DNA of 64,000 nucleotides from Ulvibacter algarum (lineage in GTDB: Bacteria; Bacteroidota; Bacteroidia; Flavobacteriales; Flavobacteriaceae), in the NCBI GenBank assembly GCA_947488905.1, contig CANLBJ010000001.1:310001-374000 (forward strand), written 5' to 3'. The notes beneath the pieces are model-generated. The model searched no databases. It had not been told where the DNA came from and saw only the letters and a list, made by a program, of their open reading frames with translations. Of this stretch, positions 1 through 64,000 are shown piece by piece (position 1 is the stretch's first letter; the number at the start of each line of letters is the position of its first letter). Position numbers and translations under genes: made by a program.

Positions 1-936
1 CTAGCGCATCCAGATTTAAACTTTGTTTTTCCTGTAAACACTAATGATAAAATAAAGAAACATCCTGTTTCAGATTTGTTTCTACCTGAGTGGCGTGAGT
101 TTGTAGCAAACAACCCATACGGATCTGCTTTTGAGTGGCTTTCTTCTTTAGGTATTGCAAAAAAACAAGGAAACATAAAAGTAGATGAAGCACTAGAGAT
201 TGTAAAAAAATTGTCGCTAAAATCTTATGAAGGTGGTTATAAAATAATCATCATCTGGATGGCAGATACAATGAATACAGACTGTGCAAATAAAATATTG
301 AAGCTAGTAGAAGAGCCTCCAAAAAACACAGTTTTACTCTTACTTACTGAAAAAGAAGAACTTATATTAAATACCATCCGTTCTAGGTGTCAAAAACTTG
401 ATTTCCCTTTATTATCAGAGGCACAAATATCAAAACAACTTATTGATGTTCAACACATTGACGCCACAAAAGCACAAAACGTTAGTAGACTAGCTCAAGG
501 TGATTATGATAAAGCATTACAGCTTTTAGACGATGATAGCGATGACGGTCTTTTTGAACAGTGGTTTTTAACTTGGGTGAGAAACGCATTTTTAGCTAAA
601 GGAAATAAAAAGGCGATTCAAGCTTTATTAAAATGGAGTGAAGATCTTGCTAAAGAAGGCCGTGAAACTCAAAAGAAATTTCTCTCTTACTGTATAGAAT
701 TTTTTAGACAAGCATTGCTAAAAAATTATGGTGCAGAATCTTTAGTCTTTTTTAAAGCACACGATGCAAAATTTGATTTGAAAAAATTTGCTCCTTTTGT
801 TCATCAAAATAATATTTTTGAAATTACAGAACAACTTCAAGATGCTGCTTATCACATTGAGCGAAATGGAAATGCAAAAATCATCTTTGCAGATCTGTCA
901 ATTAAGTTAACTCGACTTATTCACAAAAAGCAGTAG
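1..936 (+). CDS. holB: DNA polymerase III subunit delta' (5' end outside window)
   Basis: Clamp-loader delta' subunit, an AAA+ family protein that helps load the sliding clamp during replication. The reading frame is open from base 1 (LAHPDLNFVFPV...), so the start lies upstream and 311 residues are visible. What is seen is the usual delta'/DnaX core: an Asp-containing segment (WMADTMN), then ANKILKLVEEPP and the SRC sensor motif (TIRSRCQKLDF), which family members share. The P-loop region is before the window. The C-terminal part is the helical collar domain. It is followed by a convergent methyltransferase gene. Identification rests on motif order and is firm at family level; DnaX gamma/tau is less likely because no long C-terminal extension is present. 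Confidence 0.88.
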   Translation, partial: LAHPDLNFVFPVNTNDKIKKHPVSDLFLPEWREFVANNPYGSAFEWLSSLGIAKKQGNIKVDEALEIVKKLSLKSYEGGYKIIIIWMADTMNTDCANKILKLVEEPPKNTVLLLLTEKEELILNTIRSRCQKLDFPLLSEAQISKQLIDVQHIDATKAQNVSRLAQGDYDKALQLLDDDSDDGLFEQWFLTWVRNAFLAKGNKKAIQALLKWSEDLAKEGRETQKKFLSYCIEFFRQALLKNYGAESLVFFKAHDAKFDLKKFAPFVHQNNIFEITEQLQDAAYHIERNGNAKIIFADLSIKLTRLIHKKQ

Positions 937-1085
937 TATTACTTTTTTCTATTGTTATAAAAAATATTATTTATATTTCTTATAAAACCAGCTCAAATAG
1001 CGATATCACAAAGAGCAGAACGCTAAATTTACGATACAGAACACCATCCACACCACAAAACGTGCTTAGAACGCTTTATTTTGCT

Positions 1086-1931
1086 TTAAGAGCCTTTTTT
1101 GAAGCAATAAATTAGAGAAGAATACTCTTTTGTACGTTTTGCCTTAATGTTAGATTTAAAACCAATCCAAAAAGCTTTTAATGAAAATGAAGCTCCCGTT
1201 TTATATTTTTCTGAAAGTAGACTTACATAAAAAGAATCAAACAACATGGGTTTGGTTTTTACAAGTTTTAAATTCTTCGGAAATATTCTTTTCATTGAAT
1301 CTTGAGAAAAATGCCAAAGATGTCTTGGCACATCAAAAGCTGCCCAGTACTCTTTATAATAATTTGCATCAAAAGATTTATAGTTAGGAACTGCAATAAT
1401 TAAATGTCCAGTATCATTTAAAAGTGACTCTAGTTTTTGGCAAGTTTCTTCTAAATTAGGAATGTGTTCTAAGACATGCCAAAGCGTAATTACATCATAT
1501 TTTTTACCAGCTACATTTTCAATTTCTTCTAGTAAATTAATTCCTTTTTTCTCAGCGAGATTTCTAGCTTGCTTGTTTACTTCAATTCCAGAAACCGTCC
1601 AGTCATTTTGTTTTGCAACATTTAAAAAATCTCCTGTTCCAGCTCCAATATCTAATAAAGACCCTTCACTTTTATTTAATTCTGAAATGAGCTTTACTTT
1701 GTTTTTAAGTGAATACGTTTTTACAGTTTGGTACAAAAAAGCAAATAATCCTTTCTTCTTATCTGTGTGTGAAATGTAATCTTCAGATTCATAATAGGAG
1801 GGAAGAGATGCTGCAGAAGGTTGTGGAGTTGTGATTAACATTTCTCTTTCTGCATCGTATTTCAATGTAAAAGACTCCCCAGAAACTAGGAAGTCTTTTA
1901 CGGTAATATCTACTTGTTTTTGTTCTTTCAA
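1086..1931 (-). CDS. class I SAM-dependent methyltransferase
   Basis: Probable methyltransferase of 281 residues. Motif I (LLDIGAGTG, residues 92-100) and the acidic end of strand 2 (GIEVN, Glu117) form the SAM pocket, and WHVLEHIPNL (151-160) is the motif typical of Methyltransf_11/23 type enzymes. The N-terminal 60 residues (YYESEDYISH) resemble the leader seen in flavobacterial methyltransferases placed near mnmG. The substrate cannot be told from the sequence; small molecules or cell-surface glycans are possible. Convergent with holB, and upstream of it lies a short spacer with a degenerate palindromic repeat. One copy of the CTTCGGAAAT motif lies inside the gene (1275-1284), read as Phe-Pro-Lys. 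Confidence 0.8.
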   Translation of the reverse strand: MKEQKQVDITVKDFLVSGESFTLKYDAEREMLITTPQPSAASLPSYYESEDYISHTDKKKGLFAFLYQTVKTYSLKNKVKLISELNKSEGSLLDIGAGTGDFLNVAKQNDWTVSGIEVNKQARNLAEKKGINLLEEIENVAGKKYDVITLWHVLEHIPNLEETCQKLESLLNDTGHLIIAVPNYKSFDANYYKEYWAAFDVPRHLWHFSQDSMKRIFPKNLKLVKTKPMLFDSFYVSLLSEKYKTGASFSLKAFWIGFKSNIKAKRTKEYSSLIYCFKKGS

Positions 1932-1968
1932 TTTTTGGTAATGTTATTATAGATTACTATGTCCATTA

Positions 1969-1981
1969 GAGTGCAGTCAAA
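1969..1981 (+). repeat. copy of the GAGYGCAGTCRA intergenic repeat
   Basis: GAGTGCAGTCAAA matches the core repeated at 21777, 21813 (inverted) and 26991. A degraded partner, CTGAGCGTAGCC, follows near 2030. It lies in the spacer between two minus-strand genes. Confidence 0.45.
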
Positions 1982-2097
1982 AACTTTCACGCATTAACAA
2001 AGTAGGTCTCAATCTTGGTTTATACTGAGCGTAGCCTTAGTACTCAACCGGACACAGTTCTAATAATTAAAATTATCTAAAAGGAATATTACTATTT

Positions 2098-2113
2098 CGT
2101 TCCACGTGAAACA
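2098..2113. other. parS: parS-like centromere site 1
   Basis: CGTTCCACGTGAAACA differs from the widely conserved parS consensus (TGTTtCACGTGAAACA) at the first base and at the fifth. It lies just past the stop codon of mnmG. ParB bound at parS organises the origin region for segregation by ParA and SMC. A second, better copy lies at the other end of the same gene. Confidence 0.75.
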
Positions 2114-2118
2114 ACTTT

Positions 2119-3990
2119 CTAACGCCCCATATATACTAACAACACAGATATATCATTAGGTGATACACCACTTATGCGTGATGCCTGAGAAACAGTTACA
2201 GGCTTAATCTTAGTTAGCTTTTCTGTAGCTTCAAAAGACAATGACTTTAATCTTGTATAATCAAAATCATCAGGGATCTTAATCCCTTCAAGTCTATTTA
2301 ACTTATCTGCATTGTTCTTTTCTTTCTCTATATAACCAGCATACTTTACTTGTATTTCTGCTTGTTGTAACACCTCTGTGTCAAGTTCGTTTTCTTTAAT
2401 AAATGCTTCTACTGCATCTATCTTTCTCATATCATCCATCGTGATATTTGGTCTAGAAAATGATCGAACCATCTTATCACTTTGTTTAACAAGAGCAGAG
2501 TTTTTAGCTTCTAAAATAGGGTTAATCACCTCGTGACTTACACTTGTATTTGTAAAAAAGTTTACAAAAGCATCACTCTTTTTTTGCTTAATTTCCATTT
2601 CGCGTAAACGATTTTCACTAGCTAAACCAAGATCATAACCTTTAGGTGTTAATCTAAAATCTGCATTATCTTGACGTAAAAGCGTTCTATATTCTGCGCG
2701 AGATGTAAACATTCTATAAGGCTCTTCTGTTCCTTTTGTGATTAGATCATCAATTAAAACTCCTATATAAGCTTCATTTCTTTTTAATATAAAAGGGTCT
2801 TTTTCTTGCACTAAAAGAGCGGCATTAATTCCAGCCATTAATCCTTGAGAAGCTGCTTCTTCATAACCCGTTGTACCGTTAATCTGTCCCGCAAAAAACA
2901 ATCCTGAAACTAATTTAGTCTCTAAAGTGTGCTTTAATTGTGTAGGAGGGAAGTAGTCATATTCTATTGCGTAACCCGGTCTAAAGAATTTCACTGCTTC
3001 AAAACCCGCTACTTCTCGCAATGCTTTAAACTGAATATCTTCTGGCAATGAGGTAGAAAAACCATTAATATAATACTCAACTGTATTCCATCCTTCGGGT
3101 TCAACAAACAATTGATGTCTGTCTTTATCTGCAAAACGATTAATTTTATCTTCTATAGAAGGACAATATCGTGGTCCTAAACTTTCAATAGTTCCATTAA
3201 ACATAGGAGAACGATCAAAACCTTCTTTAAGCATGTTATGAACTTGAGGACTTGTATACGTTAAATGACAATCTCTTTGTTTAGTTAATGGTTTTGTAGC
3301 GCTAGAATAAGAAAACTTTTCTGGTTGCTCATCACCAGGCTGTACTACCATTTTAGAAAAATCTAACGATCTACCATCCACACGAGGAGGAGTTCCAGTC
3401 TTCATTCTACCTGTTTCAAAACCAAGATCCACTAGTTCTTTAGTAATTCCTGTTGAAGCTCTTTCTCCTGCACGGCCTCCACCAAATTGCTTATCACCTA
3501 TATGAATCAACCCGTTTAAGAAAGTTCCATTAGTTAATACTACAGACTTACCTCTAGCAGTTAATCCTAATGAAGTTTTAACTCCAGTGATTCTACCATC
3601 TTCTACTACAAGACCTGCTACCATTTCTTGATAAAAATCAAGGTTTGGCGTGTTCTCTAATTTAAGTCTCCATTCTTCAGAAAAACGCATTCTGTCGCTT
3701 TGAACTCTTGGGCTCCACATAGCGGGTCCCTTAGATTTATTAAGCATCTTAAATTGAATAGCAGTCTCATCACTTATGATACCACTGTAACCGCCAAGAG
3801 CATCAATCTCGCGAACAATCTGTCCTTTTGCAATACCTCCCATTGCTGGGTTGCAAGACATTTGTCCTATATTTTGGAGGTTCATTGTAATTAGTAATGT
3901 GCTTGCGCCCATATTTGCCGCAGCTGCAGCTGCCTCGCCACCTGCGTGACCAGCACCAACCACTATTACATCATAGATTTTATCAAACAT
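2119..3990 (-). CDS. mnmG: tRNA uridine-5-carboxymethylaminomethyl synthesis enzyme MnmG
   Basis: FAD-dependent partner of MnmE; together they make the cmnm5 modification at U34 of certain tRNAs. The protein is 623 residues, the normal family length. The dinucleotide-binding motif GAGHAGGEAA sits at residues 12-21, and the family signatures MSCNPAMGGIAKG and YCPSIEDKI are clear. The C-terminal helical domain that contacts MnmE and tRNA is complete. The gene stands alone, is flanked on both sides by parS-like sites, and is preceded by a good -7 promoter element at 4072-4079. Location of mnmG (gidA) next to parS near the replication origin is a widespread bacterial arrangement. Confidence 0.97.
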   Translation of the reverse strand: MFDKIYDVIVVGAGHAGGEAAAAAANMGASTLLITMNLQNIGQMSCNPAMGGIAKGQIVREIDALGGYSGIISDETAIQFKMLNKSKGPAMWSPRVQSDRMRFSEEWRLKLENTPNLDFYQEMVAGLVVEDGRITGVKTSLGLTARGKSVVLTNGTFLNGLIHIGDKQFGGGRAGERASTGITKELVDLGFETGRMKTGTPPRVDGRSLDFSKMVVQPGDEQPEKFSYSSATKPLTKQRDCHLTYTSPQVHNMLKEGFDRSPMFNGTIESLGPRYCPSIEDKINRFADKDRHQLFVEPEGWNTVEYYINGFSTSLPEDIQFKALREVAGFEAVKFFRPGYAIEYDYFPPTQLKHTLETKLVSGLFFAGQINGTTGYEEAASQGLMAGINAALLVQEKDPFILKRNEAYIGVLIDDLITKGTEEPYRMFTSRAEYRTLLRQDNADFRLTPKGYDLGLASENRLREMEIKQKKSDAFVNFFTNTSVSHEVINPILEAKNSALVKQSDKMVRSFSRPNITMDDMRKIDAVEAFIKENELDTEVLQQAEIQVKYAGYIEKEKNNADKLNRLEGIKIPDDFDYTRLKSLSFEATEKLTKIKPVTVSQASRISGVSPNDISVLLVYMGR

Positions 3991-3998
3991 ATTGTAAT

Positions 3999-4014
3999 TG
4001 TTCCACGTGAAACA
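3999..4014. other. parS: parS-like centromere site 2
   Basis: TGTTCCACGTGAAACA fits the parS consensus TGTTNCACGTGAAACA exactly (N is C here). It lies in the 5' leader of mnmG, between the predicted promoter and the start codon, so ParB binding could also affect mnmG transcription. That regulatory role is inference. Confidence 0.85.
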
Positions 4015-4071
4015 TTATAGAAAAATCATCTAGTTTAAAGAATATCTTTATTTCGATTAAATTTCAGCCCG

Positions 4072-4079
4072 CAAAGATA
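4072..4079 (-). promoter_or_regulatory. predicted mnmG promoter, -7 element
   Basis: Read on the minus strand this is TATCTTTG, a perfect match to the Bacteroidota -7 consensus TAnnTTTG. It is about 80 bases before the mnmG ATG. No clear -33 TTG was found at the usual distance. Confidence 0.5.
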
Positions 4080-4134
4080 CTTAAATATCTCTATTTCAGT
4101 GAGTTAAAAATGTATTTTATTGATTTTAAGCGCT

Positions 4135-4551
4135 TTATAGATTGCTTAGAAGTTTTAACGCTTCGTTTTCTTTGTTTCGCATTAAAAGAGCCTCTTCTTC
4201 TGTCTTGTCTTTGTATTTACAAAAATGAAGCATACCATGTATAATCACACGATGCAATTCATCTTCAAAAGATTCAGAAAACTCTTTAGCATTTTCGCGT
4301 ACGCGTTCTACAGATATATATATTTCACCATGAATTTGGTCTCCTAAACTATTATCAAAACTAATTACATCTGTTAATGTATCATGATCTAAAAATTGAA
4401 CATTTAATTTATGTAAGTATTCATCATCACAAAAAATATAGGAAACTTCTCCTAGTTCGTGATTCTCTTCTGCGATAACTTGAGATATCCAGGCAGATAT
4501 CTTATCTGCACCTGTTAGCTCAAAATCTGTTTCTGTATAAAACTCAATCAT
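4135..4551 (-). CDS. ybeY: rRNA maturation endoribonuclease YbeY
   Basis: Metal-dependent RNase acting in 16S rRNA 3'-end maturation and ribosome quality control. I chose the ATG at 4549-4551 (138 residues, MIEFYTETDF...) over an upstream in-frame ATG at 4611. The shorter form has the usual family length and overlaps the preceding stop by 8 bases, a typical coupled start. The signature HGMLH is at residues 105-109. The third zinc ligand of the proteobacterial motif (HGxLHLxGYDH) is not His: Asp115 stands there and Lys replaces the Gly and the Asp before it. As I remember, Bacteroidota YbeY usually reads YKDKT here, so this is a lineage feature and not decay. Confidence 0.9.
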   Translation of the reverse strand: MIEFYTETDFELTGADKISAWISQVIAEENHELGEVSYIFCDDEYLHKLNVQFLDHDTLTDVISFDNSLGDQIHGEIYISVERVRENAKEFSESFEDELHRVIIHGMLHFCKYKDKTEEEALLMRNKENEALKLLSNL

Positions 4552-7500
4552 TGGTCTTGAAATATTCTTGTACTTTTTGTTTAAATTCTTGTCGCAAAGG
4601 TAATGCTTCACGATTCAAAATTTCTGTAGTATTAAAGTACTTTTTTACATCTTCTGGAGAGAGACGTTTCTTGTTATTAAAAGAAGATTTATTTGTTATA
4701 GATTCTCTCTTGCTGTCTTGACCTTGTTTGAGGTCTGCGTCTTCTAATTTTAATAATTCATAATTGAGATTTAGCATTTTTTCAAGTGTTCTTCTATTAA
4801 AACCTTTATCAAGAAGTTGCTGTTCTACAGCTTCCATTTTCTTTAAAATGTCGCCCCCTTTACCGTCAAGTCCTTCTTTGCTTAGTCTATCTTGAAGTTC
4901 TTGTCTTAATTGTTGCTGTTCTTTATAAATCTCGTAAAGCTCACCATCATTATTTTCGCTTTCTCCTGGTTTGTCACCATTTTCTCCCTCTTTACCATCT
5001 TTGCCACCACTACCTTCTCCTTGGCCTTGGCCTTCTCCCTGACCCTCACCTTGACCTTCTCCCTCTCCTTCGCCTTGTCCCTGACCTTCTCCTTCGCCTT
5101 GACCTTGTCCTTCGCTTTCTCCTTCACCTTGACCAGGTTTTTCACCTTCTCCTTCACCCATTCCTTCTTTCATTTTTTCTGAAAGGCTCTCTTGCTTTTT
5201 CATTATATCTGGCAATTGGAAACCCTCACCATCTCCCTGTCCTTTTCCTTGACCTTGACCTTTTCCTTTACCTTGTCCAGAACCTTGCATCTGCATTTGC
5301 ATACTATTAAGCATACTAGAAAGTAAAACGGCAAGCTCGTTTGCTCCAGCAACCGTATATTGCTGGCTCGATATCCCTTGGCGCATCTGGTTCTCTGCTA
5401 GACGTTCCATAGCTTTATTGATGTTATAATCTATATCTGTAAGTGATTCATTGATCTTATCACCTATAAGTGGTTGACGTAGCGATAATGCAAAAAGGCT
5501 ATCATCAATATGCTTAAAGTTCTGCTTTAGTTCATTCTGTTTATTTAATGTTTTACCAAAAATTGAACTTCCATAATCAATTGATTTAAAGTCTTCCATA
5601 TTATCTTCTTGCTCAAAAGAAAATACAACAAGATTATCGACGATCTGGCGTAACATATCTATATCTTCTTCAACACCCTCCATAGCAGCACCAGCCATCA
5701 TAGATTGCATTTGAGCTCCCATTTCTTTCATTCTCTTACCTGCCTTTTTCTGACTTTTTGAAGCGCCGCCTTTTTCACCTTTTTCTAGGCTATCTGTTGC
5801 TTTTTGTTGTTCATCATCAACTGTTTTTTCGCCACCCAAATCTTCTGGAATATCCATAGGTTCTTTAAGCTCTTCATTTTCTTTCTTGAGATCTTCCTTT
5901 TCTTTTTTATAGTCCTCAAACTTTTCATTTAATTTTTCCTGCTCCTCTTTTGTATTTTCATTATCAGGTTTGTCTGCTAATTTTTCTTGTTCTTCACCTA
6001 ACTTAAAAATATGCTCTGCAAGTTTCTCTGCTTTCTTAGTGACGTAATAGCGCTTTGTTAACTCTAATAACTGTTCAAGGTTTTTCTCTTGTGTTTTATT
6101 CTGCTTCTTTAATTTATCTAGTTTTTCTGAAAGCTCTTCTTTATTTAACTCTTGTAGTTTTTCTTGAACTTTTTGTAACTCTTCAAGTAATTTCTCATTT
6201 TCTTTTAACCGTTCTTCATTCTCTTCAAGTCGCTCTTTTAGTTGTTCTTTAAAAGGATCTTTCTCTTCATTGTCTTTCTGAAAGTTTTCAAGATTCTCTT
6301 TAAGCTCTTCATTAAAGTTCTTCATCACATCTTCTTGCTGCTTCTGGCGATTTAAAAACTCTTCTAACTTTTTCTTATCGTTAAAGTTTAGTTCTTTCTT
6401 TTCTTTTTGAGTTTTTGCCAACTCTTCAAGACGCTTGTCTTGTTTTTTAAACTCATCTAATGACTTATCAAGTTCTTTAATAGTGTTTTCTTGCTCTTGT
6501 AGTTGTTCTTGCTCTAGCTCATCTTCGGTAAGTTTTCTGTAACTGTAGATAGAAGATTTGCTAGATTTATTTTTGTGTACAGCATCATTATCAAAAACTT
6601 CAAAGTAGTACTCATAGGCAACACCTGGGGACAATTCTAACTCTCCAGGAAAAACATATGTAAATTGATCTATACTCCCTTTATTTACAGGCAATGAAAC
6701 AATATTTCTATTAGTTGTTTCTCTTTCTGGATAATAAACGAGTTGTAATTTTGTAAGGCCGTAGTCATCGCTCACGTTTCCGAGGTAATAAAACTCATCT
6801 CCTAAAACGGTACTCTCCTCTTTTGTCTGTACCTCAATCTCTGGGTACTCATCACGCACTATGTTTAGTGTAAATGAAAGGTTTTCATAATCTTTTAATG
6901 CCGTGTTTGAAGTAGATATAGCATAGTCCATCCTACTATAAACACCACGTTTTAAATTAAACTGATCTAGGTCTTTAGAAAATTGATAAGACGTGTCTCG
7001 CAACTTTAATGCTACTTGATCTGTGTTTTTTGTGTCTACGTTCCAGGTTACTCGCGTTCCTTCTGGTACAATAGCATTACCTGTGCTTTTTAATGTTTCG
7101 TTGCTTTTACCTGTATAATTAGGATAGTTTAACTGCATTGTAAAACCAAGTAAAGAAGGGGTTTTAACAACATCTACTGTGTATGGTTGTGATGTCACCT
7201 TATTTGCTTTAAGTCTAAACTCAATAGGTTCTGTGGGTTGAGAAAATGTATACTCAAACAGTCCTGGTGAGGTCTGTCTTAAAAAATAGGTCTCGCCATT
7301 ATATGTGATACTTGCATTTTCTGGAACTACTTCTCCTTCTGTTCTTGCCAGAATAGTAAAACTTTTATTTTCAATAGCATTCAAATCTTCATTAAGCACA
7401 AAAAAAGTGAAAGGTGCTGGGGGCTCATATGCAGTGTCATAGTTTACCACTCGCTCATAGCTGCTAGAAAACATGTCTTTGTCACCAAGTACACTAAAAA

Positions 7501-7993
7501 GTAAAAATATAATTATCGGGATTGCGGCATACTTAAGATACTTAGCATTTGTCTTAAAATTAACCGCCTTTTTAAAAGGAATAGGATCCATCTCACCCAC
7601 TTTCTGGTCTATACTCGCGGCGAGTAATTCTGATTCTCTAATGTTTTGGTTTAACTGTATAACATTCAACAACTTATCATTCACTTCTGGAAAGTGATTT
7701 CCTATGAGTTTTGAAGCCTCTTCGTGACTCAAACCCTTTTGTAGCTTAAATAATTTAGCTAACGGAAACGCAATAAAGCGAATAAAAAGCCCAATCTCTA
7801 CCGCGACAAATGTCCAGAACAAAACCGTACGTCCCGTTTGTGGTAACCACAGAAAATACTCTATAATTAGAGTGATTAAAAGATATAATAACCCAATAGC
7901 AAAAAAGAGGATAGCCCCCTTTATCAACTCATTAGTGTAATACTTTTTTATAAACTGCTCCAGTTTTTGCTGGATGATGCTAAAATTACTCAT
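4544..7993 (-). CDS. DUF4175 family large membrane-anchored protein
   Basis: 1149-residue protein of unknown function, of the DUF4175 family common in Bacteroidota. Two membrane helices at about residues 24-48 and 53-78 and a third at about 152-167 anchor it. A beta-rich extracytoplasmic part follows to about residue 490. Next comes a very long charged helical/coiled-coil stretch of Glu, Lys and Gln (about 495-740), then a helical segment (about 750-890). A striking Gly-Gln-Glu low-complexity run covers about residues 904-1000, and a conserved C-terminal tail (SKRESITNKSSF...) ends the protein. It is co-transcribed with ybeY, overlapping it by 8 bases. The other-frame ORFs in the low-complexity stretch are artefacts of its composition. 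Function not known. Confidence 0.85.
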   Translation of the reverse strand: MSNFSIIQQKLEQFIKKYYTNELIKGAILFFAIGLLYLLITLIIEYFLWLPQTGRTVLFWTFVAVEIGLFIRFIAFPLAKLFKLQKGLSHEEASKLIGNHFPEVNDKLLNVIQLNQNIRESELLAASIDQKVGEMDPIPFKKAVNFKTNAKYLKYAAIPIIIFLLFSVLGDKDMFSSSYERVVNYDTAYEPPAPFTFFVLNEDLNAIENKSFTILARTEGEVVPENASITYNGETYFLRQTSPGLFEYTFSQPTEPIEFRLKANKVTSQPYTVDVVKTPSLLGFTMQLNYPNYTGKSNETLKSTGNAIVPEGTRVTWNVDTKNTDQVALKLRDTSYQFSKDLDQFNLKRGVYSRMDYAISTSNTALKDYENLSFTLNIVRDEYPEIEVQTKEESTVLGDEFYYLGNVSDDYGLTKLQLVYYPERETTNRNIVSLPVNKGSIDQFTYVFPGELELSPGVAYEYYFEVFDNDAVHKNKSSKSSIYSYRKLTEDELEQEQLQEQENTIKELDKSLDEFKKQDKRLEELAKTQKEKKELNFNDKKKLEEFLNRQKQQEDVMKNFNEELKENLENFQKDNEEKDPFKEQLKERLEENEERLKENEKLLEELQKVQEKLQELNKEELSEKLDKLKKQNKTQEKNLEQLLELTKRYYVTKKAEKLAEHIFKLGEEQEKLADKPDNENTKEEQEKLNEKFEDYKKEKEDLKKENEELKEPMDIPEDLGGEKTVDDEQQKATDSLEKGEKGGASKSQKKAGKRMKEMGAQMQSMMAGAAMEGVEEDIDMLRQIVDNLVVFSFEQEDNMEDFKSIDYGSSIFGKTLNKQNELKQNFKHIDDSLFALSLRQPLIGDKINESLTDIDYNINKAMERLAENQMRQGISSQQYTVAGANELAVLLSSMLNSMQMQMQGSGQGKGKGQGQGKGQGDGEGFQLPDIMKKQESLSEKMKEGMGEGEGEKPGQGEGESEGQGQGEGEGQGQGEGEGEGQGEGQGEGQGQGEGSGGKDGKEGENGDKPGESENNDGELYEIYKEQQQLRQELQDRLSKEGLDGKGGDILKKMEAVEQQLLDKGFNRRTLEKMLNLNYELLKLEDADLKQGQDSKRESITNKSSFNNKKRLSPEDVKKYFNTTEILNREALPLRQEFKQKVQEYFKTND
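4990..5285 (-). repeat. degenerate hexamer repeat encoding Gly-Gln-Glu low complexity
   Basis: The DNA consists of imperfect 6-base units (CCTTGN/CCTTCN as read on the plus strand) in two blocks broken by a unique stretch at about 5160-5220. They encode alternating Gly with Gln, Glu or Lys. Such tracts change length easily by slippage, so strain-to-strain length variation is likely (inference). Confidence 0.8.
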
Positions 7994-8136
7994 ATATCGC
8001 CTGCGTGTGCTAAAAACTTCTAAATTACAACAATATTGTTACAGCAAAAAATAAGCCGTAATGAGCGCTGTAACGCCATATAAGTTGTTTTTAACAAAAG
8101 TACATTAACTATGGTTGGGGATATTACTTATTATTT

Positions 8137-8146
8137 CTTCGGAAAT
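8137..8146 (+). repeat. CTTCGGAAAT motif copy
   Basis: Exact copy of the over-represented 10-mer. Here the flanks also allow a 6-bp stem closed by a UUCG loop (TATTTC/GAAATA), but most other copies lack that stem. It pairs in inverted orientation with the copy at 8199. Confidence 0.8.
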
Positions 8147-8198
8147 ATGAAGGGTTTGCTAAAAGTGAGGTGTTAACTAACAATTTTAAAACTTTAAA

Positions 8199-8208
8199 AT
8201 TTCCGAAG
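8199..8208 (-). repeat. CTTCGGAAAT motif copy, inverted
   Basis: ATTTCCGAAG on the plus strand. It lies 52 bases from the plus-strand copy in the same spacer and is the only close opposed intergenic pair in the window. Confidence 0.8.
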
Positions 8209-8264
8209 CAAAACTCCTTAAAATTATACTTCACTGATTATATACCTAACTGATTTTATCTCCT

Positions 8265-8272
8265 TATTTTTG
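8265..8272 (+). promoter_or_regulatory. predicted gltX promoter, -7 element
   Basis: TATTTTTG matches TAnnTTTG and is 21 bases before the gltX ATG, giving a very short leader. No convincing -33 TTG at the expected distance. Confidence 0.5.
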
Positions 8273-8293
8273 CAGCCCTAATAAAAAGATAAA

Positions 8294-9802
8294 ATGAAAG
8301 TACGCGTACGTTTTGCTCCAAGTCCTACAGGACCTTTACATATAGGTGGTGTTCGCACCGCATTATTTAACTATTTATTTGCTAAAAAGCACGGTGGTGA
8401 TTTTATACTACGTATAGAAGATACAGACCAAACACGTTATGTGGAAGGTGCAGAAGACTATATTGTAGAAGCAATGAACTGGTTAAACATCCCTTTTGAT
8501 GAGTCTCCTGCAAAACCAGGAACTTGTGGGCCTTACAGACAGAGTGAACGTAAAGACTTGTATCTTAAATATGCGCAAGACTTAATTGATAGCAATAATG
8601 CCTATTACGCTTTTGACACTGCAGATGCATTAAATGCACACAGAAAAGACCACGAAGCAAACGGTAAAACGTTTATTTATAACTGGCACAATCGTGAAAA
8701 GTTAGACAACTCTCTTGTACTTACTGAAGCGCAAGTAAAAGAAAAAATAGCTGCTGGCGAACCTTATGTAATCAGGTTTAAATCACCACAGGATGAGACA
8801 CTGCATTTAAAAGATTTGATACGTGGTGGTATTACAATAGACACCAATGTGCTTGATGACAAAGTGCTTTTTAAGAGTGACGGGATGCCTACCTATCACT
8901 TAGCAAATATTGTGGATGATCATTTAATGGAAATCTCTCACGTTATTAGAGGCGAAGAATGGTTGCCATCATTGTCTCTACACGTTTTGTTATACAGAGC
9001 CTTTGGTTGGGATGCGCCAAAATTTGCACACTTACCGCTTATAATGAAGCCGGTAGGTAAAGGAAAATTAAGTAAACGTGATGGTGATAAAATGGGGTTC
9101 CCTGTTTTCCCATTACAATGGAATACTGCAGACGGAGACACTTTTTCTGGTTACAGAGAAGATGGCTACTTGCCAGAAGCAGTTATAAATATGCTAGCCT
9201 TTTTGGGTTGGAATCCTGGTACAGAACAAGAAATATTTACACTACAAGGATTAGTTGATGCCTTTGACCTTTCTCGTGTGAGTAAAGGAGGTGCTAAGTT
9301 TGATCCAGATAAAACAAAATGGTTCCAGAATGAGTATTTACAAATGATGGATGAAGGGGTTTTAGTGGCTCAATTTAAAAAGTTTTTAGATGAAAAAGGG
9401 GTTTCGACTGATCTTGATTTAGGTGTTGTTGTACCGCTTTTAAAAGAGCGCGCAACATTTGTAGCAGATCTATGGGAACAAGGAAGTTTCTTTTTTGAAA
9501 CACCTACATCTTATGATGAGAAGGCTTCTAAGAAAGCTTTTAAAGAAACTACTCCAGAAATTTTAGGAAACGTTTTAGCAATTTTAAAAAATCTTGAAGA
9601 CTTTAGCGCGAGTAACATTTCAGAAAAAGTAAAAGGATGGATTACTAGCGAAGAGATGGGCTTTGGTCCTGTGATGATGCCTATGCGTTTAGCGCTTGTG
9701 GGTGCCATGTCTGGACCTGATGTATTTGTTATTGCTAGTTTACTTGGTAAAGAAGAGACCATTAAGCGTGTGGAGAATGCGGTAACTTTTATGAAAAGTT
9801 AG
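8294..9802 (+). CDS. gltX: glutamate--tRNA ligase
   Basis: Class I synthetase charging tRNA-Glu, 502 residues, normal length. The ATP-binding HIGH motif appears as HIGG at residues 16-19 within PSPTGPLHIGG, and the KMSKS-type loop is GKLSKRDG. RGEEWLPSLSLHV and the C-terminal helical anticodon-binding domain are also typical. Because a glutaminyl-tRNA synthetase is encoded at 17682-19364, this enzyme is probably discriminating and need not mischarge tRNA-Gln (inference). It stands alone and ends at a strong bidirectional terminator shared with the convergent outer-membrane protein gene. Confidence 0.97.
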   Translation: MKVRVRFAPSPTGPLHIGGVRTALFNYLFAKKHGGDFILRIEDTDQTRYVEGAEDYIVEAMNWLNIPFDESPAKPGTCGPYRQSERKDLYLKYAQDLIDSNNAYYAFDTADALNAHRKDHEANGKTFIYNWHNREKLDNSLVLTEAQVKEKIAAGEPYVIRFKSPQDETLHLKDLIRGGITIDTNVLDDKVLFKSDGMPTYHLANIVDDHLMEISHVIRGEEWLPSLSLHVLLYRAFGWDAPKFAHLPLIMKPVGKGKLSKRDGDKMGFPVFPLQWNTADGDTFSGYREDGYLPEAVINMLAFLGWNPGTEQEIFTLQGLVDAFDLSRVSKGGAKFDPDKTKWFQNEYLQMMDEGVLVAQFKKFLDEKGVSTDLDLGVVVPLLKERATFVADLWEQGSFFFETPTSYDEKASKKAFKETTPEILGNVLAILKNLEDFSASNISEKVKGWITSEEMGFGPVMMPMRLALVGAMSGPDVFVIASLLGKEETIKRVENAVTFMKS

Positions 9803-9828
9803 AAAAGTATTCAATTATATATAATTAA

Positions 9829-9859
9829 TAAGGCGCCATAGTGGCGCCTTATCTTTTTT
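9829..9859. terminator. bidirectional intrinsic terminator
   Basis: TAAGGCGCC (9829-9837) pairs with GGCGCCTTA (9843-9851) around a 5-base loop, followed by TCTTTTTT. It lies between convergent gltX and the beta-barrel gene. Confidence 0.9.
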
Positions 9860-9875
9860 ACAGTCTTTTCTGTTT

Positions 9876-10529
9876 TTAAAAATAAACAACAGCACCTAAA
9901 AGAATAGTCCCGCTATTACCTTTAAAATCTTTTTTTTCTAAGCCTTGGTCATTGAGACGGTTAAGCATGTTTGTCACACCATATTGGTATTGAGCTGTGG
10001 CTCTAAAACTCTCAAGACCAGCAGTAAGACCACCCATTACTCTAAAGTTAATAGGAGAAATATTTGATAAATCTGATGCTTTTAAGTTATTGTAACCTTC
10101 AATAAGGTAATCACTTTGTGCTTCTCGTTTTACTTTCATTTTACCCGTAATGTTTAGGGTAGGGCCAAACTCTACAGTAAGGTGATTTTTTACAATATTA
10201 TAGCTTCCTAAAAACTGGAGTTGCACTCCTTGTATAGTGTAATCAATGTTTTGTGTGGTTACGCCATCTGTACCTTGAATAGAAATATTGCTGCCCATAA
10301 AGTTTAGTCCATAAATAAGATCAAAATCGTTACGGAAAGCACCTCTTGCAGAAAACCCTCCTCCAAAACCCTGACCTTGTGTGGTCACAAAATCATCTGT
10401 TGTAATATCAAACAATAGAAAACCGGCTTGTAAACCCATTTTATTATAGTTATTATAGTTGCGTTGCGCAAAAGATTGCTGGATTGTTAATAAGACTAAG
10501 GTTATAAAAATAAGGGATAAGCGATTCAT
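9876..10529 (-). CDS. outer-membrane beta-barrel protein
   Basis: 217-residue protein with a cleavable signal peptide (MNRLSLIFITLVLLTIQQSFAQ; cleavage after AQ is likely). It then shows alternating hydrophobic strands with glycines and aromatics, ending in VVYF with a C-terminal Phe, the usual mark of an outer-membrane barrel. It resembles the PorT/OMP_b-brl_2 type 8-strand barrels of Bacteroidota. No close match to a named transporter can be claimed. It is monocistronic, convergent with gltX, and divergent from the LytTR gene across a 184-base spacer. Confidence 0.75.
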   Translation of the reverse strand: MNRLSLIFITLVLLTIQQSFAQRNYNNYNKMGLQAGFLLFDITTDDFVTTQGQGFGGGFSARGAFRNDFDLIYGLNFMGSNISIQGTDGVTTQNIDYTIQGVQLQFLGSYNIVKNHLTVEFGPTLNITGKMKVKREAQSDYLIEGYNNLKASDLSNISPINFRVMGGLTAGLESFRATAQYQYGVTNMLNRLNDQGLEKKDFKGNSGTILLGAVVYF

Positions 10530-10662
10530 AAAAAGGGGGTAGGTTAAATACTAGGCTAAAATAAGTCTAATCTCTATCTTCATACTTCTATTATCTATAA
10601 ACTTATTTAATTTGTATCGCCAAATCATCTTTTTAAGAAGGGTGTGTTTCAAGTCAAAAATG

Positions 10663-10670
10663 TATTTTTG
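10663..10670 (+). promoter_or_regulatory. predicted promoter of the LytTR gene, -7 element
   Basis: TATTTTTG, 43 bases before the GTG start, matches TAnnTTTG. About 40 bases upstream of it (near 10616) is ATCGCCAAA, a weak match to the TTCGCCACA repeats found after the gene. Confidence 0.4.
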
Positions 10671-10713
10671 AAGAGAAACCGTAGTTATTATTCTTAATAC
10701 TAACATTAAATAA

Positions 10714-11502
10714 GTGAACATTAAATATCCTTTTGATCCTGTTTTAAAACATCATTTACTAATTGCGTTAGGTCTAGCAATATGGATTTTTCTATTTCTG
10801 GCCCTTACTGAGCCATTAGACACAAATGAGTTTGTAGGCGTTGAGAAGCTTCTTTATCTTCCTATTTATGGTATTGCTGGCGCTATTGCATATTTATTAG
10901 TTTTACCACTACAGGGTGTTATTTACAAGAAAAATAAAGAAAAATGGACCTTATTAAGTGAAGTCACCTTTGGACTTTGTATGTTTTTTCTTGGACTCAT
11001 TCTATCTAGGTGCGTATATCTCTACGTTATAGTCCCGGGAGCAACAAACCCATACTCATTAGGTTATTTTTTATCAGCTATTTACATTCCTGCTATTCTT
11101 ACCATATTTCCTATTATCGCAATAGGTCGTTGGTCTTTTGGTCGTTATTTTGAAAAGAAAATTGAGGACCAAAAAATAGAGATACAAGGTGAGGGTACTT
11201 ACGAAGGTCTTAGGCTGGTATTAAATGATTTAATTGCTGTCAAGTCTGACGATAATTATATTGAGGTTTCTTATTTAAATAATGGCACCCTCAAAAAACA
11301 ATTAATACGTAACAAGCTTTCTAAAGTTGAGGAAGCTATTCCAGAACTTTTAAGAACCCATCGTTCTTATTTAATTAACCCAGATCACTTTCAACAATTT
11401 AAAATGGAAAGTGGAAAATTATCTGTATTTCTTACTTCGGAAATAGTAATACCCGTGTCTAAAACCTACACAGAAAAAGTAAAAGGCACATTTCAGAACT
11501 AA
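10714..11502 (+). CDS. membrane-anchored LytTR-family transcriptional regulator
   Basis: 262-residue protein with a GTG start. Four membrane helices occupy roughly residues 15-33, 45-66, 88-112 and 128-150. A C-terminal LytTR DNA-binding domain follows at about 165-260, with the typical VKSDDNYIEV, LRTHRSYLINP and VSKTY segments. There is no receiver domain, so this is not a two-component response regulator but a membrane-tethered regulator of the kind common in Bacteroidota; the signal is unknown. Downstream of it are three 9-base direct repeats at LytTR-like spacing, placed before the next gene, which is therefore a candidate target. One CTTCGGAAAT copy lies in the coding region at 11435, read as Ser-Glu-Ile. 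Confidence 0.85.
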   Translation: MNIKYPFDPVLKHHLLIALGLAIWIFLFLALTEPLDTNEFVGVEKLLYLPIYGIAGAIAYLLVLPLQGVIYKKNKEKWTLLSEVTFGLCMFFLGLILSRCVYLYVIVPGATNPYSLGYFLSAIYIPAILTIFPIIAIGRWSFGRYFEKKIEDQKIEIQGEGTYEGLRLVLNDLIAVKSDDNYIEVSYLNNGTLKKQLIRNKLSKVEEAIPELLRTHRSYLINPDHFQQFKMESGKLSVFLTSEIVIPVSKTYTEKVKGTFQN

Positions 11503-11505
11503 AAA

Positions 11506-11576
11506 TTCGCCACAGAGGTAGTACACTTCAAAAAAGACGCTTTTATTTCGCCACAAGGAGGAGTCATTTCGCCCCA
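11506..11576 (+). promoter_or_regulatory. three TTCGCCACA direct repeats, candidate LytTR operator
   Basis: TTCGCCACA occurs at 11506-11514 and 11547-11555, and TTCGCCCCA at 11568-11576. Start-to-start distances are 41 and 21 bases, about four and two helical turns. LytTR proteins are known to bind paired 9-base repeats about 21 bases apart on one face of the helix. The position between the LytTR gene and the hydrolase gene fits an operator. Binding is inferred, not shown. Confidence 0.45.
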
Positions 11577-11672
11577 AAGCACCATATATAATAGTCTCAG
11601 GCTTTTTGTCTATCTATGTTTGTTTCATCAAATAATCACAAATCGAGTATTTCGGTTTTAAAAACAAGCAGT

Positions 11673-12791
11673 ATGAAACGTATTACAATCATCATCGCAC
11701 TAATAGCAATTTGCACTCTTTTTAACAGTTGTAAACTAGGAAGGTTTGCCTACTATAACTTTGCAGATATCACAGATCATAAAATTTTTCCGAGCAGGAC
11801 AATATCTGCATCACAAACACCATTTACGTATCCAGCCATCACAGCGCCATTTATACAAGATTCTATCACAATAACAGATGACGGTGTAAAAACTAAAGTC
11901 ACTTTTGAAGATTATTTAATCTCAAACAAAACTGTAGCTTATATGGTGGTACAAAATGACACTATAAAGTATGAACAGTACTTTAATAAATATGAAGAGG
12001 GATCTATTGTTAACTCATTCTCTATGGCAAAGTCTGTAGTTTCAATATTAATAGGTGTTGCGATTGATGAAGGGAAAATAAAGTCTATAGATGAGCCCAT
12101 CACCAATTATTTAACAGAACTAAAAGACCCTGCATTTAAAGACGTGACTATTGCCCATCTTTTAAATATGACCTCGGGGATTGCTTTTAATGAGAGCTAT
12201 GTAAACCCTTTTGGAGATGCAGCCACATTTTATTATGGCACTAATTTAAGAAAAGCCGTAAATGGAATGAAAATAGAGGCGACACCGGGGTCAAGTTTTA
12301 AATATAGTAGTGGCGATAGCCAAGTGTTAGGAATGGTCTTAGAGGCCGCTTTAAAAGAAACTACAATTTCAGAATATCTAGAAGAAAAAATATGGCAACC
12401 TTTAGGGATGGAATATGATGCCACATGGAGTTTAGACAGAGAGAAAAACGGGGTAGAAAAAACGTTCTGTTGTTTAAACGCAAGAGCTAGAGACTTTGCT
12501 AAGCTTGGTAGACTGTATTTAAATAAAGGTAATTGGAACGGGAAACAAATAGTCTCTAAACAATGGGTAGAAAAATCTACAAAAATAGATAGCACAGACG
12601 GTAATGTAGCTTATTATCAACACCAGTGGTGGCTTAATGAGAAAGACAACTCTTTTGAAGCTGTAGGTATTTTAGGACAACGCATTTATGTAAACCCAGA
12701 GAAGAATGTGGTAATTGTTAGACTAGGAGAAAAAGTAGGTAAAACTGGTAGTTGGACATCAGTAGCACAAAGTATTGCATCAAAGTTATAA
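11673..12791 (+). CDS. lipoprotein serine hydrolase, class C beta-lactamase fold
   Basis: 372-residue lipoprotein of the beta-lactamase/NylB-like serine hydrolase family. I chose the ATG at 11673 because MKRITIIIALIAICTLFNSC is a proper lipoprotein signal with Cys at the lipobox. The in-frame ATG at 11616 would bury this signal. The catalytic SxxK is SMAK, the tyrosine motif is YSSGD, and the third box is GILGQ, as in the 6-aminohexanoate-hydrolase and esterase branch, in place of HxG. It is therefore more likely an esterase or amidase than a true beta-lactamase. It probably acts in the periplasm or on the outer membrane. It lies downstream of the LytTR gene and its candidate operator repeats. 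Confidence 0.82.
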   Translation: MKRITIIIALIAICTLFNSCKLGRFAYYNFADITDHKIFPSRTISASQTPFTYPAITAPFIQDSITITDDGVKTKVTFEDYLISNKTVAYMVVQNDTIKYEQYFNKYEEGSIVNSFSMAKSVVSILIGVAIDEGKIKSIDEPITNYLTELKDPAFKDVTIAHLLNMTSGIAFNESYVNPFGDAATFYYGTNLRKAVNGMKIEATPGSSFKYSSGDSQVLGMVLEAALKETTISEYLEEKIWQPLGMEYDATWSLDREKNGVEKTFCCLNARARDFAKLGRLYLNKGNWNGKQIVSKQWVEKSTKIDSTDGNVAYYQHQWWLNEKDNSFEAVGILGQRIYVNPEKNVVIVRLGEKVGKTGSWTSVAQSIASKL

Positions 12792-12933
12792 GTTTAAAAC
12801 ACATATCGCTAAAAAGTTCAGCGTAACAAAAACAACACACAAACGACTCATAGAATAGGCAAGTTAAAAGCTAGGTTAAAGTGGCTTTTATTTGTATCTT
12901 CAAAACGTTATTAACCAAAAAAAACATTTGTCT

Positions 12934-13935
12934 ATGGGACCCATGACTATTTTATTAATACCAATAGGTATACTCTTATTATTCTTAATTATTTCATCCT
13001 TTTTTACTGTAAAGCAGCAGACGGCAGCTATTATAGAAAACTTTGGTAAATTTAGTAGCATCCGTAATTCTGGGCTGCACTTTAAAATACCCGTGGTTCA
13101 GAGAATTGCAGGACGTATTAATTTAAAAATACAACAACTAGATGTACTAGTAGAGACCAAAACAAAAGATGATGTTTTTGTAAAGTTGAAAATTTCTGTA
13201 CAGTTTCAAGTAGTAAAAGAGAAGGTATATGATGCTTTTTACAAACTAGAGAATCCGCACGATCAGATTACGTCTTATGTATTTGATGTAGTACGTGCAG
13301 AAGTGCCTAAAATGAAACTAGATGATGTTTTTGAGCGTAAAGATGATGTGGCTATTGCAGTAAAACAAGAGTTAAATGAAGCGATGACTAATTACGGGTA
13401 TGATATTATTAAAACCTTAGTAACAGACATTGATCCAGATGTACAAGTAAAAGCGGCGATGAACCGTATTAATGCATCTGAGCGTGAAAAAGTAGCTGCA
13501 GAATATGAAGCAGAAGCAGAGCGTATTATGATTGTAGCAAAAGCAAGAGCAGAAGCAGAAAGCAAGCGCTTACAAGGACAGGGTATTGCAGACCAGCGTC
13601 GTGAGATTGCAAGAGGTCTTGAGGAGTCTGTAGATGTATTAAACAATGTGGGGATTAACTCTCAAGAGGCATCTGCATTAATAGTAGTAACACAGCATTA
13701 TGATACTTTACAGTCTATTGGTGAAGCAACAAACTCAAACTTGATTTTACTACCTAACTCGCCAGAGGCAGGAAGTAATATGCTAAATGATATGATTGCT
13801 TCTTTTGTAGCAAGCAACCAGATAGGTGAAGAGATGAAAAAGACAAATGCAGCAAAGGGAATCACTAATAAAAAATCAACAAAAAGAGCAAGGCCTACAA
13901 CGCCACCTCCAGCAGATGATGATGTGACTTTTTAA
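12934..13935 (+). CDS. SPFH/band 7 (stomatin-like) membrane protein
   Basis: 333 residues from the ATG at 12934; a TTG at 12892 in frame is less likely. One N-terminal membrane helix (PMTILLIPIGILLLFLIISS) is followed by a band-7 domain (about 30-200). A helical heptad-rich segment comes next (EYEAEAERIMIVAKARAEAES), with the ERE/RGQG-type oligomerisation region, and a Pro/Thr-rich tail ends the protein. Such proteins form large membrane rings or microdomains and often modulate proteases; no partner NfeD gene is beside it, so its role here is open. It stands alone and ends at a strong hairpin terminator. Confidence 0.88.
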   Translation: MGPMTILLIPIGILLLFLIISSFFTVKQQTAAIIENFGKFSSIRNSGLHFKIPVVQRIAGRINLKIQQLDVLVETKTKDDVFVKLKISVQFQVVKEKVYDAFYKLENPHDQITSYVFDVVRAEVPKMKLDDVFERKDDVAIAVKQELNEAMTNYGYDIIKTLVTDIDPDVQVKAAMNRINASEREKVAAEYEAEAERIMIVAKARAEAESKRLQGQGIADQRREIARGLEESVDVLNNVGINSQEASALIVVTQHYDTLQSIGEATNSNLILLPNSPEAGSNMLNDMIASFVASNQIGEEMKKTNAAKGITNKKSTKRARPTTPPPADDDVTF

Positions 13936-13980
13936 TACTATGACTGCCGGCAGGTAGAATTCAGTAATATATTATATAGA

Positions 13981-14016
13981 AAAACCCCTTAAGTAAACAT
14001 TTACTTAAGGGGTTTA
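13981..14016. terminator. bidirectional intrinsic terminator
   Basis: A 16-bp stem, AAACCCCTTAAGTAAA (13982-13997) with its complement at 14000-14015, closes on a tiny loop. It lies between the convergent band-7 gene and the YtxH operon. Just upstream, CTGCCGGCAG (13944-13953) is a separate perfect 10-base palindrome. Confidence 0.85.
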
Positions 14017-14034
14017 TACATTTTATGATTTTGG

Positions 14035-14280
14035 TTATCTATACTTATTCAACAACTTACCAATACCAAATGATATGAGTGGTGTAACTAGTTTTAAAAG
14101 CAACGCAGATGTTGCAACACCACCTACTATACCAGTCACTAACTTGCTTGGTGTTAGTTCTTCTTTAGTATCGTGAAGACTTAATTTTAGTTCTTCTTTA
14201 GTTATTTCAGATTGTAAACGAAGTATTCTTAAATCTTTGTCTATTTCTTCAAAGTTAGAATAGTTTTTCTTTTTTCTCAT
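14035..14280 (-). CDS. small membrane-associated protein, DUF6327-like
   Basis: 81 residues. A charged N-terminal half (YSNFEEIDKDLRILRLQSEI) likely forms a helix, and the C-terminal half has one glycine-rich hydrophobic segment (LVTGIVGGVATSALLLKLV). It resembles the small flavobacterial family annotated DUF6327; function unknown. The start codon overlaps the stop of the upstream holin-like gene (ATGA), so the two are translationally coupled. It is the last gene of a three-gene operon with YtxH and holin-like proteins, a set I associate with envelope or stress response in this group (inference). Confidence 0.75.
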   Translation of the reverse strand: MRKKKNYSNFEEIDKDLRILRLQSEITKEELKLSLHDTKEELTPSKLVTGIVGGVATSALLLKLVTPLISFGIGKLLNKYR

Positions 14281-14693
14281 AACGTATCTTCTATTCTGTT
14301 AGGCTTACCCATTGCTTCTGCAACGTCTGAAGGTGATAGATCATCTTCATCCATTACAAGTTCTGAGAAGCGCTCTAAAACCGCTTTCACTATCATTTTC
14401 TTTCCGTAGAAATAAACAAACAGAAAAACGAGTAAATAAAAACCTCCTACAGTAAAAAATCCTGCAGATGGATATCCTATAATTCTACTTAAATACATAG
14501 CAATACCAAAAGATACAAATGACAATAAAAGTACTGCAACACTACCCAACACAAGCATGCTTATGAGAGAAGTGGCAAACTTCATAGAAGATTTAAAGAG
14601 GCGAAGTTTATAATACTCCGCCGTAGTTTCAACAAATTCTTGTGTCTTTTTTCCTGAGTTGCTTATGTTATCTGATAAAGACTCAAATGCCAT
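14277..14693 (-). CDS. holin-like (phage_holin_3_6/DUF1469) membrane protein
   Basis: 138 residues. An amphipathic N-terminal helix is followed by two long membrane helices (about 40-68 and 78-100) and a charged C-terminal helix. This is the pattern of the family called phage holin superfamily III, although in Bacteroidota these are ordinary chromosomal genes and nothing here is phage-derived. It lies 1 base after the YtxH stop and overlaps the next gene by 4 bases. Function unknown; probably a partner of YtxH at the inner membrane. Confidence 0.78.
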   Translation of the reverse strand: MAFESLSDNISNSGKKTQEFVETTAEYYKLRLFKSSMKFATSLISMLVLGSVAVLLLSFVSFGIAMYLSRIIGYPSAGFFTVGGFYLLVFLFVYFYGKKMIVKAVLERFSELVMDEDDLSPSDVAEAMGKPNRIEDTL

Positions 14694-14694
14694 A

Positions 14695-15072
14695 TTATAC
14701 GGTTGCTTTTTTAACTGCTGTCTCTACTTTTTCTAGAGTAGCTTCTTTCTGTAATTTAGCATTTTGCTTACGCAAAGATTCAAGCTTGTTCTCTAGAGCT
14801 ACTAGTACATCATCTGCTTTATAACTTGCAGAAGATAAAGTGCTTTCTAGCTTTTGCTCTAAGTTAAGCTTAGTATCTTGAGTTTTAGAACTAATTATCT
14901 CTTGCGCCTCGTGAAGCTGTTCTGTTAATTGCTTTTGAGCTTTGGCAGCTTCTTTTTTAATTTTCTTTCTTGTTTTTTTACCACTTTCTGGTGCATAAAG
15001 AATTCCTATTCCTGCTCCTATAGCTGCTCCTGTTAGTATTGCTAGTAGTGTTTGTCCTGTGTTAGATGCCAT
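14695..15072 (-). CDS. YtxH domain-containing protein
   Basis: 125 residues. The N-terminal glycine-rich hydrophobic segment ending in LYAPESGKKTRKKIK is the classical YtxH/GvpP signature. It is followed by a long helical region with heptads (KAQKQLTEQLHEAQEII...KLESLRKQN). These are general-stress-associated, membrane-anchored proteins of unclear biochemical role. It is the first gene of the YtxH-holin-small protein operon, preceded by a promoter-like -7 element at 15109-15116. Confidence 0.85.
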   Translation of the reverse strand: MASNTGQTLLAILTGAAIGAGIGILYAPESGKKTRKKIKKEAAKAQKQLTEQLHEAQEIISSKTQDTKLNLEQKLESTLSSASYKADDVLVALENKLESLRKQNAKLQKEATLEKVETAVKKATV

Positions 15073-15108
15073 TTTATATAAGTTTTATTGTTAGTATAAT
15101 GTCTTACT

Positions 15109-15116
15109 CAAAGATA
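15109..15116 (-). promoter_or_regulatory. predicted YtxH operon promoter, -7 element
   Basis: TATCTTTG on the minus strand, 37 bases before the ATG, fits TAnnTTTG exactly. The 13-mer TGTTAATAACGGG at 15138-15150, shared with the candidate origin spacer, lies just upstream. Confidence 0.5.
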
Positions 15117-15228
15117 AGCCGCAAATGTTAAAATCACTGTTAATAACGGGTTAATAGTTGATATACAATACTTAAAGTTGTCTTAAAAGAGCTTGATCTC
15201 ACAGATTTATACGGGTTTTGAAATAGAA

Positions 15229-16698
15229 TTACTCCTGGCTTGTTAAAATGAAGCGCAAATAATCAAACACTATGTCTGTTGTTAAGTTAACATTTCTTGT
15301 TTCGGAAATGCTAACGGCTTTACCACTATGTTTCTTTTTAAAGCTATCTGACATCCAAAACAAAAGAGCTGGGTTTGTTTGTTCTTTTGCATCACCGGCG
15401 TGAAGGTATTGCCCTTTTTCGCCTAAAGATTCCCCGTGATCAGAAACATAAAATACAACGGTTGGTACAGGGTTTTTCTTTGCTCGTTCTATAACCTCGT
15501 TTAAAAAGTAGTCTAAATATAAAATGGTATTGTCATAAGAGTTGACAATCTCTTCTGTTGTTAAAGACGGGATATATTTTGAGGTAATGACAGGGGTATA
15601 TTTTCTGAAATTTTCTGAATATCGATTCTCATAATACCAATGACTCCCCATCATATGTAGCGTGATAAGTTGGTTATTGTTTGTGCCTAATAAATTATCA
15701 AAAGCAGGTAACATTGCCTCGTCTAGTTCTTTATTAAAACTATATTCAGATTTATATTTATCTACTAAAATTACATGTTCATTTGTGTTAACAATAGGAG
15801 CAAAAGATTTTTCTAAAGTTTGGTTACCTATCCAAGTGGTTTCATATCCTGCTGCGTTAGCAACATCATAAATACTTGTGTAACTCTCTTTATCAACCTC
15901 TAGTTTTTTATCTGTTAATAACTGCGGGATACTAGCGCCAGTATAGGTATTACTAGTATAAATATTAGGGAAGCTAACAATATCTTGTTTTGATAACAAC
16001 GGTGTTGTATTTCTTGAATAGCTATTTAAACCCAAATGATCTGCACGCACGGTTTCTCCTAATACAAAAATAATAGTAAGACTATCTGTTTGTTTTGTAA
16101 CAACGGGCAGCGCTTTATTTAGCTGAAACTTTGGAGCGCTGTAATAATCTTCAACACCACTAAAAACATTGTACGGTAGCCTACTTTTAAGCGTGTTAAG
16201 GCGTTTCATTTCAGTAATAAAAAATAAAGCGATACAACCTGCTGCTAATACCCCAAACAAAAAGATAGATCTGCTTGTTTTAAGCCTGCTGTGCCACTTT
16301 ATAAAAAAAACAAGTACAAGTACTGCTGCAATAAGAAAAGCTGCATAAGGGACTGTTATAAGGTCTATAGCAATGTCTGGGGTAGTCTCAAAAACGGCTT
16401 GTATTAATCCTGGTGTTACAGAAATATCTTGTGTGTAGCCAAAAAATGAAAAACTACAGAAAAATAAAAACAGTCCAGAAAAAACGATACGGAAAATCCA
16501 TTTATATAAGCTTAATATATAGATGAATCCCGCTATTGTTGTTTGTAATAAAAATAAATGGCCTAGATAAACAAGAGTGTCTTTGCCTCCCTCAAGTGGT
16601 GTGTGATAATAAGAGGCACCTGTTATAAAAAATACAACAGCACTGTTTAATGCAATGTGAAAAAATATAAGATTCTTATTTCTTTTTAACCATTCCAT
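15229..16698 (-). CDS. sulfatase-fold membrane transferase (phosphoethanolamine transferase-like)
   Basis: 489 residues. Five N-terminal membrane helices (residues about 10-160) carry a large periplasmic alkaline-phosphatase-fold domain. The nucleophile region is GETVRADHLGLNSY with the following Thr-rich NTYTGASIP, and the metal site contains YVSDHGESLGEKGQYLHAGD. This is the layout of EptA/EptB/CptA enzymes, which move phosphoethanolamine onto lipid A or core sugars. A lipid A or surface glycan role is likely, but the exact acceptor cannot be told. Its start overlaps the stop of the upstream acyltransferase gene by 23 bases, so the two probably modify the same surface molecule (inference). 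Confidence 0.82.
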   Translation of the reverse strand: MEWLKRNKNLIFFHIALNSAVVFFITGASYYHTPLEGGKDTLVYLGHLFLLQTTIAGFIYILSLYKWIFRIVFSGLFLFFCSFSFFGYTQDISVTPGLIQAVFETTPDIAIDLITVPYAAFLIAAVLVLVFFIKWHSRLKTSRSIFLFGVLAAGCIALFFITEMKRLNTLKSRLPYNVFSGVEDYYSAPKFQLNKALPVVTKQTDSLTIIFVLGETVRADHLGLNSYSRNTTPLLSKQDIVSFPNIYTSNTYTGASIPQLLTDKKLEVDKESYTSIYDVANAAGYETTWIGNQTLEKSFAPIVNTNEHVILVDKYKSEYSFNKELDEAMLPAFDNLLGTNNNQLITLHMMGSHWYYENRYSENFRKYTPVITSKYIPSLTTEEIVNSYDNTILYLDYFLNEVIERAKKNPVPTVVFYVSDHGESLGEKGQYLHAGDAKEQTNPALLFWMSDSFKKKHSGKAVSISETRNVNLTTDIVFDYLRFILTSQE

Positions 16699-17668
16699 TT
16701 GCGATAGGGAGGTATTTATTTACTAGCCAAATAACAGGTATGATAAGCGCAATCTGGCAGATGGATAACGCTATTTTTTCTATTTCGGTAAACTGAAAAA
16801 CTGTCATACCAAAGATTAAAAGTAATACTAGTTTTATTACTGTTAGCGCTCTTAAATGTGTTGCAAGAATCACTATACTATTATTACCTAAGTAGCCCAA
16901 AGGTTTAAAAATGGGTATCATTTTAAAAAACAAAACGTAAGCAATACTACCACATAAACCACTTATAAAGAAAAATAATTCTGTACCATAAATAGAGCGA
17001 TACATATCAATTTTTTCTGTGTTTAAATAAAAGAAAAGTATGTGTATTGTAAAGAGAATAAAAAACAACCACAGGCTATTCTTTTTATCAATGTTAACAA
17101 TTGTAGGTTTTATTAACTGCCCTATACTATAAAAAGAGATTGCTACTAGAGCCACATCAATGCTCCACGGTAAATTAATACCAACTAATGAAGACCATAA
17201 AAAACCAATAATAACAAGTATTACAGTTGTAATGTGTAATAGTAGTTTAGATTTTATTTTTCTAATTAACCCAAAGAATACATACACAAGAAAGATGCAA
17301 GGTAAAAACCAAAGTGGAATACCCCAGTCCATAAATTGTTGACCCCCTTGTGAATAAAAGATACCAATAAAGTTATCAACTGGCGACAGTACAATCTCAG
17401 AGCTGTCTCCATAATGACGCCCTACAAAAAACCAAAAAAGATACAATAATGTGGCCCATATAAAATAAGGTACAAGTATCATCTTTGCTCGCTTAATAGT
17501 CCCTTTAACAGTAATCTGCTCTGGGTGAAACATACCAGCAATAAAGAAAAATAAAGGCACGTGAAAACTATAAATATAGGGCTCAATGGTGGGGAAGTTA
17601 TGCCCCCATACAACCAAGAAGATTGAAAACCCTCTTGCTTGATCAATCCATTGTAACCGTTTATCCAT
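16676..17668 (-). CDS. acyltransferase family 3 membrane protein
   Basis: 330 residues with about ten membrane helices. The N-terminal block (WIDQARGFSIFLVVWGHN, then FHVPLFFFIAGMFH) contains the Arg and His pattern of the acyltransferase_3 family (OafA/WecH/NodX type). These enzymes O-acetylate or otherwise acylate surface sugars. It follows glnS by 14 bases on the same strand and precedes the phosphoethanolamine-transferase-like gene with overlap. The operon order glnS-acyltransferase-transferase is seen directly; functional coupling of the last two is inferred. Confidence 0.85.
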   Translation of the reverse strand: MDKRLQWIDQARGFSIFLVVWGHNFPTIEPYIYSFHVPLFFFIAGMFHPEQITVKGTIKRAKMILVPYFIWATLLYLFWFFVGRHYGDSSEIVLSPVDNFIGIFYSQGGQQFMDWGIPLWFLPCIFLVYVFFGLIRKIKSKLLLHITTVILVIIGFLWSSLVGINLPWSIDVALVAISFYSIGQLIKPTIVNIDKKNSLWLFFILFTIHILFFYLNTEKIDMYRSIYGTELFFFISGLCGSIAYVLFFKMIPIFKPLGYLGNNSIVILATHLRALTVIKLVLLLIFGMTVFQFTEIEKIALSICQIALIIPVIWLVNKYLPIANGMVKKK

Positions 17669-17681
17669 ATAATTTATGTGA

Positions 17682-19364
17682 TTATTGATCTAATTTTGCC
17701 CAAGAATCACGAAGCCCTACAGTCTTGTTAAAAACCATTTTTTCTGGAGTAGAATCTTTATCTACAACAAAATAACCAAGACGTTGAAACTGCATTTTTT
17801 CTTCTACCTGTCTTTCTTTTAAACTAGGCTCTGCATAAGCAGTTATTACTTCTAGTGAGTTAGGGTTTACAAACTCCATAAAGTCTTTCTCTTTATCTGT
17901 ATCTGGTGATGCTACAGTAAAAAGACGATCATATAAACGTACTTCTATCTCTAGAGCATCTTTTATAGAAACCCAGTGAAGTGTACCTTTTACTTTACGC
18001 ATAGAAGCTTCTGTACCGCTACCACTAAGACTATCTGGATCATAAGTACAGTGTATTTCTGTTACCTCTCCATTTTCATCTTTAATGCAGCTTTCTGCTT
18101 TTATTATATATGCATTTTTAAGACGCACTTCTTTACCAAGCTTTAATCTAAAAAATTTCTTGTTTGCTTCTTCTCTAAAGTCTTCTTTCTCAATATAAAT
18201 CTCACGTGAAAAAGGAACTTTTGTAGAGCCAGCTGTCTCATCTGCTTGATTATTTTCAGACTCTAGCCATTCTGTTTCTCCTTCTGGATAGTTAGTGATT
18301 ACCACTTTTACAGGATCTAAAACCGCCATCACACGATCTGCAGTTTTATTAAGATCTTCACGAATACTAAACTCTAAACGAGAAACATCTATTAAATTAT
18401 CTCTTTTACCTACACCTATTCCGTCTGCAAAATTTCTAATAGCTGCTGCTGTATAACCTCTTCTTCTTAAACCAGAAATAGTAGGCATTCTTGGGTCATC
18501 CCAGCTTTGTACCACACCATCTTCTACTAATCTTGCCAGTTTACGTTTACTAACAACAGTGTGGCTTAAATTTCTTCTTGCAAACTCACGTTGTTTAGGT
18601 CTTATTTTTTTAGGATCGTGTATTTGATCTAAAAACCAATCATATAATTCTCTGTGAGGTTTAAACTCAAGTGTACAAAAAGAGTGAGATACTTGTTCTA
18701 GGTAATCACTCTCACCGTGTGTCCAGTCATACATTGGGAAAATTTTCCAATCTGTTCCTGTTCTATGGTGATGCTTATGCAGTGTTCTGTACATTACAGG
18801 ATCACGCATTAACATATTTGTAGAAGCCATATCTATTTTTGCACGCAATACATGTGCTCCTTCTTCTGCTTCACCAGACTTCATTTGCTCAAATAAGGCT
18901 AAGTTTTCTTCTACAGTACGATCTCTATATGGGCTATTAGAACCCACAGCTGTAGGTGTTCCTTTTTGCTCACGCATAGCCTCAGATGTTTGAGAATCTA
19001 CGTATGCTTTACCTTCTTTAATTAACACAATTGCCCAGTCGTATAACTCCTGGAAGTAATCACTCGCATATAATTCATTCTCCCATTTATACCCTAACCA
19101 CTCTACATCACGCTTAATAGCGTCTACAAAACGTTGTTCTTCTTTTGCAGGATTAGTATCGTCAAATCTAAGATTTACAGGCGCATCATATTTAAGCCCT
19201 AATCCAAAATTAAGACAAATAGAAGAGGCATGACCTATGTGTAAATATCCATTAGGTTCTGGCGGAAAACGAAAACATAAATCTTCTTTTTTGTAAGATT
19301 CTTTTAAATCATCTTCTATAATTTGCTCAATAAAATTGAGTGATTCTTTTTCTTCTTCGCTCAT
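17682..19364 (-). CDS. glnS: glutamine--tRNA ligase
   Basis: Class I synthetase charging tRNA-Gln, 560 residues, normal length. The ATP-site motif is PEPNGYLHIGHA and the KMSKS equivalent is VVSKRKL. DPRMPTISGLRRRGYT and the two-barrel anticodon domain are complete. Its presence makes a GatCAB-dependent route for Gln-tRNA unnecessary for this tRNA. It heads a likely operon with the acyltransferase and transferase genes downstream. The start is the only good Met, after a 294-base spacer shared with divergent folB. Confidence 0.97.
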   Translation of the reverse strand: MSEEEKESLNFIEQIIEDDLKESYKKEDLCFRFPPEPNGYLHIGHASSICLNFGLGLKYDAPVNLRFDDTNPAKEEQRFVDAIKRDVEWLGYKWENELYASDYFQELYDWAIVLIKEGKAYVDSQTSEAMREQKGTPTAVGSNSPYRDRTVEENLALFEQMKSGEAEEGAHVLRAKIDMASTNMLMRDPVMYRTLHKHHHRTGTDWKIFPMYDWTHGESDYLEQVSHSFCTLEFKPHRELYDWFLDQIHDPKKIRPKQREFARRNLSHTVVSKRKLARLVEDGVVQSWDDPRMPTISGLRRRGYTAAAIRNFADGIGVGKRDNLIDVSRLEFSIREDLNKTADRVMAVLDPVKVVITNYPEGETEWLESENNQADETAGSTKVPFSREIYIEKEDFREEANKKFFRLKLGKEVRLKNAYIIKAESCIKDENGEVTEIHCTYDPDSLSGSGTEASMRKVKGTLHWVSIKDALEIEVRLYDRLFTVASPDTDKEKDFMEFVNPNSLEVITAYAEPSLKERQVEEKMQFQRLGYFVVDKDSTPEKMVFNKTVGLRDSWAKLDQ

Positions 19365-19549
19365 GATATGTTTTGTTTCGGGCCTTCGGTACTATTTTTT
19401 AATATAGAAACATTGCTTCTTTATTAAAAAATCATTCAGGCACCTTTAATTATTATGTTTCATTTAAGATCCTTCTTTGCTGTTTATTAACAGACAATAG
19501 CTAGATATCTTAGATTGTTCTTTTGTTTATTATTTGGTTATTCCTTTTA

Positions 19550-19559
19550 CTTCGGAAAT
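19550..19559 (+). repeat. CTTCGGAAAT motif copy
   Basis: Exact copy in the glnS/folB spacer, five bases from the predicted glnS -7 element (19564-19571). The DnaA-box-like word TTATTAACA also occurs in this spacer at 19484-19492. Confidence 0.8.
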
Positions 19560-19563
19560 GTCA

Positions 19564-19571
19564 CAAATTTA
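19564..19571 (-). promoter_or_regulatory. possible glnS promoter, -7 element
   Basis: TAAATTTG on the minus strand matches TAnnTTTG but is about 200 bases upstream of glnS, so the leader would be long. A weaker call than the others. Confidence 0.35.
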
Positions 19572-19635
19572 CTTTTTGTGCTGTTAAATACTATTCTTCT
19601 AACTCAAGAAAAATAATACGCAAAGGTAAAAAAAG

Positions 19636-19643
19636 TATCTTTG
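19636..19643 (+). promoter_or_regulatory. predicted folB promoter, -7 element
   Basis: TATCTTTG, exact consensus, 16 bases before the folB ATG, so the transcript leader should be only a few bases long. Confidence 0.55.
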
Positions 19644-19658
19644 TGAAAAGTACTTACT

Positions 19659-20018
19659 ATGCATAGCATTCATTTAAAAAATATACGGGTTTTTACTAAC
19701 CACGGCTGCCTTATAGAAGAAGAGAAAATAGGGAGTGATTATCTAGTGAACTTACTAGTAGAAGCAGATCTTACTAAAGCAGCAAAAACAGATGAACTAG
19801 CAGACACTGTTGATTATGTTCACCTTAATAACATTGTGGTAGAAGAAATGAAAATACGCTCAAAACTATTAGAGCATGTTGCTCAACGTATTATAGACAG
19901 AGTACTAAAAGAGCTATCTATGGTTCAATTTGTTGAAATTTCAGTAGCAAAAATTAACCCACCTATAGGAGGTGATGTATCTGAAGTAGTGGTAACTATG
20001 GCAGAAAGCAGAGATTAA
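19659..20018 (+). CDS. folB: dihydroneopterin aldolase
   Basis: 119 residues, the usual length for this folate-pathway enzyme, which splits dihydroneopterin to 6-hydroxymethyl-dihydropterin and glycolaldehyde. The N-terminal IHLKNIRVFTNHGCLIEEE matches the family core (FxxHGxxxxE), VDYVHLNN holds the middle motif with Tyr, and a conserved KINPPIGGDV segment ends the protein. It is monocistronic and is followed by tRNA-Cys. The other folate genes are not in the window. Confidence 0.93.
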   Translation: MHSIHLKNIRVFTNHGCLIEEEKIGSDYLVNLLVEADLTKAAKTDELADTVDYVHLNNIVVEEMKIRSKLLEHVAQRIIDRVLKELSMVQFVEISVAKINPPIGGDVSEVVVTMAESRD

Positions 20019-20041
20019 ACTATATTTCTATTGTTTATTAC

Positions 20042-20073
20042 TTGCACATTATGTTTTGAAAAGTTTATATTTG
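20042..20073 (+). promoter_or_regulatory. predicted tRNA-Cys promoter
   Basis: TTG at 20042-20044 and TATATTTG at 20066-20073 are 21 bases apart and match the Bacteroidota -33/-7 pair. The mature tRNA begins 30 bases later. Confidence 0.6.
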
Positions 20074-20102
20074 CGCTCTGCTAAATTATTTTAGTAGAAA
20101 AG

Positions 20103-20173
20103 GGCGTCTTGGCCGAGCGGCTAGGCAGAGGTCTGCAAAACCTTGTACAGCGGTTCGAATCCGCTAGACGCCT
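20103..20173 (+). tRNA. tRNA-Cys (GCA)
   Basis: The acceptor arm GGCGTCT pairs with AGACGCC. The D-arm is GCCGAGCGGCTAGGC, the anticodon loop CTGCAAA gives GCA, and the T-arm contains GGTTCGAATCC. The discriminator base is T, as expected for tRNA-Cys. No CCA is encoded. Its own promoter precedes it and a hairpin terminator follows directly. Confidence 0.95.
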
Positions 20174-20177
20174 CAAC

Positions 20178-20208
20178 AAAACCTTCAGTGAAAACTGGAG
20201 GTTTTTTT
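20178..20208 (+). terminator. intrinsic terminator of tRNA-Cys
   Basis: The stem AACCTTCAGT/ACTGGAGGTT with a GAAA loop, one G-U pair and a run of seven T. Confidence 0.9.
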
Positions 20209-20257
20209 ATGTTTAAAAGTATTTGAAATACAGATACTTAATAAATAAAATGTAGAA

Positions 20258-20980
20258 TTATAAAGGATTCTCAACTGGAGGAATAGGCCTAACCTGTGTA
20301 GGATCTACCTCCTCTTGACCAGGTATTTTTTCAATTTCGGCATTTATTCTGTCTGGAAAAACACCTTGAAGTAATAAGAAAACACCAAAACCAGCTACAG
20401 ACAGACTCACCCATTGTTTAGTTTTATAACTAAAACGTGGAGTCATTTTATTTTTTAATCTTTTTGCTAATGTAATTTTTACAAGGTCTGTAAGTATAAA
20501 AGAGACCATTACTGTAATTAAAAAGTAGATTACACCATACTCACCACTGGTTCTTGTATTTGCAATAATAATGATACCTATCCATCCTGCTAGAACACCA
20601 AAGTTTATAAAATTAAGAAAAAAACCTTTTAAAAATAAACTCCCAAAATTCTGTTTTACACTTACTGCAGAGTGCTCACGCACAATTTTATAAATTGCTT
20701 TTTTATTTTTTAAGTAAGAAATAACACCATAAGCTATTAATACACCTCCTCCAAAAATGAGTAGGGCAGGATCATCTTTTACACGATCTAATAATTTACT
20801 TGTGCTAAAATATGCGATTAAAATAAAGACAACATCTGCAAACATTGCCCCAGAGTCAAAGACAACTCCCGCTTTAAAACCTTTATTTATACTAGTTTCA
20901 ATAAGAGTAAAGAAGACAGGTCCAACCATAAAGGCTAGAATAAATCCTGAAATTACTGCACTACCAAAACCGTCAAACAT
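20258..20980 (-). CDS. LysE/RhtB-type exporter
   Basis: 240 residues with six membrane helices. The N-terminal helix pattern SGFILAFMVGPVFFTLIETS, with the conserved Gly-Pro, is the hallmark of the LysE family of amino-acid exporters. The substrate cannot be deduced. The C-terminal 30 residues form a soluble, proline-rich tail (VDPTQVRPIPPVENPL) beyond the usual family end. It lies on the minus strand, 56 bases before the head-GIN gene on the same strand, so an operon is possible. Confidence 0.85.
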   Translation of the reverse strand: MFDGFGSAVISGFILAFMVGPVFFTLIETSINKGFKAGVVFDSGAMFADVVFILIAYFSTSKLLDRVKDDPALLIFGGGVLIAYGVISYLKNKKAIYKIVREHSAVSVKQNFGSLFLKGFFLNFINFGVLAGWIGIIIIANTRTSGEYGVIYFLITVMVSFILTDLVKITLAKRLKNKMTPRFSYKTKQWVSLSVAGFGVFLLLQGVFPDRINAEIEKIPGQEEVDPTQVRPIPPVENPL

Positions 20981-21036
20981 AGTCTGTAAAAGTACAGAAA
21001 AGTTTACGTTTTAAAGATTCTATAAAAATTTATTGA

Positions 21037-21708
21037 TTAGTCAACTACGTGAATACTCCCACCTGCAAAGCGCTTCTTCTTTAACTTTGAAGGATTACCG
21101 TGTATATAAACATCACCTCCTGCTGTTACCTTAACATCTGCTTTATCTGTAGCATAAATTTGTGCTTCTCCAGCTGCTGTTATTCTAACGGTAGTATCTT
21201 TTGTTTTAAGATTTTCGCCTTCAAAAATACCACCAGTATTGATCTTAATGTCTTGAATTTTTGCAAAACCATTTACCTCAATAATACCACCTGTTACCGC
21301 TTTCATTTTTGCATAATCTACTTTTATTGCTGCAATAATACGACCTCCTTCTTGTACACGTAATTCTATTTTATCTTGTGTAATTACCTCATTTGCAGTA
21401 ACTCTTGTACCTTCATTTGCATCTATAACATCTATGTTTTTAGCATACACTTCTACATAAGTATCTTCACCTCTAAAACGTTTATCGCTGTGCATTCTAA
21501 TTTTTAAAACGCCGTCATCATTGATAATTTTAATATCATTTGCATTATCACCTCTTACAATTACTTTGTTTTCATCTGCTTGAACTAGACGTACAAATAC
21601 AAGATCAAAAACTTTAAGCTCAGAAAAATCTCCCACATCTTTTGTGATCTCTTGTGCCGAAATATTAAAACTAAATGCAACTGCTAGTAAAAAGAAAAAT
21701 GTTCTCAT
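21037..21708 (-). CDS. head-GIN domain (DUF2807) exported protein
   Basis: 223 residues. A signal peptide (MRTFFFLLAVAFSFNISAQ) is followed by a right-handed beta-solenoid of the DUF2807/head-GIN type, with repeated short strands (VRITAAGEAQIYATDKA, VKVTAGGDVYIHG). Proteins of this family are exported in Bacteroidota; some sit on the surface as adhesin heads, others have unknown roles. Length is typical. The spacer before it, toward rnr, carries an inverted pair of the GAGYGCAGTCRA repeat. Confidence 0.8.
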   Translation of the reverse strand: MRTFFFLLAVAFSFNISAQEITKDVGDFSELKVFDLVFVRLVQADENKVIVRGDNANDIKIINDDGVLKIRMHSDKRFRGEDTYVEVYAKNIDVIDANEGTRVTANEVITQDKIELRVQEGGRIIAAIKVDYAKMKAVTGGIIEVNGFAKIQDIKINTGGIFEGENLKTKDTTVRITAAGEAQIYATDKADVKVTAGGDVYIHGNPSKLKKKRFAGGSIHVVD

Positions 21709-21771
21709 AATATTATGTTTTTATTAAAGAGTGGGAATATTTTGTATTGTTACAGTTTTTATAAAAAAAAC

Positions 21772-21830
21772 AGTTTGAGTGCAGTCGAAGATAATAATCT
21801 TCAATAATTATTTTGACTGCGCTCAACCTG
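21772..21830. repeat. inverted pair of the GAGYGCAGTCRA repeat
   Basis: GAGTGCAGTCGAAG (21777-21790) faces TTGACTGCGCTCAAC (21813-21827) across 22 bases, forming an imperfect hairpin in the spacer between rnr and the head-GIN gene. The core is also found at 1969 and 26991. It could act as a terminator or as a REP-like element. Confidence 0.6.
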
Positions 21831-21864
21831 ACAAGGTTATTATATTAAAATAGCCTTTATTAAT

Positions 21865-24093
21865 CTACTCCTTAGGCCCCAACATCGTAAAGTCTAAATG
21901 CTTTCTTGCAAGATCTGCATTTTTCACTTTTACAATAACTTCATCACCAAGGGTATATTTTATGTGGTTTTTTCTACCCACTACTGCAAAATCTTCTTTA
22001 ATAAACTCATAGCTATCATCTTGCATGTCCTGAATACGCACCATTCCTTCACATTTATTAGAAACAATCTCTACATAGATTCCCCATTCTGTTACACCAC
22101 TTATTACACCTACAAACTCTTCATCTTGGTGATCTTTCATGTATTTGATTTGCATATACTTTATGCTTTCTCTTTCTGCTTTTGAAGCTAAGATTTCCAT
22201 ATCTGTGCAATGCTTACAGTTCTCCTCAAAAACATCTTCTTTTGCAGACTCTTTATTATCAAGGTATCGTTGCAATAGTCTGTGTACCATTACATCTGGG
22301 TACCTACGTATAGGTGATGTAAAGTGTGAGTAATAATCAAATGCAAGCCCGTAATGCCCTATATTATTTGTAGTATACACCGCTTTACTCATACTACGTA
22401 TGGCAAGTGTGTCTATTAAGTTTTGTTCTTTTTTACCTACCACATCACTTAATAATTGATTTAAAGATTGTGAAGTAGACTTCTTATCGCGGGTATCCAT
22501 TTTGTAACCAAACTGCTTTATCAAGTTTTCAAGAGCAGCTATCTTTTCATCATCCGGCTCATCGTGTACACGATATACAAAAGTCTTTTTAGGATTTTGT
22601 TTTCCTATAAAAGCAGCAACACTTCTGTTAGCAAGTAACATAAACTCTTCAATAAGTTTATTAGCGTCTTTACTCTCTTTAAAGTAAACACCCTCTGGAT
22701 TTGCTTCTTCGTCTAAAATGAATTTTACTTCCACTTTATCAAAAGAAATCGCTCCATTGTTCATTCTTGCCTTTCTAAGAATTTTTGCCAGACGATCCAT
22801 TTCTAAAATAGCTTTGGCAATTGGTTTTTCAACCTGGTACTCTTTATCGGTAATTGATATTTTAGAAGTTATTGTGGTATTTAATTTTGCTCCCTCCTTG
22901 ATATCATCTGGGTGGTTGTTTTCTATAATTAACTGCGCTTCTTCATAAGCAAAACGAGCGTCACTATACGTTACGGTTCTACCAAACCATTCTTTAACAA
23001 CTTCTGCATTTTTATCCATCTCAAACACGGCAGAAAAAGTATATTTCTCTTCGTGAGGTCTTAATGAACAAGCACCGTTACTTAAAATTTCTGGAAGCAT
23101 AGGTACAACTCTGTCAACTAAATAGACTGAGGTTGCACGCTCAAAAGCTTCATCATCAAGTATAGTACCTTCTTTAAGATAATGAGAGACATCTGCAATA
23201 TGAATTCCTATTTCATAATTACCATTTTCTAGTTCGGTAAATGATAAGGCATCATCAAAATCTTTAGCATCTTTTGGGTCAATGGTAAAGGTTAAATCTT
23301 TACGCATATCGCGACGTTTTGCAATTTCCGAAGCATGTATTTTAGTGTCAATCTTATTTGCATACTCCTCAACTTCTGCCGGGAACTCATACGGTAAACC
23401 GTATTGTGCAAGAATACTATGTATTTCTGTATTATGCTCGCCTGGCATACCAAGGCTTTTAATCACGTTACCATTAGGCGAATCTGCTTTTTCTGGCCAG
23501 TCTATAATCTCTACAAGAACCCGTTCTCCTTGTTGTGCTCCGTTAATATTGCTTTTATGTACAAAGATATCTGTGTACATTTTATGATCGTTCATCTCTA
23601 CAAAGGCAAACCTGTCTTGAATGTTAATAGTACCAACAAATTCTGTTTTTTTACGCTCTATTATTTTAGTGATTTCGCCTTCGCTTTTACCACCTCTTTT
23701 GCGTTTATATACATACACCTCTACGGTATCACCGTTAAGTGCTTTGTTAAGATTTTTGTTTTTAACTAGAATATCATCTTCTAGTTCGTCAACAATAATA
23801 TACCCTTGACCTCTACCCGCAATATCTACACGACCGGTGTAATAGTTTTGGTTTGGGGTTAAAATATATTTACCTCTATCTATTTCTTGTATTTCTTTAG
23901 ACCCTTGAAGTTCTTTTAAAATTTTTATAATTTGATTACGACTATTTGCATCATCAAGATCTAATAATGCCGCAATCTGTTTATAATTAAAAGGTTTTGA
24001 GTGGTCTTTACGTAGTATTGCTATTATCTTATCTGATAGCCCGTTAATCGTTTTTGATTTTTTTCTACCAAACGATTGTTTTTTTCTTTTCAT
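21865..24093 (-). CDS. rnr: ribonuclease R
   Basis: 3'-5' exoribonuclease of the RNB family that degrades structured RNA. 742 residues from the ATG at 24091-24093. An in-frame ATG at 24139-24141 would add 16 residues and cannot be excluded. The order is an N-terminal winged-helix (about 10-75), two cold-shock-type domains, the RNB catalytic core with the Asp cluster in DPKDAKDFDDALSF, YCHFTSPIRRYPD-like SHFTSPIRRYPDVMVHR, and a C-terminal S1 domain (FVGVISGVTEWGIYVE). One CTTCGGAAAT copy (23324-23333) lies inside. Divergent from rpiB across the candidate origin. Confidence 0.95.
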   Translation of the reverse strand: MKRKKQSFGRKKSKTINGLSDKIIAILRKDHSKPFNYKQIAALLDLDDANSRNQIIKILKELQGSKEIQEIDRGKYILTPNQNYYTGRVDIAGRGQGYIIVDELEDDILVKNKNLNKALNGDTVEVYVYKRKRGGKSEGEITKIIERKKTEFVGTINIQDRFAFVEMNDHKMYTDIFVHKSNINGAQQGERVLVEIIDWPEKADSPNGNVIKSLGMPGEHNTEIHSILAQYGLPYEFPAEVEEYANKIDTKIHASEIAKRRDMRKDLTFTIDPKDAKDFDDALSFTELENGNYEIGIHIADVSHYLKEGTILDDEAFERATSVYLVDRVVPMLPEILSNGACSLRPHEEKYTFSAVFEMDKNAEVVKEWFGRTVTYSDARFAYEEAQLIIENNHPDDIKEGAKLNTTITSKISITDKEYQVEKPIAKAILEMDRLAKILRKARMNNGAISFDKVEVKFILDEEANPEGVYFKESKDANKLIEEFMLLANRSVAAFIGKQNPKKTFVYRVHDEPDDEKIAALENLIKQFGYKMDTRDKKSTSQSLNQLLSDVVGKKEQNLIDTLAIRSMSKAVYTTNNIGHYGLAFDYYSHFTSPIRRYPDVMVHRLLQRYLDNKESAKEDVFEENCKHCTDMEILASKAERESIKYMQIKYMKDHQDEEFVGVISGVTEWGIYVEIVSNKCEGMVRIQDMQDDSYEFIKEDFAVVGRKNHIKYTLGDEVIVKVKNADLARKHLDFTMLGPKE

Positions 24094-24269
24094 ATATGTG
24101 CCCACCGTTGTGGGATATTTTTTCTGGTGCTCGTTAATCATGAGCTACCTATTTAATTTATTTTTCTTAAAAGTAATTGATTTTTTTTGTTCGGGACCGA
24201 ACTAGAATTCACGTGAAGAAGATTTAAAATAAGTGTTATTCTATTTAAATCAATCTATTAAGACTGGTG

Positions 24270-24277
24270 CAAAGCTA
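24270..24277 (-). promoter_or_regulatory. predicted rnr promoter, -7 element
   Basis: TAGCTTTG on the minus strand, exact TAnnTTTG, about 130-180 bases before the possible rnr starts. Confidence 0.4.
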
Positions 24278-24364
24278 CACTTTTAATATTTAACAGATGT
24301 TATATTTACGTTAAGTGCTTTAAAAGAGGGGTTTAGTTGCTTATTAAAATGACCTTTATTTTTA

Positions 24365-24374
24365 CTTCGGAAAT
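24365..24374 (+). repeat. CTTCGGAAAT motif copy
   Basis: Exact copy inside the candidate origin spacer. Confidence 0.8.
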
Positions 24375-24935
24375 ATGCTGGGGTTAATAATTCTAAAATC
24401 AATTTAATTTGAGAGTTATCACGGTTATCAACAAGCTATATAATAACATCTTTTTTCTTTTATAAATTTTAAAAATAAATGATGCTTATTATGGTATGTT
24501 AATAACGGGCATAACTTATTTAGCAAACTATAAGAAAAGTGATTTATTGAAAAGAGTTCTATGCTTATTAACAACTTATAAGTAGTGATTAGTATTGAAG
24601 CTTAATAGATTAACACATGCTATTAACAACTGTTCATAACCCATGTTGACAACACATTTTTAATAAGATTCTAAAATTTTAATGTTGGTAAGCGATCTTT
24701 TGATGCTCATAAGTAGACTAAAAATAGACGAGTTATTTTTTGCGTTTCTCAATTATAATTTGGCTGTAATTTTTAATTGGAATCTGCAAATTTTTCTATC
24801 ATTTTCGAACATATAAATATCAACAAACTTGTTAACCGAATTGTTAACTAGCCATTATCATAATGTTACCATTTATAAACTGCATTTTATCAAATGTAAA
24901 AAAGTAATACCTATATAGTTATTACATAATGTATT

Positions 24936-24943
24936 TATCTTTG
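24936..24943 (+). promoter_or_regulatory. predicted rpiB promoter, -7 element
   Basis: TATCTTTG, exact consensus, 16 bases before the rpiB ATG; leader expected to be very short. Confidence 0.55.
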
Positions 24944-24958
24944 TAAAAACACTTTATC

Positions 24959-25387
24959 ATGAAAATAGCCATCGGGAACGATCACGCAGGACCAGATTAT
25001 AAATTTGCCATTGTAAAATACCTAGAAGACCAAGGTCACGAGGTAGTAAATTTTGGAACAGATACATTAGATAGTGTAGATTACCCAGATTTTGCAAACC
25101 CTGTAGCAAAAGCCGTTAACGACGGTGAAGTACCTTACGGTATCTTAATTTGCGGAAGCGCAAATGGTGTAGCCATGACCGCAAATAAATACCCTAAAGT
25201 TCGTGCAGGTATTTGTTGGACAAAAGAGATCACAAGCTTAACGCGACAGCACAATGATGCAAACATTATTTGTATTCCGGCTCGTTATACTTCCATACCA
25301 CAGGCGGTAGGTATGGTAGAGACATTTTTAAACACCCCATTTGAAGGAGGTCGCCACCAGAATAGAGTGGATAAGATTTGTATGTAA
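24959..25387 (+). CDS. rpiB: ribose-5-phosphate isomerase B
   Basis: RpiB/LacA-family sugar phosphate isomerase of the pentose phosphate pathway, 142 residues, normal length. The N-terminal IAIGNDHAGPDYK binds phosphate, the catalytic Cys is Cys65 in ICGSANG, and TRQHNDANIICIPAR is the other conserved block. An allose-6-phosphate or galactose-6-phosphate isomerase is the alternative, but nothing around suggests that. It is transcribed away from rnr. A CTTCGGAAAT copy follows at 25421. Confidence 0.93.
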   Translation: MKIAIGNDHAGPDYKFAIVKYLEDQGHEVVNFGTDTLDSVDYPDFANPVAKAVNDGEVPYGILICGSANGVAMTANKYPKVRAGICWTKEITSLTRQHNDANIICIPARYTSIPQAVGMVETFLNTPFEGGRHQNRVDKICM

Positions 25388-25420
25388 AGTAATTATAGAT
25401 GTAAGATTTAGGGAGATTAA

Positions 25421-25430
25421 CTTCGGAAAT
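25421..25430 (+). repeat. CTTCGGAAAT motif copy
   Basis: Exact copy in the 102-base spacer between rpiB and the metal exporter gene. Confidence 0.8.
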
Positions 25431-25489
25431 TTTCATATTATTAAAATATCACTTTTATAGCAAAATACCACTGCTATTGAAAACTATAA

Positions 25490-26407
25490 ATGTCACACGA
25501 CCACTCACATAATCACGCTCACACACACCCAGATTTAAAAGGGAGAAAGTTATTACTTTCTATTCTTTTAAATATTGCGATTACTGTGGCACAAGTTATA
25601 GGTGGTCTTATTTCTGGAAGTCTTTCTTTATTAAGTGATGCACTACATAACTTTAGTGATGTATTATCATTGATTGTGAGTTACATCGCAGATTTATACT
25701 CTAAAAAAGAAGCCTCTCCAGAGCGTACTTTTGGGTATAAACGTGCAGAAATTATTGCAGCATTTGTAAATGCTCTTTCTCTCATACTCGTTGCTATTTA
25801 TTTAGTGTATGAAGCGATACAGCGTTTTATGAACCCGCAAGAGATAGAGAGCTCTATTGTTATTTGGCTTGCCTTGTTAGGGATTATAGCAAATGGTTTT
25901 AGTGTGATATTGCTACATAAAGACTCTAAGAGTAATATGAATATGCGCTCTGCATATCTGCATTTAATGACAGATATGGCTGCTTCTGTGGCGGTATTAA
26001 TAGGTGGGCTGTTAATGAAATATTATGGATGGTTTTGGGTAGATAGTGTACTCACAGTATTAATAGCTGTTTACTTAGTTATAATGGGTTACGGCTTACT
26101 TAAAGAAAGCTTTAAAGTATTAATGCTTTTTACACCAGAACATTTAGACTTAAATACTATTGGTATAAAAATTCAAGAAGTAGCAGCTGTTAAAAACGTA
26201 CATCACGTGCATGTGTGGCAATTAAATGAAGATGAGATACATCTAGAAGCACACGTAGAGCTTTTAAAAGATGTCACTATATCTCAATTTGATAAAATTT
26301 CAGAAGAAATTGAAGCGCTTCTTTTTCACGAGTTTAAAATTAACCACGTGACACTGCAGCCAGAGTTTAATAAAGACGACCCTAAAGAGTTGATTGTGCA
26401 GGACTGA
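25490..26407 (+). CDS. cation diffusion facilitator (Zn/Co/Cd exporter)
   Basis: 305 residues with a His-rich N-terminus (SHDHSHNHAHTH), six membrane helices and a C-terminal cytoplasmic ferredoxin-like domain. The metal site residues are visible as SDALHNFSD in helix 2 and HLMTDMAAS in helix 5, the HxxxD pattern typical of zinc-preferring members such as CzcD/ZitB. It exports divalent metal against protons at the inner membrane. It stands in the same direction as rpiB but with its own 102-base spacer. Confidence 0.92.
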   Translation: MSHDHSHNHAHTHPDLKGRKLLLSILLNIAITVAQVIGGLISGSLSLLSDALHNFSDVLSLIVSYIADLYSKKEASPERTFGYKRAEIIAAFVNALSLILVAIYLVYEAIQRFMNPQEIESSIVIWLALLGIIANGFSVILLHKDSKSNMNMRSAYLHLMTDMAASVAVLIGGLLMKYYGWFWVDSVLTVLIAVYLVIMGYGLLKESFKVLMLFTPEHLDLNTIGIKIQEVAAVKNVHHVHVWQLNEDEIHLEAHVELLKDVTISQFDKISEEIEALLFHEFKINHVTLQPEFNKDDPKELIVQD

Positions 26408-26534
26408 TTTAAAGTATTTAGTTGCCGTAACAGTATGCAGTAAATAGTTAAGTTTGTTATTTTATTTACGACATTATCCATCCAAAACGAATCTACTTTT
26501 TTTAAATAACGGTTCATATTTAACCCATTTTATA

Positions 26535-26975
26535 ATGAACATTACCATAAAAACATTTCAAGAATTAACCACTTTAGAACTGCATAATCTTTTACAATTG
26601 CGTAGCGAAGTGTTTGTTGTAGAGCAAGATTGTGTGTATCAAGATATTGATGGTAAAGACTTAAAAGCCTTGCATGTTATTGGAGAAAAAGAAGGCAAAG
26701 TGGTTGCCTATACACGTTGTTTTGAGCCAGGTATATATTTTAAAGAAGCTGCCATAGGGCGAGTAGTGGTAGAAGGAGAACAACGCAAATATGGGTATGG
26801 TCACGTTATTATGAAGGCTTCTGTAGATGCTATAAAAACAAGGTTTAATACAGAAGTTATAAAACTATCTGCTCAATCTCATCTTAAAAAATTTTATGAG
26901 TCTCATGGTTTTAACCAAGTGGGAGAAGGCTATCTAGAAGACGGCATTCCGCATATTGCAATGCTTAAATCTTAA
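26535..26975 (+). CDS. GNAT family N-acetyltransferase, ElaA-like
   Basis: 146 residues from the ATG at 26535. An upstream in-frame ATG (26454) lies too close to the preceding gene and adds an uncharacteristic hydrophobic leader. The body matches the ElaA subgroup: LLQLRSEVFVVEQDCVYQDIDGKD, then AIGRVVVEGEQRKYGYGHVIM, which carries the acetyl-CoA binding R/QxxGxG/A loop. It ends with KKFYESHGFNQVGEGYLEDGIPH. Substrate unknown. Confidence 0.88.
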   Translation: MNITIKTFQELTTLELHNLLQLRSEVFVVEQDCVYQDIDGKDLKALHVIGEKEGKVVAYTRCFEPGIYFKEAAIGRVVVEGEQRKYGYGHVIMKASVDAIKTRFNTEVIKLSAQSHLKKFYESHGFNQVGEGYLEDGIPHIAMLKS

Positions 26976-26978
26976 TCG

Positions 26979-27025
26979 CTTTGTCTGGTCGAGCGCAGTC
27001 GAGACCTTCCACGACAATGACAAAG
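26979..27025. repeat. palindromic intergenic repeat with GAGCGCAGTCGAGA core
   Basis: GGTC (26987) and GACC (27003) bracket the core GAGCGCAGTCGAGA (26991-27004). An outer pair TTTGTC/GACAAAG closes a longer stem. It sits between convergent genes and may act as a terminator. The core recurs at 1969, 21777 and 21813. Confidence 0.55.
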
Positions 27026-27047
27026 ATTAAAATAAGCACTACTTTGT

Positions 27048-27419
27048 CTAAATCTTGATCATATTCTTTTCAAGATTGAGATCTTCTAACATTCTATTTG
27101 TAAAGCTGTAGTGCCCTCTTGTGGTAATAATCTTAAATCTAGCTTTTTTCATTCTGCTTAAAACTTCCATAAAACGCCATTTTGTTTTTAATAGATTAGG
27201 TTTAGCAGATTTTAAACTGATATCAAAATAGTGTTTTATTCCGGCACGTTCTGCAACAATATCTGGAGTGACCTTTATATCACTTCCGCTTTTAGAATAC
27301 GATTTTGGGGTATCGTAGCCTTCTATATCTGCTTTAATATTTTTAAAATCTCTTTGTTCTAAATATTGAACAGCTTCTTGTAATGTATCTGTGCTTTCGC
27401 GTTTGTCTATTTGTACCAT
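27048..27419 (-). CDS. conserved hypothetical protein, alpha/beta
   Basis: 123 residues; I do not recognise the family. No signal or membrane segment is seen. The N-terminal part predicts a helix (DTLQEAVQYLEQRDF). A segment VTPDIVAERAGIKHYFDISLK recalls a PD-(D/E)xK nuclease core, with an Asp followed by Asp...Lys on the next strand, and LKTKWRFMEVLSRMKKARFKIITTRGHY is a basic helix-strand unit. Nuclease membership is only a suggestion, since the spacing DISLK is not the canonical D/ExK. It is a single gene, convergent with the GNAT gene. Confidence 0.55.
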   Translation of the reverse strand: MVQIDKRESTDTLQEAVQYLEQRDFKNIKADIEGYDTPKSYSKSGSDIKVTPDIVAERAGIKHYFDISLKSAKPNLLKTKWRFMEVLSRMKKARFKIITTRGHYSFTNRMLEDLNLEKNMIKI

Positions 27420-27638
27420 AAATCTTAAACTACAATAAACAAAGGGATTAAGCTGTTAAAAAGGCGTTAAGCTTTGAATTGTATAGTGGTGGAAGAAGAA
27501 AGAAGGAAGATGTAAAACCACTTTGTTGAAAGACGGCATAGCTGAAACTTTTGTAAAACAATTATCATTTTAGATTTGACATTTTTAAAATAGAATAGAA
27601 GGCTAGTCTTTCTTCTTTCATCGACAGCGGTCTTTCCT

Positions 27639-28457
27639 CTAATTCTTACTCTTCACACTCTTATTAAAAGGCATCCCTAATTGTACTGTAATATTCTCAT
27701 CATTGGTGTGATCTGCAATATCAACGCCATATACAATGTCGTTCACATTTCCGTAGTAAAAAGTACCAAAGAGTCTATCCCAAATAGAGAACATGTTACC
27801 AAAGTTGGTATCTGTTAACGGTAGCTCATTATGATGGTGAAACTTATGCATATCTGGGGTTACAATAACGTAGCTAAGTGTTTTATCAAGCGATTTTGGT
27901 AATGATATATTAGCGTGAGTAAAATAAGTGAACGCGATACTAAGAATGCGGTAAAAAAGGTAAAAAGAAATAGGCATCCCCATAATTATAACTGCTATTA
28001 AAGCAAAACTCTCACGTAAAATAAAATCTAAAGGATGGTGACGTGTACCTGTAGTAGCATCTACCATTTTATCTGTATGATGTACTAAGTGTAGTCGCCA
28101 CAGCACAGGTATTTTATGTAAAAGGTAATGCACACCATATTGTGCGATAAAGTCTAACACAAGTAAAGAGAGTATTAACTCTACCCAAACAGGAGCGTCT
28201 ATTAAGTGTAATAGCCCGAACTGAGAGGTTTGTAACCAGTTAAATACCCCAATGGTAATAATGCCATAGACAGCATTAATTATCATAACAAAGAGTAGTA
28301 AAACCAAATTTGTTTTTGCGTGTTTCCATTTTTTATAAGGTTCTTTAATAAAAGAGTAATAACCCTCTGCAATCCAGAAAATAGCCAAAACAAAAAACAC
28401 CCATCCGGCTTTCATCCAGATGGGCATTGTTTCAAAAAATTGTAAGAAATCTGTCAT
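27639..28457 (-). CDS. sterol desaturase / fatty acid hydroxylase family membrane enzyme
   Basis: 272 residues with four to five membrane helices and the di-iron histidine clusters of the family: HYLLHK, HLVHH...TRHHPLD, and DMHKFHHHNELPLTDTNFGN. Such enzymes hydroxylate or desaturate lipids, for example sterol-like lipids, carotenoids or ceramide-type lipids. The flavobacterial substrate is not known from sequence. It starts 3 bases after the S41 protease gene ends on the same strand, so the two form an operon with rnpA upstream. Confidence 0.88.
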   Translation of the reverse strand: MTDFLQFFETMPIWMKAGWVFFVLAIFWIAEGYYSFIKEPYKKWKHAKTNLVLLLFVMIINAVYGIITIGVFNWLQTSQFGLLHLIDAPVWVELILSLLVLDFIAQYGVHYLLHKIPVLWRLHLVHHTDKMVDATTGTRHHPLDFILRESFALIAVIIMGMPISFYLFYRILSIAFTYFTHANISLPKSLDKTLSYVIVTPDMHKFHHHNELPLTDTNFGNMFSIWDRLFGTFYYGNVNDIVYGVDIADHTNDENITVQLGMPFNKSVKSKN

Positions 28458-28460
28458 TTA

Positions 28461-30092
28461 TTAGTTTAGAATTCTGTTATATTTTTTAGTGTCATTTAAT
28501 ATCTCAATCGCTTTTAAAATTTCAGGGTTATGCTCTAGTTGATAGTCATATAAACCTTCTGCATAAAAATAACGCTTCAAAATTTCGTCGCTTAACAGCG
28601 ACTTTATCTCTGCCTTACGTTTTGTTACCTTACGCTCTTTTGCAGCATCTATTTGAGACATTAACGTATTGTAGCTAGCACTTATATCTTCTTTTAAGTC
28701 ATCATCATCTGCACGGCGTAGTGCTTCTTCAAATTTCTTTTCTGTATCTGTTTCATATTCAAACTCATTACGTTTTAAAAAGCTTAAAAAGTCTTGAAAA
28801 TCTGCATCAGAAAATTGATAACCAGCCCAGTCTGTCATAGGGTGTTTATAATGATATTCTGTTGCATAATCAAAGATGGCATTATCTTTAAGTAAGGCGG
28901 TTGTGATAGGGCTAAAGACAGAAGTCTCCATCTCTACATCTGGTAAAATACCACCACCATCATAAACAGTGCGGCCACCTTTTGTTTTAAAGGCATTATA
29001 TTCTTTACTATCTACACGTATAGGGTCACCATTCTCATCACGATTCCAGTAATCTAATGCTTGTATGCAACGACCACTTGGCGTATAGTAACGAGATATA
29101 GTAACTTTTAATTGAGTACCGTACGTTAGCTTTTTAGGACGTTGTACAAGTCCTTTACCAAAACTTCTAGCACCTACAACAACCGCTCTGTCTAGATCTT
29201 GAAGACCACCAGAAACAATCTCACTAGCAGAAGCGCTGCGACCATTCACTAAAACTACTAACGGAATATCAAGATCTTCAGGCTCCTTAGTTGTTTTATA
29301 AACCTTATTGTATTTGGCAATATCAGATTTTGTAGTGGTAATCACCTCACCTTTTGGTACAAAAAGATTGACAATATTTATTGCTTCATTTAAAAGTCCT
29401 CCAGGATTTCCGCGTAAATCTAAGATAATTTTTGTGGCACCTTGACTTTTTAAATCTTCTAAAGCACTTCTGGTTTGAATAGTTGTTTTTTTATTAAACT
29501 TAGTTAAAACAATATAACCCACATCGCCTTGCACTAGTTTATAATAAGGCACTGCATTAACTTCTACTGCAGAGCGCTCTACGGTAGTTTTTGCCTCTTT
29601 ACCTTGGCGTGTGTACGTTATTTTTGCTTTTGTACCGGCAGTCCCTTTTAACAAGCTACGAGCATCGCCTTCATAACCAGCAATTTTATTACCGTCAATT
29701 TCAATAATTTTATCTCCAGCTTTTAAACCAGCTTTATCAGCGGGATAATCTTTAAAAGGCTCCATAATAAACATCTCATCATCTAAGACGCGCACGGTAG
29801 CACCAACGCCTGTATAAACACCGCTATTACGTATACGAGAGTCTTCTACGGCCTGTTCGTTCCAGTAGCGAGTGTAAGGGTCAAGATCTGCGAGCATCCC
29901 CTCAATAGCTTTATCCATTAATGTAGCGGGCGTTTGCTCATCCACATAATTCATGTTTAGCTCTTTATAAAGCGTAGTAAAAATTTCAATTTGTTTTGCG
30001 ATTTCAAAAAAGTCGCTCTTGTTGTTCACAAAACCTACCGAAGTAAAAAACACCACCACGGCAACTCCTGCAACTATTAATTTTTTTTTCAT
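28461..30092 (-). CDS. S41 family C-terminal processing peptidase
   Basis: 543 residues with a signal-anchor (MKKKLIVAGVAVVVFFTSVGF). A PDZ domain follows (about 95-175; GVGATVRVLDDEMFIMEPF, KAGLKAGDKIIEIDG), then the catalytic S41 domain. The Ser-Lys dyad is visible in NGRSASASEIVSGG and ARSFGKGLVQ. Family members trim or degrade exported proteins at their C-terminus (CtpA/Prc). A 150-residue charged helical C-terminus ends the protein. Location behind rnpA is a recurring Bacteroidota arrangement. Confidence 0.93.
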   Translation of the reverse strand: MKKKLIVAGVAVVVFFTSVGFVNNKSDFFEIAKQIEIFTTLYKELNMNYVDEQTPATLMDKAIEGMLADLDPYTRYWNEQAVEDSRIRNSGVYTGVGATVRVLDDEMFIMEPFKDYPADKAGLKAGDKIIEIDGNKIAGYEGDARSLLKGTAGTKAKITYTRQGKEAKTTVERSAVEVNAVPYYKLVQGDVGYIVLTKFNKKTTIQTRSALEDLKSQGATKIILDLRGNPGGLLNEAINIVNLFVPKGEVITTTKSDIAKYNKVYKTTKEPEDLDIPLVVLVNGRSASASEIVSGGLQDLDRAVVVGARSFGKGLVQRPKKLTYGTQLKVTISRYYTPSGRCIQALDYWNRDENGDPIRVDSKEYNAFKTKGGRTVYDGGGILPDVEMETSVFSPITTALLKDNAIFDYATEYHYKHPMTDWAGYQFSDADFQDFLSFLKRNEFEYETDTEKKFEEALRRADDDDLKEDISASYNTLMSQIDAAKERKVTKRKAEIKSLLSDEILKRYFYAEGLYDYQLEHNPEILKAIEILNDTKKYNRILN

Positions 30093-30284
30093 ATTTATGC
30101 CCTAGTAGTCGGGTAACTATTTGTTTAGACTTGCGTCGAAAATGCTAAAAATTCACTTTCTGTGCAGTTATAAATTATATTGTTATTATTTAATATTGTC
30201 ACGCTGAGAATGTCAAAGCGTTTGTAAACAGTCTTCAATAAGCTGAGACAGTCGTCTATATTTAATTAAATAATCAAAGAGAAA

Positions 30285-30294
30285 ATTTCCGAAG
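30285..30294 (-). repeat. CTTCGGAAAT motif copy
   Basis: ATTTCCGAAG on the plus strand, in the 242-base spacer between the S41 protease and rnpA. The flanks form a 5-bp stem with a UUCG loop. A degraded GAGYGCAGTCRA-type repeat (CACGCTGAGAATGTCAAAG) lies near 30199 in the same spacer. Confidence 0.8.
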
Positions 30295-30334
30295 AAATAA
30301 TCAAGCTTACTAAAATACCATTAAAAATGAAGAC

Positions 30335-30709
30335 CTATACTTGTTTTAGGCGCTTTAATAATTCTATTACTGCTTTTTCTATTTGTGCATAAGGCACTTC
30401 TTCTCGTGCAAAATAGATAAACATGATCACAAATTTCTTGCCGTTTTCTTGTTCTAAAGACGGTCTATTTAAACGGTACGCTTCACGCAACTGTCTTTTT
30501 ATTCTATTTCTATCTACGGCAAGTTTAAAAAGCCGCTTAGGAACAGAGAAGGTAGCTCTTGTTTTTTCTGCATCTTCTACAGGTAAATACAACACTCTTA
30601 CGGGGTATTTTTTAAAAGACTTCCCTTCTTCAAAAAGCTGTGTGATTGCTTTTTTAGATTTTAGACGGTCTGTTTTGTTAAGGGTGAGTTTCACTTGTTT
30701 TTGTAACAT
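30335..30709 (-). CDS. rnpA: ribonuclease P protein component
   Basis: 124-residue basic protein that assists the RNase P RNA in tRNA 5' maturation. The signature RNRIKRQLREAYRLN and the N-terminal LNKTDRLKSKKAITQLFEEGKS are diagnostic. rpmH, its partner in most bacteria, is not adjacent here. The S41 protease follows on the same strand. Confidence 0.95.
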   Translation of the reverse strand: MLQKQVKLTLNKTDRLKSKKAITQLFEEGKSFKKYPVRVLYLPVEDAEKTRATFSVPKRLFKLAVDRNRIKRQLREAYRLNRPSLEQENGKKFVIMFIYFAREEVPYAQIEKAVIELLKRLKQV

Positions 30710-30751
30710 TGATTAAAGCAGTAAAGATAACAATGATTGATAAGTTGCTAC

Positions 30752-30794
30752 ACAAAAAAAAGACCCGAATTGCAGAGTAGCAAAACGGGTCTTA
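30752..30794 (-). terminator. intrinsic terminator of the M1 peptidase gene
   Basis: On the minus strand AAGACCCG pairs with CGGGTCTT around an 18-base loop and is followed by eight T. It lies between the M1 peptidase stop and rnpA. Confidence 0.85.
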
Positions 30795-30825
30795 AATTTT
30801 AAAATTTATGAAGAAAAAGAAAGGG

Positions 30826-32655
30826 TTATTTTTCTGTTCCCCAAACGTTATTCTCACGATTTACATCTGCCATAAGCTTACTTGCATCGATCATAATAGA
30901 TTTTACTTTTTTACCTGAAGGTATTGTCAACTCATAGGTAGGATATGCCCACGCCCAGTCTCTTGCTACTGTTCTAGCCATATCGCTGTAAGGGTTTGCT
31001 TTGTCTTGACGCATCATTTGTAATGGGATGTAAAACTGTTCTTGAGTTCCGTCCTCATAGGTTACGTCTAGATCTATAGGCATTGGCATTAAGCCTATGC
31101 GCTCTAGTGTTACTTTTGTACCGTCCATTCCTGGAGTAACTTCCTTGATAGCGTAATCAATCTGGTTTGTAGTCTGAGTCCAGTCCATTAAATACCAGTC
31201 TAACTCTGCACCACTTACTTTTTCTGCTACACGTATAAAATCATTAGGAGTTGGGTGTTTAAAAGCCCACTCATCATAATAACGGTTTAAGGTTTTTGCA
31301 ACATTTTCTTTCCCGATGATGTATTCTAATTGTGCCAAGAACACAGCTCCTTTGCTGTAAGCTGCGATACCATATACACGGTTGCTAGCATAACGATCTG
31401 CATGTGTTGTTTGAGGTTGCTCTTTTCCGCTATTAGCTAGATAGTTATAACCACCATAAGAACCAGAATGTGGGTTAGGGTTGTCACCACCATTAATCTT
31501 AGCCATTGCAAGATTAGAAATGTAAGAAGTAAAACCTTCATCCATCCACTCGTGTTTACCCTCATTTGTAGCCATTAAAAACTGAAACCACGTATGAGCA
31601 AGCTCATGTGCAGTAACGCCCATAAGACTACCAAATTTACGTTCACCAGTAATTAAAGTACACATTGCGTACTCCATACCACCATCACCACCTTGTATAA
31701 CAGAATACTGCTTAAAAGGGTAAGGACCTATTTTTTCGTTAAAAAACGCTAGCATCTCTGCTGTTTTAGGCTGTAGGTTTTTCCAGTTTTCTTTAATTTC
31801 AGGGTTGTTTTTATAGTAAAAGTTAAGTGTTACACCATTAGGACCTTCGTATTGATCGTGTATATAATCGTTATCTGCTGCCCAAGTAAAGTCATGCACT
31901 TTTGGTGCTGTAAAATTCCAGGTACGTTTGCCGCGTTTCCCTTTTTTAACTTCTTTATAATTAGTGTCACCCATTACATTAGTAGCAGAATATCCTGTAC
32001 CAGCAACTGTGTACTCTTTATCAATATGAATAGTCACATCAAAATCTCCCCAAGGGCTATGAAACTCACGACCTATATAAGGGTCTGCGTGCCAACCTTG
32101 AAAATCGTACTCTGCCATTTTTGGGTACCACTGTGTCATAGAAAACTTAACTCCCTCTGCATTATCACGCCCACTACGTCTTACTTGTAATGGCACTTGT
32201 GCGTCCCATTCCATTTTGAAAGTCGTTTTTTCTCCTGGCTGTATAGCTTTGTTTAATTTTACTTCAAGAACAGTACCTACTACTTCATACTCTAGTTTTT
32301 TTCCGTCTTGTGTTAGCTTGTTAGGCTTAATGTATCCTATCTCATCTGGAGTTAGTTTTGAAATACGATCTCCCACACGACCATCTGGGTCTTCTATGGT
32401 TAAAGAACGAACATCCATCTCACTACCGGGCTGAAAAGCATTAAAATACAAATGATAATAAACACGGTCTAATACGTCTGGAGAGTTATTAGTATAAACT
32501 AAAGTTTGTTCTCCTTCATATTGGTTCTTATCTGCATCTACATCAATATCCATTGTGTAATCAACGTGCTGTTGCCAATAAGAAGTATTGTTTTGCCCCG
32601 TCACATTTCCGAAGAAAAAAACAGCCGCGGCCATCATAAAAATCCTTTTGATCAT
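30826..32655 (-). CDS. M1 family zinc metallopeptidase
   Basis: 609 residues from the ATG at 32653-32655; a further in-frame ATG at 32685 gives a poorer signal. The signal peptide (MIKRIFMMAAAVFFFGNVTG) marks export. The beta-saddle N-terminal domain is followed by the gluzincin core: GGMEYAM (GAMEN equivalent), HELAH at about 350-354 and Glu373 in EGFTSY. It probably trims peptides in the periplasm for nutrition. The last 100 residues are a beta domain. A CTTCGGAAAT copy (32605-32614) encodes Phe-Gly-Asn in the signal peptide. Confidence 0.93.
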   Translation of the reverse strand: MIKRIFMMAAAVFFFGNVTGQNNTSYWQQHVDYTMDIDVDADKNQYEGEQTLVYTNNSPDVLDRVYYHLYFNAFQPGSEMDVRSLTIEDPDGRVGDRISKLTPDEIGYIKPNKLTQDGKKLEYEVVGTVLEVKLNKAIQPGEKTTFKMEWDAQVPLQVRRSGRDNAEGVKFSMTQWYPKMAEYDFQGWHADPYIGREFHSPWGDFDVTIHIDKEYTVAGTGYSATNVMGDTNYKEVKKGKRGKRTWNFTAPKVHDFTWAADNDYIHDQYEGPNGVTLNFYYKNNPEIKENWKNLQPKTAEMLAFFNEKIGPYPFKQYSVIQGGDGGMEYAMCTLITGERKFGSLMGVTAHELAHTWFQFLMATNEGKHEWMDEGFTSYISNLAMAKINGGDNPNPHSGSYGGYNYLANSGKEQPQTTHADRYASNRVYGIAAYSKGAVFLAQLEYIIGKENVAKTLNRYYDEWAFKHPTPNDFIRVAEKVSGAELDWYLMDWTQTTNQIDYAIKEVTPGMDGTKVTLERIGLMPMPIDLDVTYEDGTQEQFYIPLQMMRQDKANPYSDMARTVARDWAWAYPTYELTIPSGKKVKSIMIDASKLMADVNRENNVWGTEK

Positions 32656-32704
32656 AATTTCTGAAATTTTAAATATTTGATACATCGCCTAAACGATTAA
32701 AAGT

Positions 32705-32734
32705 AAAAAGCCTTCCGGAGAGGAAGGCTTTTTT
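32705..32734 (-). terminator. intrinsic terminator of the S8 peptidase gene
   Basis: The stem AAAAAGCCTTCC/GGAAGGCTTTTT with a 5-base loop works in both directions and is followed by T-rich sequence on the minus strand. Confidence 0.88.
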
Positions 32735-32739
32735 AAATA

Positions 32740-34401
32740 CTACATTTTTGACGCCATAATAAGAGCGTTATACATATTTACCATTTTTCCTGAAGTAGAA
32801 ACGTTAGGTAACGTATTTGTATTAGAAGGATCACCACCTAAGATTACAGCTGTTTTTGTAGAGATACCACTATCCATTAACACCTGCTTTACTTGTTTTG
32901 CAGATAGCTTAGGGTAATGAGATCTTATCATTGCCGCAACACCTGCTACATTAGGAGAAGCCATTGATGTACCTTGTAAAAAACGATATTCATTAAGAGG
33001 AACCGTTGACCAGATTTTTACACCAGGTCCAAAAACGTCTACACTTGTTTTACCATAGTTAGAGAAGTTTGCAACAAGCTCACTACCGTATTTATAGTTA
33101 AGTGCTCCAACCGTTAAAAAGTTGTCACTTATCTCGCCTCCTGTTAATTCTTGATCATTAGGGTATACTTGAATTCCGTCAAGGTCTATACCTTCATTAC
33201 CAGCTGCATTTACAATTAATACATCTTTTGTACCTGCATATTTAATAGCGTCCCATACCCATTCTGGGTGCATAGAGTAATATTTACCAAAACTTGTGTT
33301 GATTACTTTTGCTCCATTATCTGCAGCATAACGTATTGCTAGTGCGATATCTTTATCATACTCATCACCATCTGGTACAGCTCTTACAACCATTATTTTT
33401 ACATTGTCTGCAATACCGTCCATACCAATCCCATTGTTACGTTGAGCAGCAATAGATCCTGCTACGTGTGTACCGTGCATAGCATCTTCTTTTTTAGGAT
33501 CTGGACCATCTACATCATTGTTACCGTAGTTTGTGTCTGTAATATCTTCTGGATTATCACCTAAAACACCTCTAAAATCTGCCTCTACATTAAAGTGTGT
33601 ATCTGCTCTACCCTGACTAGACTCTATTGCTCCATTTAACATTACTAAAAACTCTGGGATCGTCTCTGCATAATTAAACATCTGGCTAAGCATACCTATT
33701 TGCTGTTGTTCTTCTTCTGTAGCGTCTTTAATACCTAAAAGTTCACTTTTTGAGTAGTCTGCTTTACCTAATTTTTTTGTCATTGCTGCGTGAGCAGGCT
33801 TTAACCCACCAATCATTTGATTATAACGAGTAATGGTTGCATTAGTTTGCTCTATCTCTTTTTGTAATTCTGCACTAGCTTTTTGGTACATTGCAAAAGT
33901 TGCTTTTTCTTCTGCTGGGATAGAAGCGGCAGTTTTACCATTGTATTTAGCATCATATTTTTTAACAATACGAACATACTCTAAGTTTTCTGCTACGATG
34001 TCTCCTAAAAAGTTCCATCCGTGAATGTCATCTATGTATCCATTTTTATCGTCGTCTTTTCCGTTACCCGCTATTTCTTTTGGGTTGGTCCAGATTACAT
34101 TTTTAAGGTCTTCGTGCTCAATATCAATTCCGCTATCAATTACTGCAACGATTACTTGCTTTCCTTTTTTACCTTTTAGTAATTCACTATAAGCTCTATC
34201 TACACTCATCCCTGGGATGGTGTCTGTTGCAAGATCTGCCATAGTCCACGCTTTCATTTGCGTGTCTGTCATATCTGAGATTTTAAGTGGTATTGTATCA
34301 ATGTTTGCCACTGGTGTTGAAACAAGAGGAGCTACTCCACCACAACCTGCTAATACAAGTGCAGATGCTGTTACTATTAGAGAAGATTTTAAAATATTCA
34401 T
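32740..34401 (-). CDS. S8 family subtilisin-like lipoprotein peptidase
   Basis: 553 residues. The lipoprotein signal MNILKSSLIVTASALVLAGC has its lipobox Cys at 20. The catalytic triad is visible: Asp89 in VIAVIDSGID, His309 in MHGTHVAGS, Ser479 in GTSMASPNVAG; the oxyanion Asn is Asn402 in NAAGNEG. Between Asp and His lie about 220 residues, many of them helical and charged (about 140-265), far more than in classic subtilisins. No propeptide or T9SS sorting domain is evident, so it is probably held to the membrane by lipid. It lies just downstream of the MBL gene on the same strand. Confidence 0.93.
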   Translation of the reverse strand: MNILKSSLIVTASALVLAGCGGVAPLVSTPVANIDTIPLKISDMTDTQMKAWTMADLATDTIPGMSVDRAYSELLKGKKGKQVIVAVIDSGIDIEHEDLKNVIWTNPKEIAGNGKDDDKNGYIDDIHGWNFLGDIVAENLEYVRIVKKYDAKYNGKTAASIPAEEKATFAMYQKASAELQKEIEQTNATITRYNQMIGGLKPAHAAMTKKLGKADYSKSELLGIKDATEEEQQQIGMLSQMFNYAETIPEFLVMLNGAIESSQGRADTHFNVEADFRGVLGDNPEDITDTNYGNNDVDGPDPKKEDAMHGTHVAGSIAAQRNNGIGMDGIADNVKIMVVRAVPDGDEYDKDIALAIRYAADNGAKVINTSFGKYYSMHPEWVWDAIKYAGTKDVLIVNAAGNEGIDLDGIQVYPNDQELTGGEISDNFLTVGALNYKYGSELVANFSNYGKTSVDVFGPGVKIWSTVPLNEYRFLQGTSMASPNVAGVAAMIRSHYPKLSAKQVKQVLMDSGISTKTAVILGGDPSNTNTLPNVSTSGKMVNMYNALIMASKM

Positions 34402-34411
34402 GTGTTTATGT

Positions 34412-35299
34412 TTAATTAAATAGTTCGTTGAATGTAAATGTTTGATCGAGGCGAACCCCTTTTTCTGTATGTTTTACAGTAATTATCTCGTTATGAGCGT
34501 CGTGCTCCAAAAATAAATAATATTTGTGTGTCGCTGCGGCGTTTAAAAACTTTTCTTTTTCAGGAAGCGTAAGCAAAGGTCTTGTGTCATATCCCATTAC
34601 AAATGGTAAAGGTAAATGCCCTGCAGTAGGTAGTAAATCTGCCATAAAGACTATGGTCTTGCCTTTATATTGTATCATTGGGAGCATCTGTTTTTCTGTA
34701 TGCCCATCTGCATAAAATATACCAAAAGGCATTTCACTTTTTGGAGCAAAATCTATTTTATTGTTTTCTTCAGAAAAGCTCTGGGTGGCATTATTCACAA
34801 AATGCAATTGACCACTCTCTTGCATTGGTAAAATATTTTCTTTTAAAAATGAAGCTTTCTCACGACGGTTAGGTTTTGTTGCCCAGTCCCAGTGATTCTC
34901 ATTACTCCAAAATTTTGCATTTTTAAACGCAGGTTCGTAACCTGTTCTGTCTTTGTTCCATTGTACACTACCACCACAGTGGTCAAAGTGTAGATGTGTC
35001 ATAAAGACATCTGTGATATCGTCTTTATGAAATCCTGCTTTTTTAAGCGAAGCATCAAGGCTGTAATCTCCCCATTTAAAGTAATAACCAAAGAATTTTT
35101 CACTTTGTTTATCACCCATTCCTGTATCAATCAAGGTCAACCTATTACCATCTTCAATTAAAAGACAACGCGCTGCGATGTCTATCATGTTATTGGCATC
35201 AGATGGGTTTGTTCTAGTCCATAAAGGTTTAGGGACAACGCCAAACATAGCGCCTCCGTCTAGTTTAAAATTTCCGGCTTCTATAGGATGTAATTTCAT
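34412..35299 (-). CDS. metallo-beta-lactamase fold hydrolase
   Basis: 295 residues from the ATG at 35297-35299; an ATG 18 bases upstream is also in frame. The zinc site HLHFDHCGG is clear, with later His in DGHTEKQ and LEHDAHNE. IDTGMGDKQSEKFFGYYF and the overall length recall AHL-lactonase/arylsulfatase-like members of the glyoxalase II superfamily, but substrate assignment would be a guess. It ends 10 bases before the S8 peptidase start, so the two are likely co-transcribed. Cytosolic: no signal peptide. Confidence 0.85.
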   Translation of the reverse strand: MKLHPIEAGNFKLDGGAMFGVVPKPLWTRTNPSDANNMIDIAARCLLIEDGNRLTLIDTGMGDKQSEKFFGYYFKWGDYSLDASLKKAGFHKDDITDVFMTHLHFDHCGGSVQWNKDRTGYEPAFKNAKFWSNENHWDWATKPNRREKASFLKENILPMQESGQLHFVNNATQSFSEENNKIDFAPKSEMPFGIFYADGHTEKQMLPMIQYKGKTIVFMADLLPTAGHLPLPFVMGYDTRPLLTLPEKEKFLNAAATHKYYLFLEHDAHNEIITVKHTEKGVRLDQTFTFNELFN

Positions 35300-35414
35300 A
35301 TAACCTGCAAAATACAAAAAGAGCGTTTAATGTGTATTAATGTTAAGAATATATTATGAATACACTTTGTCTTTAAAAATGTAAAAAGTTTTAAAAGAGA
35401 CATATAGAAAAAAG

Positions 35415-37616
35415 CTAGTTTTCTTCTATTATAGTTGCTTCAAGCCTAAGTCCAAAATCTATTAAACTTTTAATTTCTTTAACACCAGCAATACGTTCTT
35501 TGCTGTATATAAGTAGCGCTTCACCGTTACTCTCAATGTGATAGTAAGGGTTACTCTCAAAAAAGACTACCAGCTTATCGGTAAAAAACTGTTTGATTGC
35601 AACCTCGTTCTTACCCTTTAAATAAAAACGTTTTGTAAAGTCACTATGGTTTTCAATAGGGATATCTTTAAAACCTGCAAAAAGTGTAACCTTCTCTAAA
35701 AACCCTTCGCGATCAAGAGTAAAACTAGGAATATTATTATCAAGCTTTAAATGCAACATTGTGGTTTTTACTTCTTCTTTTGCAATAAATTCTCCTTCTG
35801 AGTAATTCACATCAAAGATTTTAAAAGAACTCCCTTCTGTAAACAACCTATTATAAACACGCTCTATTTTTTTTGTGCTGAAAAAGCGATAAGAATCTAA
35901 AAAGTGAGCATCTACAAGTTTCTCAGGTTCATATTGTAAGTCAAAATCTCTTGCAATTTCAGATAATGTTAATTGACGCCTAGTAAGTGTTGTCCCTTTC
36001 TTTTGTAGCCCAGGAACAAAACGTCTTAAAGCAAATGGGTGCTCACTTTTTGTACCGTGAAGGTCAAGACCAACTACCTCAAAATGCCCGTCTCTTTTTA
36101 AAAAGACCTCTTGATATCCGCTTAAGTTTTCCATAACGGTGTGATCTACAAAACGGCACATAGAAAAATCTACTACCACATCTTGATCTTCTGGAATATC
36201 ATCTAATTTTTGTTTTAGTTTATAAAAATTAAGAAAACTACAAAAATGCTTGACACTCACATAATAGGTGCCCGTAGTTTGCTCTCTAAACATTAATACA
36301 TTAGGCTTAAGAACATTTCTAAAAAAAATAGAAGCACCTTTATTTATAAATACATGAATGATAAATGTCATCAAAACTCCTGCCACAATACCAGTGATGA
36401 GGTCAACAAAAAGGGTAACTAATAGGGTGGTAAAGAAGATAATTAATTGCTCTTTACCTATAGAAAATAATTTTTTTATTTGGCCTGGAGACGCAAGTTT
36501 ATACCCCGTGTAGACTAATATAGCCATTAATGCAGGCAAAGGTATTCTAGTAAGTTGTGAACTAAATAATACAATAAAGATTACTAAAAAAGTTGCGTGC
36601 GCAAAATTTGAACTACGGTTGCTACCGCCATTATTAACATTTACAGAGCTTCTTGCAATAACTGTAACTACATTTAACCCACCTAAAAAGCCACTACCCA
36701 CTGTCGCAAGACCAAGTGCTTTTAAGTCTCTATTTACATTGCTACGTCTTTTTTGAGGGTCTAGTTTATCTACTGCTTTTATACTAAGCAATGACTCAAT
36801 ACTAGCAACAAGAGTTAGTGCAAGAACACTAAGCCAAAAACCTATTCCGCCTATTGCAGCAAAGTTAGGCACAGGAATTTCATTTATTATTTGAGCTGGA
36901 GCAGGAATACCAGAAATCATATATTCTGGGCTTACAGGATTGGGTTGTTGTAACACTAACTCATAATAATAACTAATAGCAATGGCTATTAACACAATCC
37001 ACATAGGAGCAGGTACAAGCTGTAAAAAACGATTTCTAATTTTCCCATAAAAAACCATAATTATCAAAGAACTTACCCCTGCAATAGCAGCAAAAGTTAA
37101 TCCTGAATCTTGATAACTAAACACACCAATAATAGTGGCTGGTATTTCTAATAAATAATCAATGCTGCCACCCAGCGATAGCTTATTACCAAGCATGATA
37201 TGAAACTGTTTTCCTAAAATTATCAACCCAATAGCGGCTAACATTCCTTGAATTGCTGAGGCAGGAAAGAAGTCTGCTAATTTCCCCATTTTTAAAAAAC
37301 CGAGTATAATTAACAAGACACCAGAACAGATAATTGCGGCATATGCTCCCTCAATACCTAGTGTTGTTATAGCTACTAGAAGTACCCCCACTAGACCATT
37401 ACCAGGCCCAGCAATTGTAACATTACTACCCCCAAGTATAGAAACGAGAACTCCGCCCACAACAGCAGCAATTATACCCGCAATAGGAGGTGCTTCACTA
37501 GCCATAGCTAGCCCCAAACCTAAAGGCAACGCGATAAGACTTACCACAAACCCAGAAAAAATATTTTTGGGTAATGCTTTAAAAAAAATGTTTAGGTTAT
37601 TTTTTTTAGAATTCAT
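35415..37616 (-). CDS. SulP family inorganic anion transporter
   Basis: 733 residues. About eleven membrane helices to residue 430 carry the family signature (FVVSLIALPLGLGLAMASEAPP, GSNVTIAGPGNGLVG). A STAS domain (about 445-550) and an additional C-terminal soluble part of about 180 residues follow. SulP proteins move sulfate, bicarbonate or related anions. In marine flavobacteria bicarbonate uptake is a common assignment, but no carbonic anhydrase is adjacent here. The start overlaps the stop of the universal-stress-protein gene (ATGA), so the two are coupled. Confidence 0.9.
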   Translation of the reverse strand: MNSKKNNLNIFFKALPKNIFSGFVVSLIALPLGLGLAMASEAPPIAGIIAAVVGGVLVSILGGSNVTIAGPGNGLVGVLLVAITTLGIEGAYAAIICSGVLLIILGFLKMGKLADFFPASAIQGMLAAIGLIILGKQFHIMLGNKLSLGGSIDYLLEIPATIIGVFSYQDSGLTFAAIAGVSSLIIMVFYGKIRNRFLQLVPAPMWIVLIAIAISYYYELVLQQPNPVSPEYMISGIPAPAQIINEIPVPNFAAIGGIGFWLSVLALTLVASIESLLSIKAVDKLDPQKRRSNVNRDLKALGLATVGSGFLGGLNVVTVIARSSVNVNNGGSNRSSNFAHATFLVIFIVLFSSQLTRIPLPALMAILVYTGYKLASPGQIKKLFSIGKEQLIIFFTTLLVTLFVDLITGIVAGVLMTFIIHVFINKGASIFFRNVLKPNVLMFREQTTGTYYVSVKHFCSFLNFYKLKQKLDDIPEDQDVVVDFSMCRFVDHTVMENLSGYQEVFLKRDGHFEVVGLDLHGTKSEHPFALRRFVPGLQKKGTTLTRRQLTLSEIARDFDLQYEPEKLVDAHFLDSYRFFSTKKIERVYNRLFTEGSSFKIFDVNYSEGEFIAKEEVKTTMLHLKLDNNIPSFTLDREGFLEKVTLFAGFKDIPIENHSDFTKRFYLKGKNEVAIKQFFTDKLVVFFESNPYYHIESNGEALLIYSKERIAGVKEIKSLIDFGLRLEATIIEEN

Positions 37617-38551
37617 CTAATAATTAATACGTCGTTAGGTAGTTCGGTTAAAATATGCTCTATATCATGTGGGAAAAGGCGATCAAAAAAACCTGTTTTT
37701 TCTGGAGCATTCATCACTAATAAATCTGCTCGTACCACTTGAGCAAAATGCCCAATACTATACCCTCTTTTTCCAAAAATTGCTTGAGTTGCAATATTAC
37801 GTCCCTCTTTATGGTTTTCTGGAATATGAGATAGAATAGACTGCACTCGAGACTCTTCTTGTCTTTTAATTTTTTCTTTTAGCAAGTTGGTTTTTCGTAG
37901 TGATTTAGTATCCTCTACCGTACCCACTTTGTCATGAGAGATTTCTTCTACAATGGTTATTTTGTCACTATTTAAAGCAGCTGCAACCATAAAAGCAGTC
38001 GCGACAGTTTGTTCGGTTTTTTTATCTTCAAGACCATTAACTACAATATGCTTACAAGGTATGCGCTCTACAGAAGGATTAATTAACAGCATTACAGAAC
38101 AAGTAACTTTTCTAGTAATTTTACGTGCAATAGAGCCTACATAATACTTTAAAAAACTTTCTCTCTGTACTGCTCCAAGTATAAGTAAATCAATATTCTG
38201 TTTCACTACAGTTTCTAGTATGGCATCTACAGGTTCGCCCGGCTGAAAAGCTACTTGAGCATCTAACCCGTCAATTATAAATGGTTTTAAAATAGTTTCA
38301 AACTTTCCTCTCTTTTCTTCGGAAACGTCACCAACGTGAATAAGTAGTAATTTTGCCTGAAACAACATTGCAAGTCTAGAAGCCTCATAAATGTTTGCTT
38401 TGAGGTTAGGAGAAAAAGTGACCCCTATACCGATTGTATTAAAATTTTTATGTGCCAATTGTTTGAATGATTGATATTTTGGCGAAAGCCAAAAAAATGC
38501 AAAGAGCGACAATATACTGCTTTTCTGCTTTGGTACAATTTTGAGATTCAT
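37613..38551 (-). CDS. universal stress protein, tandem UspA domains
   Basis: 312 residues comprising two UspA-type domains (about 38-160 and 165-312) after an N-terminal extension. The first carries LLILGAVQRESFLKYYVGSIARKITRKVTCSVMLL, close to the family nucleotide-binding G-2x-G-9x-G(S/T) loop; the second ends in LLVMNAPEKTGFFDRLFPHD...VLII. It is upstream of and translationally coupled to the SulP transporter and presumably regulates it (inference). It is divergent from the cation antiporter across 232 bases. A near copy of the 10-mer (CTTCGGAAAC) lies at 38317. Confidence 0.87.
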   Translation of the reverse strand: MNLKIVPKQKSSILSLFAFFWLSPKYQSFKQLAHKNFNTIGIGVTFSPNLKANIYEASRLAMLFQAKLLLIHVGDVSEEKRGKFETILKPFIIDGLDAQVAFQPGEPVDAILETVVKQNIDLLILGAVQRESFLKYYVGSIARKITRKVTCSVMLLINPSVERIPCKHIVVNGLEDKKTEQTVATAFMVAAALNSDKITIVEEISHDKVGTVEDTKSLRKTNLLKEKIKRQEESRVQSILSHIPENHKEGRNIATQAIFGKRGYSIGHFAQVVRADLLVMNAPEKTGFFDRLFPHDIEHILTELPNDVLIIR

Positions 38552-38783
38552 ATAGTACTAAAAATTGAAGACGGTTAGCTCAAAATTTCTCAGCAGCCTT
38601 TACCTTGTTTTAAGATCAATAATTGATAAACAATTTTAAGTAATTAGCTACTTTAAGGTTGCTGAGTGTTCCAACAAATTACCATAGGGATTTATCGTAA
38701 TGTATTGAAGTCGGGTTAATATTATACTAATTGTTTTCTCCTGAAACAGTATATTTATATTTTAAGCACCAAAAGCTAAACAT

Positions 38784-40709
38784 ATGTTAGAACTTGCCGG
38801 AATCATCATTTTAGGAATTTTTGCCCAATGGCTTGCTTGGAAATTAAAAATTCCAGCAATTTTACCATTAATCCTTATTGGTCTTGCTGTGGGGCCGCTT
38901 TCTACTTTTTATTCTGAAGATGGTAATCAATGGATACAGCCTATTTATAATGGAAATAAAGGTTTTTTTCCTGGTGAGGGTCTCTTTTATTTTGTGTCAC
39001 TTGCCATAGGTATTATCCTTTTTGAAGGAGGCCTAACACTAAAAATGGGCGAAGTTAAAAAAGTGGGTGGCGTTATTGGTAAATTAATAAGTTTAGGATC
39101 TATAGTTACTTTTTTTGGTGCAGGAGTTTCTGCACACTATTTTTTTGGACTAGATTGGCAAATTTCTTTTTTGTTTGCAGGTTTGATCATTGTGACTGGG
39201 CCAACGGTAATAACACCTATTTTAAGAAACATACCGCTAAGAAAAGACATCTCTGCAGTACTTAAATGGGAGGGTATTTTAATTGACCCTATAGGTGCTT
39301 TAGTGGCTGTTTTAGTTTTTGGTTTTATAAGTGTAAATGTTTCTCCAGAATTTGTAGAAGCTGGTGCAGAAGCTTTGAGTGGCGCTGCTGATCATGGTGC
39401 TGGAGGTAGTTATACAAAACACGCTTTATTAGAGTTTGGTAAAATTATAGTAATTGGTTTTGCATTTGGTCTTGCTGGTGGTTTTGCTATGTATCACGCT
39501 GTAAAACGTAAAGTGATTCCTCATTATCTATTAAATGTAGCATCCTTATCTATTGTACTTTTAATTTTTGTTTTAAGTGACTTATTTGCACACGAGTCTG
39601 GTTTACTTGCTGTAGTTGTTATGGGTATGTATCTAGGTAATAGTGATCTTCCTAATCTAAAAGAACTCCTTTATTTTAAAGAATCATTGAGTCTTCTTCT
39701 AATTTCTATCTTATTTATATTGCTCTCTGCAAATATTAGTGTGGATGATCTTATGCTAATTTATAACTGGAAAACTGCAATCCTATTTGCTACAATCATT
39801 TTTGTAGTGAGGCCTATTGGGGTTTTCTTGAGTACTGCTGGATCTAATTTAAAGTTTAATGAAAAACTATTTATAAGTTGGGTAGGACCACGTGGTATTG
39901 TTGCGGCAGGTATTGCATCTCTTTTTGGAACAAAACTAGTAGAGATGGGTGTTTCTGGAGCAGAATATATAACGCCACTTGTTTTTGGGCTCGTGTTAGT
40001 GACGGTTTTACTTAACGCAACCACAGCAAGACTAGTCGCATCATTATTAGGAGTATTCCTTAAAAAATCTGAAGGTATTATGATTATTGGAGGATCACGT
40101 GTATCTAGATTAATTGGGTCTTATTTACAACAAAACGGCAGGCATGTTGTGCTGGTAGATAGTAACCGTATCAATGTTCAAAAAGCTAAAGAACTAGGAT
40201 TAGATGCTATTAATGCAAACATCTATAATGACGACCTAAGCGACAATATAGAGTTAAGTGATATGGGATACTTATTAGCAATGACAGGTAATGACGAGAT
40301 AAACAAGCAAGCGATGACACGTTTTGGGAAGCGTTTTGGAGAAAACGGAATTTACCGCTTGTTAACCTCTGAGGAACTAATCAAAAATACGCCACATGAT
40401 AGTGATGAAATCTTTAGCAATACACATGACTATGTTCGTTTTACACAAATAGCAAGAGATTTTCCTTCAATACAAGAGATAGATGTACAGGATAATTCAA
40501 AATTTTTAAAAGTTCTTGAGATGATTAGGGACAGTAAAGATGCAATCCCTTTGTTTAAGAAAGATGAAAATGGTGATATTACTTTTATAGACTCTTTAAA
40601 AGAAGTAGATATTGTAGAAGGAACTTCTATTGCTTACTTAGGAAAGCCAATGGATTTTGAAGAGGTGATTACTGCAACCATGGAAGAAACACCCATAACC
40701 AAAGATTAA
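38784..40709 (+). CDS. cation:proton antiporter with TrkA-N-like domain
   Basis: 641 residues. About 12 membrane helices (residues 1-415) belong to the Na+/H+ exchanger family, with VTGPTVITPILRN and ILIDPIGALVAVLVFG as ion-path motifs. A nucleotide-binding Rossmann domain follows (IMIIGGSRVSRLIGSYL), as in TrkA-N/RCK units, and the C-terminus resembles TrkA-C. Likely a K+ or Na+/H+ antiporter controlled by nucleotide binding. Its stop is followed at 47 bases by the first of two small lipoproteins, on the same strand. Confidence 0.88.
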   Translation: MLELAGIIILGIFAQWLAWKLKIPAILPLILIGLAVGPLSTFYSEDGNQWIQPIYNGNKGFFPGEGLFYFVSLAIGIILFEGGLTLKMGEVKKVGGVIGKLISLGSIVTFFGAGVSAHYFFGLDWQISFLFAGLIIVTGPTVITPILRNIPLRKDISAVLKWEGILIDPIGALVAVLVFGFISVNVSPEFVEAGAEALSGAADHGAGGSYTKHALLEFGKIIVIGFAFGLAGGFAMYHAVKRKVIPHYLLNVASLSIVLLIFVLSDLFAHESGLLAVVVMGMYLGNSDLPNLKELLYFKESLSLLLISILFILLSANISVDDLMLIYNWKTAILFATIIFVVRPIGVFLSTAGSNLKFNEKLFISWVGPRGIVAAGIASLFGTKLVEMGVSGAEYITPLVFGLVLVTVLLNATTARLVASLLGVFLKKSEGIMIIGGSRVSRLIGSYLQQNGRHVVLVDSNRINVQKAKELGLDAINANIYNDDLSDNIELSDMGYLLAMTGNDEINKQAMTRFGKRFGENGIYRLLTSEELIKNTPHDSDEIFSNTHDYVRFTQIARDFPSIQEIDVQDNSKFLKVLEMIRDSKDAIPLFKKDENGDITFIDSLKEVDIVEGTSIAYLGKPMDFEEVITATMEETPITKD

Positions 40710-40755
40710 AATAAAAGCGGAGGTTTTCCGTTTTAAAATTTCAGAAACTATACTT

Positions 40756-40980
40756 ATGTCGCTTCGATTTTTATTGATTTTATCTATTAGTACCATTTTT
40801 ATTTCTTGTGATAAAGATGAGGCCCGAGCCTGTACTACTTGCACCTCTGACCTTACAGCAGCCTTTGAAGTATGCAAAGAGTCTGACGGAACCGCCTCTG
40901 TAAATGGGGAGAATACAGGTGTAGACTATAATACTTATCTAGATGGACTGCAAGAAACTGGTACTGCTTGCGGAAACTAA
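40756..40980 (+). CDS. four-Cys mini-lipoprotein A
   Basis: 74 residues. The signal MSLRFLLILSISTIFISC has a lipobox Cys at 18 followed by Asp-Lys-Asp, which could affect sorting. The mature protein contains CTTC, then Cys and a C-terminal Cys with the spacing C-x2-C-x10-C-x26-C. It clearly resembles the next gene (CxxC, then an acidic C-[KE]-x-x-D-G-x-A-x-V-x-G stretch, then a final Cys). Two disulfides are likely; a metal or redox role of CxxC is only possible. No family name is known to me. It follows the antiporter gene by 46 bases. Confidence 0.7.
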   Translation: MSLRFLLILSISTIFISCDKDEARACTTCTSDLTAAFEVCKESDGTASVNGENTGVDYNTYLDGLQETGTACGN

Positions 40981-41020
40981 ATAATTAATTCATCTTTACA
41001 ACTAACTTAAAAACAGTATA

Positions 41021-41281
41021 ATGAAAAAAGTAATTTTTAGTTTCGCAATATTAAGTCTAGTATTTGCAACTTCTTGTGGTGGTGATGATGATAATGATTC
41101 AGATGATGGATGTCAAACTTGTGCTGCATTTGAAATAGAGGTAGAGGGAGTGACTCAAACAAGCCCAGAAGTTGAAGTTTGTGAAGGAGACAATGGTAAT
41201 GCCTTTGTTGCTGGTGTAGATACTGAACAAGAATTTGAAGCTTACATTCAAGCTTACGAATTATTTTCTCCGTGTAACTAG
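41021..41281 (+). CDS. four-Cys mini-lipoprotein B
   Basis: 86 residues. The signal MKKVIFSFAILSLVFATSC ends at the lipobox Cys and is followed by an acidic linker (GGDDDNDSDDG) and the core CQTCAAFEIEVEG...VCEGDNGNAFVAGVDT, with a final Cys three residues from the end. The Cys spacing (C-x2-C-x19-C-x27-C) parallels the upstream paralogue, with a longer first loop. Probably a duplicate pair exported to the periplasm or outer membrane. It ends at a strong terminator. Confidence 0.75.
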   Translation: MKKVIFSFAILSLVFATSCGGDDDNDSDDGCQTCAAFEIEVEGVTQTSPEVEVCEGDNGNAFVAGVDTEQEFEAYIQAYELFSPCN

Positions 41282-41304
41282 AATTAAATTTTACATAACT
41301 ACAT

Positions 41305-41341
41305 AAAAAAAATGCCCTTCAATATTGAAGGGCATTTTTTG
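41305..41341. terminator. bidirectional intrinsic terminator
   Basis: AAATGCCCTTCAA pairs with TTGAAGGGCATTT, flanked by runs of A and T, between the convergent lipoprotein B gene and lepA. Confidence 0.92.
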
Positions 41342-41365
41342 TTTTAATTGATAGCTAAAGTTAAG

Positions 41366-43162
41366 TTAGTCATTCAACTTTAACACTGCCATAAATGCTT
41401 CTTGAGGGATCTCTACATTACCTACTTGACGCATACGTTTCTTACCTTTTTTCTGCTTTTCTAGTAGTTTACGTTTTCTAGAAATATCACCTCCATAACA
41501 CTTAGCTGTTACATCTTTACGTAATGCCTTTACTGTTTCACGAGCAATAATTTTTGCCCCAATTGCAGCTTGTATCGGGATATCAAACTGTTGTCTAGGG
41601 ATTAATTGGCGTAATTTTTCGGTCATTTTTTTACCGATGTCGTAGGCATTGTCTTGGTGTAATAAAGCAGAAAGCGCATCTACAATGTTTCCGTTAAGGA
41701 GCACGTCTACTTTTACAAGCTTAGCCTCACGCAACCCAATAGGTGCGTAGTCAAAAGAAGCATATCCTTTAGATACCGTTTTAAGACGATCGTAAAAATC
41801 AAATACAATTTCTGCTAATGGCATATCAAATTGTAATTCTACACGTTCTGTTGTTAAATAAGTTTGGTTTGTAATCTGTCCACGTTTCTCAATACAAAGC
41901 GACATTACAGAACCTACAAAATCTGATTTTGTTATGATTGTTGCTTTAATATAAGGCTCTTCCATTCTATTTAACTTAGAAGGATCTGGAAGATCACTAG
42001 GATTGTTTACCAATACTTCAACATCTGGTTCTTTATTTGTATATGCTTTATAAGACACGTTAGGTACCGTAGTAATAACAGTCATATCAAACTCGCGCTC
42101 TAGTCTTTCTTGAATAATCTCAAGGTGTAGCATTCCTAAGAACCCACATCTAAAACCAAAACCAAGTGCCGCAGAACTTTCTGGAACAAATACTAGTGAA
42201 GCATCATTTAATTGCAGTTTCTCCATTGAAGAGCGAAGCTCTTCATAGTCTTCTGTGTCTACAGGATAAATACCAGCAAATACCATAGGTTTTACATCTT
42301 CAAACCCTTCAATCATGTTTGTTGTTGGTGATTTTGCATCTGTAATTGTATCTCCAACTTTTACTTCTTTTGCTTCTTTGATACCGGTGATAAGATACCC
42401 TACATCTCCAGTTTTTATTTCTTTTTTAGGTGTTTGAGTTAAGTTTAGCGTTCCTACTTCATCAGCATAATAGGTTTTACCCGTTGCCATAAACTTAATG
42501 TGTTGCCCTTTTTTAATAGAACCATTAAGCACTCTAAAATATGTTTCTACACCTCTAAAAGGATTATAAACAGAATCAAAAATTAATGCTTGTAATGATT
42601 CATCTGCAACCCCTGTAGGAGCAGGAATACGCTCAATAACAGCCGTTAATATGTCTATAATACCAATTCCTGTTTTTGCAGATGCAGGAATAACTTCTTC
42701 AGCTTTACAACCTAAAAGATCTACAATATCATCTGTAACTACCTCTGGGTTTGCAGAAGGCAAGTCTACTTTATTAAGCACCGGAATAATCTCAAGATCA
42801 TTCTCTAGTGCTAGATATAAGTTAGATATTGTTTGAGCTTGTATGCTTTGAGCAGCATCTACAACAAGTAGTGCCCCTTCACAAGCAGCAATAGAACGAG
42901 ACACCTCATAAGAGAAATCTACGTGACCTGGTGTGTCAATTAAGTTTAATATATATTCTTCCCCATTATGGGTATAGTTCATTTGTATTGCGTGACTTTT
43001 TATAGTAATACCACGCTCACGCTCTAGGTCCATACTATCTAAAAGCTGTGCCTGCTCTTCACGAGCTGTCACTGCTCCTGTAGCGCTTAAAAGCCTATCA
43101 GCAAGTGTACTTTTACCGTGATCAATGTGTGCAATAATGCAAAAATTGCGAATGTTCTTCAT
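41366..43162 (-). CDS. lepA: elongation factor 4 (LepA)
   Basis: Translational GTPase, 598 residues from the ATG at 43160-43162; an ATG 9 bases upstream is also in frame. G-motifs are AHIDHGKST (P-loop), DTPGHVDF and [13 protein letters not shown]-4-specific C-terminal features ([26 protein letters not shown]) are complete. It acts on stalled or mis-translocated ribosomes and is non-essential in most bacteria. A -7 promoter element (43246-43253) precedes it. Confidence 0.97.
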
Positions 43163-43245
43163 ATTTCCCATTTCCGCGTACGCAGAAACCCCTTTATTTC
43201 AAAATTTGACAACGCTTGAGCACGAGTTGCTTAGCGCTAATGATG

Positions 43246-43253
43246 CAAATATA
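43246..43253 (-). promoter_or_regulatory. predicted lepA promoter, -7 element
   Basis: TATATTTG on the minus strand, about 85 bases before the start, fits TAnnTTTG. Confidence 0.45.
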
Positions 43254-43368
43254 AACTAATTGCAAGCTAAAATAGAGGAGAGAACGACCATACACCGATT
43301 ATTTGAGCTAAACCTTTGATATTGTTTTATAAAACTGCAATTTTACATTGTAAACCAAACTCAATTTA

Positions 43369-45789
43369 ATGCGCATTATTCTTTGTCTATTCTTTCTGTT
43401 TACTTCTTTTATAGGATTTAGTCAGCAAGCTGAAATTTCTGGTCGTGTTGTTGACACCACTGGAGATTTTATTTCTTTTGCTACAGTTCTTGTTTCTGAA
43501 ATACCAACAAAAGAAACCCCAGAAGGAACCTATCTTTCTGGCACGACAACAGATGACTTCGGAAATTTTAAAATAGAAACGCCTACTGCTTCATCTTACA
43601 TTTTAACGGTTAGTTATTTAGGTTTTGCTTTAAAAAAAATTGAAGTAACCGCCCCAAAAATGCTAGGCAATATAACACTAGAGGAATCTGCAGAGAGTCT
43701 TGACCAAACAGTAATCATTGCCAAAAGACCCACTATAAAAAAAACAGCAGGAAAACTGGTTTTTAATGTGGAGAACACATCCATGTCAGTTGGGAGCACT
43801 TTCGATTTATTAAAAAAAACACCAGGTGTTATCGTCGTTGGTGAAGAAATAAAAATAAAATATAGCGCTCCTGTCATTTACATTAACAATAAGCGTGTTT
43901 ATCTATCGCAGTCTGAAGTGGTTTCGCTACTTCAAAATACAGATGCATCAAATATTAAAAATGTTGAGGTAATCACAAATCCTTCGGCAAAATATGATGG
44001 TGCAACAGGTACTGTATTAAACATTAATACTTCTAAGGCTATTTCTATTGGCTATAAAGGTTCTGTAAACGCAAATTACACACAAGGCGTATTTCCGAAG
44101 TATAGATTAGGAACATCACATTTTTATAAAAACAACTGGTTAAACTTCTACGGAAGCTATAGTTTTAACAGGCGAAAAAACTTTAAAGAAGACGAAAATT
44201 TCATTCGTTATTTTGAGCCAGATGGGAGTACTAACTCTATATGGAATAGTGATTTTAATCGTACAACTCGTGCTAATGCTCACCAAGGTAACTTAGTAGC
44301 AGATTTTACAATAGACAAAAAGCAATCTATAAGTCTTGCAACTACATTTTCAGTAAACCCAAATGAAACATATGATAATAAGGGGTTTACTACTATTAGA
44401 AATGCACAAAGCATAGTTGACTCTACTTTTACAACCATTAGTGATGTGGCAAGTGATACACATACTATTTCTATAAACGGAGATTATAAGATCTTGTTAG
44501 ATGAAGAAAATTCTAACCTAACTGCCGCTGTAAACTACACAGATTATAATAATGACCGTTTACAAAATGTTGCAACTGCATATAATAATCCTGCAGGATT
44601 ATTACTTAACAGCAATAGCTTTTCTACAGATGCTAACCAAGGGACTAAAATCTATACCGCACAAGTAGATTTAGCTCACGGGTTATGGGACGGAACAGTA
44701 CAAATAGGAACAAAATATAGTTACATAGACAGCAATAGTAAACTAGATTTTTTTGATACAGACATTGCGCCTAATGAGTTCAACGAAGCATTATCTGATG
44801 ATTTTAATTATTTAGAAAAAATTTATGCCTCATATATAAACTTTGAAAAAGGTTTTGGAAAATTTGATGTGAATGCAGGTATGCGTGTAGAATATACTGA
44901 TATTGACGGTAGGTCAAGATCTTTAGGAAAAACTAACACTAATAACTACTATAATTTTTTCCCAAGGTTTTCTGGGCAATATACATTTAATGATAAGCAC
45001 AGCGCAGGGTTTGCTTATACGAGAAGTATAACTAGACCTGGTTACCAAAACCTAAATCCATTTAAATATTTTATAAATGAAAATAATTTTGATGAGGGGA
45101 ACCCTAACTTAGTACCTGCCATTTCAGATAAGATTGCATTTAATTATTCTTATAATTACGTTTGGGCTTTTGAGGCGTATTATGAAAAGATTGACAACTC
45201 ATTAAACACTTTAAGGTTTCAGGACAATGTAAATAGAGAATTGCGTAATAGTGAGGCAAATTTATTAAACGATTTTCAATATAGTTTTGATATTCAATAT
45301 ACACCTAGTAAACTCCCAAGTTGGTTATATTTTTATGTTATCACCTCTACGTTTTATTTAGAAAACGAGTTTTTAGCATTAGAGAGCGAGCAAAGAGCCT
45401 CGAGAAATAATACAGCAGGATTTTACGGGTATGTATATTCAAATTTTACGCTATCTAAAGACAGAACCTTTACAGCAGATTTGAGTTCTCAATACATTTC
45501 AAACTTTATACTTGCATCTGCAGACTATGACAATGTATTTTTCTTAAACCTATCTTTCAGAAAATCTTTCTGGAACAAGCAAGCAAGTATTACTGCCGGC
45601 GTTGAAGACATCTTTAACAGAGCGTCTAATAGCCCCGTAATTTCTAGATATCTAAACCAAGATAACTTTTATTCTGCACAGGTAGAAACCAGAGTCTTCA
45701 CGTTAGGTTTTAAATACAACTTCGGAAATGCCCGTCTAAGGGATAATAATAAGTCTATAGATACTGATGAGAAAGATAGGCTCAACTAG
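43369..45789 (+). CDS. outer-membrane TonB-receptor-like beta-barrel protein
   Basis: 806 residues. A signal peptide (MRIILCLFFLFTSFIGFSQQ) is followed by a carboxypeptidase regulatory-like domain (about 22-110). A plug-like region (about 125-225, DLLKKTPGVIVVGEEIKI...YDGATGTVLNI) leads into a 22-strand-type barrel of the outer_membrane_beta-barrel family. This pattern is common in TonB-dependent uptake systems of Bacteroidota, but no SusD partner is adjacent, and the substrate is unknown. Three CTTCGGAAAT copies lie inside (43557, 44091, 45720) and a fourth just after it, the densest cluster in the window. Confidence 0.88.
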   Translation: MRIILCLFFLFTSFIGFSQQAEISGRVVDTTGDFISFATVLVSEIPTKETPEGTYLSGTTTDDFGNFKIETPTASSYILTVSYLGFALKKIEVTAPKMLGNITLEESAESLDQTVIIAKRPTIKKTAGKLVFNVENTSMSVGSTFDLLKKTPGVIVVGEEIKIKYSAPVIYINNKRVYLSQSEVVSLLQNTDASNIKNVEVITNPSAKYDGATGTVLNINTSKAISIGYKGSVNANYTQGVFPKYRLGTSHFYKNNWLNFYGSYSFNRRKNFKEDENFIRYFEPDGSTNSIWNSDFNRTTRANAHQGNLVADFTIDKKQSISLATTFSVNPNETYDNKGFTTIRNAQSIVDSTFTTISDVASDTHTISINGDYKILLDEENSNLTAAVNYTDYNNDRLQNVATAYNNPAGLLLNSNSFSTDANQGTKIYTAQVDLAHGLWDGTVQIGTKYSYIDSNSKLDFFDTDIAPNEFNEALSDDFNYLEKIYASYINFEKGFGKFDVNAGMRVEYTDIDGRSRSLGKTNTNNYYNFFPRFSGQYTFNDKHSAGFAYTRSITRPGYQNLNPFKYFINENNFDEGNPNLVPAISDKIAFNYSYNYVWAFEAYYEKIDNSLNTLRFQDNVNRELRNSEANLLNDFQYSFDIQYTPSKLPSWLYFYVITSTFYLENEFLALESEQRASRNNTAGFYGYVYSNFTLSKDRTFTADLSSQYISNFILASADYDNVFFLNLSFRKSFWNKQASITAGVEDIFNRASNSPVISRYLNQDNFYSAQVETRVFTLGFKYNFGNARLRDNNKSIDTDEKDRLN
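43557..43566 (+). repeat. CTTCGGAAAT motif copy
   Basis: Exact copy in the barrel gene, encoding Phe-Gly-Asn. Confidence 0.8.
44091..44100 (-). repeat. CTTCGGAAAT motif copy
   Basis: Exact inverted copy in the same gene, read as Phe-Pro-Lys in the sense strand. Confidence 0.8.
45720..45729 (+). repeat. CTTCGGAAAT motif copy
   Basis: Exact copy near the 3' end of the barrel gene, Phe-Gly-Asn again. Confidence 0.8.
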
Positions 45790-45842
45790 TTAACTATTAG
45801 ATTTTTATTTATAAGTTGTATTTATTTTTAAGCTCTTTAATG

Positions 45843-45852
45843 CTTCGGAAAT
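45843..45852 (+). repeat. CTTCGGAAAT motif copy
   Basis: Exact copy in the spacer before dusB, 123 bases after the previous copy. Confidence 0.8.
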
Positions 45853-45873
45853 AATACACGTTTAAAATTTAGT

Positions 45874-45881
45874 TATTTTTG
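45874..45881 (+). promoter_or_regulatory. predicted dusB promoter, -7 element
   Basis: TATTTTTG, exact consensus, 51 bases before the ATG. Confidence 0.5.
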
Positions 45882-45911
45882 CCAACAATTAAGAATATTA
45901 CAAAAAAGGTA

Positions 45912-45925
45912 CCCGCCTTCGCGGG
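45912..45925 (+). other. GC-rich hairpin immediately before the dusB start codon
   Basis: CCCGC/GCGGG with a CTTC loop ends 6 bases before the ATG. In the mRNA it would cover the ribosome entry site. The palindrome may be a small mobile or REP-like element typical of flavobacterial spacers, or a translation control. Confidence 0.55.
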
Positions 45926-45931
45926 CATACA

Positions 45932-46930
45932 ATGAGCAAAATAGGCGATATAGATGTAGGAGATTTTCCATTATTATTAGCACCCATGGAAGATGTGAGT
46001 GACCCACCGTTTCGTGCATTATGCAAAGAGCAAGGGGCAGATGTTGTATATACAGAGTTTATCTCAAGTGAAGGCCTAATACGCGATGCAGCAAAAAGCG
46101 TAATGAAGCTGGATATCTATGAAAAAGAACGACCAGTAGGCATTCAGATTTTTGGAGCTGTTCTAGAATCTATGTTACGCAGTGTAGAGATTGTAGAGGC
46201 GAGTGGACCAGACATTATAGATATTAACTTTGGTTGTCCTGTAAAAAAGGTAGTAAGCAAGGGTGCAGGGGCCGGCATATTAAAAGATATTGATTTAATG
46301 GTTTCTCTTACAGAGGCTATGGTCAAGCACACTAAACTCCCTGTAACAGTAAAAACAAGATTAGGTTGGGATCACGATACTATAAAAATAGTTGAGGTAG
46401 CAGAAAGACTGCAAGACGTAGGCTGTAAAGCCATCTCAATACACGGTCGTACAAGAGCACAGATGTATAAAGGTGATGCAGACTGGGCACCTATTGCAGA
46501 GGTTAAGAATAACCAAAGAATGCATATTCCTGTTTTTGGTAATGGTGATGTAGACACGCCAGAAAAAGCGATGTTAATGCGTGACAAGTTTGGTCTAGAC
46601 GGTGCCATGATTGGGCGAGCTAGCATAGGCTATCCTTGGTTTTTTAAAGAAGTAAAACACTTTTTTGAAACAGGAACACACGCCGCTCTGCCTACTATGG
46701 CAGAACGTGTAGAGGCTGCTAGAAGACACTTGCAAATGGCAATAGACTGGAAAGGAGAAACCTTAGGTGTTTTTGAAACAAGGAGACATTACACAAATTA
46801 CTTTAAAGGGATTCCTCACTTTAAAGAACATAGAATGAAAATGGTTACAAGTGATCAAAGCGTAGATGTATTTGCTGCTTTTGATGAGGTATTAGAAAAG
46901 TTTGGAGACTTTCAATTTGAGCGCTTTTAA
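45932..46930 (+). CDS. dusB: tRNA-dihydrouridine synthase
   Basis: FMN-dependent enzyme reducing uridines in tRNA, 332 residues. LLLAPMEDVSDPPFR starts the TIM barrel, the catalytic Cys is in NFGCPVKKV with the DINFGCP signature, and SIHGRTRAQMYKG and GNGDVDTPEKA complete it. The DusB subgroup is likely because of length and KKVVSKGAGAG. A 4-base overlap of stop codons with the convergent permease gene is seen at 46927-46930. The unusual GC-rich hairpin at its start may limit translation. Confidence 0.93.
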   Translation: MSKIGDIDVGDFPLLLAPMEDVSDPPFRALCKEQGADVVYTEFISSEGLIRDAAKSVMKLDIYEKERPVGIQIFGAVLESMLRSVEIVEASGPDIIDINFGCPVKKVVSKGAGAGILKDIDLMVSLTEAMVKHTKLPVTVKTRLGWDHDTIKIVEVAERLQDVGCKAISIHGRTRAQMYKGDADWAPIAEVKNNQRMHIPVFGNGDVDTPEKAMLMRDKFGLDGAMIGRASIGYPWFFKEVKHFFETGTHAALPTMAERVEAARRHLQMAIDWKGETLGVFETRRHYTNYFKGIPHFKEHRMKMVTSDQSVDVFAAFDEVLEKFGDFQFERF

Positions 46931-48126
46931 TTAATAAGTTTTTCGCTCACTCTGCTTGAAGATATTTTTGCAGCTATAATACCTAGAACAGTAATTGTAA
47001 CTAAAACAATCACTACATTTTTAAACTCAAGACTTACTGGATAAGGAAGACCCGGTGCTATGTTTAGTAAATTAAATTGAAGCTGTGCCGCTATAACTAT
47101 TACTCCGAGCACAACTCCTACAATACCACCAAAAACGGTCATTAAGACACCTTGGTAAAAGAAGACACTTCTTATTTCTTTTATAGTAGCTCCCATATTA
47201 AAAAGCGTCTTAATATTAGACCTCTTGTCTAGAACCATCATTATAATAGAACCTACCACATTAAATAGGGCAATAATAAGTATTAAGGTAAAAATAAAAT
47301 ATACAGCAAGATTTTCTGCGTTAAGCATTTTATAAAGAGCATCGTTTTGCTGTATACGGGTTTTAATAATCACCTTATTATTAAAAGCCTCATTAAGAGC
47401 AGCAACAACATTCTCTTCTTTGGCGTTGTCCTTTAATTTTATTTCTAGAGCAGAAACCTTTGTGCTATCTAGTGATAAAAGATCACGTGCAAAACCTATA
47501 TCGCTAAATACATATTTACTGTTTAAGTCTTCATTTACATTATAGATACCACCTATTACCGCGCGAGAATAAGTAAAAGCTTTGCTTGGGTCTAGTATTT
47601 GTCCCTTACCAGGTTTTGGCACACTTAATTTAAGCAAATTGCCGTAATCTCTGGTTCCTGTAGATAATTTTGATGCCATACCTAGCCCTATAACCACTTC
47701 GGCCTTATTAGGCACTAACCAAGAGTCATAATAGAGTATACTATCAATGGGGTTCACGTTTCCGTAGTTAATATCAACACCTTTAATAATTGCAAGATGA
47801 CTTTTCCCTTTATACTGCGCATAGACACGCTCTTCTATTACTTCTGAAATAGCTGCGATGTCTTCAATCTTTAAAATTTCAGAAGAAAGGGCGTCATCAA
47901 GTGTGATTGTTTTACCCTCTGCAGGATAAACTTTAATGTCACTATCAAAAAAATTAGAAAACTGAAGGCTAAACTCTTTAAGACCACCAAAACCAGAAAG
48001 CACAATAAAAAGCGCCATTGCACCCACGACAACTCCTGTTGCCGCGATACCGGTTATAATGTTTATTGCATTATTACTGCTCTTTGTAAAAAGATATCTT
48101 TTAGCAATGTAGAGCGAGAAACTCAC
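46927..48126 (-). CDS. LolC/LolE-type ABC transporter permease
   Basis: 399 residues with four membrane helices: one at the N-terminus (about 20-45) and three at about 270-295, 320-350 and 365-388. A large periplasmic loop of the MacB-like type (about 46-265) lies between them, the layout of lipoprotein-releasing permeases. No ATPase gene (LolD) is beside it. It starts 1 base after the rbfA stop, so it is co-transcribed with rbfA. Role in lipoprotein transport to the outer membrane is a family inference; other FtsX-type exporters are possible. Confidence 0.85.
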   Translation of the reverse strand: MSFSLYIAKRYLFTKSSNNAINIITGIAATGVVVGAMALFIVLSGFGGLKEFSLQFSNFFDSDIKVYPAEGKTITLDDALSSEILKIEDIAAISEVIEERVYAQYKGKSHLAIIKGVDINYGNVNPIDSILYYDSWLVPNKAEVVIGLGMASKLSTGTRDYGNLLKLSVPKPGKGQILDPSKAFTYSRAVIGGIYNVNEDLNSKYVFSDIGFARDLLSLDSTKVSALEIKLKDNAKEENVVAALNEAFNNKVIIKTRIQQNDALYKMLNAENLAVYFIFTLILIIALFNVVGSIIMMVLDKRSNIKTLFNMGATIKEIRSVFFYQGVLMTVFGGIVGVVLGVIVIAAQLQFNLLNIAPGLPYPVSLEFKNVVIVLVTITVLGIIAAKISSSRVSEKLIN

Positions 48127-48127
48127 G

Positions 48128-48523
48128 TTATGATTTTTTTCGTTTAGGGAGCAAATCTGGGTTTTTTAAAGGGTCATCTTTTCCTTTTACGGCCTCATCT
48201 ATTTGCTCTATATAATCTAACGAATCATCGTTAAAAAATTGTAATTCAGGCATACGTCTTAGTTGATGGCGTGTAAGTTGTGCCACCTCGTGTTTAATTT
48301 TAGACTTTCCTTCATTAATTTCTTTTACTATAGCAGCTGCATTAGTAGTAGGAAAAACACTCACATATACCTTTGCTATAGAGAGGTCTACCGTGACATT
48401 TACTTTACTTACAGAGATAAGCGTACCAAGTTGGCCACTTTCTCTCAAGATGTTTTGAAGCACACTTGCAAGATCTTCTTGTAAAACTCCGGCTATCTTT
48501 TTCTGTCTGTTACTTTCTTCCAT
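48128..48523 (-). CDS. rbfA: ribosome-binding factor A
   Basis: 131 residues, KH-type protein needed for late maturation of the 30S subunit and cold adaptation. The pattern RQKKIAGVLQEDLASVLQN, VSKVNVTVDLSIAKVYVSV and RHQLRRMPELQFFNDDSLDY is diagnostic. A -7 promoter element lies only 5 bases before its ATG, suggesting a nearly leaderless transcript. Followed immediately by the permease gene. Confidence 0.95.
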   Translation of the reverse strand: MEESNRQKKIAGVLQEDLASVLQNILRESGQLGTLISVSKVNVTVDLSIAKVYVSVFPTTNAAAIVKEINEGKSKIKHEVAQLTRHQLRRMPELQFFNDDSLDYIEQIDEAVKGKDDPLKNPDLLPKRKKS

Positions 48524-48527
48524 AATG

Positions 48528-48535
48528 CAAAAATA
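48528..48535 (-). promoter_or_regulatory. predicted rbfA promoter, -7 element
   Basis: TATTTTTG on the minus strand, exact consensus and only 5 bases from the ATG; transcription would start at or next to the start codon. Confidence 0.4.
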
Positions 48536-48702
48536 GTCTTTATTGCCGAAATTTTACGTGTTTGAGCCATTGGTCTGCTATGAGACTACTTTTTTATTGG
48601 GTATATTTGAAATAGAAGATTAACAAAAAAGGAGTCATTTGTGTAATTATTTATAGTTAGAGTGAATTTGACCATTAAAAATGACAAAAAGAGAATTAAT
48701 GC

Positions 48703-49125
48703 ATGAATAAAATAGAACACCTAGGCATTGCCGTTAAAGATATAGCTGCTGCAAATGAGATTTACACTTCTTTATTAGGAGAGAAACCATATAAAACTGA
48801 AGCTGTAGAAAGTGAAGGAGTGACTACTTCTTTCTTTAAATGTGGAGAAAGTAAGATAGAATTGCTTCAAGCAACAAGACCAGATAGTCCAATAAATAAA
48901 TTTATTGAAAAAAAAGGAGAGGGAATTCATCACATTGCTTTTGCTGTAGAAGACATAAAAGCAGAGGTCATTCGTTTAAAAAAAGAGGGCTTTGTCGTTC
49001 TAAATGAGGAACCTAAAAGAGGCGCAGACAATAAGTGGGTGGTTTTCTTACACCCTAAGTCAAGCAGCGGAGTACTAGTTGAGTTGTGTCAAGAAATAAA
49101 TAAGACCAAAAATAGTTTGCAATAA
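48703..49125 (+). CDS. mce: methylmalonyl-CoA epimerase
   Basis: VOC-fold enzyme, 140 residues, interconverting (R)- and (S)-methylmalonyl-CoA between propionyl-CoA carboxylase and methylmalonyl-CoA mutase. Metal ligands are seen as the His in IEHLGIAV, the Glu/Gln region SKIELLQ, the His in GIHHIAFAV and the Glu in VLVELCQ. PDSPINKFIEKKGEGIHHI is a family hallmark. A perfect -7 word TATATTTG lies at 48602-48609. The 3' end of the gene contains the -33 part of the tRNA promoter. Confidence 0.92.
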   Translation: MNKIEHLGIAVKDIAAANEIYTSLLGEKPYKTEAVESEGVTTSFFKCGESKIELLQATRPDSPINKFIEKKGEGIHHIAFAVEDIKAEVIRLKKEGFVVLNEEPKRGADNKWVVFLHPKSSSGVLVELCQEINKTKNSLQ

Positions 49126-49146
49126 TAGTAAAAGAATATACATTTG
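49116..49146 (+). promoter_or_regulatory. predicted tRNA(CAT) promoter
   Basis: TTTG at 49116-49119 and TACATTTG at 49139-49146, 19 bases apart, a complete Bacteroidota promoter that overlaps the stop of the epimerase gene. The tRNA begins 14 bases later. Confidence 0.65.
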
Positions 49147-49159
49147 CACCCAGATTGCC

Positions 49160-49233
49160 GGTCCTATAGCTCAGTTGGTTAGAGCACCTGACTCATAATC
49201 AGGTGGTCCATGGTTCGAGTCCATGTGGGACCA
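49160..49233 (+). tRNA. tRNA with CAT anticodon, probably elongator tRNA-Met
   Basis: The acceptor GGTCCTA pairs with TGGGACC. The D-arm is AGCTCAGTTGGTTAGAGC, the anticodon arm CTGACTCATAATCAG gives CAT, and the T-arm is TGGTTCGAGTCCA. No CCA is encoded. CAT anticodons are used by elongator Met and by Ile2 with lysidine. The body resembles elongator Met, but Ile2 cannot be excluded. It lacks the unpaired first base pair of initiator tRNA. Confidence 0.9.
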
Positions 49234-49240
49234 CAAGAAA

Positions 49241-49272
49241 AAAAGACTTTAGCGAAAGCTAAGGTCTTTTTT
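49241..49272 (+). terminator. intrinsic terminator of the tRNA
   Basis: AAAAGACTTTAGC pairs with GCTAAGGTCTTTT around a GAAA loop, ending in TTTTTT. Confidence 0.9.
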
Positions 49273-49570
49273 CATGAATTAGAGTTTTTATAGCACTAAA
49301 GCAGGATTAAGGTCAAACTTAAATCACCTAAAAAAGTAAAAATGGTTACAATATTGGTGGATTTTGAGAACAAAAATGTGGTTTTACATAAAAAACACAT
49401 TTTAGGCTATTTTGCCTTTCATCTGTGTTTATGGCGGTTTAACGACGTTTTTGTCGAAAAAGCAGTTAATAAATAGTTGATAACTCTCATTTTACTATGC
49501 TGAGTTAGAAATTTTGACTAATTTGCCATAAATAAAACGACCCTAAAAAGCGTAACCCCCTATTTAACCT
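49273..49570. other. 298-base spacer before the PID-CTERM gene
   Basis: No gene is visible. It contains a small hairpin, CGAC (49443-49446) with GTCG (49453-49456), followed by GAAAAAGCAGTTAATA. A similar TGTCGAAAAAG-GTTAA block stands upstream of fabH (about 52404), so a shared leader element is possible. A weak promoter-like TTTTGACTAATTTG occurs about 50 bases before the ATG. Confidence 0.35.
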
Positions 49571-49816
49571 ATGCGATCTAAAATCGTACTTTTTATATCA
49601 CTAATCCTCACTCTATTTAATGGAGTGCAATTGTTTGCACAGTCTTCTGGAAGCAATAATGGACCACCTGTGCCTAATACTAATAGAACCCCAGGACCAC
49701 CTATAGATGCTTCTTTGCCTATAGATGACAATATTGTGTTTTTGCTAATTGCAGGTGTCGCTTTAGGAGTATATTATGTTTATACTTCGCGTACTGCTAA
49801 GAAGAAAGCTGCGTAA
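49571..49816 (+). CDS. PID-CTERM sorting-domain protein
   Basis: 81 residues. The signal peptide MRSKIVLFISLILTLFNGVQLFAQ is followed by a short Pro/Asn-rich mature part (GPPVPNTNRTPGPPIDA). The C-terminal cassette SLPIDDNIVFLLIAGVALGV plus a basic tail (RTAKKKAA) is the PID-CTERM pattern of flavobacteria: PID, a hydrophobic helix and positive charges. Such tails are thought to be recognised by an exosortase-like transpeptidase. Almost nothing remains besides signals, so it may be a very small surface peptide. It overlaps the convergent ribE gene by 20 bases. Confidence 0.7.
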   Translation: MRSKIVLFISLILTLFNGVQLFAQSSGSNNGPPVPNTNRTPGPPIDASLPIDDNIVFLLIAGVALGVYYVYTSRTAKKKAA

Positions 49817-50387
49817 GTCTAGCTACATATTTACCTATTACATCAAATTCTAGATTAATTTTATGCCCTTCTTTCAAAGAAGAAAAAGTAGTGTGCTCAT
49901 AGGTATAAGGTATAATCGCTACACTAAAAAAGTCTTTACCAGAATCAACCACCGTAAGACTTACTCCATTAATAGTTATAGACCCTTTTTCTATTGTAAC
50001 GTTACCTAGGCTACTATCATATTTAAAAGTAAATCTCCAGCTGCCATTTTCTTCTTTTACACTTGTACAGGTTGCCGTTTGATCTACGTGCCCTTGAACA
50101 ATGTGACCGTCTAGTCTGTCACCCAACCTCATACCACGCTCAAGGTTTAAGTTGCTCCCGTTAATCAATGAAGATAAAGTAGTTTTATCTAAAGTTTCTT
50201 TAATGGCTGTAACTTTATAGTCATTGCCTTTTAAAGAAACAACAGTAAGACACACCCCATTATGAGCGACACTTTGGTCAATTTTTAATTCTTGTGTAAA
50301 TGATGCTGTGACTTCTATATGAAGATTTGTTCCTTCTTCATGAAGCGACTTAACAGTACCAATGGTTTCAATAATCCCTGTAAACAT
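49797..50387 (-). CDS. ribE: riboflavin synthase, alpha chain
   Basis: 196 residues, two lumazine-binding barrel repeats (about 1-95 and 96-190) that dismutate lumazine to riboflavin. The N-terminal MFTGIIETIGTV and repeat-specific VAHNGVCLTV (first barrel) and INGVSLTVV (second barrel) are diagnostic. Its promoter is packed head-to-head with that of pdxA in a 57-base spacer. No FMN riboswitch is recognisable there, the spacer being too short. Confidence 0.95.
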   Translation of the reverse strand: MFTGIIETIGTVKSLHEEGTNLHIEVTASFTQELKIDQSVAHNGVCLTVVSLKGNDYKVTAIKETLDKTTLSSLINGSNLNLERGMRLGDRLDGHIVQGHVDQTATCTSVKEENGSWRFTFKYDSSLGNVTIEKGSITINGVSLTVVDSGKDFFSVAIIPYTYEHTTFSSLKEGHKINLEFDVIGKYVARLTQLSS

Positions 50388-50400
50388 AATTTCAATTAGT

Positions 50401-50408
50401 TACCTTTG
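50401..50408 (+). promoter_or_regulatory. predicted pdxA promoter, -7 element
   Basis: TACCTTTG, exact consensus. Transcription from here would start near 50415, which excludes the far-upstream ATG at 50406 and supports the ATG at 50445 as the start of pdxA. Confidence 0.55.
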
Positions 50409-50413
50409 TCTAG

Positions 50414-50421
50414 CAAAAGTA
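50414..50421 (-). promoter_or_regulatory. predicted ribE promoter, -7 element
   Basis: TACTTTTG on the minus strand, exact consensus, 27 bases before the ribE ATG. It lies downstream of the pdxA element, so the two polymerases face each other. Confidence 0.55.
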
Positions 50422-50444
50422 ATCATAAAGAACACGTATATATA

Positions 50445-51503
50445 ATGAGCAAAGAGAATAAAATGAAAGTAGGAATCTCTATAGGTGATCTAAACGGGAT
50501 AGGGCCAGAGATAATTTTAAAAACATTAGAAGATTCAAGGATGCTAGATTTTTGTACTCCTGTGATTTTTGCAAATGTTAAATTAATGTCTTTTTACAAA
50601 AAGACAGGAAATATACAATGTAACTTACAAGGTATTGATAGCGTAGATAAGATTATTCATAAAAAGATAAATGTTCTTAATGTCTGGAAAGAGAATGTAG
50701 AAGTGCATTACGGTAAGGAAGAGAAGGAGGCGGGTAAGTATGCTTTAAAGTCGTTTCAGAGCGCAGTTACAGCCCTTAAAGAGGGGAAGATAGATGTATT
50801 AGTAACGGCGCCTATTAATAAGTCTAATATTCAGTCAGACACATTTTCTTTTCCTGGTCATACAGATTATCTTGATCAAGAATTAGAAGGAGATGCTTTA
50901 ATGCTTATGGTTTCAGACTCTCTTAGAGTAGGGTTGCTTACAGATCACGTTGCTGTAAAAGATGTTGCTTCAAAAATTACAAGAGATTTAATTGAAAAGA
51001 AAATAAATACAATTCATAAAACATTGATTCAAGATTTTGGAATTGAAAGGCCAAAAATTGCTGTTTTAGGGATTAATCCACATACAGGTGATAATGGAGT
51101 AATAGGTAAAGAAGATGATGAGGTTTTAAGACCGACATTAGATAATTTACGCAATAATGGGAAGGTAGTTTTTGGCCCATATGCAGCAGATTCCTTTTTT
51201 GGTTCGGGTAATTACAAGAATTTTGATGTAATTATTGCCTCTTATCACGATCAAGGATTGATACCTTTTAAGACCTTAGCTTTTGGATCTGGTGTTAACT
51301 TTACTGCTGGATTAGACAAGGTGAGAACTTCTCCAGATCACGGTACAGCCTACGATATTGCTGGAAAGAACCAAGCAAATCACGAGTCTTTTAGAGCAGC
51401 AATTTATAGTGCGATTTCAATTTTTAATGCTAGAGAACAGCACCAGAAAATTTCAGAAAAACCACTTGTTGTTAACCGTCGTCAACCGTTTGTAAAAAAG
51501 TAG
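50445..51503 (+). CDS. pdxA: 4-hydroxythreonine-4-phosphate dehydrogenase
   Basis: 352 residues from the ATG at 50445; an internal ATG at 50463 is the other candidate. NAD-dependent enzyme of the vitamin B6 pathway. ISIGDLNGIGPEI opens the family fold, VTAPINKSNI and FPGHTDYLDQ hold substrate residues, and DHVAVKDV plus YHDQGLIPFK contain the zinc-binding His residues. The start is fixed by the promoter at 50401-50408. It is the first gene before the yceD-rpmF-fabH-acc cluster, with its own spacer of 83 bases. Confidence 0.95.
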   Translation: MSKENKMKVGISIGDLNGIGPEIILKTLEDSRMLDFCTPVIFANVKLMSFYKKTGNIQCNLQGIDSVDKIIHKKINVLNVWKENVEVHYGKEEKEAGKYALKSFQSAVTALKEGKIDVLVTAPINKSNIQSDTFSFPGHTDYLDQELEGDALMLMVSDSLRVGLLTDHVAVKDVASKITRDLIEKKINTIHKTLIQDFGIERPKIAVLGINPHTGDNGVIGKEDDEVLRPTLDNLRNNGKVVFGPYAADSFFGSGNYKNFDVIIASYHDQGLIPFKTLAFGSGVNFTAGLDKVRTSPDHGTAYDIAGKNQANHESFRAAIYSAISIFNAREQHQKISEKPLVVNRRQPFVKK

Positions 51504-51513
51504 TGATAAATTA

Positions 51514-51543
51514 ATTTGCAAATCAAATATTTTTTTATCTTTG
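51514..51543 (+). promoter_or_regulatory. predicted promoter of the yceD-rpmF cluster
   Basis: TTTG at 51514-51517 and TATCTTTG at 51536-51543, spaced 18 bases: a complete Bacteroidota promoter, 43 bases before the ATG. Confidence 0.65.
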
Positions 51544-51586
51544 CACCCGCTTTACAAGTAAGGCGCAATTGTATCAAGATGTGGTT

Positions 51587-52132
51587 ATGAGAGAATTGAA
51601 AGAATTTACAATCCCGTTTGTAGGATTAAAATTAGGAGAGCATCATCTTGACTTTAAAATTGAAAATAAGTTCTTTGAGCATTTTGAGTATGACGAGTTT
51701 AATGATGTAAATCTAAATCTCGATGTATTACTGGATAAAAAAACAACGCTATTAGAGTTTACTATTGATTATAAGGGTGTTGTTAATGTCTTTTGTGACG
51801 TTACAAATGAGCCTTTTGACCAAGAATTAAGTGGTAGTTATCACTTTATAGTAAAGTTTGGTGAAGAGTTTAATAATGAAAATGAAGACCTTCTAATTAT
51901 TCCTCATGGAAGTTATGAAGTGAACATCCAGCAATACATTTATGAATCTGTAATTTTGAATCTTCCTACAAGAAGAATTCATCCAGGAATAGAAGACGGC
52001 ACATTAAAGAGTGATATACTTGACAAGCTTAAAGAGTTAAGCCCAGGGGCAAATAAAAAAAATAAAAGTACATCTGAGGATAAAACAGATCCTAGATGGG
52101 ACTCATTAAAGAATTTACTAAACGATAAATAA
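51587..52132 (+). CDS. YceD/DUF177 family protein
   Basis: 181 residues from the ATG at 51587 (MRELKEFTIPFVG); a TTG 18 bases earlier is in frame but is too close to the promoter for a good start. The DUF177 body includes CDVTNEPFDQELSG, where other members carry a Cys pair, and a conserved ILNLPTRRIHPGIEDG segment. The family is linked to 23S rRNA accumulation and to expression of rpmF. It lies 9 bases before rpmF, the usual arrangement. Confidence 0.9.
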   Translation: MRELKEFTIPFVGLKLGEHHLDFKIENKFFEHFEYDEFNDVNLNLDVLLDKKTTLLEFTIDYKGVVNVFCDVTNEPFDQELSGSYHFIVKFGEEFNNENEDLLIIPHGSYEVNIQQYIYESVILNLPTRRIHPGIEDGTLKSDILDKLKELSPGANKKNKSTSEDKTDPRWDSLKNLLNDK

Positions 52133-52141
52133 TATAACGTA

Positions 52142-52339
52142 ATGGCACATCCAAAGAGAAAAATCTCAAAAACAAGAAGAGATAAAAGAAGAACACATTA
52201 CAAAGCAGTTGCACCACAGATAGCAACAGATCCAACAACTGGTGAGGCTCACTTATACCACAGAGCACACTGGCATGAAGGAAAATTGTACTACAGAGGT
52301 CAAATTGTTATTGATGCTGTAGAAACAGCAGAAGCATAA
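52142..52339 (+). CDS. rpmF: 50S ribosomal protein L32, zinc-free form
   Basis: 65 residues. The N-terminus [19 protein letters not shown] is standard L32. The four Cys of the zinc ribbon are absent: [17 protein letters not shown] stands in their place, as in Bacteroidota generally. It is therefore a Cys-minus L32 and needs no zinc. Co-transcribed with yceD and followed by a terminator. Confidence 0.95.
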
Positions 52340-52360
52340 GACGTTCTTATATAATACTAG

Positions 52361-52389
52361 AACTCCCACTATATGTGGGAGTTTTTTTG
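52361..52389 (+). terminator. intrinsic terminator after rpmF
   Basis: AACTCCCAC/GTGGGAGTT with a TATAT loop and a run of seven T; partial read-through toward fabH is possible. Confidence 0.9.
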
Positions 52390-52513
52390 TTACCCAAAAT
52401 TGTCGAAATAATGTCGAAAAAGGTTAAAAAAACCATATTTTACATTAAAAATCATTATTTTTCCGAGCTTTTAAAGAGGTTTTTTATCTCTTTTAAAAAT
52501 CTAAACGAATTGT

Positions 52514-53512
52514 ATGAGTAGAATAACAGCTGCTATTACTGCGGTAGGAGGGTATGTCCCTGAATATGTATTAAGCAATGATATACTTGCTACTATGGTT
52601 GATACTAATGATGAGTGGATTACCACCAGAACAGGTATTAAAGAACGCCGTATTTTAAAAGAAGAAGGTAAAGGGACTTCCTTTATGGCTATAGAAGCAG
52701 CAAAAAACCTTCTTGCCAAAAGCAATACAGACCCCAAAGACATTGACATGGTGATTATGGCAACAGCCACACCAGATATGCCAGTAGCAGCAACAGGTGT
52801 TTACGTAGCAACCCAAATAGGTGCCGTAAATGCCTTTTCTTATGACTTGACGGCAGCTTGTTCAAGCTTTCTTTTTGGAATGTCTACAGCAGCAAAATAT
52901 ATAGAATCTGGGCGCTATAAAAAAGTACTTCTTATAGGCGGAGATAAAATGTCTTCTATAATAGATTATACAGACCGTACTACTTGTATCATCTTTGGTG
53001 ATGGCGCTGGCGCCGTACTTTTTGAACCTAATGAAGAAGGGTTAGGAGTTCAGGATGAATATTTGCGCTCTGATGGTATAGGCCGTAATAGTTTAAAGAT
53101 TGATGCTGGAGGATCTATATTGCCTACAACGCATGCTACTTTAGATGATAAAAAGCAGTTTGTCTATCAAGACGGAAAGACTGTATTCAAATTTGCCGTT
53201 TCTAATATGGCAGATGTTTCAGAAGAAATATTAAAGCGAAATAACCTTACAGGTGATGACATACAATGGCTTGTGCCGCATCAAGCAAATAAACGTATTA
53301 TTGATGCTACTGCCAGAAGGATGAATTTACCAGGAGAGAAAGTAATGATGAATATTCACAAATATGGGAATACAACATCAGGCACCTTACCCCTTTGTTT
53401 AATGGACTATGAAAGCCAACTTAAAAAAGGAGACAATCTTGTATTTGCTTCTTTTGGAGGAGGCTTTACTTGGGGAGCAGTATATGTAAAATGGGCTTAC
53501 GACCCAAAATAA
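52514..53512 (+). CDS. fabH: 3-oxoacyl-ACP synthase III
   Basis: 332 residues; starts fatty acid synthesis by condensing acetyl-CoA (or branched acyl-CoA) with malonyl-ACP. The catalytic triad is visible as Cys116 in LTAACSSF, His256 in VPHQANKR and Asn286 in KYGNTTSG. In flavobacteria the product pool is rich in iso-branched fatty acids, so branched starters are likely (inference). Followed by accB after 36 bases. Confidence 0.95.
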   Translation: MSRITAAITAVGGYVPEYVLSNDILATMVDTNDEWITTRTGIKERRILKEEGKGTSFMAIEAAKNLLAKSNTDPKDIDMVIMATATPDMPVAATGVYVATQIGAVNAFSYDLTAACSSFLFGMSTAAKYIESGRYKKVLLIGGDKMSSIIDYTDRTTCIIFGDGAGAVLFEPNEEGLGVQDEYLRSDGIGRNSLKIDAGGSILPTTHATLDDKKQFVYQDGKTVFKFAVSNMADVSEEILKRNNLTGDDIQWLVPHQANKRIIDATARRMNLPGEKVMMNIHKYGNTTSGTLPLCLMDYESQLKKGDNLVFASFGGGFTWGAVYVKWAYDPK

Positions 53513-53548
53513 ATTAAAAGATAACCACCATAATAAATAAACTAAAAG

Positions 53549-54019
53549 ATGGAAATTAAAGACATTCAAAACTTAATTAAGTTCGTCGCAAAATCTGGCG
53601 CGAGTGAAGTAAAATTGGAGATGGAAGATATAAAGATCACCATCAAAACGGGTCACGACGATAAGGGTGAGACTACTTATATCCAGCAAATGCCAGCTAT
53701 GGCTGCTGCACCACAACAAGCGGCACCAGTGCCAGCAGCAGCGCCTGTAGCACCTGTAGTAGTTGAAGAAGAAACAAAATTTATCACCGTAAAATCTCCA
53801 ATTATTGGAACATTTTATCGCAAGCCTTCTCCAGACAAGCCTATGTTTGTTGAGGTAGGTACTCAAATAGGTGAAGGCGATGTTTTATGTGTTATTGAAG
53901 CAATGAAGCTTTTCAACGAAATTGAAAGTGAAGTTTCTGGTAAAATTGTGAAGGTTTTAGTAGATGATGCGTCACCTGTTGAGTTTGATCAGCCACTTTT
54001 TCTTGTTGATCCTTCATAA
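53549..54019 (+). CDS. accB: biotin carboxyl carrier protein of acetyl-CoA carboxylase
   Basis: 156 residues. N-terminal helical region, a long Ala-Pro linker (about 48-75) and a C-terminal biotinyl domain with the biotin Lys120 in the EAMKLFNEI motif, also containing the usual thumb-type IGTFYRKPSPDK. Cytoplasmic. It lies between fabH and accC in one operon. Confidence 0.96.
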   Translation: MEIKDIQNLIKFVAKSGASEVKLEMEDIKITIKTGHDDKGETTYIQQMPAMAAAPQQAAPVPAAAPVAPVVVEEETKFITVKSPIIGTFYRKPSPDKPMFVEVGTQIGEGDVLCVIEAMKLFNEIESEVSGKIVKVLVDDASPVEFDQPLFLVDPS

Positions 54020-54095
54020 AGTTTAATCATAATTCTCTTTTTTAGTCGCGATATCATTCGCGATTAAATTACCGAATTTAATAATTTAAAGATTT

Positions 54096-55451
54096 ATGTT
54101 TAAAAAAATATTAATAGCAAACAGGGGAGAGATTGCATTACGTGTAATTAGAACCTGTAAGGAGATGGGTATCAAGTCTGTTGCAGTTTATTCTAAGGCA
54201 GATGAAGAAAGCTTACATGTTAAGTTTGCAGATGAGGCCGTGTGTATTGGACCTGCAGCAAGTAGTGAGAGTTACTTAAAAATGAGTAGCATTATTGCAG
54301 CAGCAGAAATTACTAATGCAGATGCAATTCACCCAGGATATGGATTTCTTTCTGAAAACGCAAAATTTTCAAAAATTTGTGAAGAGCATAATATTAAATT
54401 TATTGGTGCCTCTCCAGAAATGATTGACCGTATGGGAGACAAAGCAAATGCAAAATCGACTATGATTGCTGCAGGTGTACCTTGTGTTCCGGGTAGTGAA
54501 GGAGTAATAGAAACTTTTGAAGACTGTATTAAAGTAGCTAAAGAAACTGGTTATCCTGTGATGCTTAAAGCAAGTGCAGGTGGTGGTGGTAAAGGTATGC
54601 GTGCTGTATGGAAAGAAGAAGACTTACAAGATGCTTGGGAGTCTGCAAGACAGGAGAGTAAAGCAGCTTTTGGTAATGATGATATGTATATGGAAAAGCT
54701 TATTGAAGAGCCACGCCATATAGAAATTCAAATAGTAGGTGATAGTACCGGAAGAGCTTGCCATTTAAGTGAACGTGATTGTTCTATACAAAGACGTCAC
54801 CAAAAACTTACAGAAGAAACACCAAGTCCTTTTATGACAGATAAACTGCGTAAAGATATGGGTGAGGCGGCTGTTAAAGCAGCAGAATACATCAAGTATG
54901 AAGGAGCTGGTACGGTAGAATTCTTAGTAGATAAGCACAGAAATTTCTACTTTATGGAAATGAATACACGTATTCAAGTAGAGCACCCTATTACAGAACA
55001 AGTTATCGATTTTGATCTTATTAGAGAGCAAATTAAAGTGGCTGCAGGTATTCCTATTTCAGGAAAAAATTACTTGCCAAACTTACACTCTATTGAGTGT
55101 AGAATAAATGCAGAAGATCCTTATAATGACTTTAGACCTTCACCGGGTAAAATTACTGTATTACATTCACCAGGTGGTCACGGAATAAGATTAGATACTC
55201 ACGTGTATGCAGGATACTCTATCCCGCCTAACTATGATTCTATGATTGCAAAGTTGATTACAACTGCGCAAACTAGAGAAGAGGCGATTAACAAGATGAG
55301 ACGAGCATTAGATGAGTTTCATATAGAAGGGATTAAAACAACCATCCCTTTTCATAGACAGTTAATGGATAACCCAGATTATATAGCGGGTAACTATACG
55401 ACTGCTTTTATGGATACTTGGAAAATGGAAGAACCTGTAGACGAAGAATAA
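54096..55451 (+). CDS. accC: biotin carboxylase subunit of acetyl-CoA carboxylase
   Basis: 451 residues, ATP-grasp enzyme that carboxylates biotin. [18 protein letters not shown] opens the fold; the Gly-rich ATP loop is [12 protein letters not shown], and the catalytic residues appear in [13 protein letters not shown]. The last 30 residues match the biotin carboxylase C-domain end. Operon fabH-accB-accC; terminator follows. The carboxyltransferase subunits accA/accD are outside the window. Confidence 0.96.
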
Positions 55452-55495
55452 GTTTACATTTCCAGTTGCAGTATGCAGTTGGAACACCAAAAAAT

Positions 55496-55529
55496 AAAAG
55501 CGCCAACTTTAAAAAGTTGGCGCTTTTTT
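55496..55529 (+). terminator. intrinsic terminator of accC
   Basis: AAAAGCGCCAACTTT pairs with AAAGTTGGCGCTTTT around a tiny loop, followed by T's. Confidence 0.93.
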
Positions 55530-55612
55530 ATATACTTTTTGTTTGCCTTAGGGCGAAAATGTGAAGGATTTGAAACCTGCTAAACAATAAAATTAAAAGA
55601 ATAAATTACTAG

Positions 55613-55771
55613 ATGTTCTGGAATTATAAAACGGTTTTACTATTTATTCTTGCATTTGTAGTATTAGCAATATTGTTAAAAACACTCAGAAATATTGCTG
55701 GATCGGGTTTTATTATAATCTTTATCGCAATGTTTATAAAGATCGTTTATGATGAAAAATCTAAAAAATGA
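55613..55771 (+). CDS. small membrane protein, 52 residues
   Basis: ORF of 52 codons with an ATG start and TGA stop. It has two predicted hydrophobic helices (residues 7-22, TVLLFILAFVVLAILL, and 32-46, GFIIIFIAMFIKIVY) separated by KTLRNIAGS, and a short basic tail (DEKSKK). No family is recognised. It is bracketed by the accC terminator and its own hairpin, which supports a separate transcript; no clear promoter was seen. It could be a chance ORF, but the two-helix pattern and charged ends look protein-like. Confidence 0.45.
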   Translation: MFWNYKTVLLFILAFVVLAILLKTLRNIAGSGFIIIFIAMFIKIVYDEKSKK

Positions 55772-55835
55772 CAATATTATATTTAATAATAAATCAGATG
55801 TCTAACAATAATATTGGGCGTATTTATCAAATAAA

Positions 55836-55871
55836 AAGGGTCTTTAATTTAATTATTAAAGACCCTTTTGT
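55836..55871. terminator. bidirectional intrinsic terminator
   Basis: AAAAGGGTCTTTAAT pairs with ATTAAAGACCCTTTT, between the small ORF and the convergent PNGase-like gene. Confidence 0.9.
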
Positions 55872-55891
55872 TATGTAGTTAATAGATTTGC

Positions 55892-58800
55892 TTAATTCAC
55901 TAATAGCTTTTGTACTTGCGTAACTCCATCATTAGATTTTAAATAAACCATATATATACCAGCACTTAATTTTGAAACATCTACCGCGTGGTTTGTTGTA
56001 TCTGTTACAGATTCATCTATTAACAACTTGCCAGTAATATTATACAGTTTTAAAGAATAGGCCTCAGTAGCGTTTACTGCAGTTATTGTAAACAGATCAT
56101 CTGTAGGGTTAGGGTGAAGAGAGAATAGCACATTAGACGCACTATCTACTCCTAGAACCGCATCATTTCTAAAACTATAACGAATAGATTCTCCAAACCA
56201 TCTTTCTAAAGATGTGATAGTTGTTCCATCATAGTTCTTTAGTATGATAGATCCATTACCGTGATTAGAAGGCCAGTTATTCATACCATCGCCTCCACTA
56301 TCTAGAACAACAAGTTCGTAACACCCCGGATCAAGATTTATTAAATCACTATAAGTTGTATTTGCGCTATCAAAATCACGCTCAAAAACTATATCACCGT
56401 TACTTGTATCATAAACAGCATAGCTATTTTCATAAGAACGAGTGTTAGTCGTAAACTCTATAATCATTTGCTGGTCATGAACAGGTGCAGCCTCAAATTG
56501 TGATGTAAGTGTATTGTTGTGTTCATATTCATCACCTTGACCATTAGGGTTGCTTATACTCACGTTAAAATCTGTTACACCGTCATAATAATCGTCCATC
56601 GTTATTGAAGGTAATGTTACCACCTCTTCTTCCAGAAAATCAAGAACCCCATTCCAAGTGTATGTATAGCTATCTCCACCCGATACACCATAAGTTATAT
56701 CTAATGTGGTCATTGTCGTTTCTCCAGTGTTTTTAATCTTAACAATTGGCTCTCCACAAATAGGATTAAACCTTGAGTTTAATTTAAAGATATTAGGCGC
56801 AATAATTTCTTCTAGTGAAGCATCGTTTGTAAAGTTTGGAGTGCCATATTCTACTAAGAAAATTTCAGTAACATAATTACCATATGGGTCGTGTTCTATA
56901 TTATAATCCACGTCTACAGTAGTGTCTGTGCCTACATTGATAAAAGGAGTAAGATCTAGATTTTGAACGGTAGCAGGTTCTCCAGGACACCATCCTGCTC
57001 TATCATACATCCAAGTTCCACCTTGAGGGAATAAAGGGTTTTCTCCACATTCTTGCATGATTTCCCAGCTGTATTGTTCTGTACCGTTTACAAGCACGCT
57101 GTGGGTGTTATTACAAAATTCTCCACAATTGGCACCATTACCAAAACCGTGACCAGTTAAGGTAGTTTTTAATGTAAAATTCTCTGCAGTTGGATCTAGC
57201 GGTACCGTCGTATTAACAACTATATCATCAAAATTATCTAAGTTATAATTTCCAGAATATACGTTTTGAATCTTTACTAAATCTCTAGGAGGTGTGCCTA
57301 CTTTAAACACCACTTTCATATCTAATAATTCTTGAAAGTTACCTGCTCTTATATGCACATTATCGCCTTGAAATAAGTGTTGAAAATCTGTTACATCAAA
57401 TATCCAAGTCCAGCCGTCATCACCTAGAGAGAGCCCATTTCCGTAGGGAGTAATATAGCGCCCTATCTCCCACGGTATTGTTATCTCTTCTCCTGCTGTG
57501 GTTGTGTTGTACTCTATTTGTGCTAATGTAAGCGTAACATCTGGGGCAACAGGTGAAGAACTAACTACGTTTAAATCTGCATCATAGACAAAGTTGTTCT
57601 CGTATGTTGGGTTTACGTATAGTGTTTCGTCTAGAACCGGGATTTCTCCAGCCATAGTTTGTACGTATTTTTCTACCATCACTTTTCCCTTCGGAAATGC
57701 ATCTTCAACCAAGACTTGGCTTATAGTAGAAGTAGATGTATTGCGATTAAACTTAACATCTGGACGCTGTGTTCCCGGCGTAAAATTCTTAATATGTGCG
57801 CCATTATAACTTCTCTTTTGAGGTACACCATACATTTTAGTTAACTGAGATGAAATAACTTCTGGTGTTTCATAAGCAGCAGTAACTTCGTCAAATTTAT
57901 AATTTACCTTTAGGTCTGCATAGTCTGGGTGAGTAGCATCTACATCTTTATGCATCCAGGCAGCAATTGTAGCGGCGTCAAGTTCTTTAGACCAAACCTG
58001 AAAATCATCTAATTTCCCGTCATAAAAACGATCTGAGTTGCGATCTCCTTGACCTAGTGGGAATAAATTAATAGCGCCAATAGGACGAGTAAGTCCTGTA
58101 CCAGTTTGTAGCAACACACCATTAAGGTACATATTCATTACACCAGTCACTGCGTTTTTAGTAAACGCCCAGTGATTCCATGTATCTTTATATTGATCTT
58201 CAGTTAATGCAATATTTATACGGTCGTATCCAGTATTATCTCCAGCATCCCAATATACGCTTTGGTCACTCCATGGAAGGTGAACATTTAATACTCTATT
58301 GCCATCTGCATCTATTGCATCAAAAACACTATCGTTTTGTGGTTGTTCTTCATTACCGTTTGCCCAGAATGAAATTGTGATCTCATCTTGAATTGTCCCA
58401 AGGTTAGTCGTTGTTACATTTATTTTATCAGGCCCATTAAAATTGAAATAAGAATCTGTTTCACTTGCAGTGCTTGAACAGTCCCAAGCGTAGTTACTAC
58501 CATTTAATACTATTTGATCTTCACCTTCAATACCCACAAAAGAGATATCTACAATAATATTTGAGGCATTATCCCAGATAAAGTTGTTTGTAAAGTCTAG
58601 CTGTTGCCATCCTGTACCAGTGAACTCTGTGTTTTTAGAATATACCTCAGTAAAGCCATCTAATTCAACGGTTTCAGTTAATTCATTTTCTGAAGTAGCT
58701 TTTAATCTAATCTTTAGGTTTTGCATTTCTCCTCCATTTGTTAGGACATTAAATTGCATTCCGGTTAAATTTCCAGCAGTGACTCCAGCTGCAGACAACT

Positions 58801-59323
58801 CAGATTGTCTAAAAAGATACTGTACGTGAGAGTCTTCTAATGAAGCATTTAAAGGAGCGTCAAGAGATACAGCTCCTGCCCCCACTTGATATTCTGTAAT
58901 CGCGTTTGGATTACTATACACGATAGTCTCTTCATAACGAGGTACATAATTCCAAGAGGTATCGTTCATATAAGAAAACGTATCTGGCGTAAAACCATTT
59001 TTTCCACCTATAAGATAGTTGGGGTGAAGTCCCATACCTGTATGTTCAATTAATTTAAGGTAGCTCAAGTAGTCCCACTCACCACAATTAGGGTTTTGAG
59101 TAGGGTCGCATTTAAGCTTATATTTAATATACACTTTTTCAAATTCTAGACCATCTACAGCTGTAAAGTCAAAAAACCCTTCTCTAGGGGCTAGCCATCC
59201 ATTACCTACGGGAAAACCGTCAAATTCTATAGTTTGTATTTCAATCTCATCTCCTGGTTGTTGAGCATTGCACAAAACCGAAGATAGTAGCAAGGCTACT
59301 ACTAGCGTAAAGTTAAATTTCAT
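55892..59323 (-). CDS. T9SS-secreted PNGase F-like protein with inserted LamG domain
   Basis: 1143 residues. A signal peptide (MKFNFTLVVALLLSSVLCNA) is followed by the N-terminal PNGase-F-like domain (about 25-290), with Cys and CGEWDY at 80-85. A LamG/concanavalin-type domain (about 312-455; ISFWANGN, WAFTKN, GKLDDFQVW) interrupts it, and a further PNGase-F-related part follows (about 520-680). The C-terminal PNGase-F domain (about 700-830) has GHGFGNGANCGEFC and ECGENPLFPQGGTWMYDRAG. A beta domain (860-1000) and a T9SS type A sorting domain (about 1070-1143, LHPNPTDDLFTI) end the protein. It probably removes N-glycans from proteins or polysaccharides outside the cell; catalytic residues were not verified. 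Confidence 0.83.
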   Translation of the reverse strand: MKFNFTLVVALLLSSVLCNAQQPGDEIEIQTIEFDGFPVGNGWLAPREGFFDFTAVDGLEFEKVYIKYKLKCDPTQNPNCGEWDYLSYLKLIEHTGMGLHPNYLIGGKNGFTPDTFSYMNDTSWNYVPRYEETIVYSNPNAITEYQVGAGAVSLDAPLNASLEDSHVQYLFRQSELSAAGVTAGNLTGMQFNVLTNGGEMQNLKIRLKATSENELTETVELDGFTEVYSKNTEFTGTGWQQLDFTNNFIWDNASNIIVDISFVGIEGEDQIVLNGSNYAWDCSSTASETDSYFNFNGPDKINVTTTNLGTIQDEITISFWANGNEEQPQNDSVFDAIDADGNRVLNVHLPWSDQSVYWDAGDNTGYDRINIALTEDQYKDTWNHWAFTKNAVTGVMNMYLNGVLLQTGTGLTRPIGAINLFPLGQGDRNSDRFYDGKLDDFQVWSKELDAATIAAWMHKDVDATHPDYADLKVNYKFDEVTAAYETPEVISSQLTKMYGVPQKRSYNGAHIKNFTPGTQRPDVKFNRNTSTSTISQVLVEDAFPKGKVMVEKYVQTMAGEIPVLDETLYVNPTYENNFVYDADLNVVSSSPVAPDVTLTLAQIEYNTTTAGEEITIPWEIGRYITPYGNGLSLGDDGWTWIFDVTDFQHLFQGDNVHIRAGNFQELLDMKVVFKVGTPPRDLVKIQNVYSGNYNLDNFDDIVVNTTVPLDPTAENFTLKTTLTGHGFGNGANCGEFCNNTHSVLVNGTEQYSWEIMQECGENPLFPQGGTWMYDRAGWCPGEPATVQNLDLTPFINVGTDTTVDVDYNIEHDPYGNYVTEIFLVEYGTPNFTNDASLEEIIAPNIFKLNSRFNPICGEPIVKIKNTGETTMTTLDITYGVSGGDSYTYTWNGVLDFLEEEVVTLPSITMDDYYDGVTDFNVSISNPNGQGDEYEHNNTLTSQFEAAPVHDQQMIIEFTTNTRSYENSYAVYDTSNGDIVFERDFDSANTTYSDLINLDPGCYELVVLDSGGDGMNNWPSNHGNGSIILKNYDGTTITSLERWFGESIRYSFRNDAVLGVDSASNVLFSLHPNPTDDLFTITAVNATEAYSLKLYNITGKLLIDESVTDTTNHAVDVSKLSAGIYMVYLKSNDGVTQVQKLLVN
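57689..57698 (+). repeat. CTTCGGAAAT motif copy
   Basis: Exact copy in the PNGase-like gene, antisense to it, read as Phe-Pro-Lys. Confidence 0.8.
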
Positions 59324-59380
59324 AATAGTTGGTTTTCTTTAAGAAACAGTTATATTCTGGTTTAAATTTAAGATTTATTT

Positions 59381-60514
59381 ATGAGTTATTCATACTGGGA
59401 AAACAAAACGTGGTTTAGAAATATTGATTATGCTATAATAGGTAGCGGTATAGTAGGACTTTCTTGTGCATTACAATTAAGAGAATCTCACCCCAAAGCT
59501 AAGATTGTGATTTTTGAACGCGGAATGTTACCTAGTGGAGCTAGCACTAAAAATGCAGGGTTTGCTTGTTTTGGTAGTCTTTCAGAAATTATAGACGATC
59601 TTAAAACACATACACAAGATGAGGTCTTGGCACTTGTTAAAGAACGTGTTGAAGGATTAAAGTTATTGCGCAATACATTAGGTGATAACACAATAGATTA
59701 TCAGCAAAAAGGAGGCTATGAGTTATTTACAAAAAAAGACACATTGCTTTATAAAGAATGCGTGGAGCAACTACCCATAGTTAATAACCTTTTAAAACCT
59801 ATTTTTAAAGAAGACGTCTTTTCTGTTATTCAAGATTCTTTTCACTTCGGAAATATTAAAAAAAATTTAATAGTCAATAAATTTGAAGGGCAAATAGATA
59901 CTGGTAAGATGATGCGAGCGCTTCTTAAAAAAGCTGCAGAAAAAGACATTCTCATTCTTAACACCACCGAAGTAAAAGACATACAACAAAAAGATAAGGG
60001 TGTAAATCTTACTATTTCAGAAATAGGAAATGTAACCGTAAAAAATGTTTGCATTGCTACAAATGGTTTTGCAAAACAATTTTTAGATAAAGACGTACAA
60101 CCCGCAAGAGCTCAAGTTTTAGTAACACACCCTATAGAAAATCTAAAAATAAAAGGAACTTTTCATCTTGACAGAGGGTATTATTATTTTAGAAACATAG
60201 ACAATCGCATTCTTTTTGGTGGTGGGCGTAACCTTGATTTTAAAGGTGAGGCAACCACAAAAATGGAAGTAACACAACAAATACAACAAGAACTGGAGCG
60301 TATTTTAAAAACAGTAATATTACCTAATACGCCTTTTACAATAGATCAAAATTGGAGCGGGATTATGGGAGTAGGCAATCAAAAGAAGCCTATTGTTCAA
60401 GCGGTTTCAAAAAATGTTTTTTGTGGAGTAAGGTTAGGCGGTATGGGTGTTGCCATAGGTAGCGTTATTGGCAAAAATTTGGCTATACTTGCAAGTGAGC
60501 ACATCTCAGAATAA
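59381..60514 (+). CDS. FAD-dependent oxidoreductase, D-amino-acid oxidase family
   Basis: 377 residues. The N-terminal Rossmann motif IIGSGIVGLSCALQLRESHP is followed by VIFERGMLPSGASTKNAGFAC, typical of DAO-type glycine/sarcosine oxidase-like enzymes. The C-terminal FAD contact is WSGIMGVGNQKKP and GVRLGGMGVAIG. No signal peptide; cytoplasmic or membrane-associated. The substrate is not assignable. It is followed after 30 bases by the Gre-like gene and is divergent from the PNGase-like gene. A CTTCGGAAAT copy lies inside at 59845, reading Phe-Gly-Asn. Confidence 0.87.
   Translation: MSYSYWENKTWFRNIDYAIIGSGIVGLSCALQLRESHPKAKIVIFERGMLPSGASTKNAGFACFGSLSEIIDDLKTHTQDEVLALVKERVEGLKLLRNTLGDNTIDYQQKGGYELFTKKDTLLYKECVEQLPIVNNLLKPIFKEDVFSVIQDSFHFGNIKKNLIVNKFEGQIDTGKMMRALLKKAAEKDILILNTTEVKDIQQKDKGVNLTISEIGNVTVKNVCIATNGFAKQFLDKDVQPARAQVLVTHPIENLKIKGTFHLDRGYYYFRNIDNRILFGGGRNLDFKGEATTKMEVTQQIQQELERILKTVILPNTPFTIDQNWSGIMGVGNQKKPIVQAVSKNVFCGVRLGGMGVAIGSVIGKNLAILASEHISE
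59845..59854 (+). repeat. CTTCGGAAAT motif copy
   Basis: Exact copy in the FAD oxidoreductase gene, in the sense direction. Confidence 0.8.
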
Positions 60515-60544
60515 TGTAATTTTACTTTTTTATATTCCATCTTT

Positions 60545-61003
60545 ATGACAGTACTTGAGATTAAAACCAGCTTACTTGATTCTTGTAAAGTGAGTGTGCA
60601 AAAACGTTTTGAGAAGGTAAACAAAACAATTGCAGATATAGTAGATGCTCTTGACGGTGAGTCTAAAAGTTCTGCGGGCGATAAGCATGAAACTGGAAGA
60701 GCGATGCTGCAAATAGATCGTGAAAATGCTGGAAAGCAACTTCAAGAATTAGAAAATCTAGACCGCTTACTACCTAAAATAGATATAAAGACGACCACAG
60801 ATTATGCAAGGCTAGGAAGTCTTGTTTATACTAATAACGGTAATTTTTTTATAAGCATTTCGCTTGGTGTCGTTATTGTTGGCAAAACCACTTATTATTG
60901 TGTAGCGTTGCAAGCACCTATAGGGGCACAACTTTCTGGAAAGAAAAAAGACGATTGTTTTACCTTTAATGGTAAAGAATATAAAGTTACGAGCGTAAAG
61001 TAG
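60545..61003 (+). CDS. GreA/GreB-like protein
   Basis: 152 residues. The N-terminal half is a helical hairpin (CKVSVQKRFEKVNKTIADIVDALDG, then DKHETGRAMLQIDRENAGKQLQELENLDRLL) with SSAGDKHETG at the turn. The C-terminal half has an FKBP-like Gre fold ending in ALQAPIGAQLSGKKKDDCFTFNGKEYKV, matching the Gre C-terminal SPxGxALLGxxxGD motif. In databases this group is often mislabelled 3-oxoacyl-ACP synthase. Likely binds the RNA polymerase secondary channel; the acidic tip residues of GreA are not obvious, so cleavage stimulation is uncertain. Convergent with the DUF4328 gene. Confidence 0.75.
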   Translation: MTVLEIKTSLLDSCKVSVQKRFEKVNKTIADIVDALDGESKSSAGDKHETGRAMLQIDRENAGKQLQELENLDRLLPKIDIKTTTDYARLGSLVYTNNGNFFISISLGVVIVGKTTYYCVALQAPIGAQLSGKKKDDCFTFNGKEYKVTSVK

Positions 61004-61004
61004 A

Positions 61005-61742
61005 TTACTCTTCTTCTAAGAGTTTTTGGTTAGATGCCATTAAGGCATTATCTGTGTTGATTTTATGTACCGTAATCTTTACTTCTTTTTCTTTTTCAGA
61101 CATTTTAATAATCATCATTATTGTTACAAGGGCAGCAAGAATATCAAGTACATCTGCTATGAGAAAAGCCCTAGTAGCTACAATTAGCTCATCTATTGTC
61201 TCTTCTTCTATATAATTTAAAATCAAATTAGCTATATTTCTGAGTATAAAAAATGCCCACCAAATGCCAATAAACCAACCAATTGCAGCAGGCAGATACC
61301 CTGGCTTTGTAAGATTTAAAAAACGATTCATCTTTTCATCTATTTCTGTGGCCATTGTATAGGGATACCACCAACTAATGATAGGTATTACAAAGCTCCA
61401 AATTGCCCAGCTATCTTCATGATTTAGTCTTAAATCTGAGATACGCCCAGCATTTACGTAACTTCTTCTAAACCACATAATAAATAGAAAGGCAAGAATT
61501 AAAGTGACTACTTTCTGTGAAATATAAATAATATCTTGTCTTAAGTCGTTGCTGTCTAATTGCTCATCTGTGTAGTTGCCCCCCGCATTCATTCTCTCTA
61601 ATAACTCCAACTGCATGTAACCGGACACTAGTGCAATAAGCGTTATACCTATTAATATCCAAAAAGTGATGATCGTATTTTTTGCACGCTGTTCATTGTC
61701 TGTTAAACGAATGGGCGCAGTGTAATTTGTGTTGGTTGGCAT
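61005..61742 (-). CDS. DUF4328 family membrane protein
   Basis: 245 residues with six hydrophobic segments (about 24-43, 75-92, 110-125, 135-155, 165-180 and 195-220). The DUF4328 pattern FRRSYVNAGRI, WAIWSFVIPIISWWYPY and the motif around ATEIDEKMN is clear. Function unknown. It follows the ABC ATPase gene after 14 bases on the same strand, so it may be its membrane partner or simply co-transcribed (inference). It ends 2 bases from the convergent Gre-like gene. Confidence 0.8.
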   Translation of the reverse strand: MPTNTNYTAPIRLTDNEQRAKNTIITFWILIGITLIALVSGYMQLELLERMNAGGNYTDEQLDSNDLRQDIIYISQKVVTLILAFLFIMWFRRSYVNAGRISDLRLNHEDSWAIWSFVIPIISWWYPYTMATEIDEKMNRFLNLTKPGYLPAAIGWFIGIWWAFFILRNIANLILNYIEEETIDELIVATRAFLIADVLDILAALVTIMMIIKMSEKEKEVKITVHKINTDNALMASNQKLLEEE

Positions 61743-61756
61743 TTATAAGGTTTAAT

Positions 61757-62731
61757 TTATCGCAAAGTAAGATACAGTTTTGTTGCGGGTGTCAAAATAG
61801 AGTGATGATAAAAATAAATAGTATTGTCATCATCTTTAGCTTGAACTAAATAGTTATTTCCTTGATAAAAGGTAGTAATTACAGTTACTTCAAGCGCAGT
61901 TTTTACTTCGGAAATGCGCAATTGATGAGGTAGCAGTATGCGATTTTTAATAGCTGGTTTTGATGTTTTGGCATTTTCGCCGTAAGGCAATAATGCAGCA
62001 TCTATAACAGATACTTCACCAAAAAAGCTCGCTTGATAGGTGTTTTCTAGATTTTCATAAATATCTTTTGGAGTATCTAAACGTTCTTGTTTACCATCAT
62101 GTAATAACAACATACGGTCTGTAAAACTTAACGCTTCTTCACTGTCATGAGTAGCAATAATACACATGATGTTTTGACTGCGTGTATAGCTAAAAAATGA
62201 ACGGCGGAGGGTGTTTTTTAAGAAGGTGTCTATGCTACTAAAGGGTTCATCTAGTAACAACACCTCTGGTTTCTGTGCTAGCGCTTTTGCGATGGCAACT
62301 CTTTGTTTTTGACCACCACTAAGGTTTTTAACTTTAACGTGTTTAAAAGCGGCCAAATGCACAACTGCTAGCAACTCATCAACACGAGCATCATCTTTTG
62401 CCCTGTCATTTCTATCTAGGTGAGATGCTATGTTTTCTGCCACAGAAATAAAGGGCATAATATCTAGTTCTTGAGCGACTAGCTTCATAAAGGGTTCGCC
62501 AGGAATAAGATTGTGAGATGGGCCTAATAGCCTTTCTTTATTATAATGAATAGTCCCATTATCTAATGTAAACAACCCATAAACAAGGTGTAATAAAGTA
62601 GATTTTCCTGAGCCACTGCCGCCCAAAACAGAGAGGTGTTCTCCTTTTTTAATAGAGAATGACACATCTTTTAATACGGGAGTGTCTTCGGGATTTGGAT
62701 ATTTAAATGATTGTATTTGTACGTCTAGCAT
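61757..62731 (-). CDS. ABC transporter ATP-binding protein
   Basis: 324 residues from the ATG at 62729-62731. The in-frame ATG at 62827 would start inside the structured element and adds a leader without family likeness. Walker A is GGSGSGKSTLL, the Q-loop is near MKLVAQELD, the signature is NLSGGQKQRVAIAKAL and Walker B is VLLLDEPFSSID, with the switch His in IIATHDSEEAL. The C-terminal 100 residues resemble a TOBE-like regulatory fold as in Fe3+/spermidine/molybdate importers, so it is CysA/PotA-like. No permease or binding protein is nearby except the DUF4328 protein. A CTTCGGAAAT copy lies at 61906. Confidence 0.88.
   Translation of the reverse strand: MLDVQIQSFKYPNPEDTPVLKDVSFSIKKGEHLSVLGGSGSGKSTLLHLVYGLFTLDNGTIHYNKERLLGPSHNLIPGEPFMKLVAQELDIMPFISVAENIASHLDRNDRAKDDARVDELLAVVHLAAFKHVKVKNLSGGQKQRVAIAKALAQKPEVLLLDEPFSSIDTFLKNTLRRSFFSYTRSQNIMCIIATHDSEEALSFTDRMLLLHDGKQERLDTPKDIYENLENTYQASFFGEVSVIDAALLPYGENAKTSKPAIKNRILLPHQLRISEVKTALEVTVITTFYQGNNYLVQAKDDDNTIYFYHHSILTPATKLYLTLR
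61906..61915 (+). repeat. CTTCGGAAAT motif copy
   Basis: Exact copy in the ABC ATPase gene, antisense to it, read as Ile-Ser-Glu. Confidence 0.8.
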
Positions 62732-62789
62732 AAAGGAAAAAAAATAGGGAAAATCATTTTTGCCCCATTTTAGGGGATTTAGGGTTTTA

Positions 62790-62901
62790 AAAAGACGGTT
62801 TAAATCACGACCATTCGCTTCGCTCATTGCAGGAAACAGGACTTAAAAGTCGTGTATCGTGTAACGCCGATAGGCGTGTTCGTGGTTCAAACCGTCCTTT
62901 T
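62790..62901. other. structured 112-base palindromic element
   Basis: Outer arms at about 62790-62810 and 62880-62901 form a 17-pair stem with one mismatch, one G-U and a bulge (AGACGGTTTAAATCACGA against its partner). Inside are two smaller hairpins, GACTTAAAAGTC (near 62840-62851) and ACGCCGATAGGCGT (near 62863-62876). On the minus strand the outer 3' arm runs into TTTTT, so it could end transcription of the prolyl oligopeptidase gene. Alternatively it is a MITE-like element or a structured leader of the ABC gene. Confidence 0.6.
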
Positions 62902-62951
62902 AATTGACAATTATTTTTGTTTAGCCCTATGTGTCAATGGGCTAAAAAAGG

Positions 62952-64000
62952 TTATTCTTTAACTTCACTATTCACTTTTTCTGGCAATACTTCAAAGCCC
63001 ATATTGTAAAGTGTAAAACCAAAGATGTCTGCATATTGCTCAATTGTTTTGCTAACAGGAGTACCAGCACCGTGGCCCGCATCTGTCTCAATACGAATTA
63101 AAACTGGGTTATCACCCGCTTGTTTTTCTTGCAGTTCTGCAGCAAATTTAAAACTATGTGCAGGTACTACACGGTCATCGTGATCACCTGTAGTAACCAT
63201 TGTAGCAGGGTACTTTGTTCCAGCTTTTACATTATGCACAGGAGAATACCCTTTTAGGTAATCAAACATTTCTGGGCTATCTTCTGCCGTACCATAATCA
63301 TATGCCCATCCCGCACCTGCTGTAAACGTGTGGTATCTTAACATATCTAAAACCCCTACTGCTGGTAAGGCTACTTTAGCAAGGTCTGGTCGCTGTGTCA
63401 TAGTTGCTCCTACAAGCAAACCTCCGTTAGAGCCTCCTCTTATTGCAAGATAATCGCTTGAAGTGTACTTTTCTTTAATTAGGTATTCTCCTGCAGCAAT
63501 AAAGTCATCAAAAACATTTTGTTTTTTTAATTGTGTCCCTGCATCGTGCCATTTTTTACCATACTCACCACCACCTCTTAGATTAGCAACCGCATAGATA
63601 CCACCTTGCTCCATCCATACTGCATTTGCAATACTAAAGCTTGGGGTTAGACTAACGTTAAAACCACCATAACCATAAAGGATAGTTGGGTTCTTACCAT
63701 CTAGTTTTATTCCTTTTTTGTGGGTGATAATCATAGGCACTTTTGTACCGTCTTTAGAAGTGTAAAAAACTTGCTTGCTCTCGTAGTTTTCAGAATTAAA
63801 ATCAATATCTGGTTTTACATAAAGTTCGCTTTTTCCAGACTCAATATCATATTTATAACTACTACCTGGAGTTACATAATTTGTAAATGAGTAGTATAAC
63901 TCTTTATCTTTTGTTTTAGCACCAAAACCACCTGCAGAACCTACACCTGGAAGCTTGATTTCGCGCACTAGTTTTCCATTAAAGTCATATTGCTTCACAT
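62952..64000 (-). CDS. S9 family prolyl oligopeptidase, C-terminal part (5' end outside window)
   Basis: About 349 residues of the C-terminal alpha/beta-hydrolase domain are visible; the beta-propeller N-terminus lies beyond base 64000. Catalytic Ser is in GGSNGGLL, Asp in [14 protein letters not shown] and His in DAGHGAGTP, the full S9A triad. [14 protein letters not shown] and [13 protein letters not shown] are family hallmarks of prolyl endopeptidase. It is probably a periplasmic peptidase, but the N-terminus with any signal is not visible. It is followed on the same strand by the structured element and the ABC gene. Confidence 0.93.

Follow-up and report, generated by a model that had tools for sequence, protein, structure and literature searches.

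Uptake sequences are established in the Neisseriaceae and the Pasteurellaceae, as far as the passages covered of the cited literature extend. In those passages of one source (PMC12616744), the Pasteurellaceae USS is given as a core of 9 nt followed downstream by two AT-rich regions, and the Neisseriaceae DUS as continuous motifs of up to ~13 nt with a conserved inner core and dialects that track clades. For Riemerella, the portions covered hold no established uptake sequence, although Riemerella columbina prefers its own DNA and A-rich k-mers are given there as its putative DUS (PMC7965970). Transformation of Riemerella anatipestifer requires proteins of the outer-membrane/DUF5689, ComEC, and DprA kinds (PMC8459023). 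In cyanobacteria, HIP1 is a highly repeated palindrome that the covered part of its source ties to methyltransferases (PMC4390886).

The element described here, built on the 10-mer CTTCGGAAAT, resembles the Pasteurellaceae USS in its hundreds of copies, its short strict core with looser AT-rich regions on one side, its apparent clade dialects, its occasional inverted pairs, and its lack of a general orientation bias. The USS core, however, is AAGTGCGGT or ACAAGCGGT, to which CTTCGGAAAT is unrelated, so we do not class the element as a Pasteurellaceae USS. It differs as well in phylum (Bacteroidota), in a T-rich stretch that precedes the core, and in a third AT-rich stretch reaching ~+46. With the Neisseriaceae DUS/ComP system it may share a conserved inner core and clade dialects. 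HIP1 is likewise a short, highly repeated chromosomal word, but CTTCGGAAAT is non-palindromic and has long flanks. A type IV (minor) pilin is known to read the DUS and is predicted to read the USS. We propose, with a probability of about 0.64, that CTTCGGAAAT is the core of a putative DNA uptake sequence that may work like the Pasteurellaceae USS in a Patiriisocius-like flavobacterium.

Abundance in the window, the genome, and its relatives

A first-pass annotation of the window (the whole 64-kb stretch of DNA analyzed) had counted 17 exact copies of CTTCGGAAAT, and our recount agrees in every coordinate and strand, with 12 copies on the plus strand and 5 on the minus. Dinucleotide shuffles of the window held a mean of 0.13 copies and none of 100 shuffles reached 17, while under a third-order Markov model the word ranked first among the window's 10-mers (17 versus 0.03). 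The near copies reported at 15300 and 38317 are both present, with one mismatch each, and the seven copies said to lie in spacers (8137, 8199, 19550, 24365, 25421, 30285, and 45843) do fall outside all listed ORFs of at least 90 aa. The copies in the window, together with three variants, are the following.

1275 to 1284, plus: exact core copy, antisense within ORF 1086-1931(-)
8137 to 8146, plus: exact core copy in the spacer of two divergent ORFs; with 8199 it forms an inward-facing pair, of which it is the left half
8199 to 8208, minus: exact core copy, intergenic, the right-hand partner of 8137 (starts 62 bp apart)
11435 to 11444, plus: exact core copy, sense within ORF 10714-11502(+)
15300 to 15309, plus: one-mismatch copy, position 1 changed
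19550 to 19559, plus: exact core copy, intergenic
23324 to 23333, minus: exact core copy, sense within the ribonuclease R gene 21865-24141(-)
24365 to 24374, plus: exact core copy, intergenic
25421 to 25430, plus: exact core copy, intergenic
26297 to 26306, minus: position-5 variant, of a class with the same extended flanks
30285 to 30294, minus: exact core copy, intergenic
32605 to 32614, minus: exact core copy, sense, close to the start of ORF 30826-32685(-), which is aminopeptidase-like by a match under the curated cut-off
38317 to 38326, plus: one-mismatch copy, with C at position 10
43557 to 43566, plus: exact core copy, sense within ORF 43369-45789(+)
44091 to 44100, minus: exact core copy, antisense within ORF 43369-45789(+)
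45720 to 45729, plus: exact core copy, sense, close to the end of ORF 43369-45789(+)
45843 to 45852, plus: exact core copy, intergenic
47841 to 47850, plus: position-5 variant, same class
47876 to 47885, minus: position-5 variant, same class
57689 to 57698, plus: exact core copy, antisense within ORF 55892-59323(-), a protein with a T9SS sorting domain
59845 to 59854, plus: exact core copy, sense within ORF 59381-60514(+)
61906 to 61915, plus: exact core copy, antisense within ORF 61757-62827(-), ABC transporter ATPase-like

The copy at 15300 is possibly decayed or a chance match, as changes at position 1 are rare in the 1.65 Mb examined; at position 10, A and C are tolerated. Across the same 1.65 Mb, core positions 1, 2, 4, 6, 8, and 9 are almost invariant.

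Over the whole source genome under study (G000; 3.55 Mb in 33 contigs), CTTCGGAAAT occurs 605 times, 297 forward and 308 reverse, compared to 21 occurrences (8 forward, 13 reverse) of the same word read backwards. No other 10-mer ranks above it in 454 kb of this genome or in 400 kb of Patiriisocius marinistellae (G008), and the genome-wide frequency, which the annotation had suggested setting against a Markov expectation, lies far from it. Restriction to one gene family, judged from ORFs and frames, is contradicted by window copies in ten ORFs or places within ORFs and in six spacers, and by copies in many ORFs and all frames of the larger stretches. A literature search with the bare 10-mer gave, among the matches listed, mostly eukaryotic topics, which we took for primer matches.

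The spread among relatives is dialect-like. Five genus-mates hold 239 to 833 copies of CTTCGGAAAT, and six small genomes stand near the control; in other genera an 8-mer, CTTCGGAA, reaches up to 2,678 copies. Enrichment of the 8-mer and of the 10-mer varies by genus and clade, with presence graded between related genomes, and by inference the 8-mer found in those other genera represents this element too. By eye, the table of 397 genomes has about 33 in which CTTCGGAA is at least threefold over control.

Placement of copies in genes and spacers

Synonymous-codon shuffling removed nearly all in-gene copies, from 52 to 0.5 in 454 kb of the source genome, from 184 to 4.8 in 1.2 Mb of P. marinistellae, and, for the 8-mer, from 80 to 8.4 in G022. 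All six reading frames were raised in these three genomes, as were five of six in a small Ulvibacter sample (21 copies). Of the in-gene copies, 35 of 53 were sense in the source genome and, over the initial 400 kb of P. marinistellae, 34 of 70. The earlier claim that copies lie in several frames, sense and antisense, is upheld. One rival explanation does without a binding protein and takes the word as a side effect of codon usage, codon pairs, or mutation bias. It would fit CTTCGGAA, which could be a Ser-Glu or Phe-Gly codon context, and the raised counts of related words, among them CTTCAGAA and TTCTGAAAT. Against it stand the shuffling results, which rule out codon usage as the cause, the six raised frames, and the flanks to ~+46 that non-coding copies also possess, and we strongly disfavor this explanation, to the point of finding it scarcely credible.

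Intergenic copies make up 38 of 90 in the source stretch and 128 of 314 in that of P. marinistellae (~41%), in sequence of which spacers are only 11 to 13%. Genes, which cover 87 to 89%, hold the remaining 52 of 90 and 184 of 314 copies (58 to 59%), a deficit like that of the Haemophilus influenzae USS, for which the covered passages of PMC2346458 give 59% of copies in genes versus 84% coding. For the 8-mer in G022, spacers hold 5 of 85 copies, with no intergenic excess. From such placement the first-pass annotation had argued for selection at the DNA level. The frames, the shuffles, and the intergenic share bear out an origin at the DNA level, but what looked like selection on each copy may instead be molecular drive. 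Of the conservation of copies that was to be checked, little was found between two species: only 6 of 37 alignable in-gene copies are conserved in place between the source genome and P. marinistellae. Since most copies are not kept in place, molecular drive by biased uptake is possible.

The intergenic share would also suit a transcriptional element, whether a regulator site, a terminator, or an RNA UUCG hairpin, as would 11 tight inverted pairs, which are potential hairpins, and three T just 5' of the core that occur together slightly more often than under independence (0.213 versus 0.160). The majority of copies, however, are in genes, both sense and antisense, and there is no excess between convergent genes (4 versus 7.2 expected in one stretch and 17 versus 18.9 in the other). 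Six of the 11 tight pairs lie in divergent-gene spacers, four between co-directional genes, one in a gene, and none between convergent genes; these counts do not support intrinsic terminator repeats. The fourth base of a potential stem fails to follow suit (ATTT together at 0.035 versus 0.056 under independence), and together with the sense/antisense mix in genes this gives an RNA tetraloop hairpin no support. We consider a transcriptional element very unlikely.

Anatomy, spacing, and strand

The 10-mer forms the core of a longer, one-sided element (~55 bp), seen over 309 copies without a neighbor within 200 bp, of which 206 are in genes. The T-rich stretch precedes the core, AT-rich stretches follow at about +12 to +15, +20 to +28, and +37 to +46, and the flank pattern out to about +46 is common to coding and non-coding copies. 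The motifs of the source genome and P. marinistellae are alike apart from small differences. Flank weights trained on the latter told copies in the former from control CTTC places with an AUC of 0.74 to 0.93, and for positions +17 to +47 of in-gene copies with an AUC of 0.82 (p=2.5e-15). In the 8-mer genera the flanks are weaker than for the 10-mer. The AT-content spectrum of the flanks peaks at a spacing of 15 to 16 bp, not 10.5, so that helical phasing of the AT stretches lacks support and was dropped; unlike in the USS, the AT spacing is off helical turns. Helical phasing of inward-facing pairs, suspected from the first close pairs, was unconvincing in a larger set and was likewise dropped.

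In 1.2 Mb of P. marinistellae around the origin, copy density is 19 to 38 per 100 kb, with no clustering. Gaps above 200 bp are slightly more even than random in the two genomes (CV 0.77 and 0.88; P 0.008 and 0.024), and among gaps below 200 bp inward-facing pairs are in excess (32 of 41 in P. marinistellae, 5 of 8 in the source genome). This wide, rather even spread, the excess of facing pairs, and the one-sided AT-rich stretches, as wrapping contacts, are what would be expected if the element were bound by an abundant nucleoid or chromosome-organizing protein inside the cell that wraps ~55 bp. A near-invariant core with such low conservation in place strikes us as unusual for an architectural site, however, and the lack of clustering in the 1.2 Mb around the origin and the graded presence and absence across related genomes argue against it too, so that we judge this explanation unlikely but by no means negligible.

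The longest copy-free gap of P. marinistellae, 24 kb, looks to us like a metal-resistance island. A largest gap of ~22 kb is expected by chance (mean 3.8 kb x ln 314), and therefore the island was not used as evidence that the motif is absent from foreign DNA. The extended motif picked out at least 120 viral loci, with 2 additional copies of the core in 0.99 Mb, and the reversed control picked out at least 120, likewise with 2; as these loci have no assigned hosts, the comparison says little.

On the two sides of a parS-like site in the same 1.2 Mb, where the GC-skew minimum lies at 460 kb, forward and reverse copies number 72/59 on the left and 99/84 on the right (Fisher p=0.91). The strand bias around the origin that the annotation had proposed looking for is thus not present in this stretch. 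Strand bias is usual among known Chi and KOPS sites, none of which is known to have 40-bp AT tails. A Chi-like recombination hotspot or KOPS-like polar translocation signal could account for hundreds of copies in genes and spacers alike, but because the strands are balanced on both sides of the origin we disfavor any Chi- or FtsK-like polar site and regard it as most improbable. Among the three candidates offered earlier (an uptake sequence, a recombination hotspot, and a nucleoid or segregation protein site), the uptake sequence fits best, and the hotspot loses ground for want of strand bias.

Candidate competence machinery and the proposed uptake-sequence reading

The source genome has ComEC and DprA, and in it an outer-membrane protein with a carboxypeptidase-regulatory domain adjoins a DUF5689 lipoprotein; a protein ~4 kb from this pair we read as RecA. 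By domains and adjacency alone, the pair are putative counterparts of the essential Riemerella proteins RA0C_RS04915 and RS04920, with the difference that the DUF5689 protein here has two DUF5689 domains. PilC/T2SSF gave no match at E 0.001 in the source genome, P. marinistellae, G005, or G006. This sets the element apart from the USS and from the ComP pilin machine of the Neisseriaceae, and therefore the known receptor type, a type IV minor pilin, is probably unavailable in the source genome.

For comparison we chose by eye 30 carriers and 34 non-carriers. The carriers omit six of the ~33 threefold genomes (G091, G095, G289, G321, G399, and G413) and include G005, picked on its 10-mer count, G286 (2.4-fold), and G328 (2.97-fold). 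PilC/T2SSF was equally rare in the two groups, with matches in 6 of 30 carriers and 6 of 34 non-carriers, and type IV pilus genes were rejected as a correlate of the motif. DUF5689 was present in 62 of the 64 genomes regardless of motif. Carrier G329 is without it, and in carrier G009 (59% complete) no ComEC was found and DUF5689 matched only under the cut-off; motif-poor genus-mates have ComEC and DprA in 6 of 6 and DUF5689 in 5 of 6.

The DUF5689 proteins of the source genome and P. marinistellae fall in different clades despite the common motif. Carriers cluster in the DUF5689 tree (7 changes versus 17.6 shuffled, 0 of 500). That tree had 57 hits, with 5 under 150 bits removed (G286, G153, G173, G083, and G150); it left out 10 of 34 non-carriers, as well as G329 and G063 (no hit), and took in five extra motif-poor genus-mates. 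Because carriers cluster in a GltX tree as well (15 versus 24.9, 0 of 500; a quick tree in which unscored named rows counted as "no group"), the clustering is no evidence for motif reading. Near-universal, the DUF5689 protein was dropped as a correlate of the motif, and phylogeny does not support it as the reader. Neither it nor the outer-membrane protein gave a match when searched against the PDB.

From these observations we infer natural competence, an uptake bias, a role for the AT-rich tail, and the kind of reader. If CTTCGGAAAT is an uptake sequence, the competence machine would contact the core through a DNA-binding protein at the cell surface, and the one-sided AT-rich stretches would let the duplex bend or melt while entering the outer-membrane pore. 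A single strand would then pass through ComEC, and DprA and RecA would insert it. Copies would build up wherever proteins tolerate them because core-bearing fragments would be taken up and recombined more often, a form of molecular drive.

More tentatively, and with somewhat more doubt than confidence, we suggest that the Flavobacteriaceae may have evolved an AT-tailed, USS-like self-DNA signal independently, with genus dialects and with loss in small-genome relatives. Its reader would be not a type IV pilus but a surface protein belonging to the separate uptake machine of flavobacteria (an outer-membrane protein and a lipoprotein). If this is true, unrelated machines can come to support sequence-specific DNA uptake, and the motif would give direct access to the flavobacterial uptake apparatus, about which little is known. 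It would also supply a tag that could render marine flavobacteria transformable in the laboratory and allow prediction of the partners among which they exchange DNA.

Over-representation and origin of the motif

The first-pass annotation had reported 17 copies of the 10-mer core in the window, and all 17 were confirmed at their coordinates, compared to 0.13 expected from shuffles. Genome-wide, Ulvibacter algarum carries 605 copies, evenly divided between strands, compared to 21 of a control, the word read backwards. Under a fourth-order Markov model the core was the leading 10-mer in a 454-kb stretch of contig 1 that takes in the window (90 versus 2.75), which bears out the excess by a Markov comparison of the kind that the annotation had proposed for the whole genome. 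The core also led in 400 kb of Patiriisocius marinistellae KK4 (122 versus 3.81), with which, together with P. marinus, U. algarum was grouped in genus placement.

The pair TTTCTGAAAT/ATTTCAGAAA is likewise over-represented in U. algarum (contig 1:1-454000, 63 versus 5.5) and P. marinistellae (contig 1:1-400000), is mildly raised in 100 kb of the motif-poor genome G003 (8 versus 1.2), and has flanks partly like those of the main motif. A second repeat, the recurrent 12-mer GAGCGCAGTCGA, lies mostly inside a self-complementary TCGAGCGCAGTCGA hairpin and has the look of a REP-type element with no relation to the core motif:
Window, ~26991: the 12-mer
U. algarum contig 1:1-454000: 8 copies
P. marinistellae contig 1:1-1200000: 6 copies

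Shuffling synonymous codons left 0.5 of 52 in-gene copies in U. algarum and 4.8 of 184 in P. marinistellae, in agreement with the DNA-level origin that had been proposed. Codon usage was rejected as the source because in-gene copies nearly vanished on shuffling and the in-gene excess was present in each of the six frames in both genomes. An RNA UUCG hairpin was not supported: in-gene copies occur in sense as well as antisense orientation (sense, 35 of 53 for U. algarum and 34 of 70 across the initial 400 kb of P. marinistellae), and a four-base stem before the core is rarer than under independence (joint frequency 0.035, below 0.056); three T's before the core, a possible hairpin extension, had a joint frequency of 0.213 versus 0.160 under independence.

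In P. marinistellae a parS-like site at 433.6 kb and a minimum of GC skew at 460 kb locate the origin. Strand bias around the origin had been suggested as a check, and plus/minus counts proved balanced (72/59 on one side, 99/84 on the other; P = 0.91), so replication polarity is disfavored as an explanation. The full parS-like 16-mer occurs once in 1.2 Mb of this genome. Nine Aquimarina loci (L120, L121, L125, L126, L128, L129, L137, L163, and L166) each hold four parS-like GTTCCACGTGGAAC sites (at ~2.4 to 6 kb) a few kilobases from gltX, three of them within ~90 bp.

Anatomy and placement of the element

Core variants and flanks were studied in 454 kb of U. algarum and 1.2 Mb of P. marinistellae. 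Single-base changes are rare at core positions 1, 2, 4, 6, 8, and 9, and at position 7 in U. algarum, while 16 P. marinistellae copies have C at 7; T and A at position 5 and A and C at position 10 are tolerated, and position 3 is partly tolerant. The flanks of the 404 exact copies are non-random. Among 309 copies with no neighbor within 200 bp (206 wholly in genes), the profile runs from T at -9 to -2 upstream to T12-T13-A14-A15, a GC-richer dip at +17 to +19, T20-T21, A22-25, T28, a mild dip at +29 to +32, an AT-rich stretch at +37 to +46, and a dip at +47 to +51. The main features are present separately in coding and non-coding copies. When weights from P. marinistellae alone were used to score U. 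algarum copies against control CTTC places, AUC values (coding/non-coding) were 0.80/0.85 upstream, 0.74/0.93 for +11 to +16, and 0.82/0.86 for +17 to +47. Position-5 variants, of which the first 854 kb hold 60, have the same extended flanks. The element thus comes out as directional and ~55 bp long, its AT-rich stretches all to one side. Its AT-content spectrum peaks at 15 to 16 bp, not 10.5, so helical phasing of the stretches was not shown and was set aside.

With a simple longest-ORF rule used to call genes, 38 of 90 copies are intergenic in U. algarum, where 12.8% of the sequence is intergenic, and 128 of 314 in P. marinistellae (11.4%), with 2 more across an ORF end. Our leading reading is a DNA uptake sequence working like the uptake signal sequence of Pasteurellaceae. 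Of the Haemophilus influenzae copies of that signal, 59% are reported to lie in genes in a sequence that is 84% coding (PMC2346458), compared to 58 to 59% at 87 to 89% coding here. No tie to convergent gene ends or promoters was seen in the 454 kb and 1.2 Mb. Gaps above 200 bp vary somewhat less in length than chance would give (P = 0.008 and 0.024 in the two genomes), and close neighbors mostly face inward (5 of 8 gaps below 200 bp in U. algarum, 32 of 41 in P. marinistellae). Eleven tight pairs with 14 to 16 bases between cores (2 and 9) form palindromes with shared tails; six lie between divergent genes, four between co-directional genes, and one within a gene.

Distribution across the genus and family

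Five of the 11 genomes in the genus are carriers: P. marinistellae (833 copies), U. algarum (605), G005 (474), P. marinus (345), and G009 (239, from a 59%-complete assembly). Six small genus-mates (1.7 to 2.1 Mb, 77 to 90% complete) are near control, with 6 to 34 copies versus 9 to 18. Across the family, ~33 of 397 genomes, counted by eye, hold the 8-mer CTTCGGAA at three or more times its control count, with a maximum of 2,678 versus 245 in Ulvibacter antarcticus; many genomes are at or under control (e.g., 7 versus 54 in G020). Extension to the full 10-mer varies from 225 of 2,678 copies in U. antarcticus through 345 of 1,251 in G314, which lies near Marinirhabdus in a GltX tree, to 605 of 865 in U. 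algarum and 833 of 1,010 in P. marinistellae. In G022 the 8-mer is codon independent (80 versus 8.4 after synonymous shuffling) and shows no intergenic excess (5 of 85). The 8-mer genera share T at -2 and -3, with no clear AT tail around CTTCGGAA; we infer that theirs is the same element.

Of the 30 carriers, which were chosen by eye, 22 group in a single clade of the GltX tree that takes in Patiriisocius, Marinirhabdus, Ulvibacter, Aequorivita, Aureitalea, and relatives and also contains non-carriers; five others are near Salegentibacter/Salinimicrobium, two near Psychroserpens, and one near Zhouia. In 20-kb stretches (L238 and L242) of G132 and G328, near Salegentibacter, the excess of TTCAGCAA surpasses that of CTTCGGAA, which may reflect another dialect or a codon effect.

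Putative uptake machinery, candidate readers, and turnover

A type IV pilus is unlikely to read the motif, because PilC/T2SSF had no match in U. algarum, G005, P. marinus, or P. marinistellae and shows no association with carriage (6 of 30 carriers versus 6 of 34 non-carriers). Riemerella anatipestifer, reported to be the first competent family member, transforms with ComEC, DprA, ComF, RecA, and a further four unusual proteins, which include an outer-membrane protein and, adjacent to it, a DUF5689 protein (PMC8459023). U. algarum has the following on contig 1 outside the window, the pair being matched by domains and adjacency:
955559-956368: ComEC
408643-409263: DprA
175248-178109 and 178144-180330: pair like the Riemerella outer-membrane and DUF5689 proteins, the latter with two DUF5689 domains

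A protein encoded ~4 kb from the pair is read, from its sequence, as a putative RecA. The DUF5689 lipoprotein has two tandem domains in some carriers (U. algarum, G005, G314, and G145) and one in others. In genus g50, G286 has raised CTTCGGAA (516 versus 219) and DUF5689 domains, and its genus-mate G063 has 91 versus 209 and no DUF5689, a single pair. Riemerella columbina favors its own DNA, for which A-rich k-mers have been offered as a possible signal (PMC7965970). The literature searched reports no carrier as competent, and the open-access matches listed, as far as their text was available, do not describe the motif under uptake sequences of Flavobacteriaceae or Bacteroidetes or as the bare 10-mer.

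The distribution of DUF5689, ComEC, and DprA does not single out a reader protein, and the element may, with lower probability, instead be wrapped by a chromosomal protein. DUF5689 is near-universal (62 of 64 genomes), missing from carrier G329, and distant between U. algarum and P. marinistellae despite a nearly identical motif, with small differences at -20, +12, +13, and in the tolerated variants. The motif-poor genus-mates retain ComEC and DprA (6 of 6) and DUF5689 (5 of 6); carrier G009, at 59% completeness, shows no ComEC and only a sub-cutoff DUF5689 match.

Conservation of copies, another check proposed by the annotation, was followed in 279 reciprocal-best orthologue pairs of U. algarum and P. 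marinistellae (mean protein identity, 72%) and was found only in small part. Of 37 alignable in-gene U. algarum copies, 6 (16%) are kept, versus 4.7% for random 10-mers from the same genes and frames; in the other direction 6 of 44 are kept (3 and 8 copies, respectively, were set aside as unalignable). Copies often stand at diverged places, with at least five differences in 14 of 37 and 19 of 44, versus 25% of controls. This amounts to a high turnover of core copies and a slight degree of retention, which would be expected of copies that are continually introduced and tolerated and are not individually needed.
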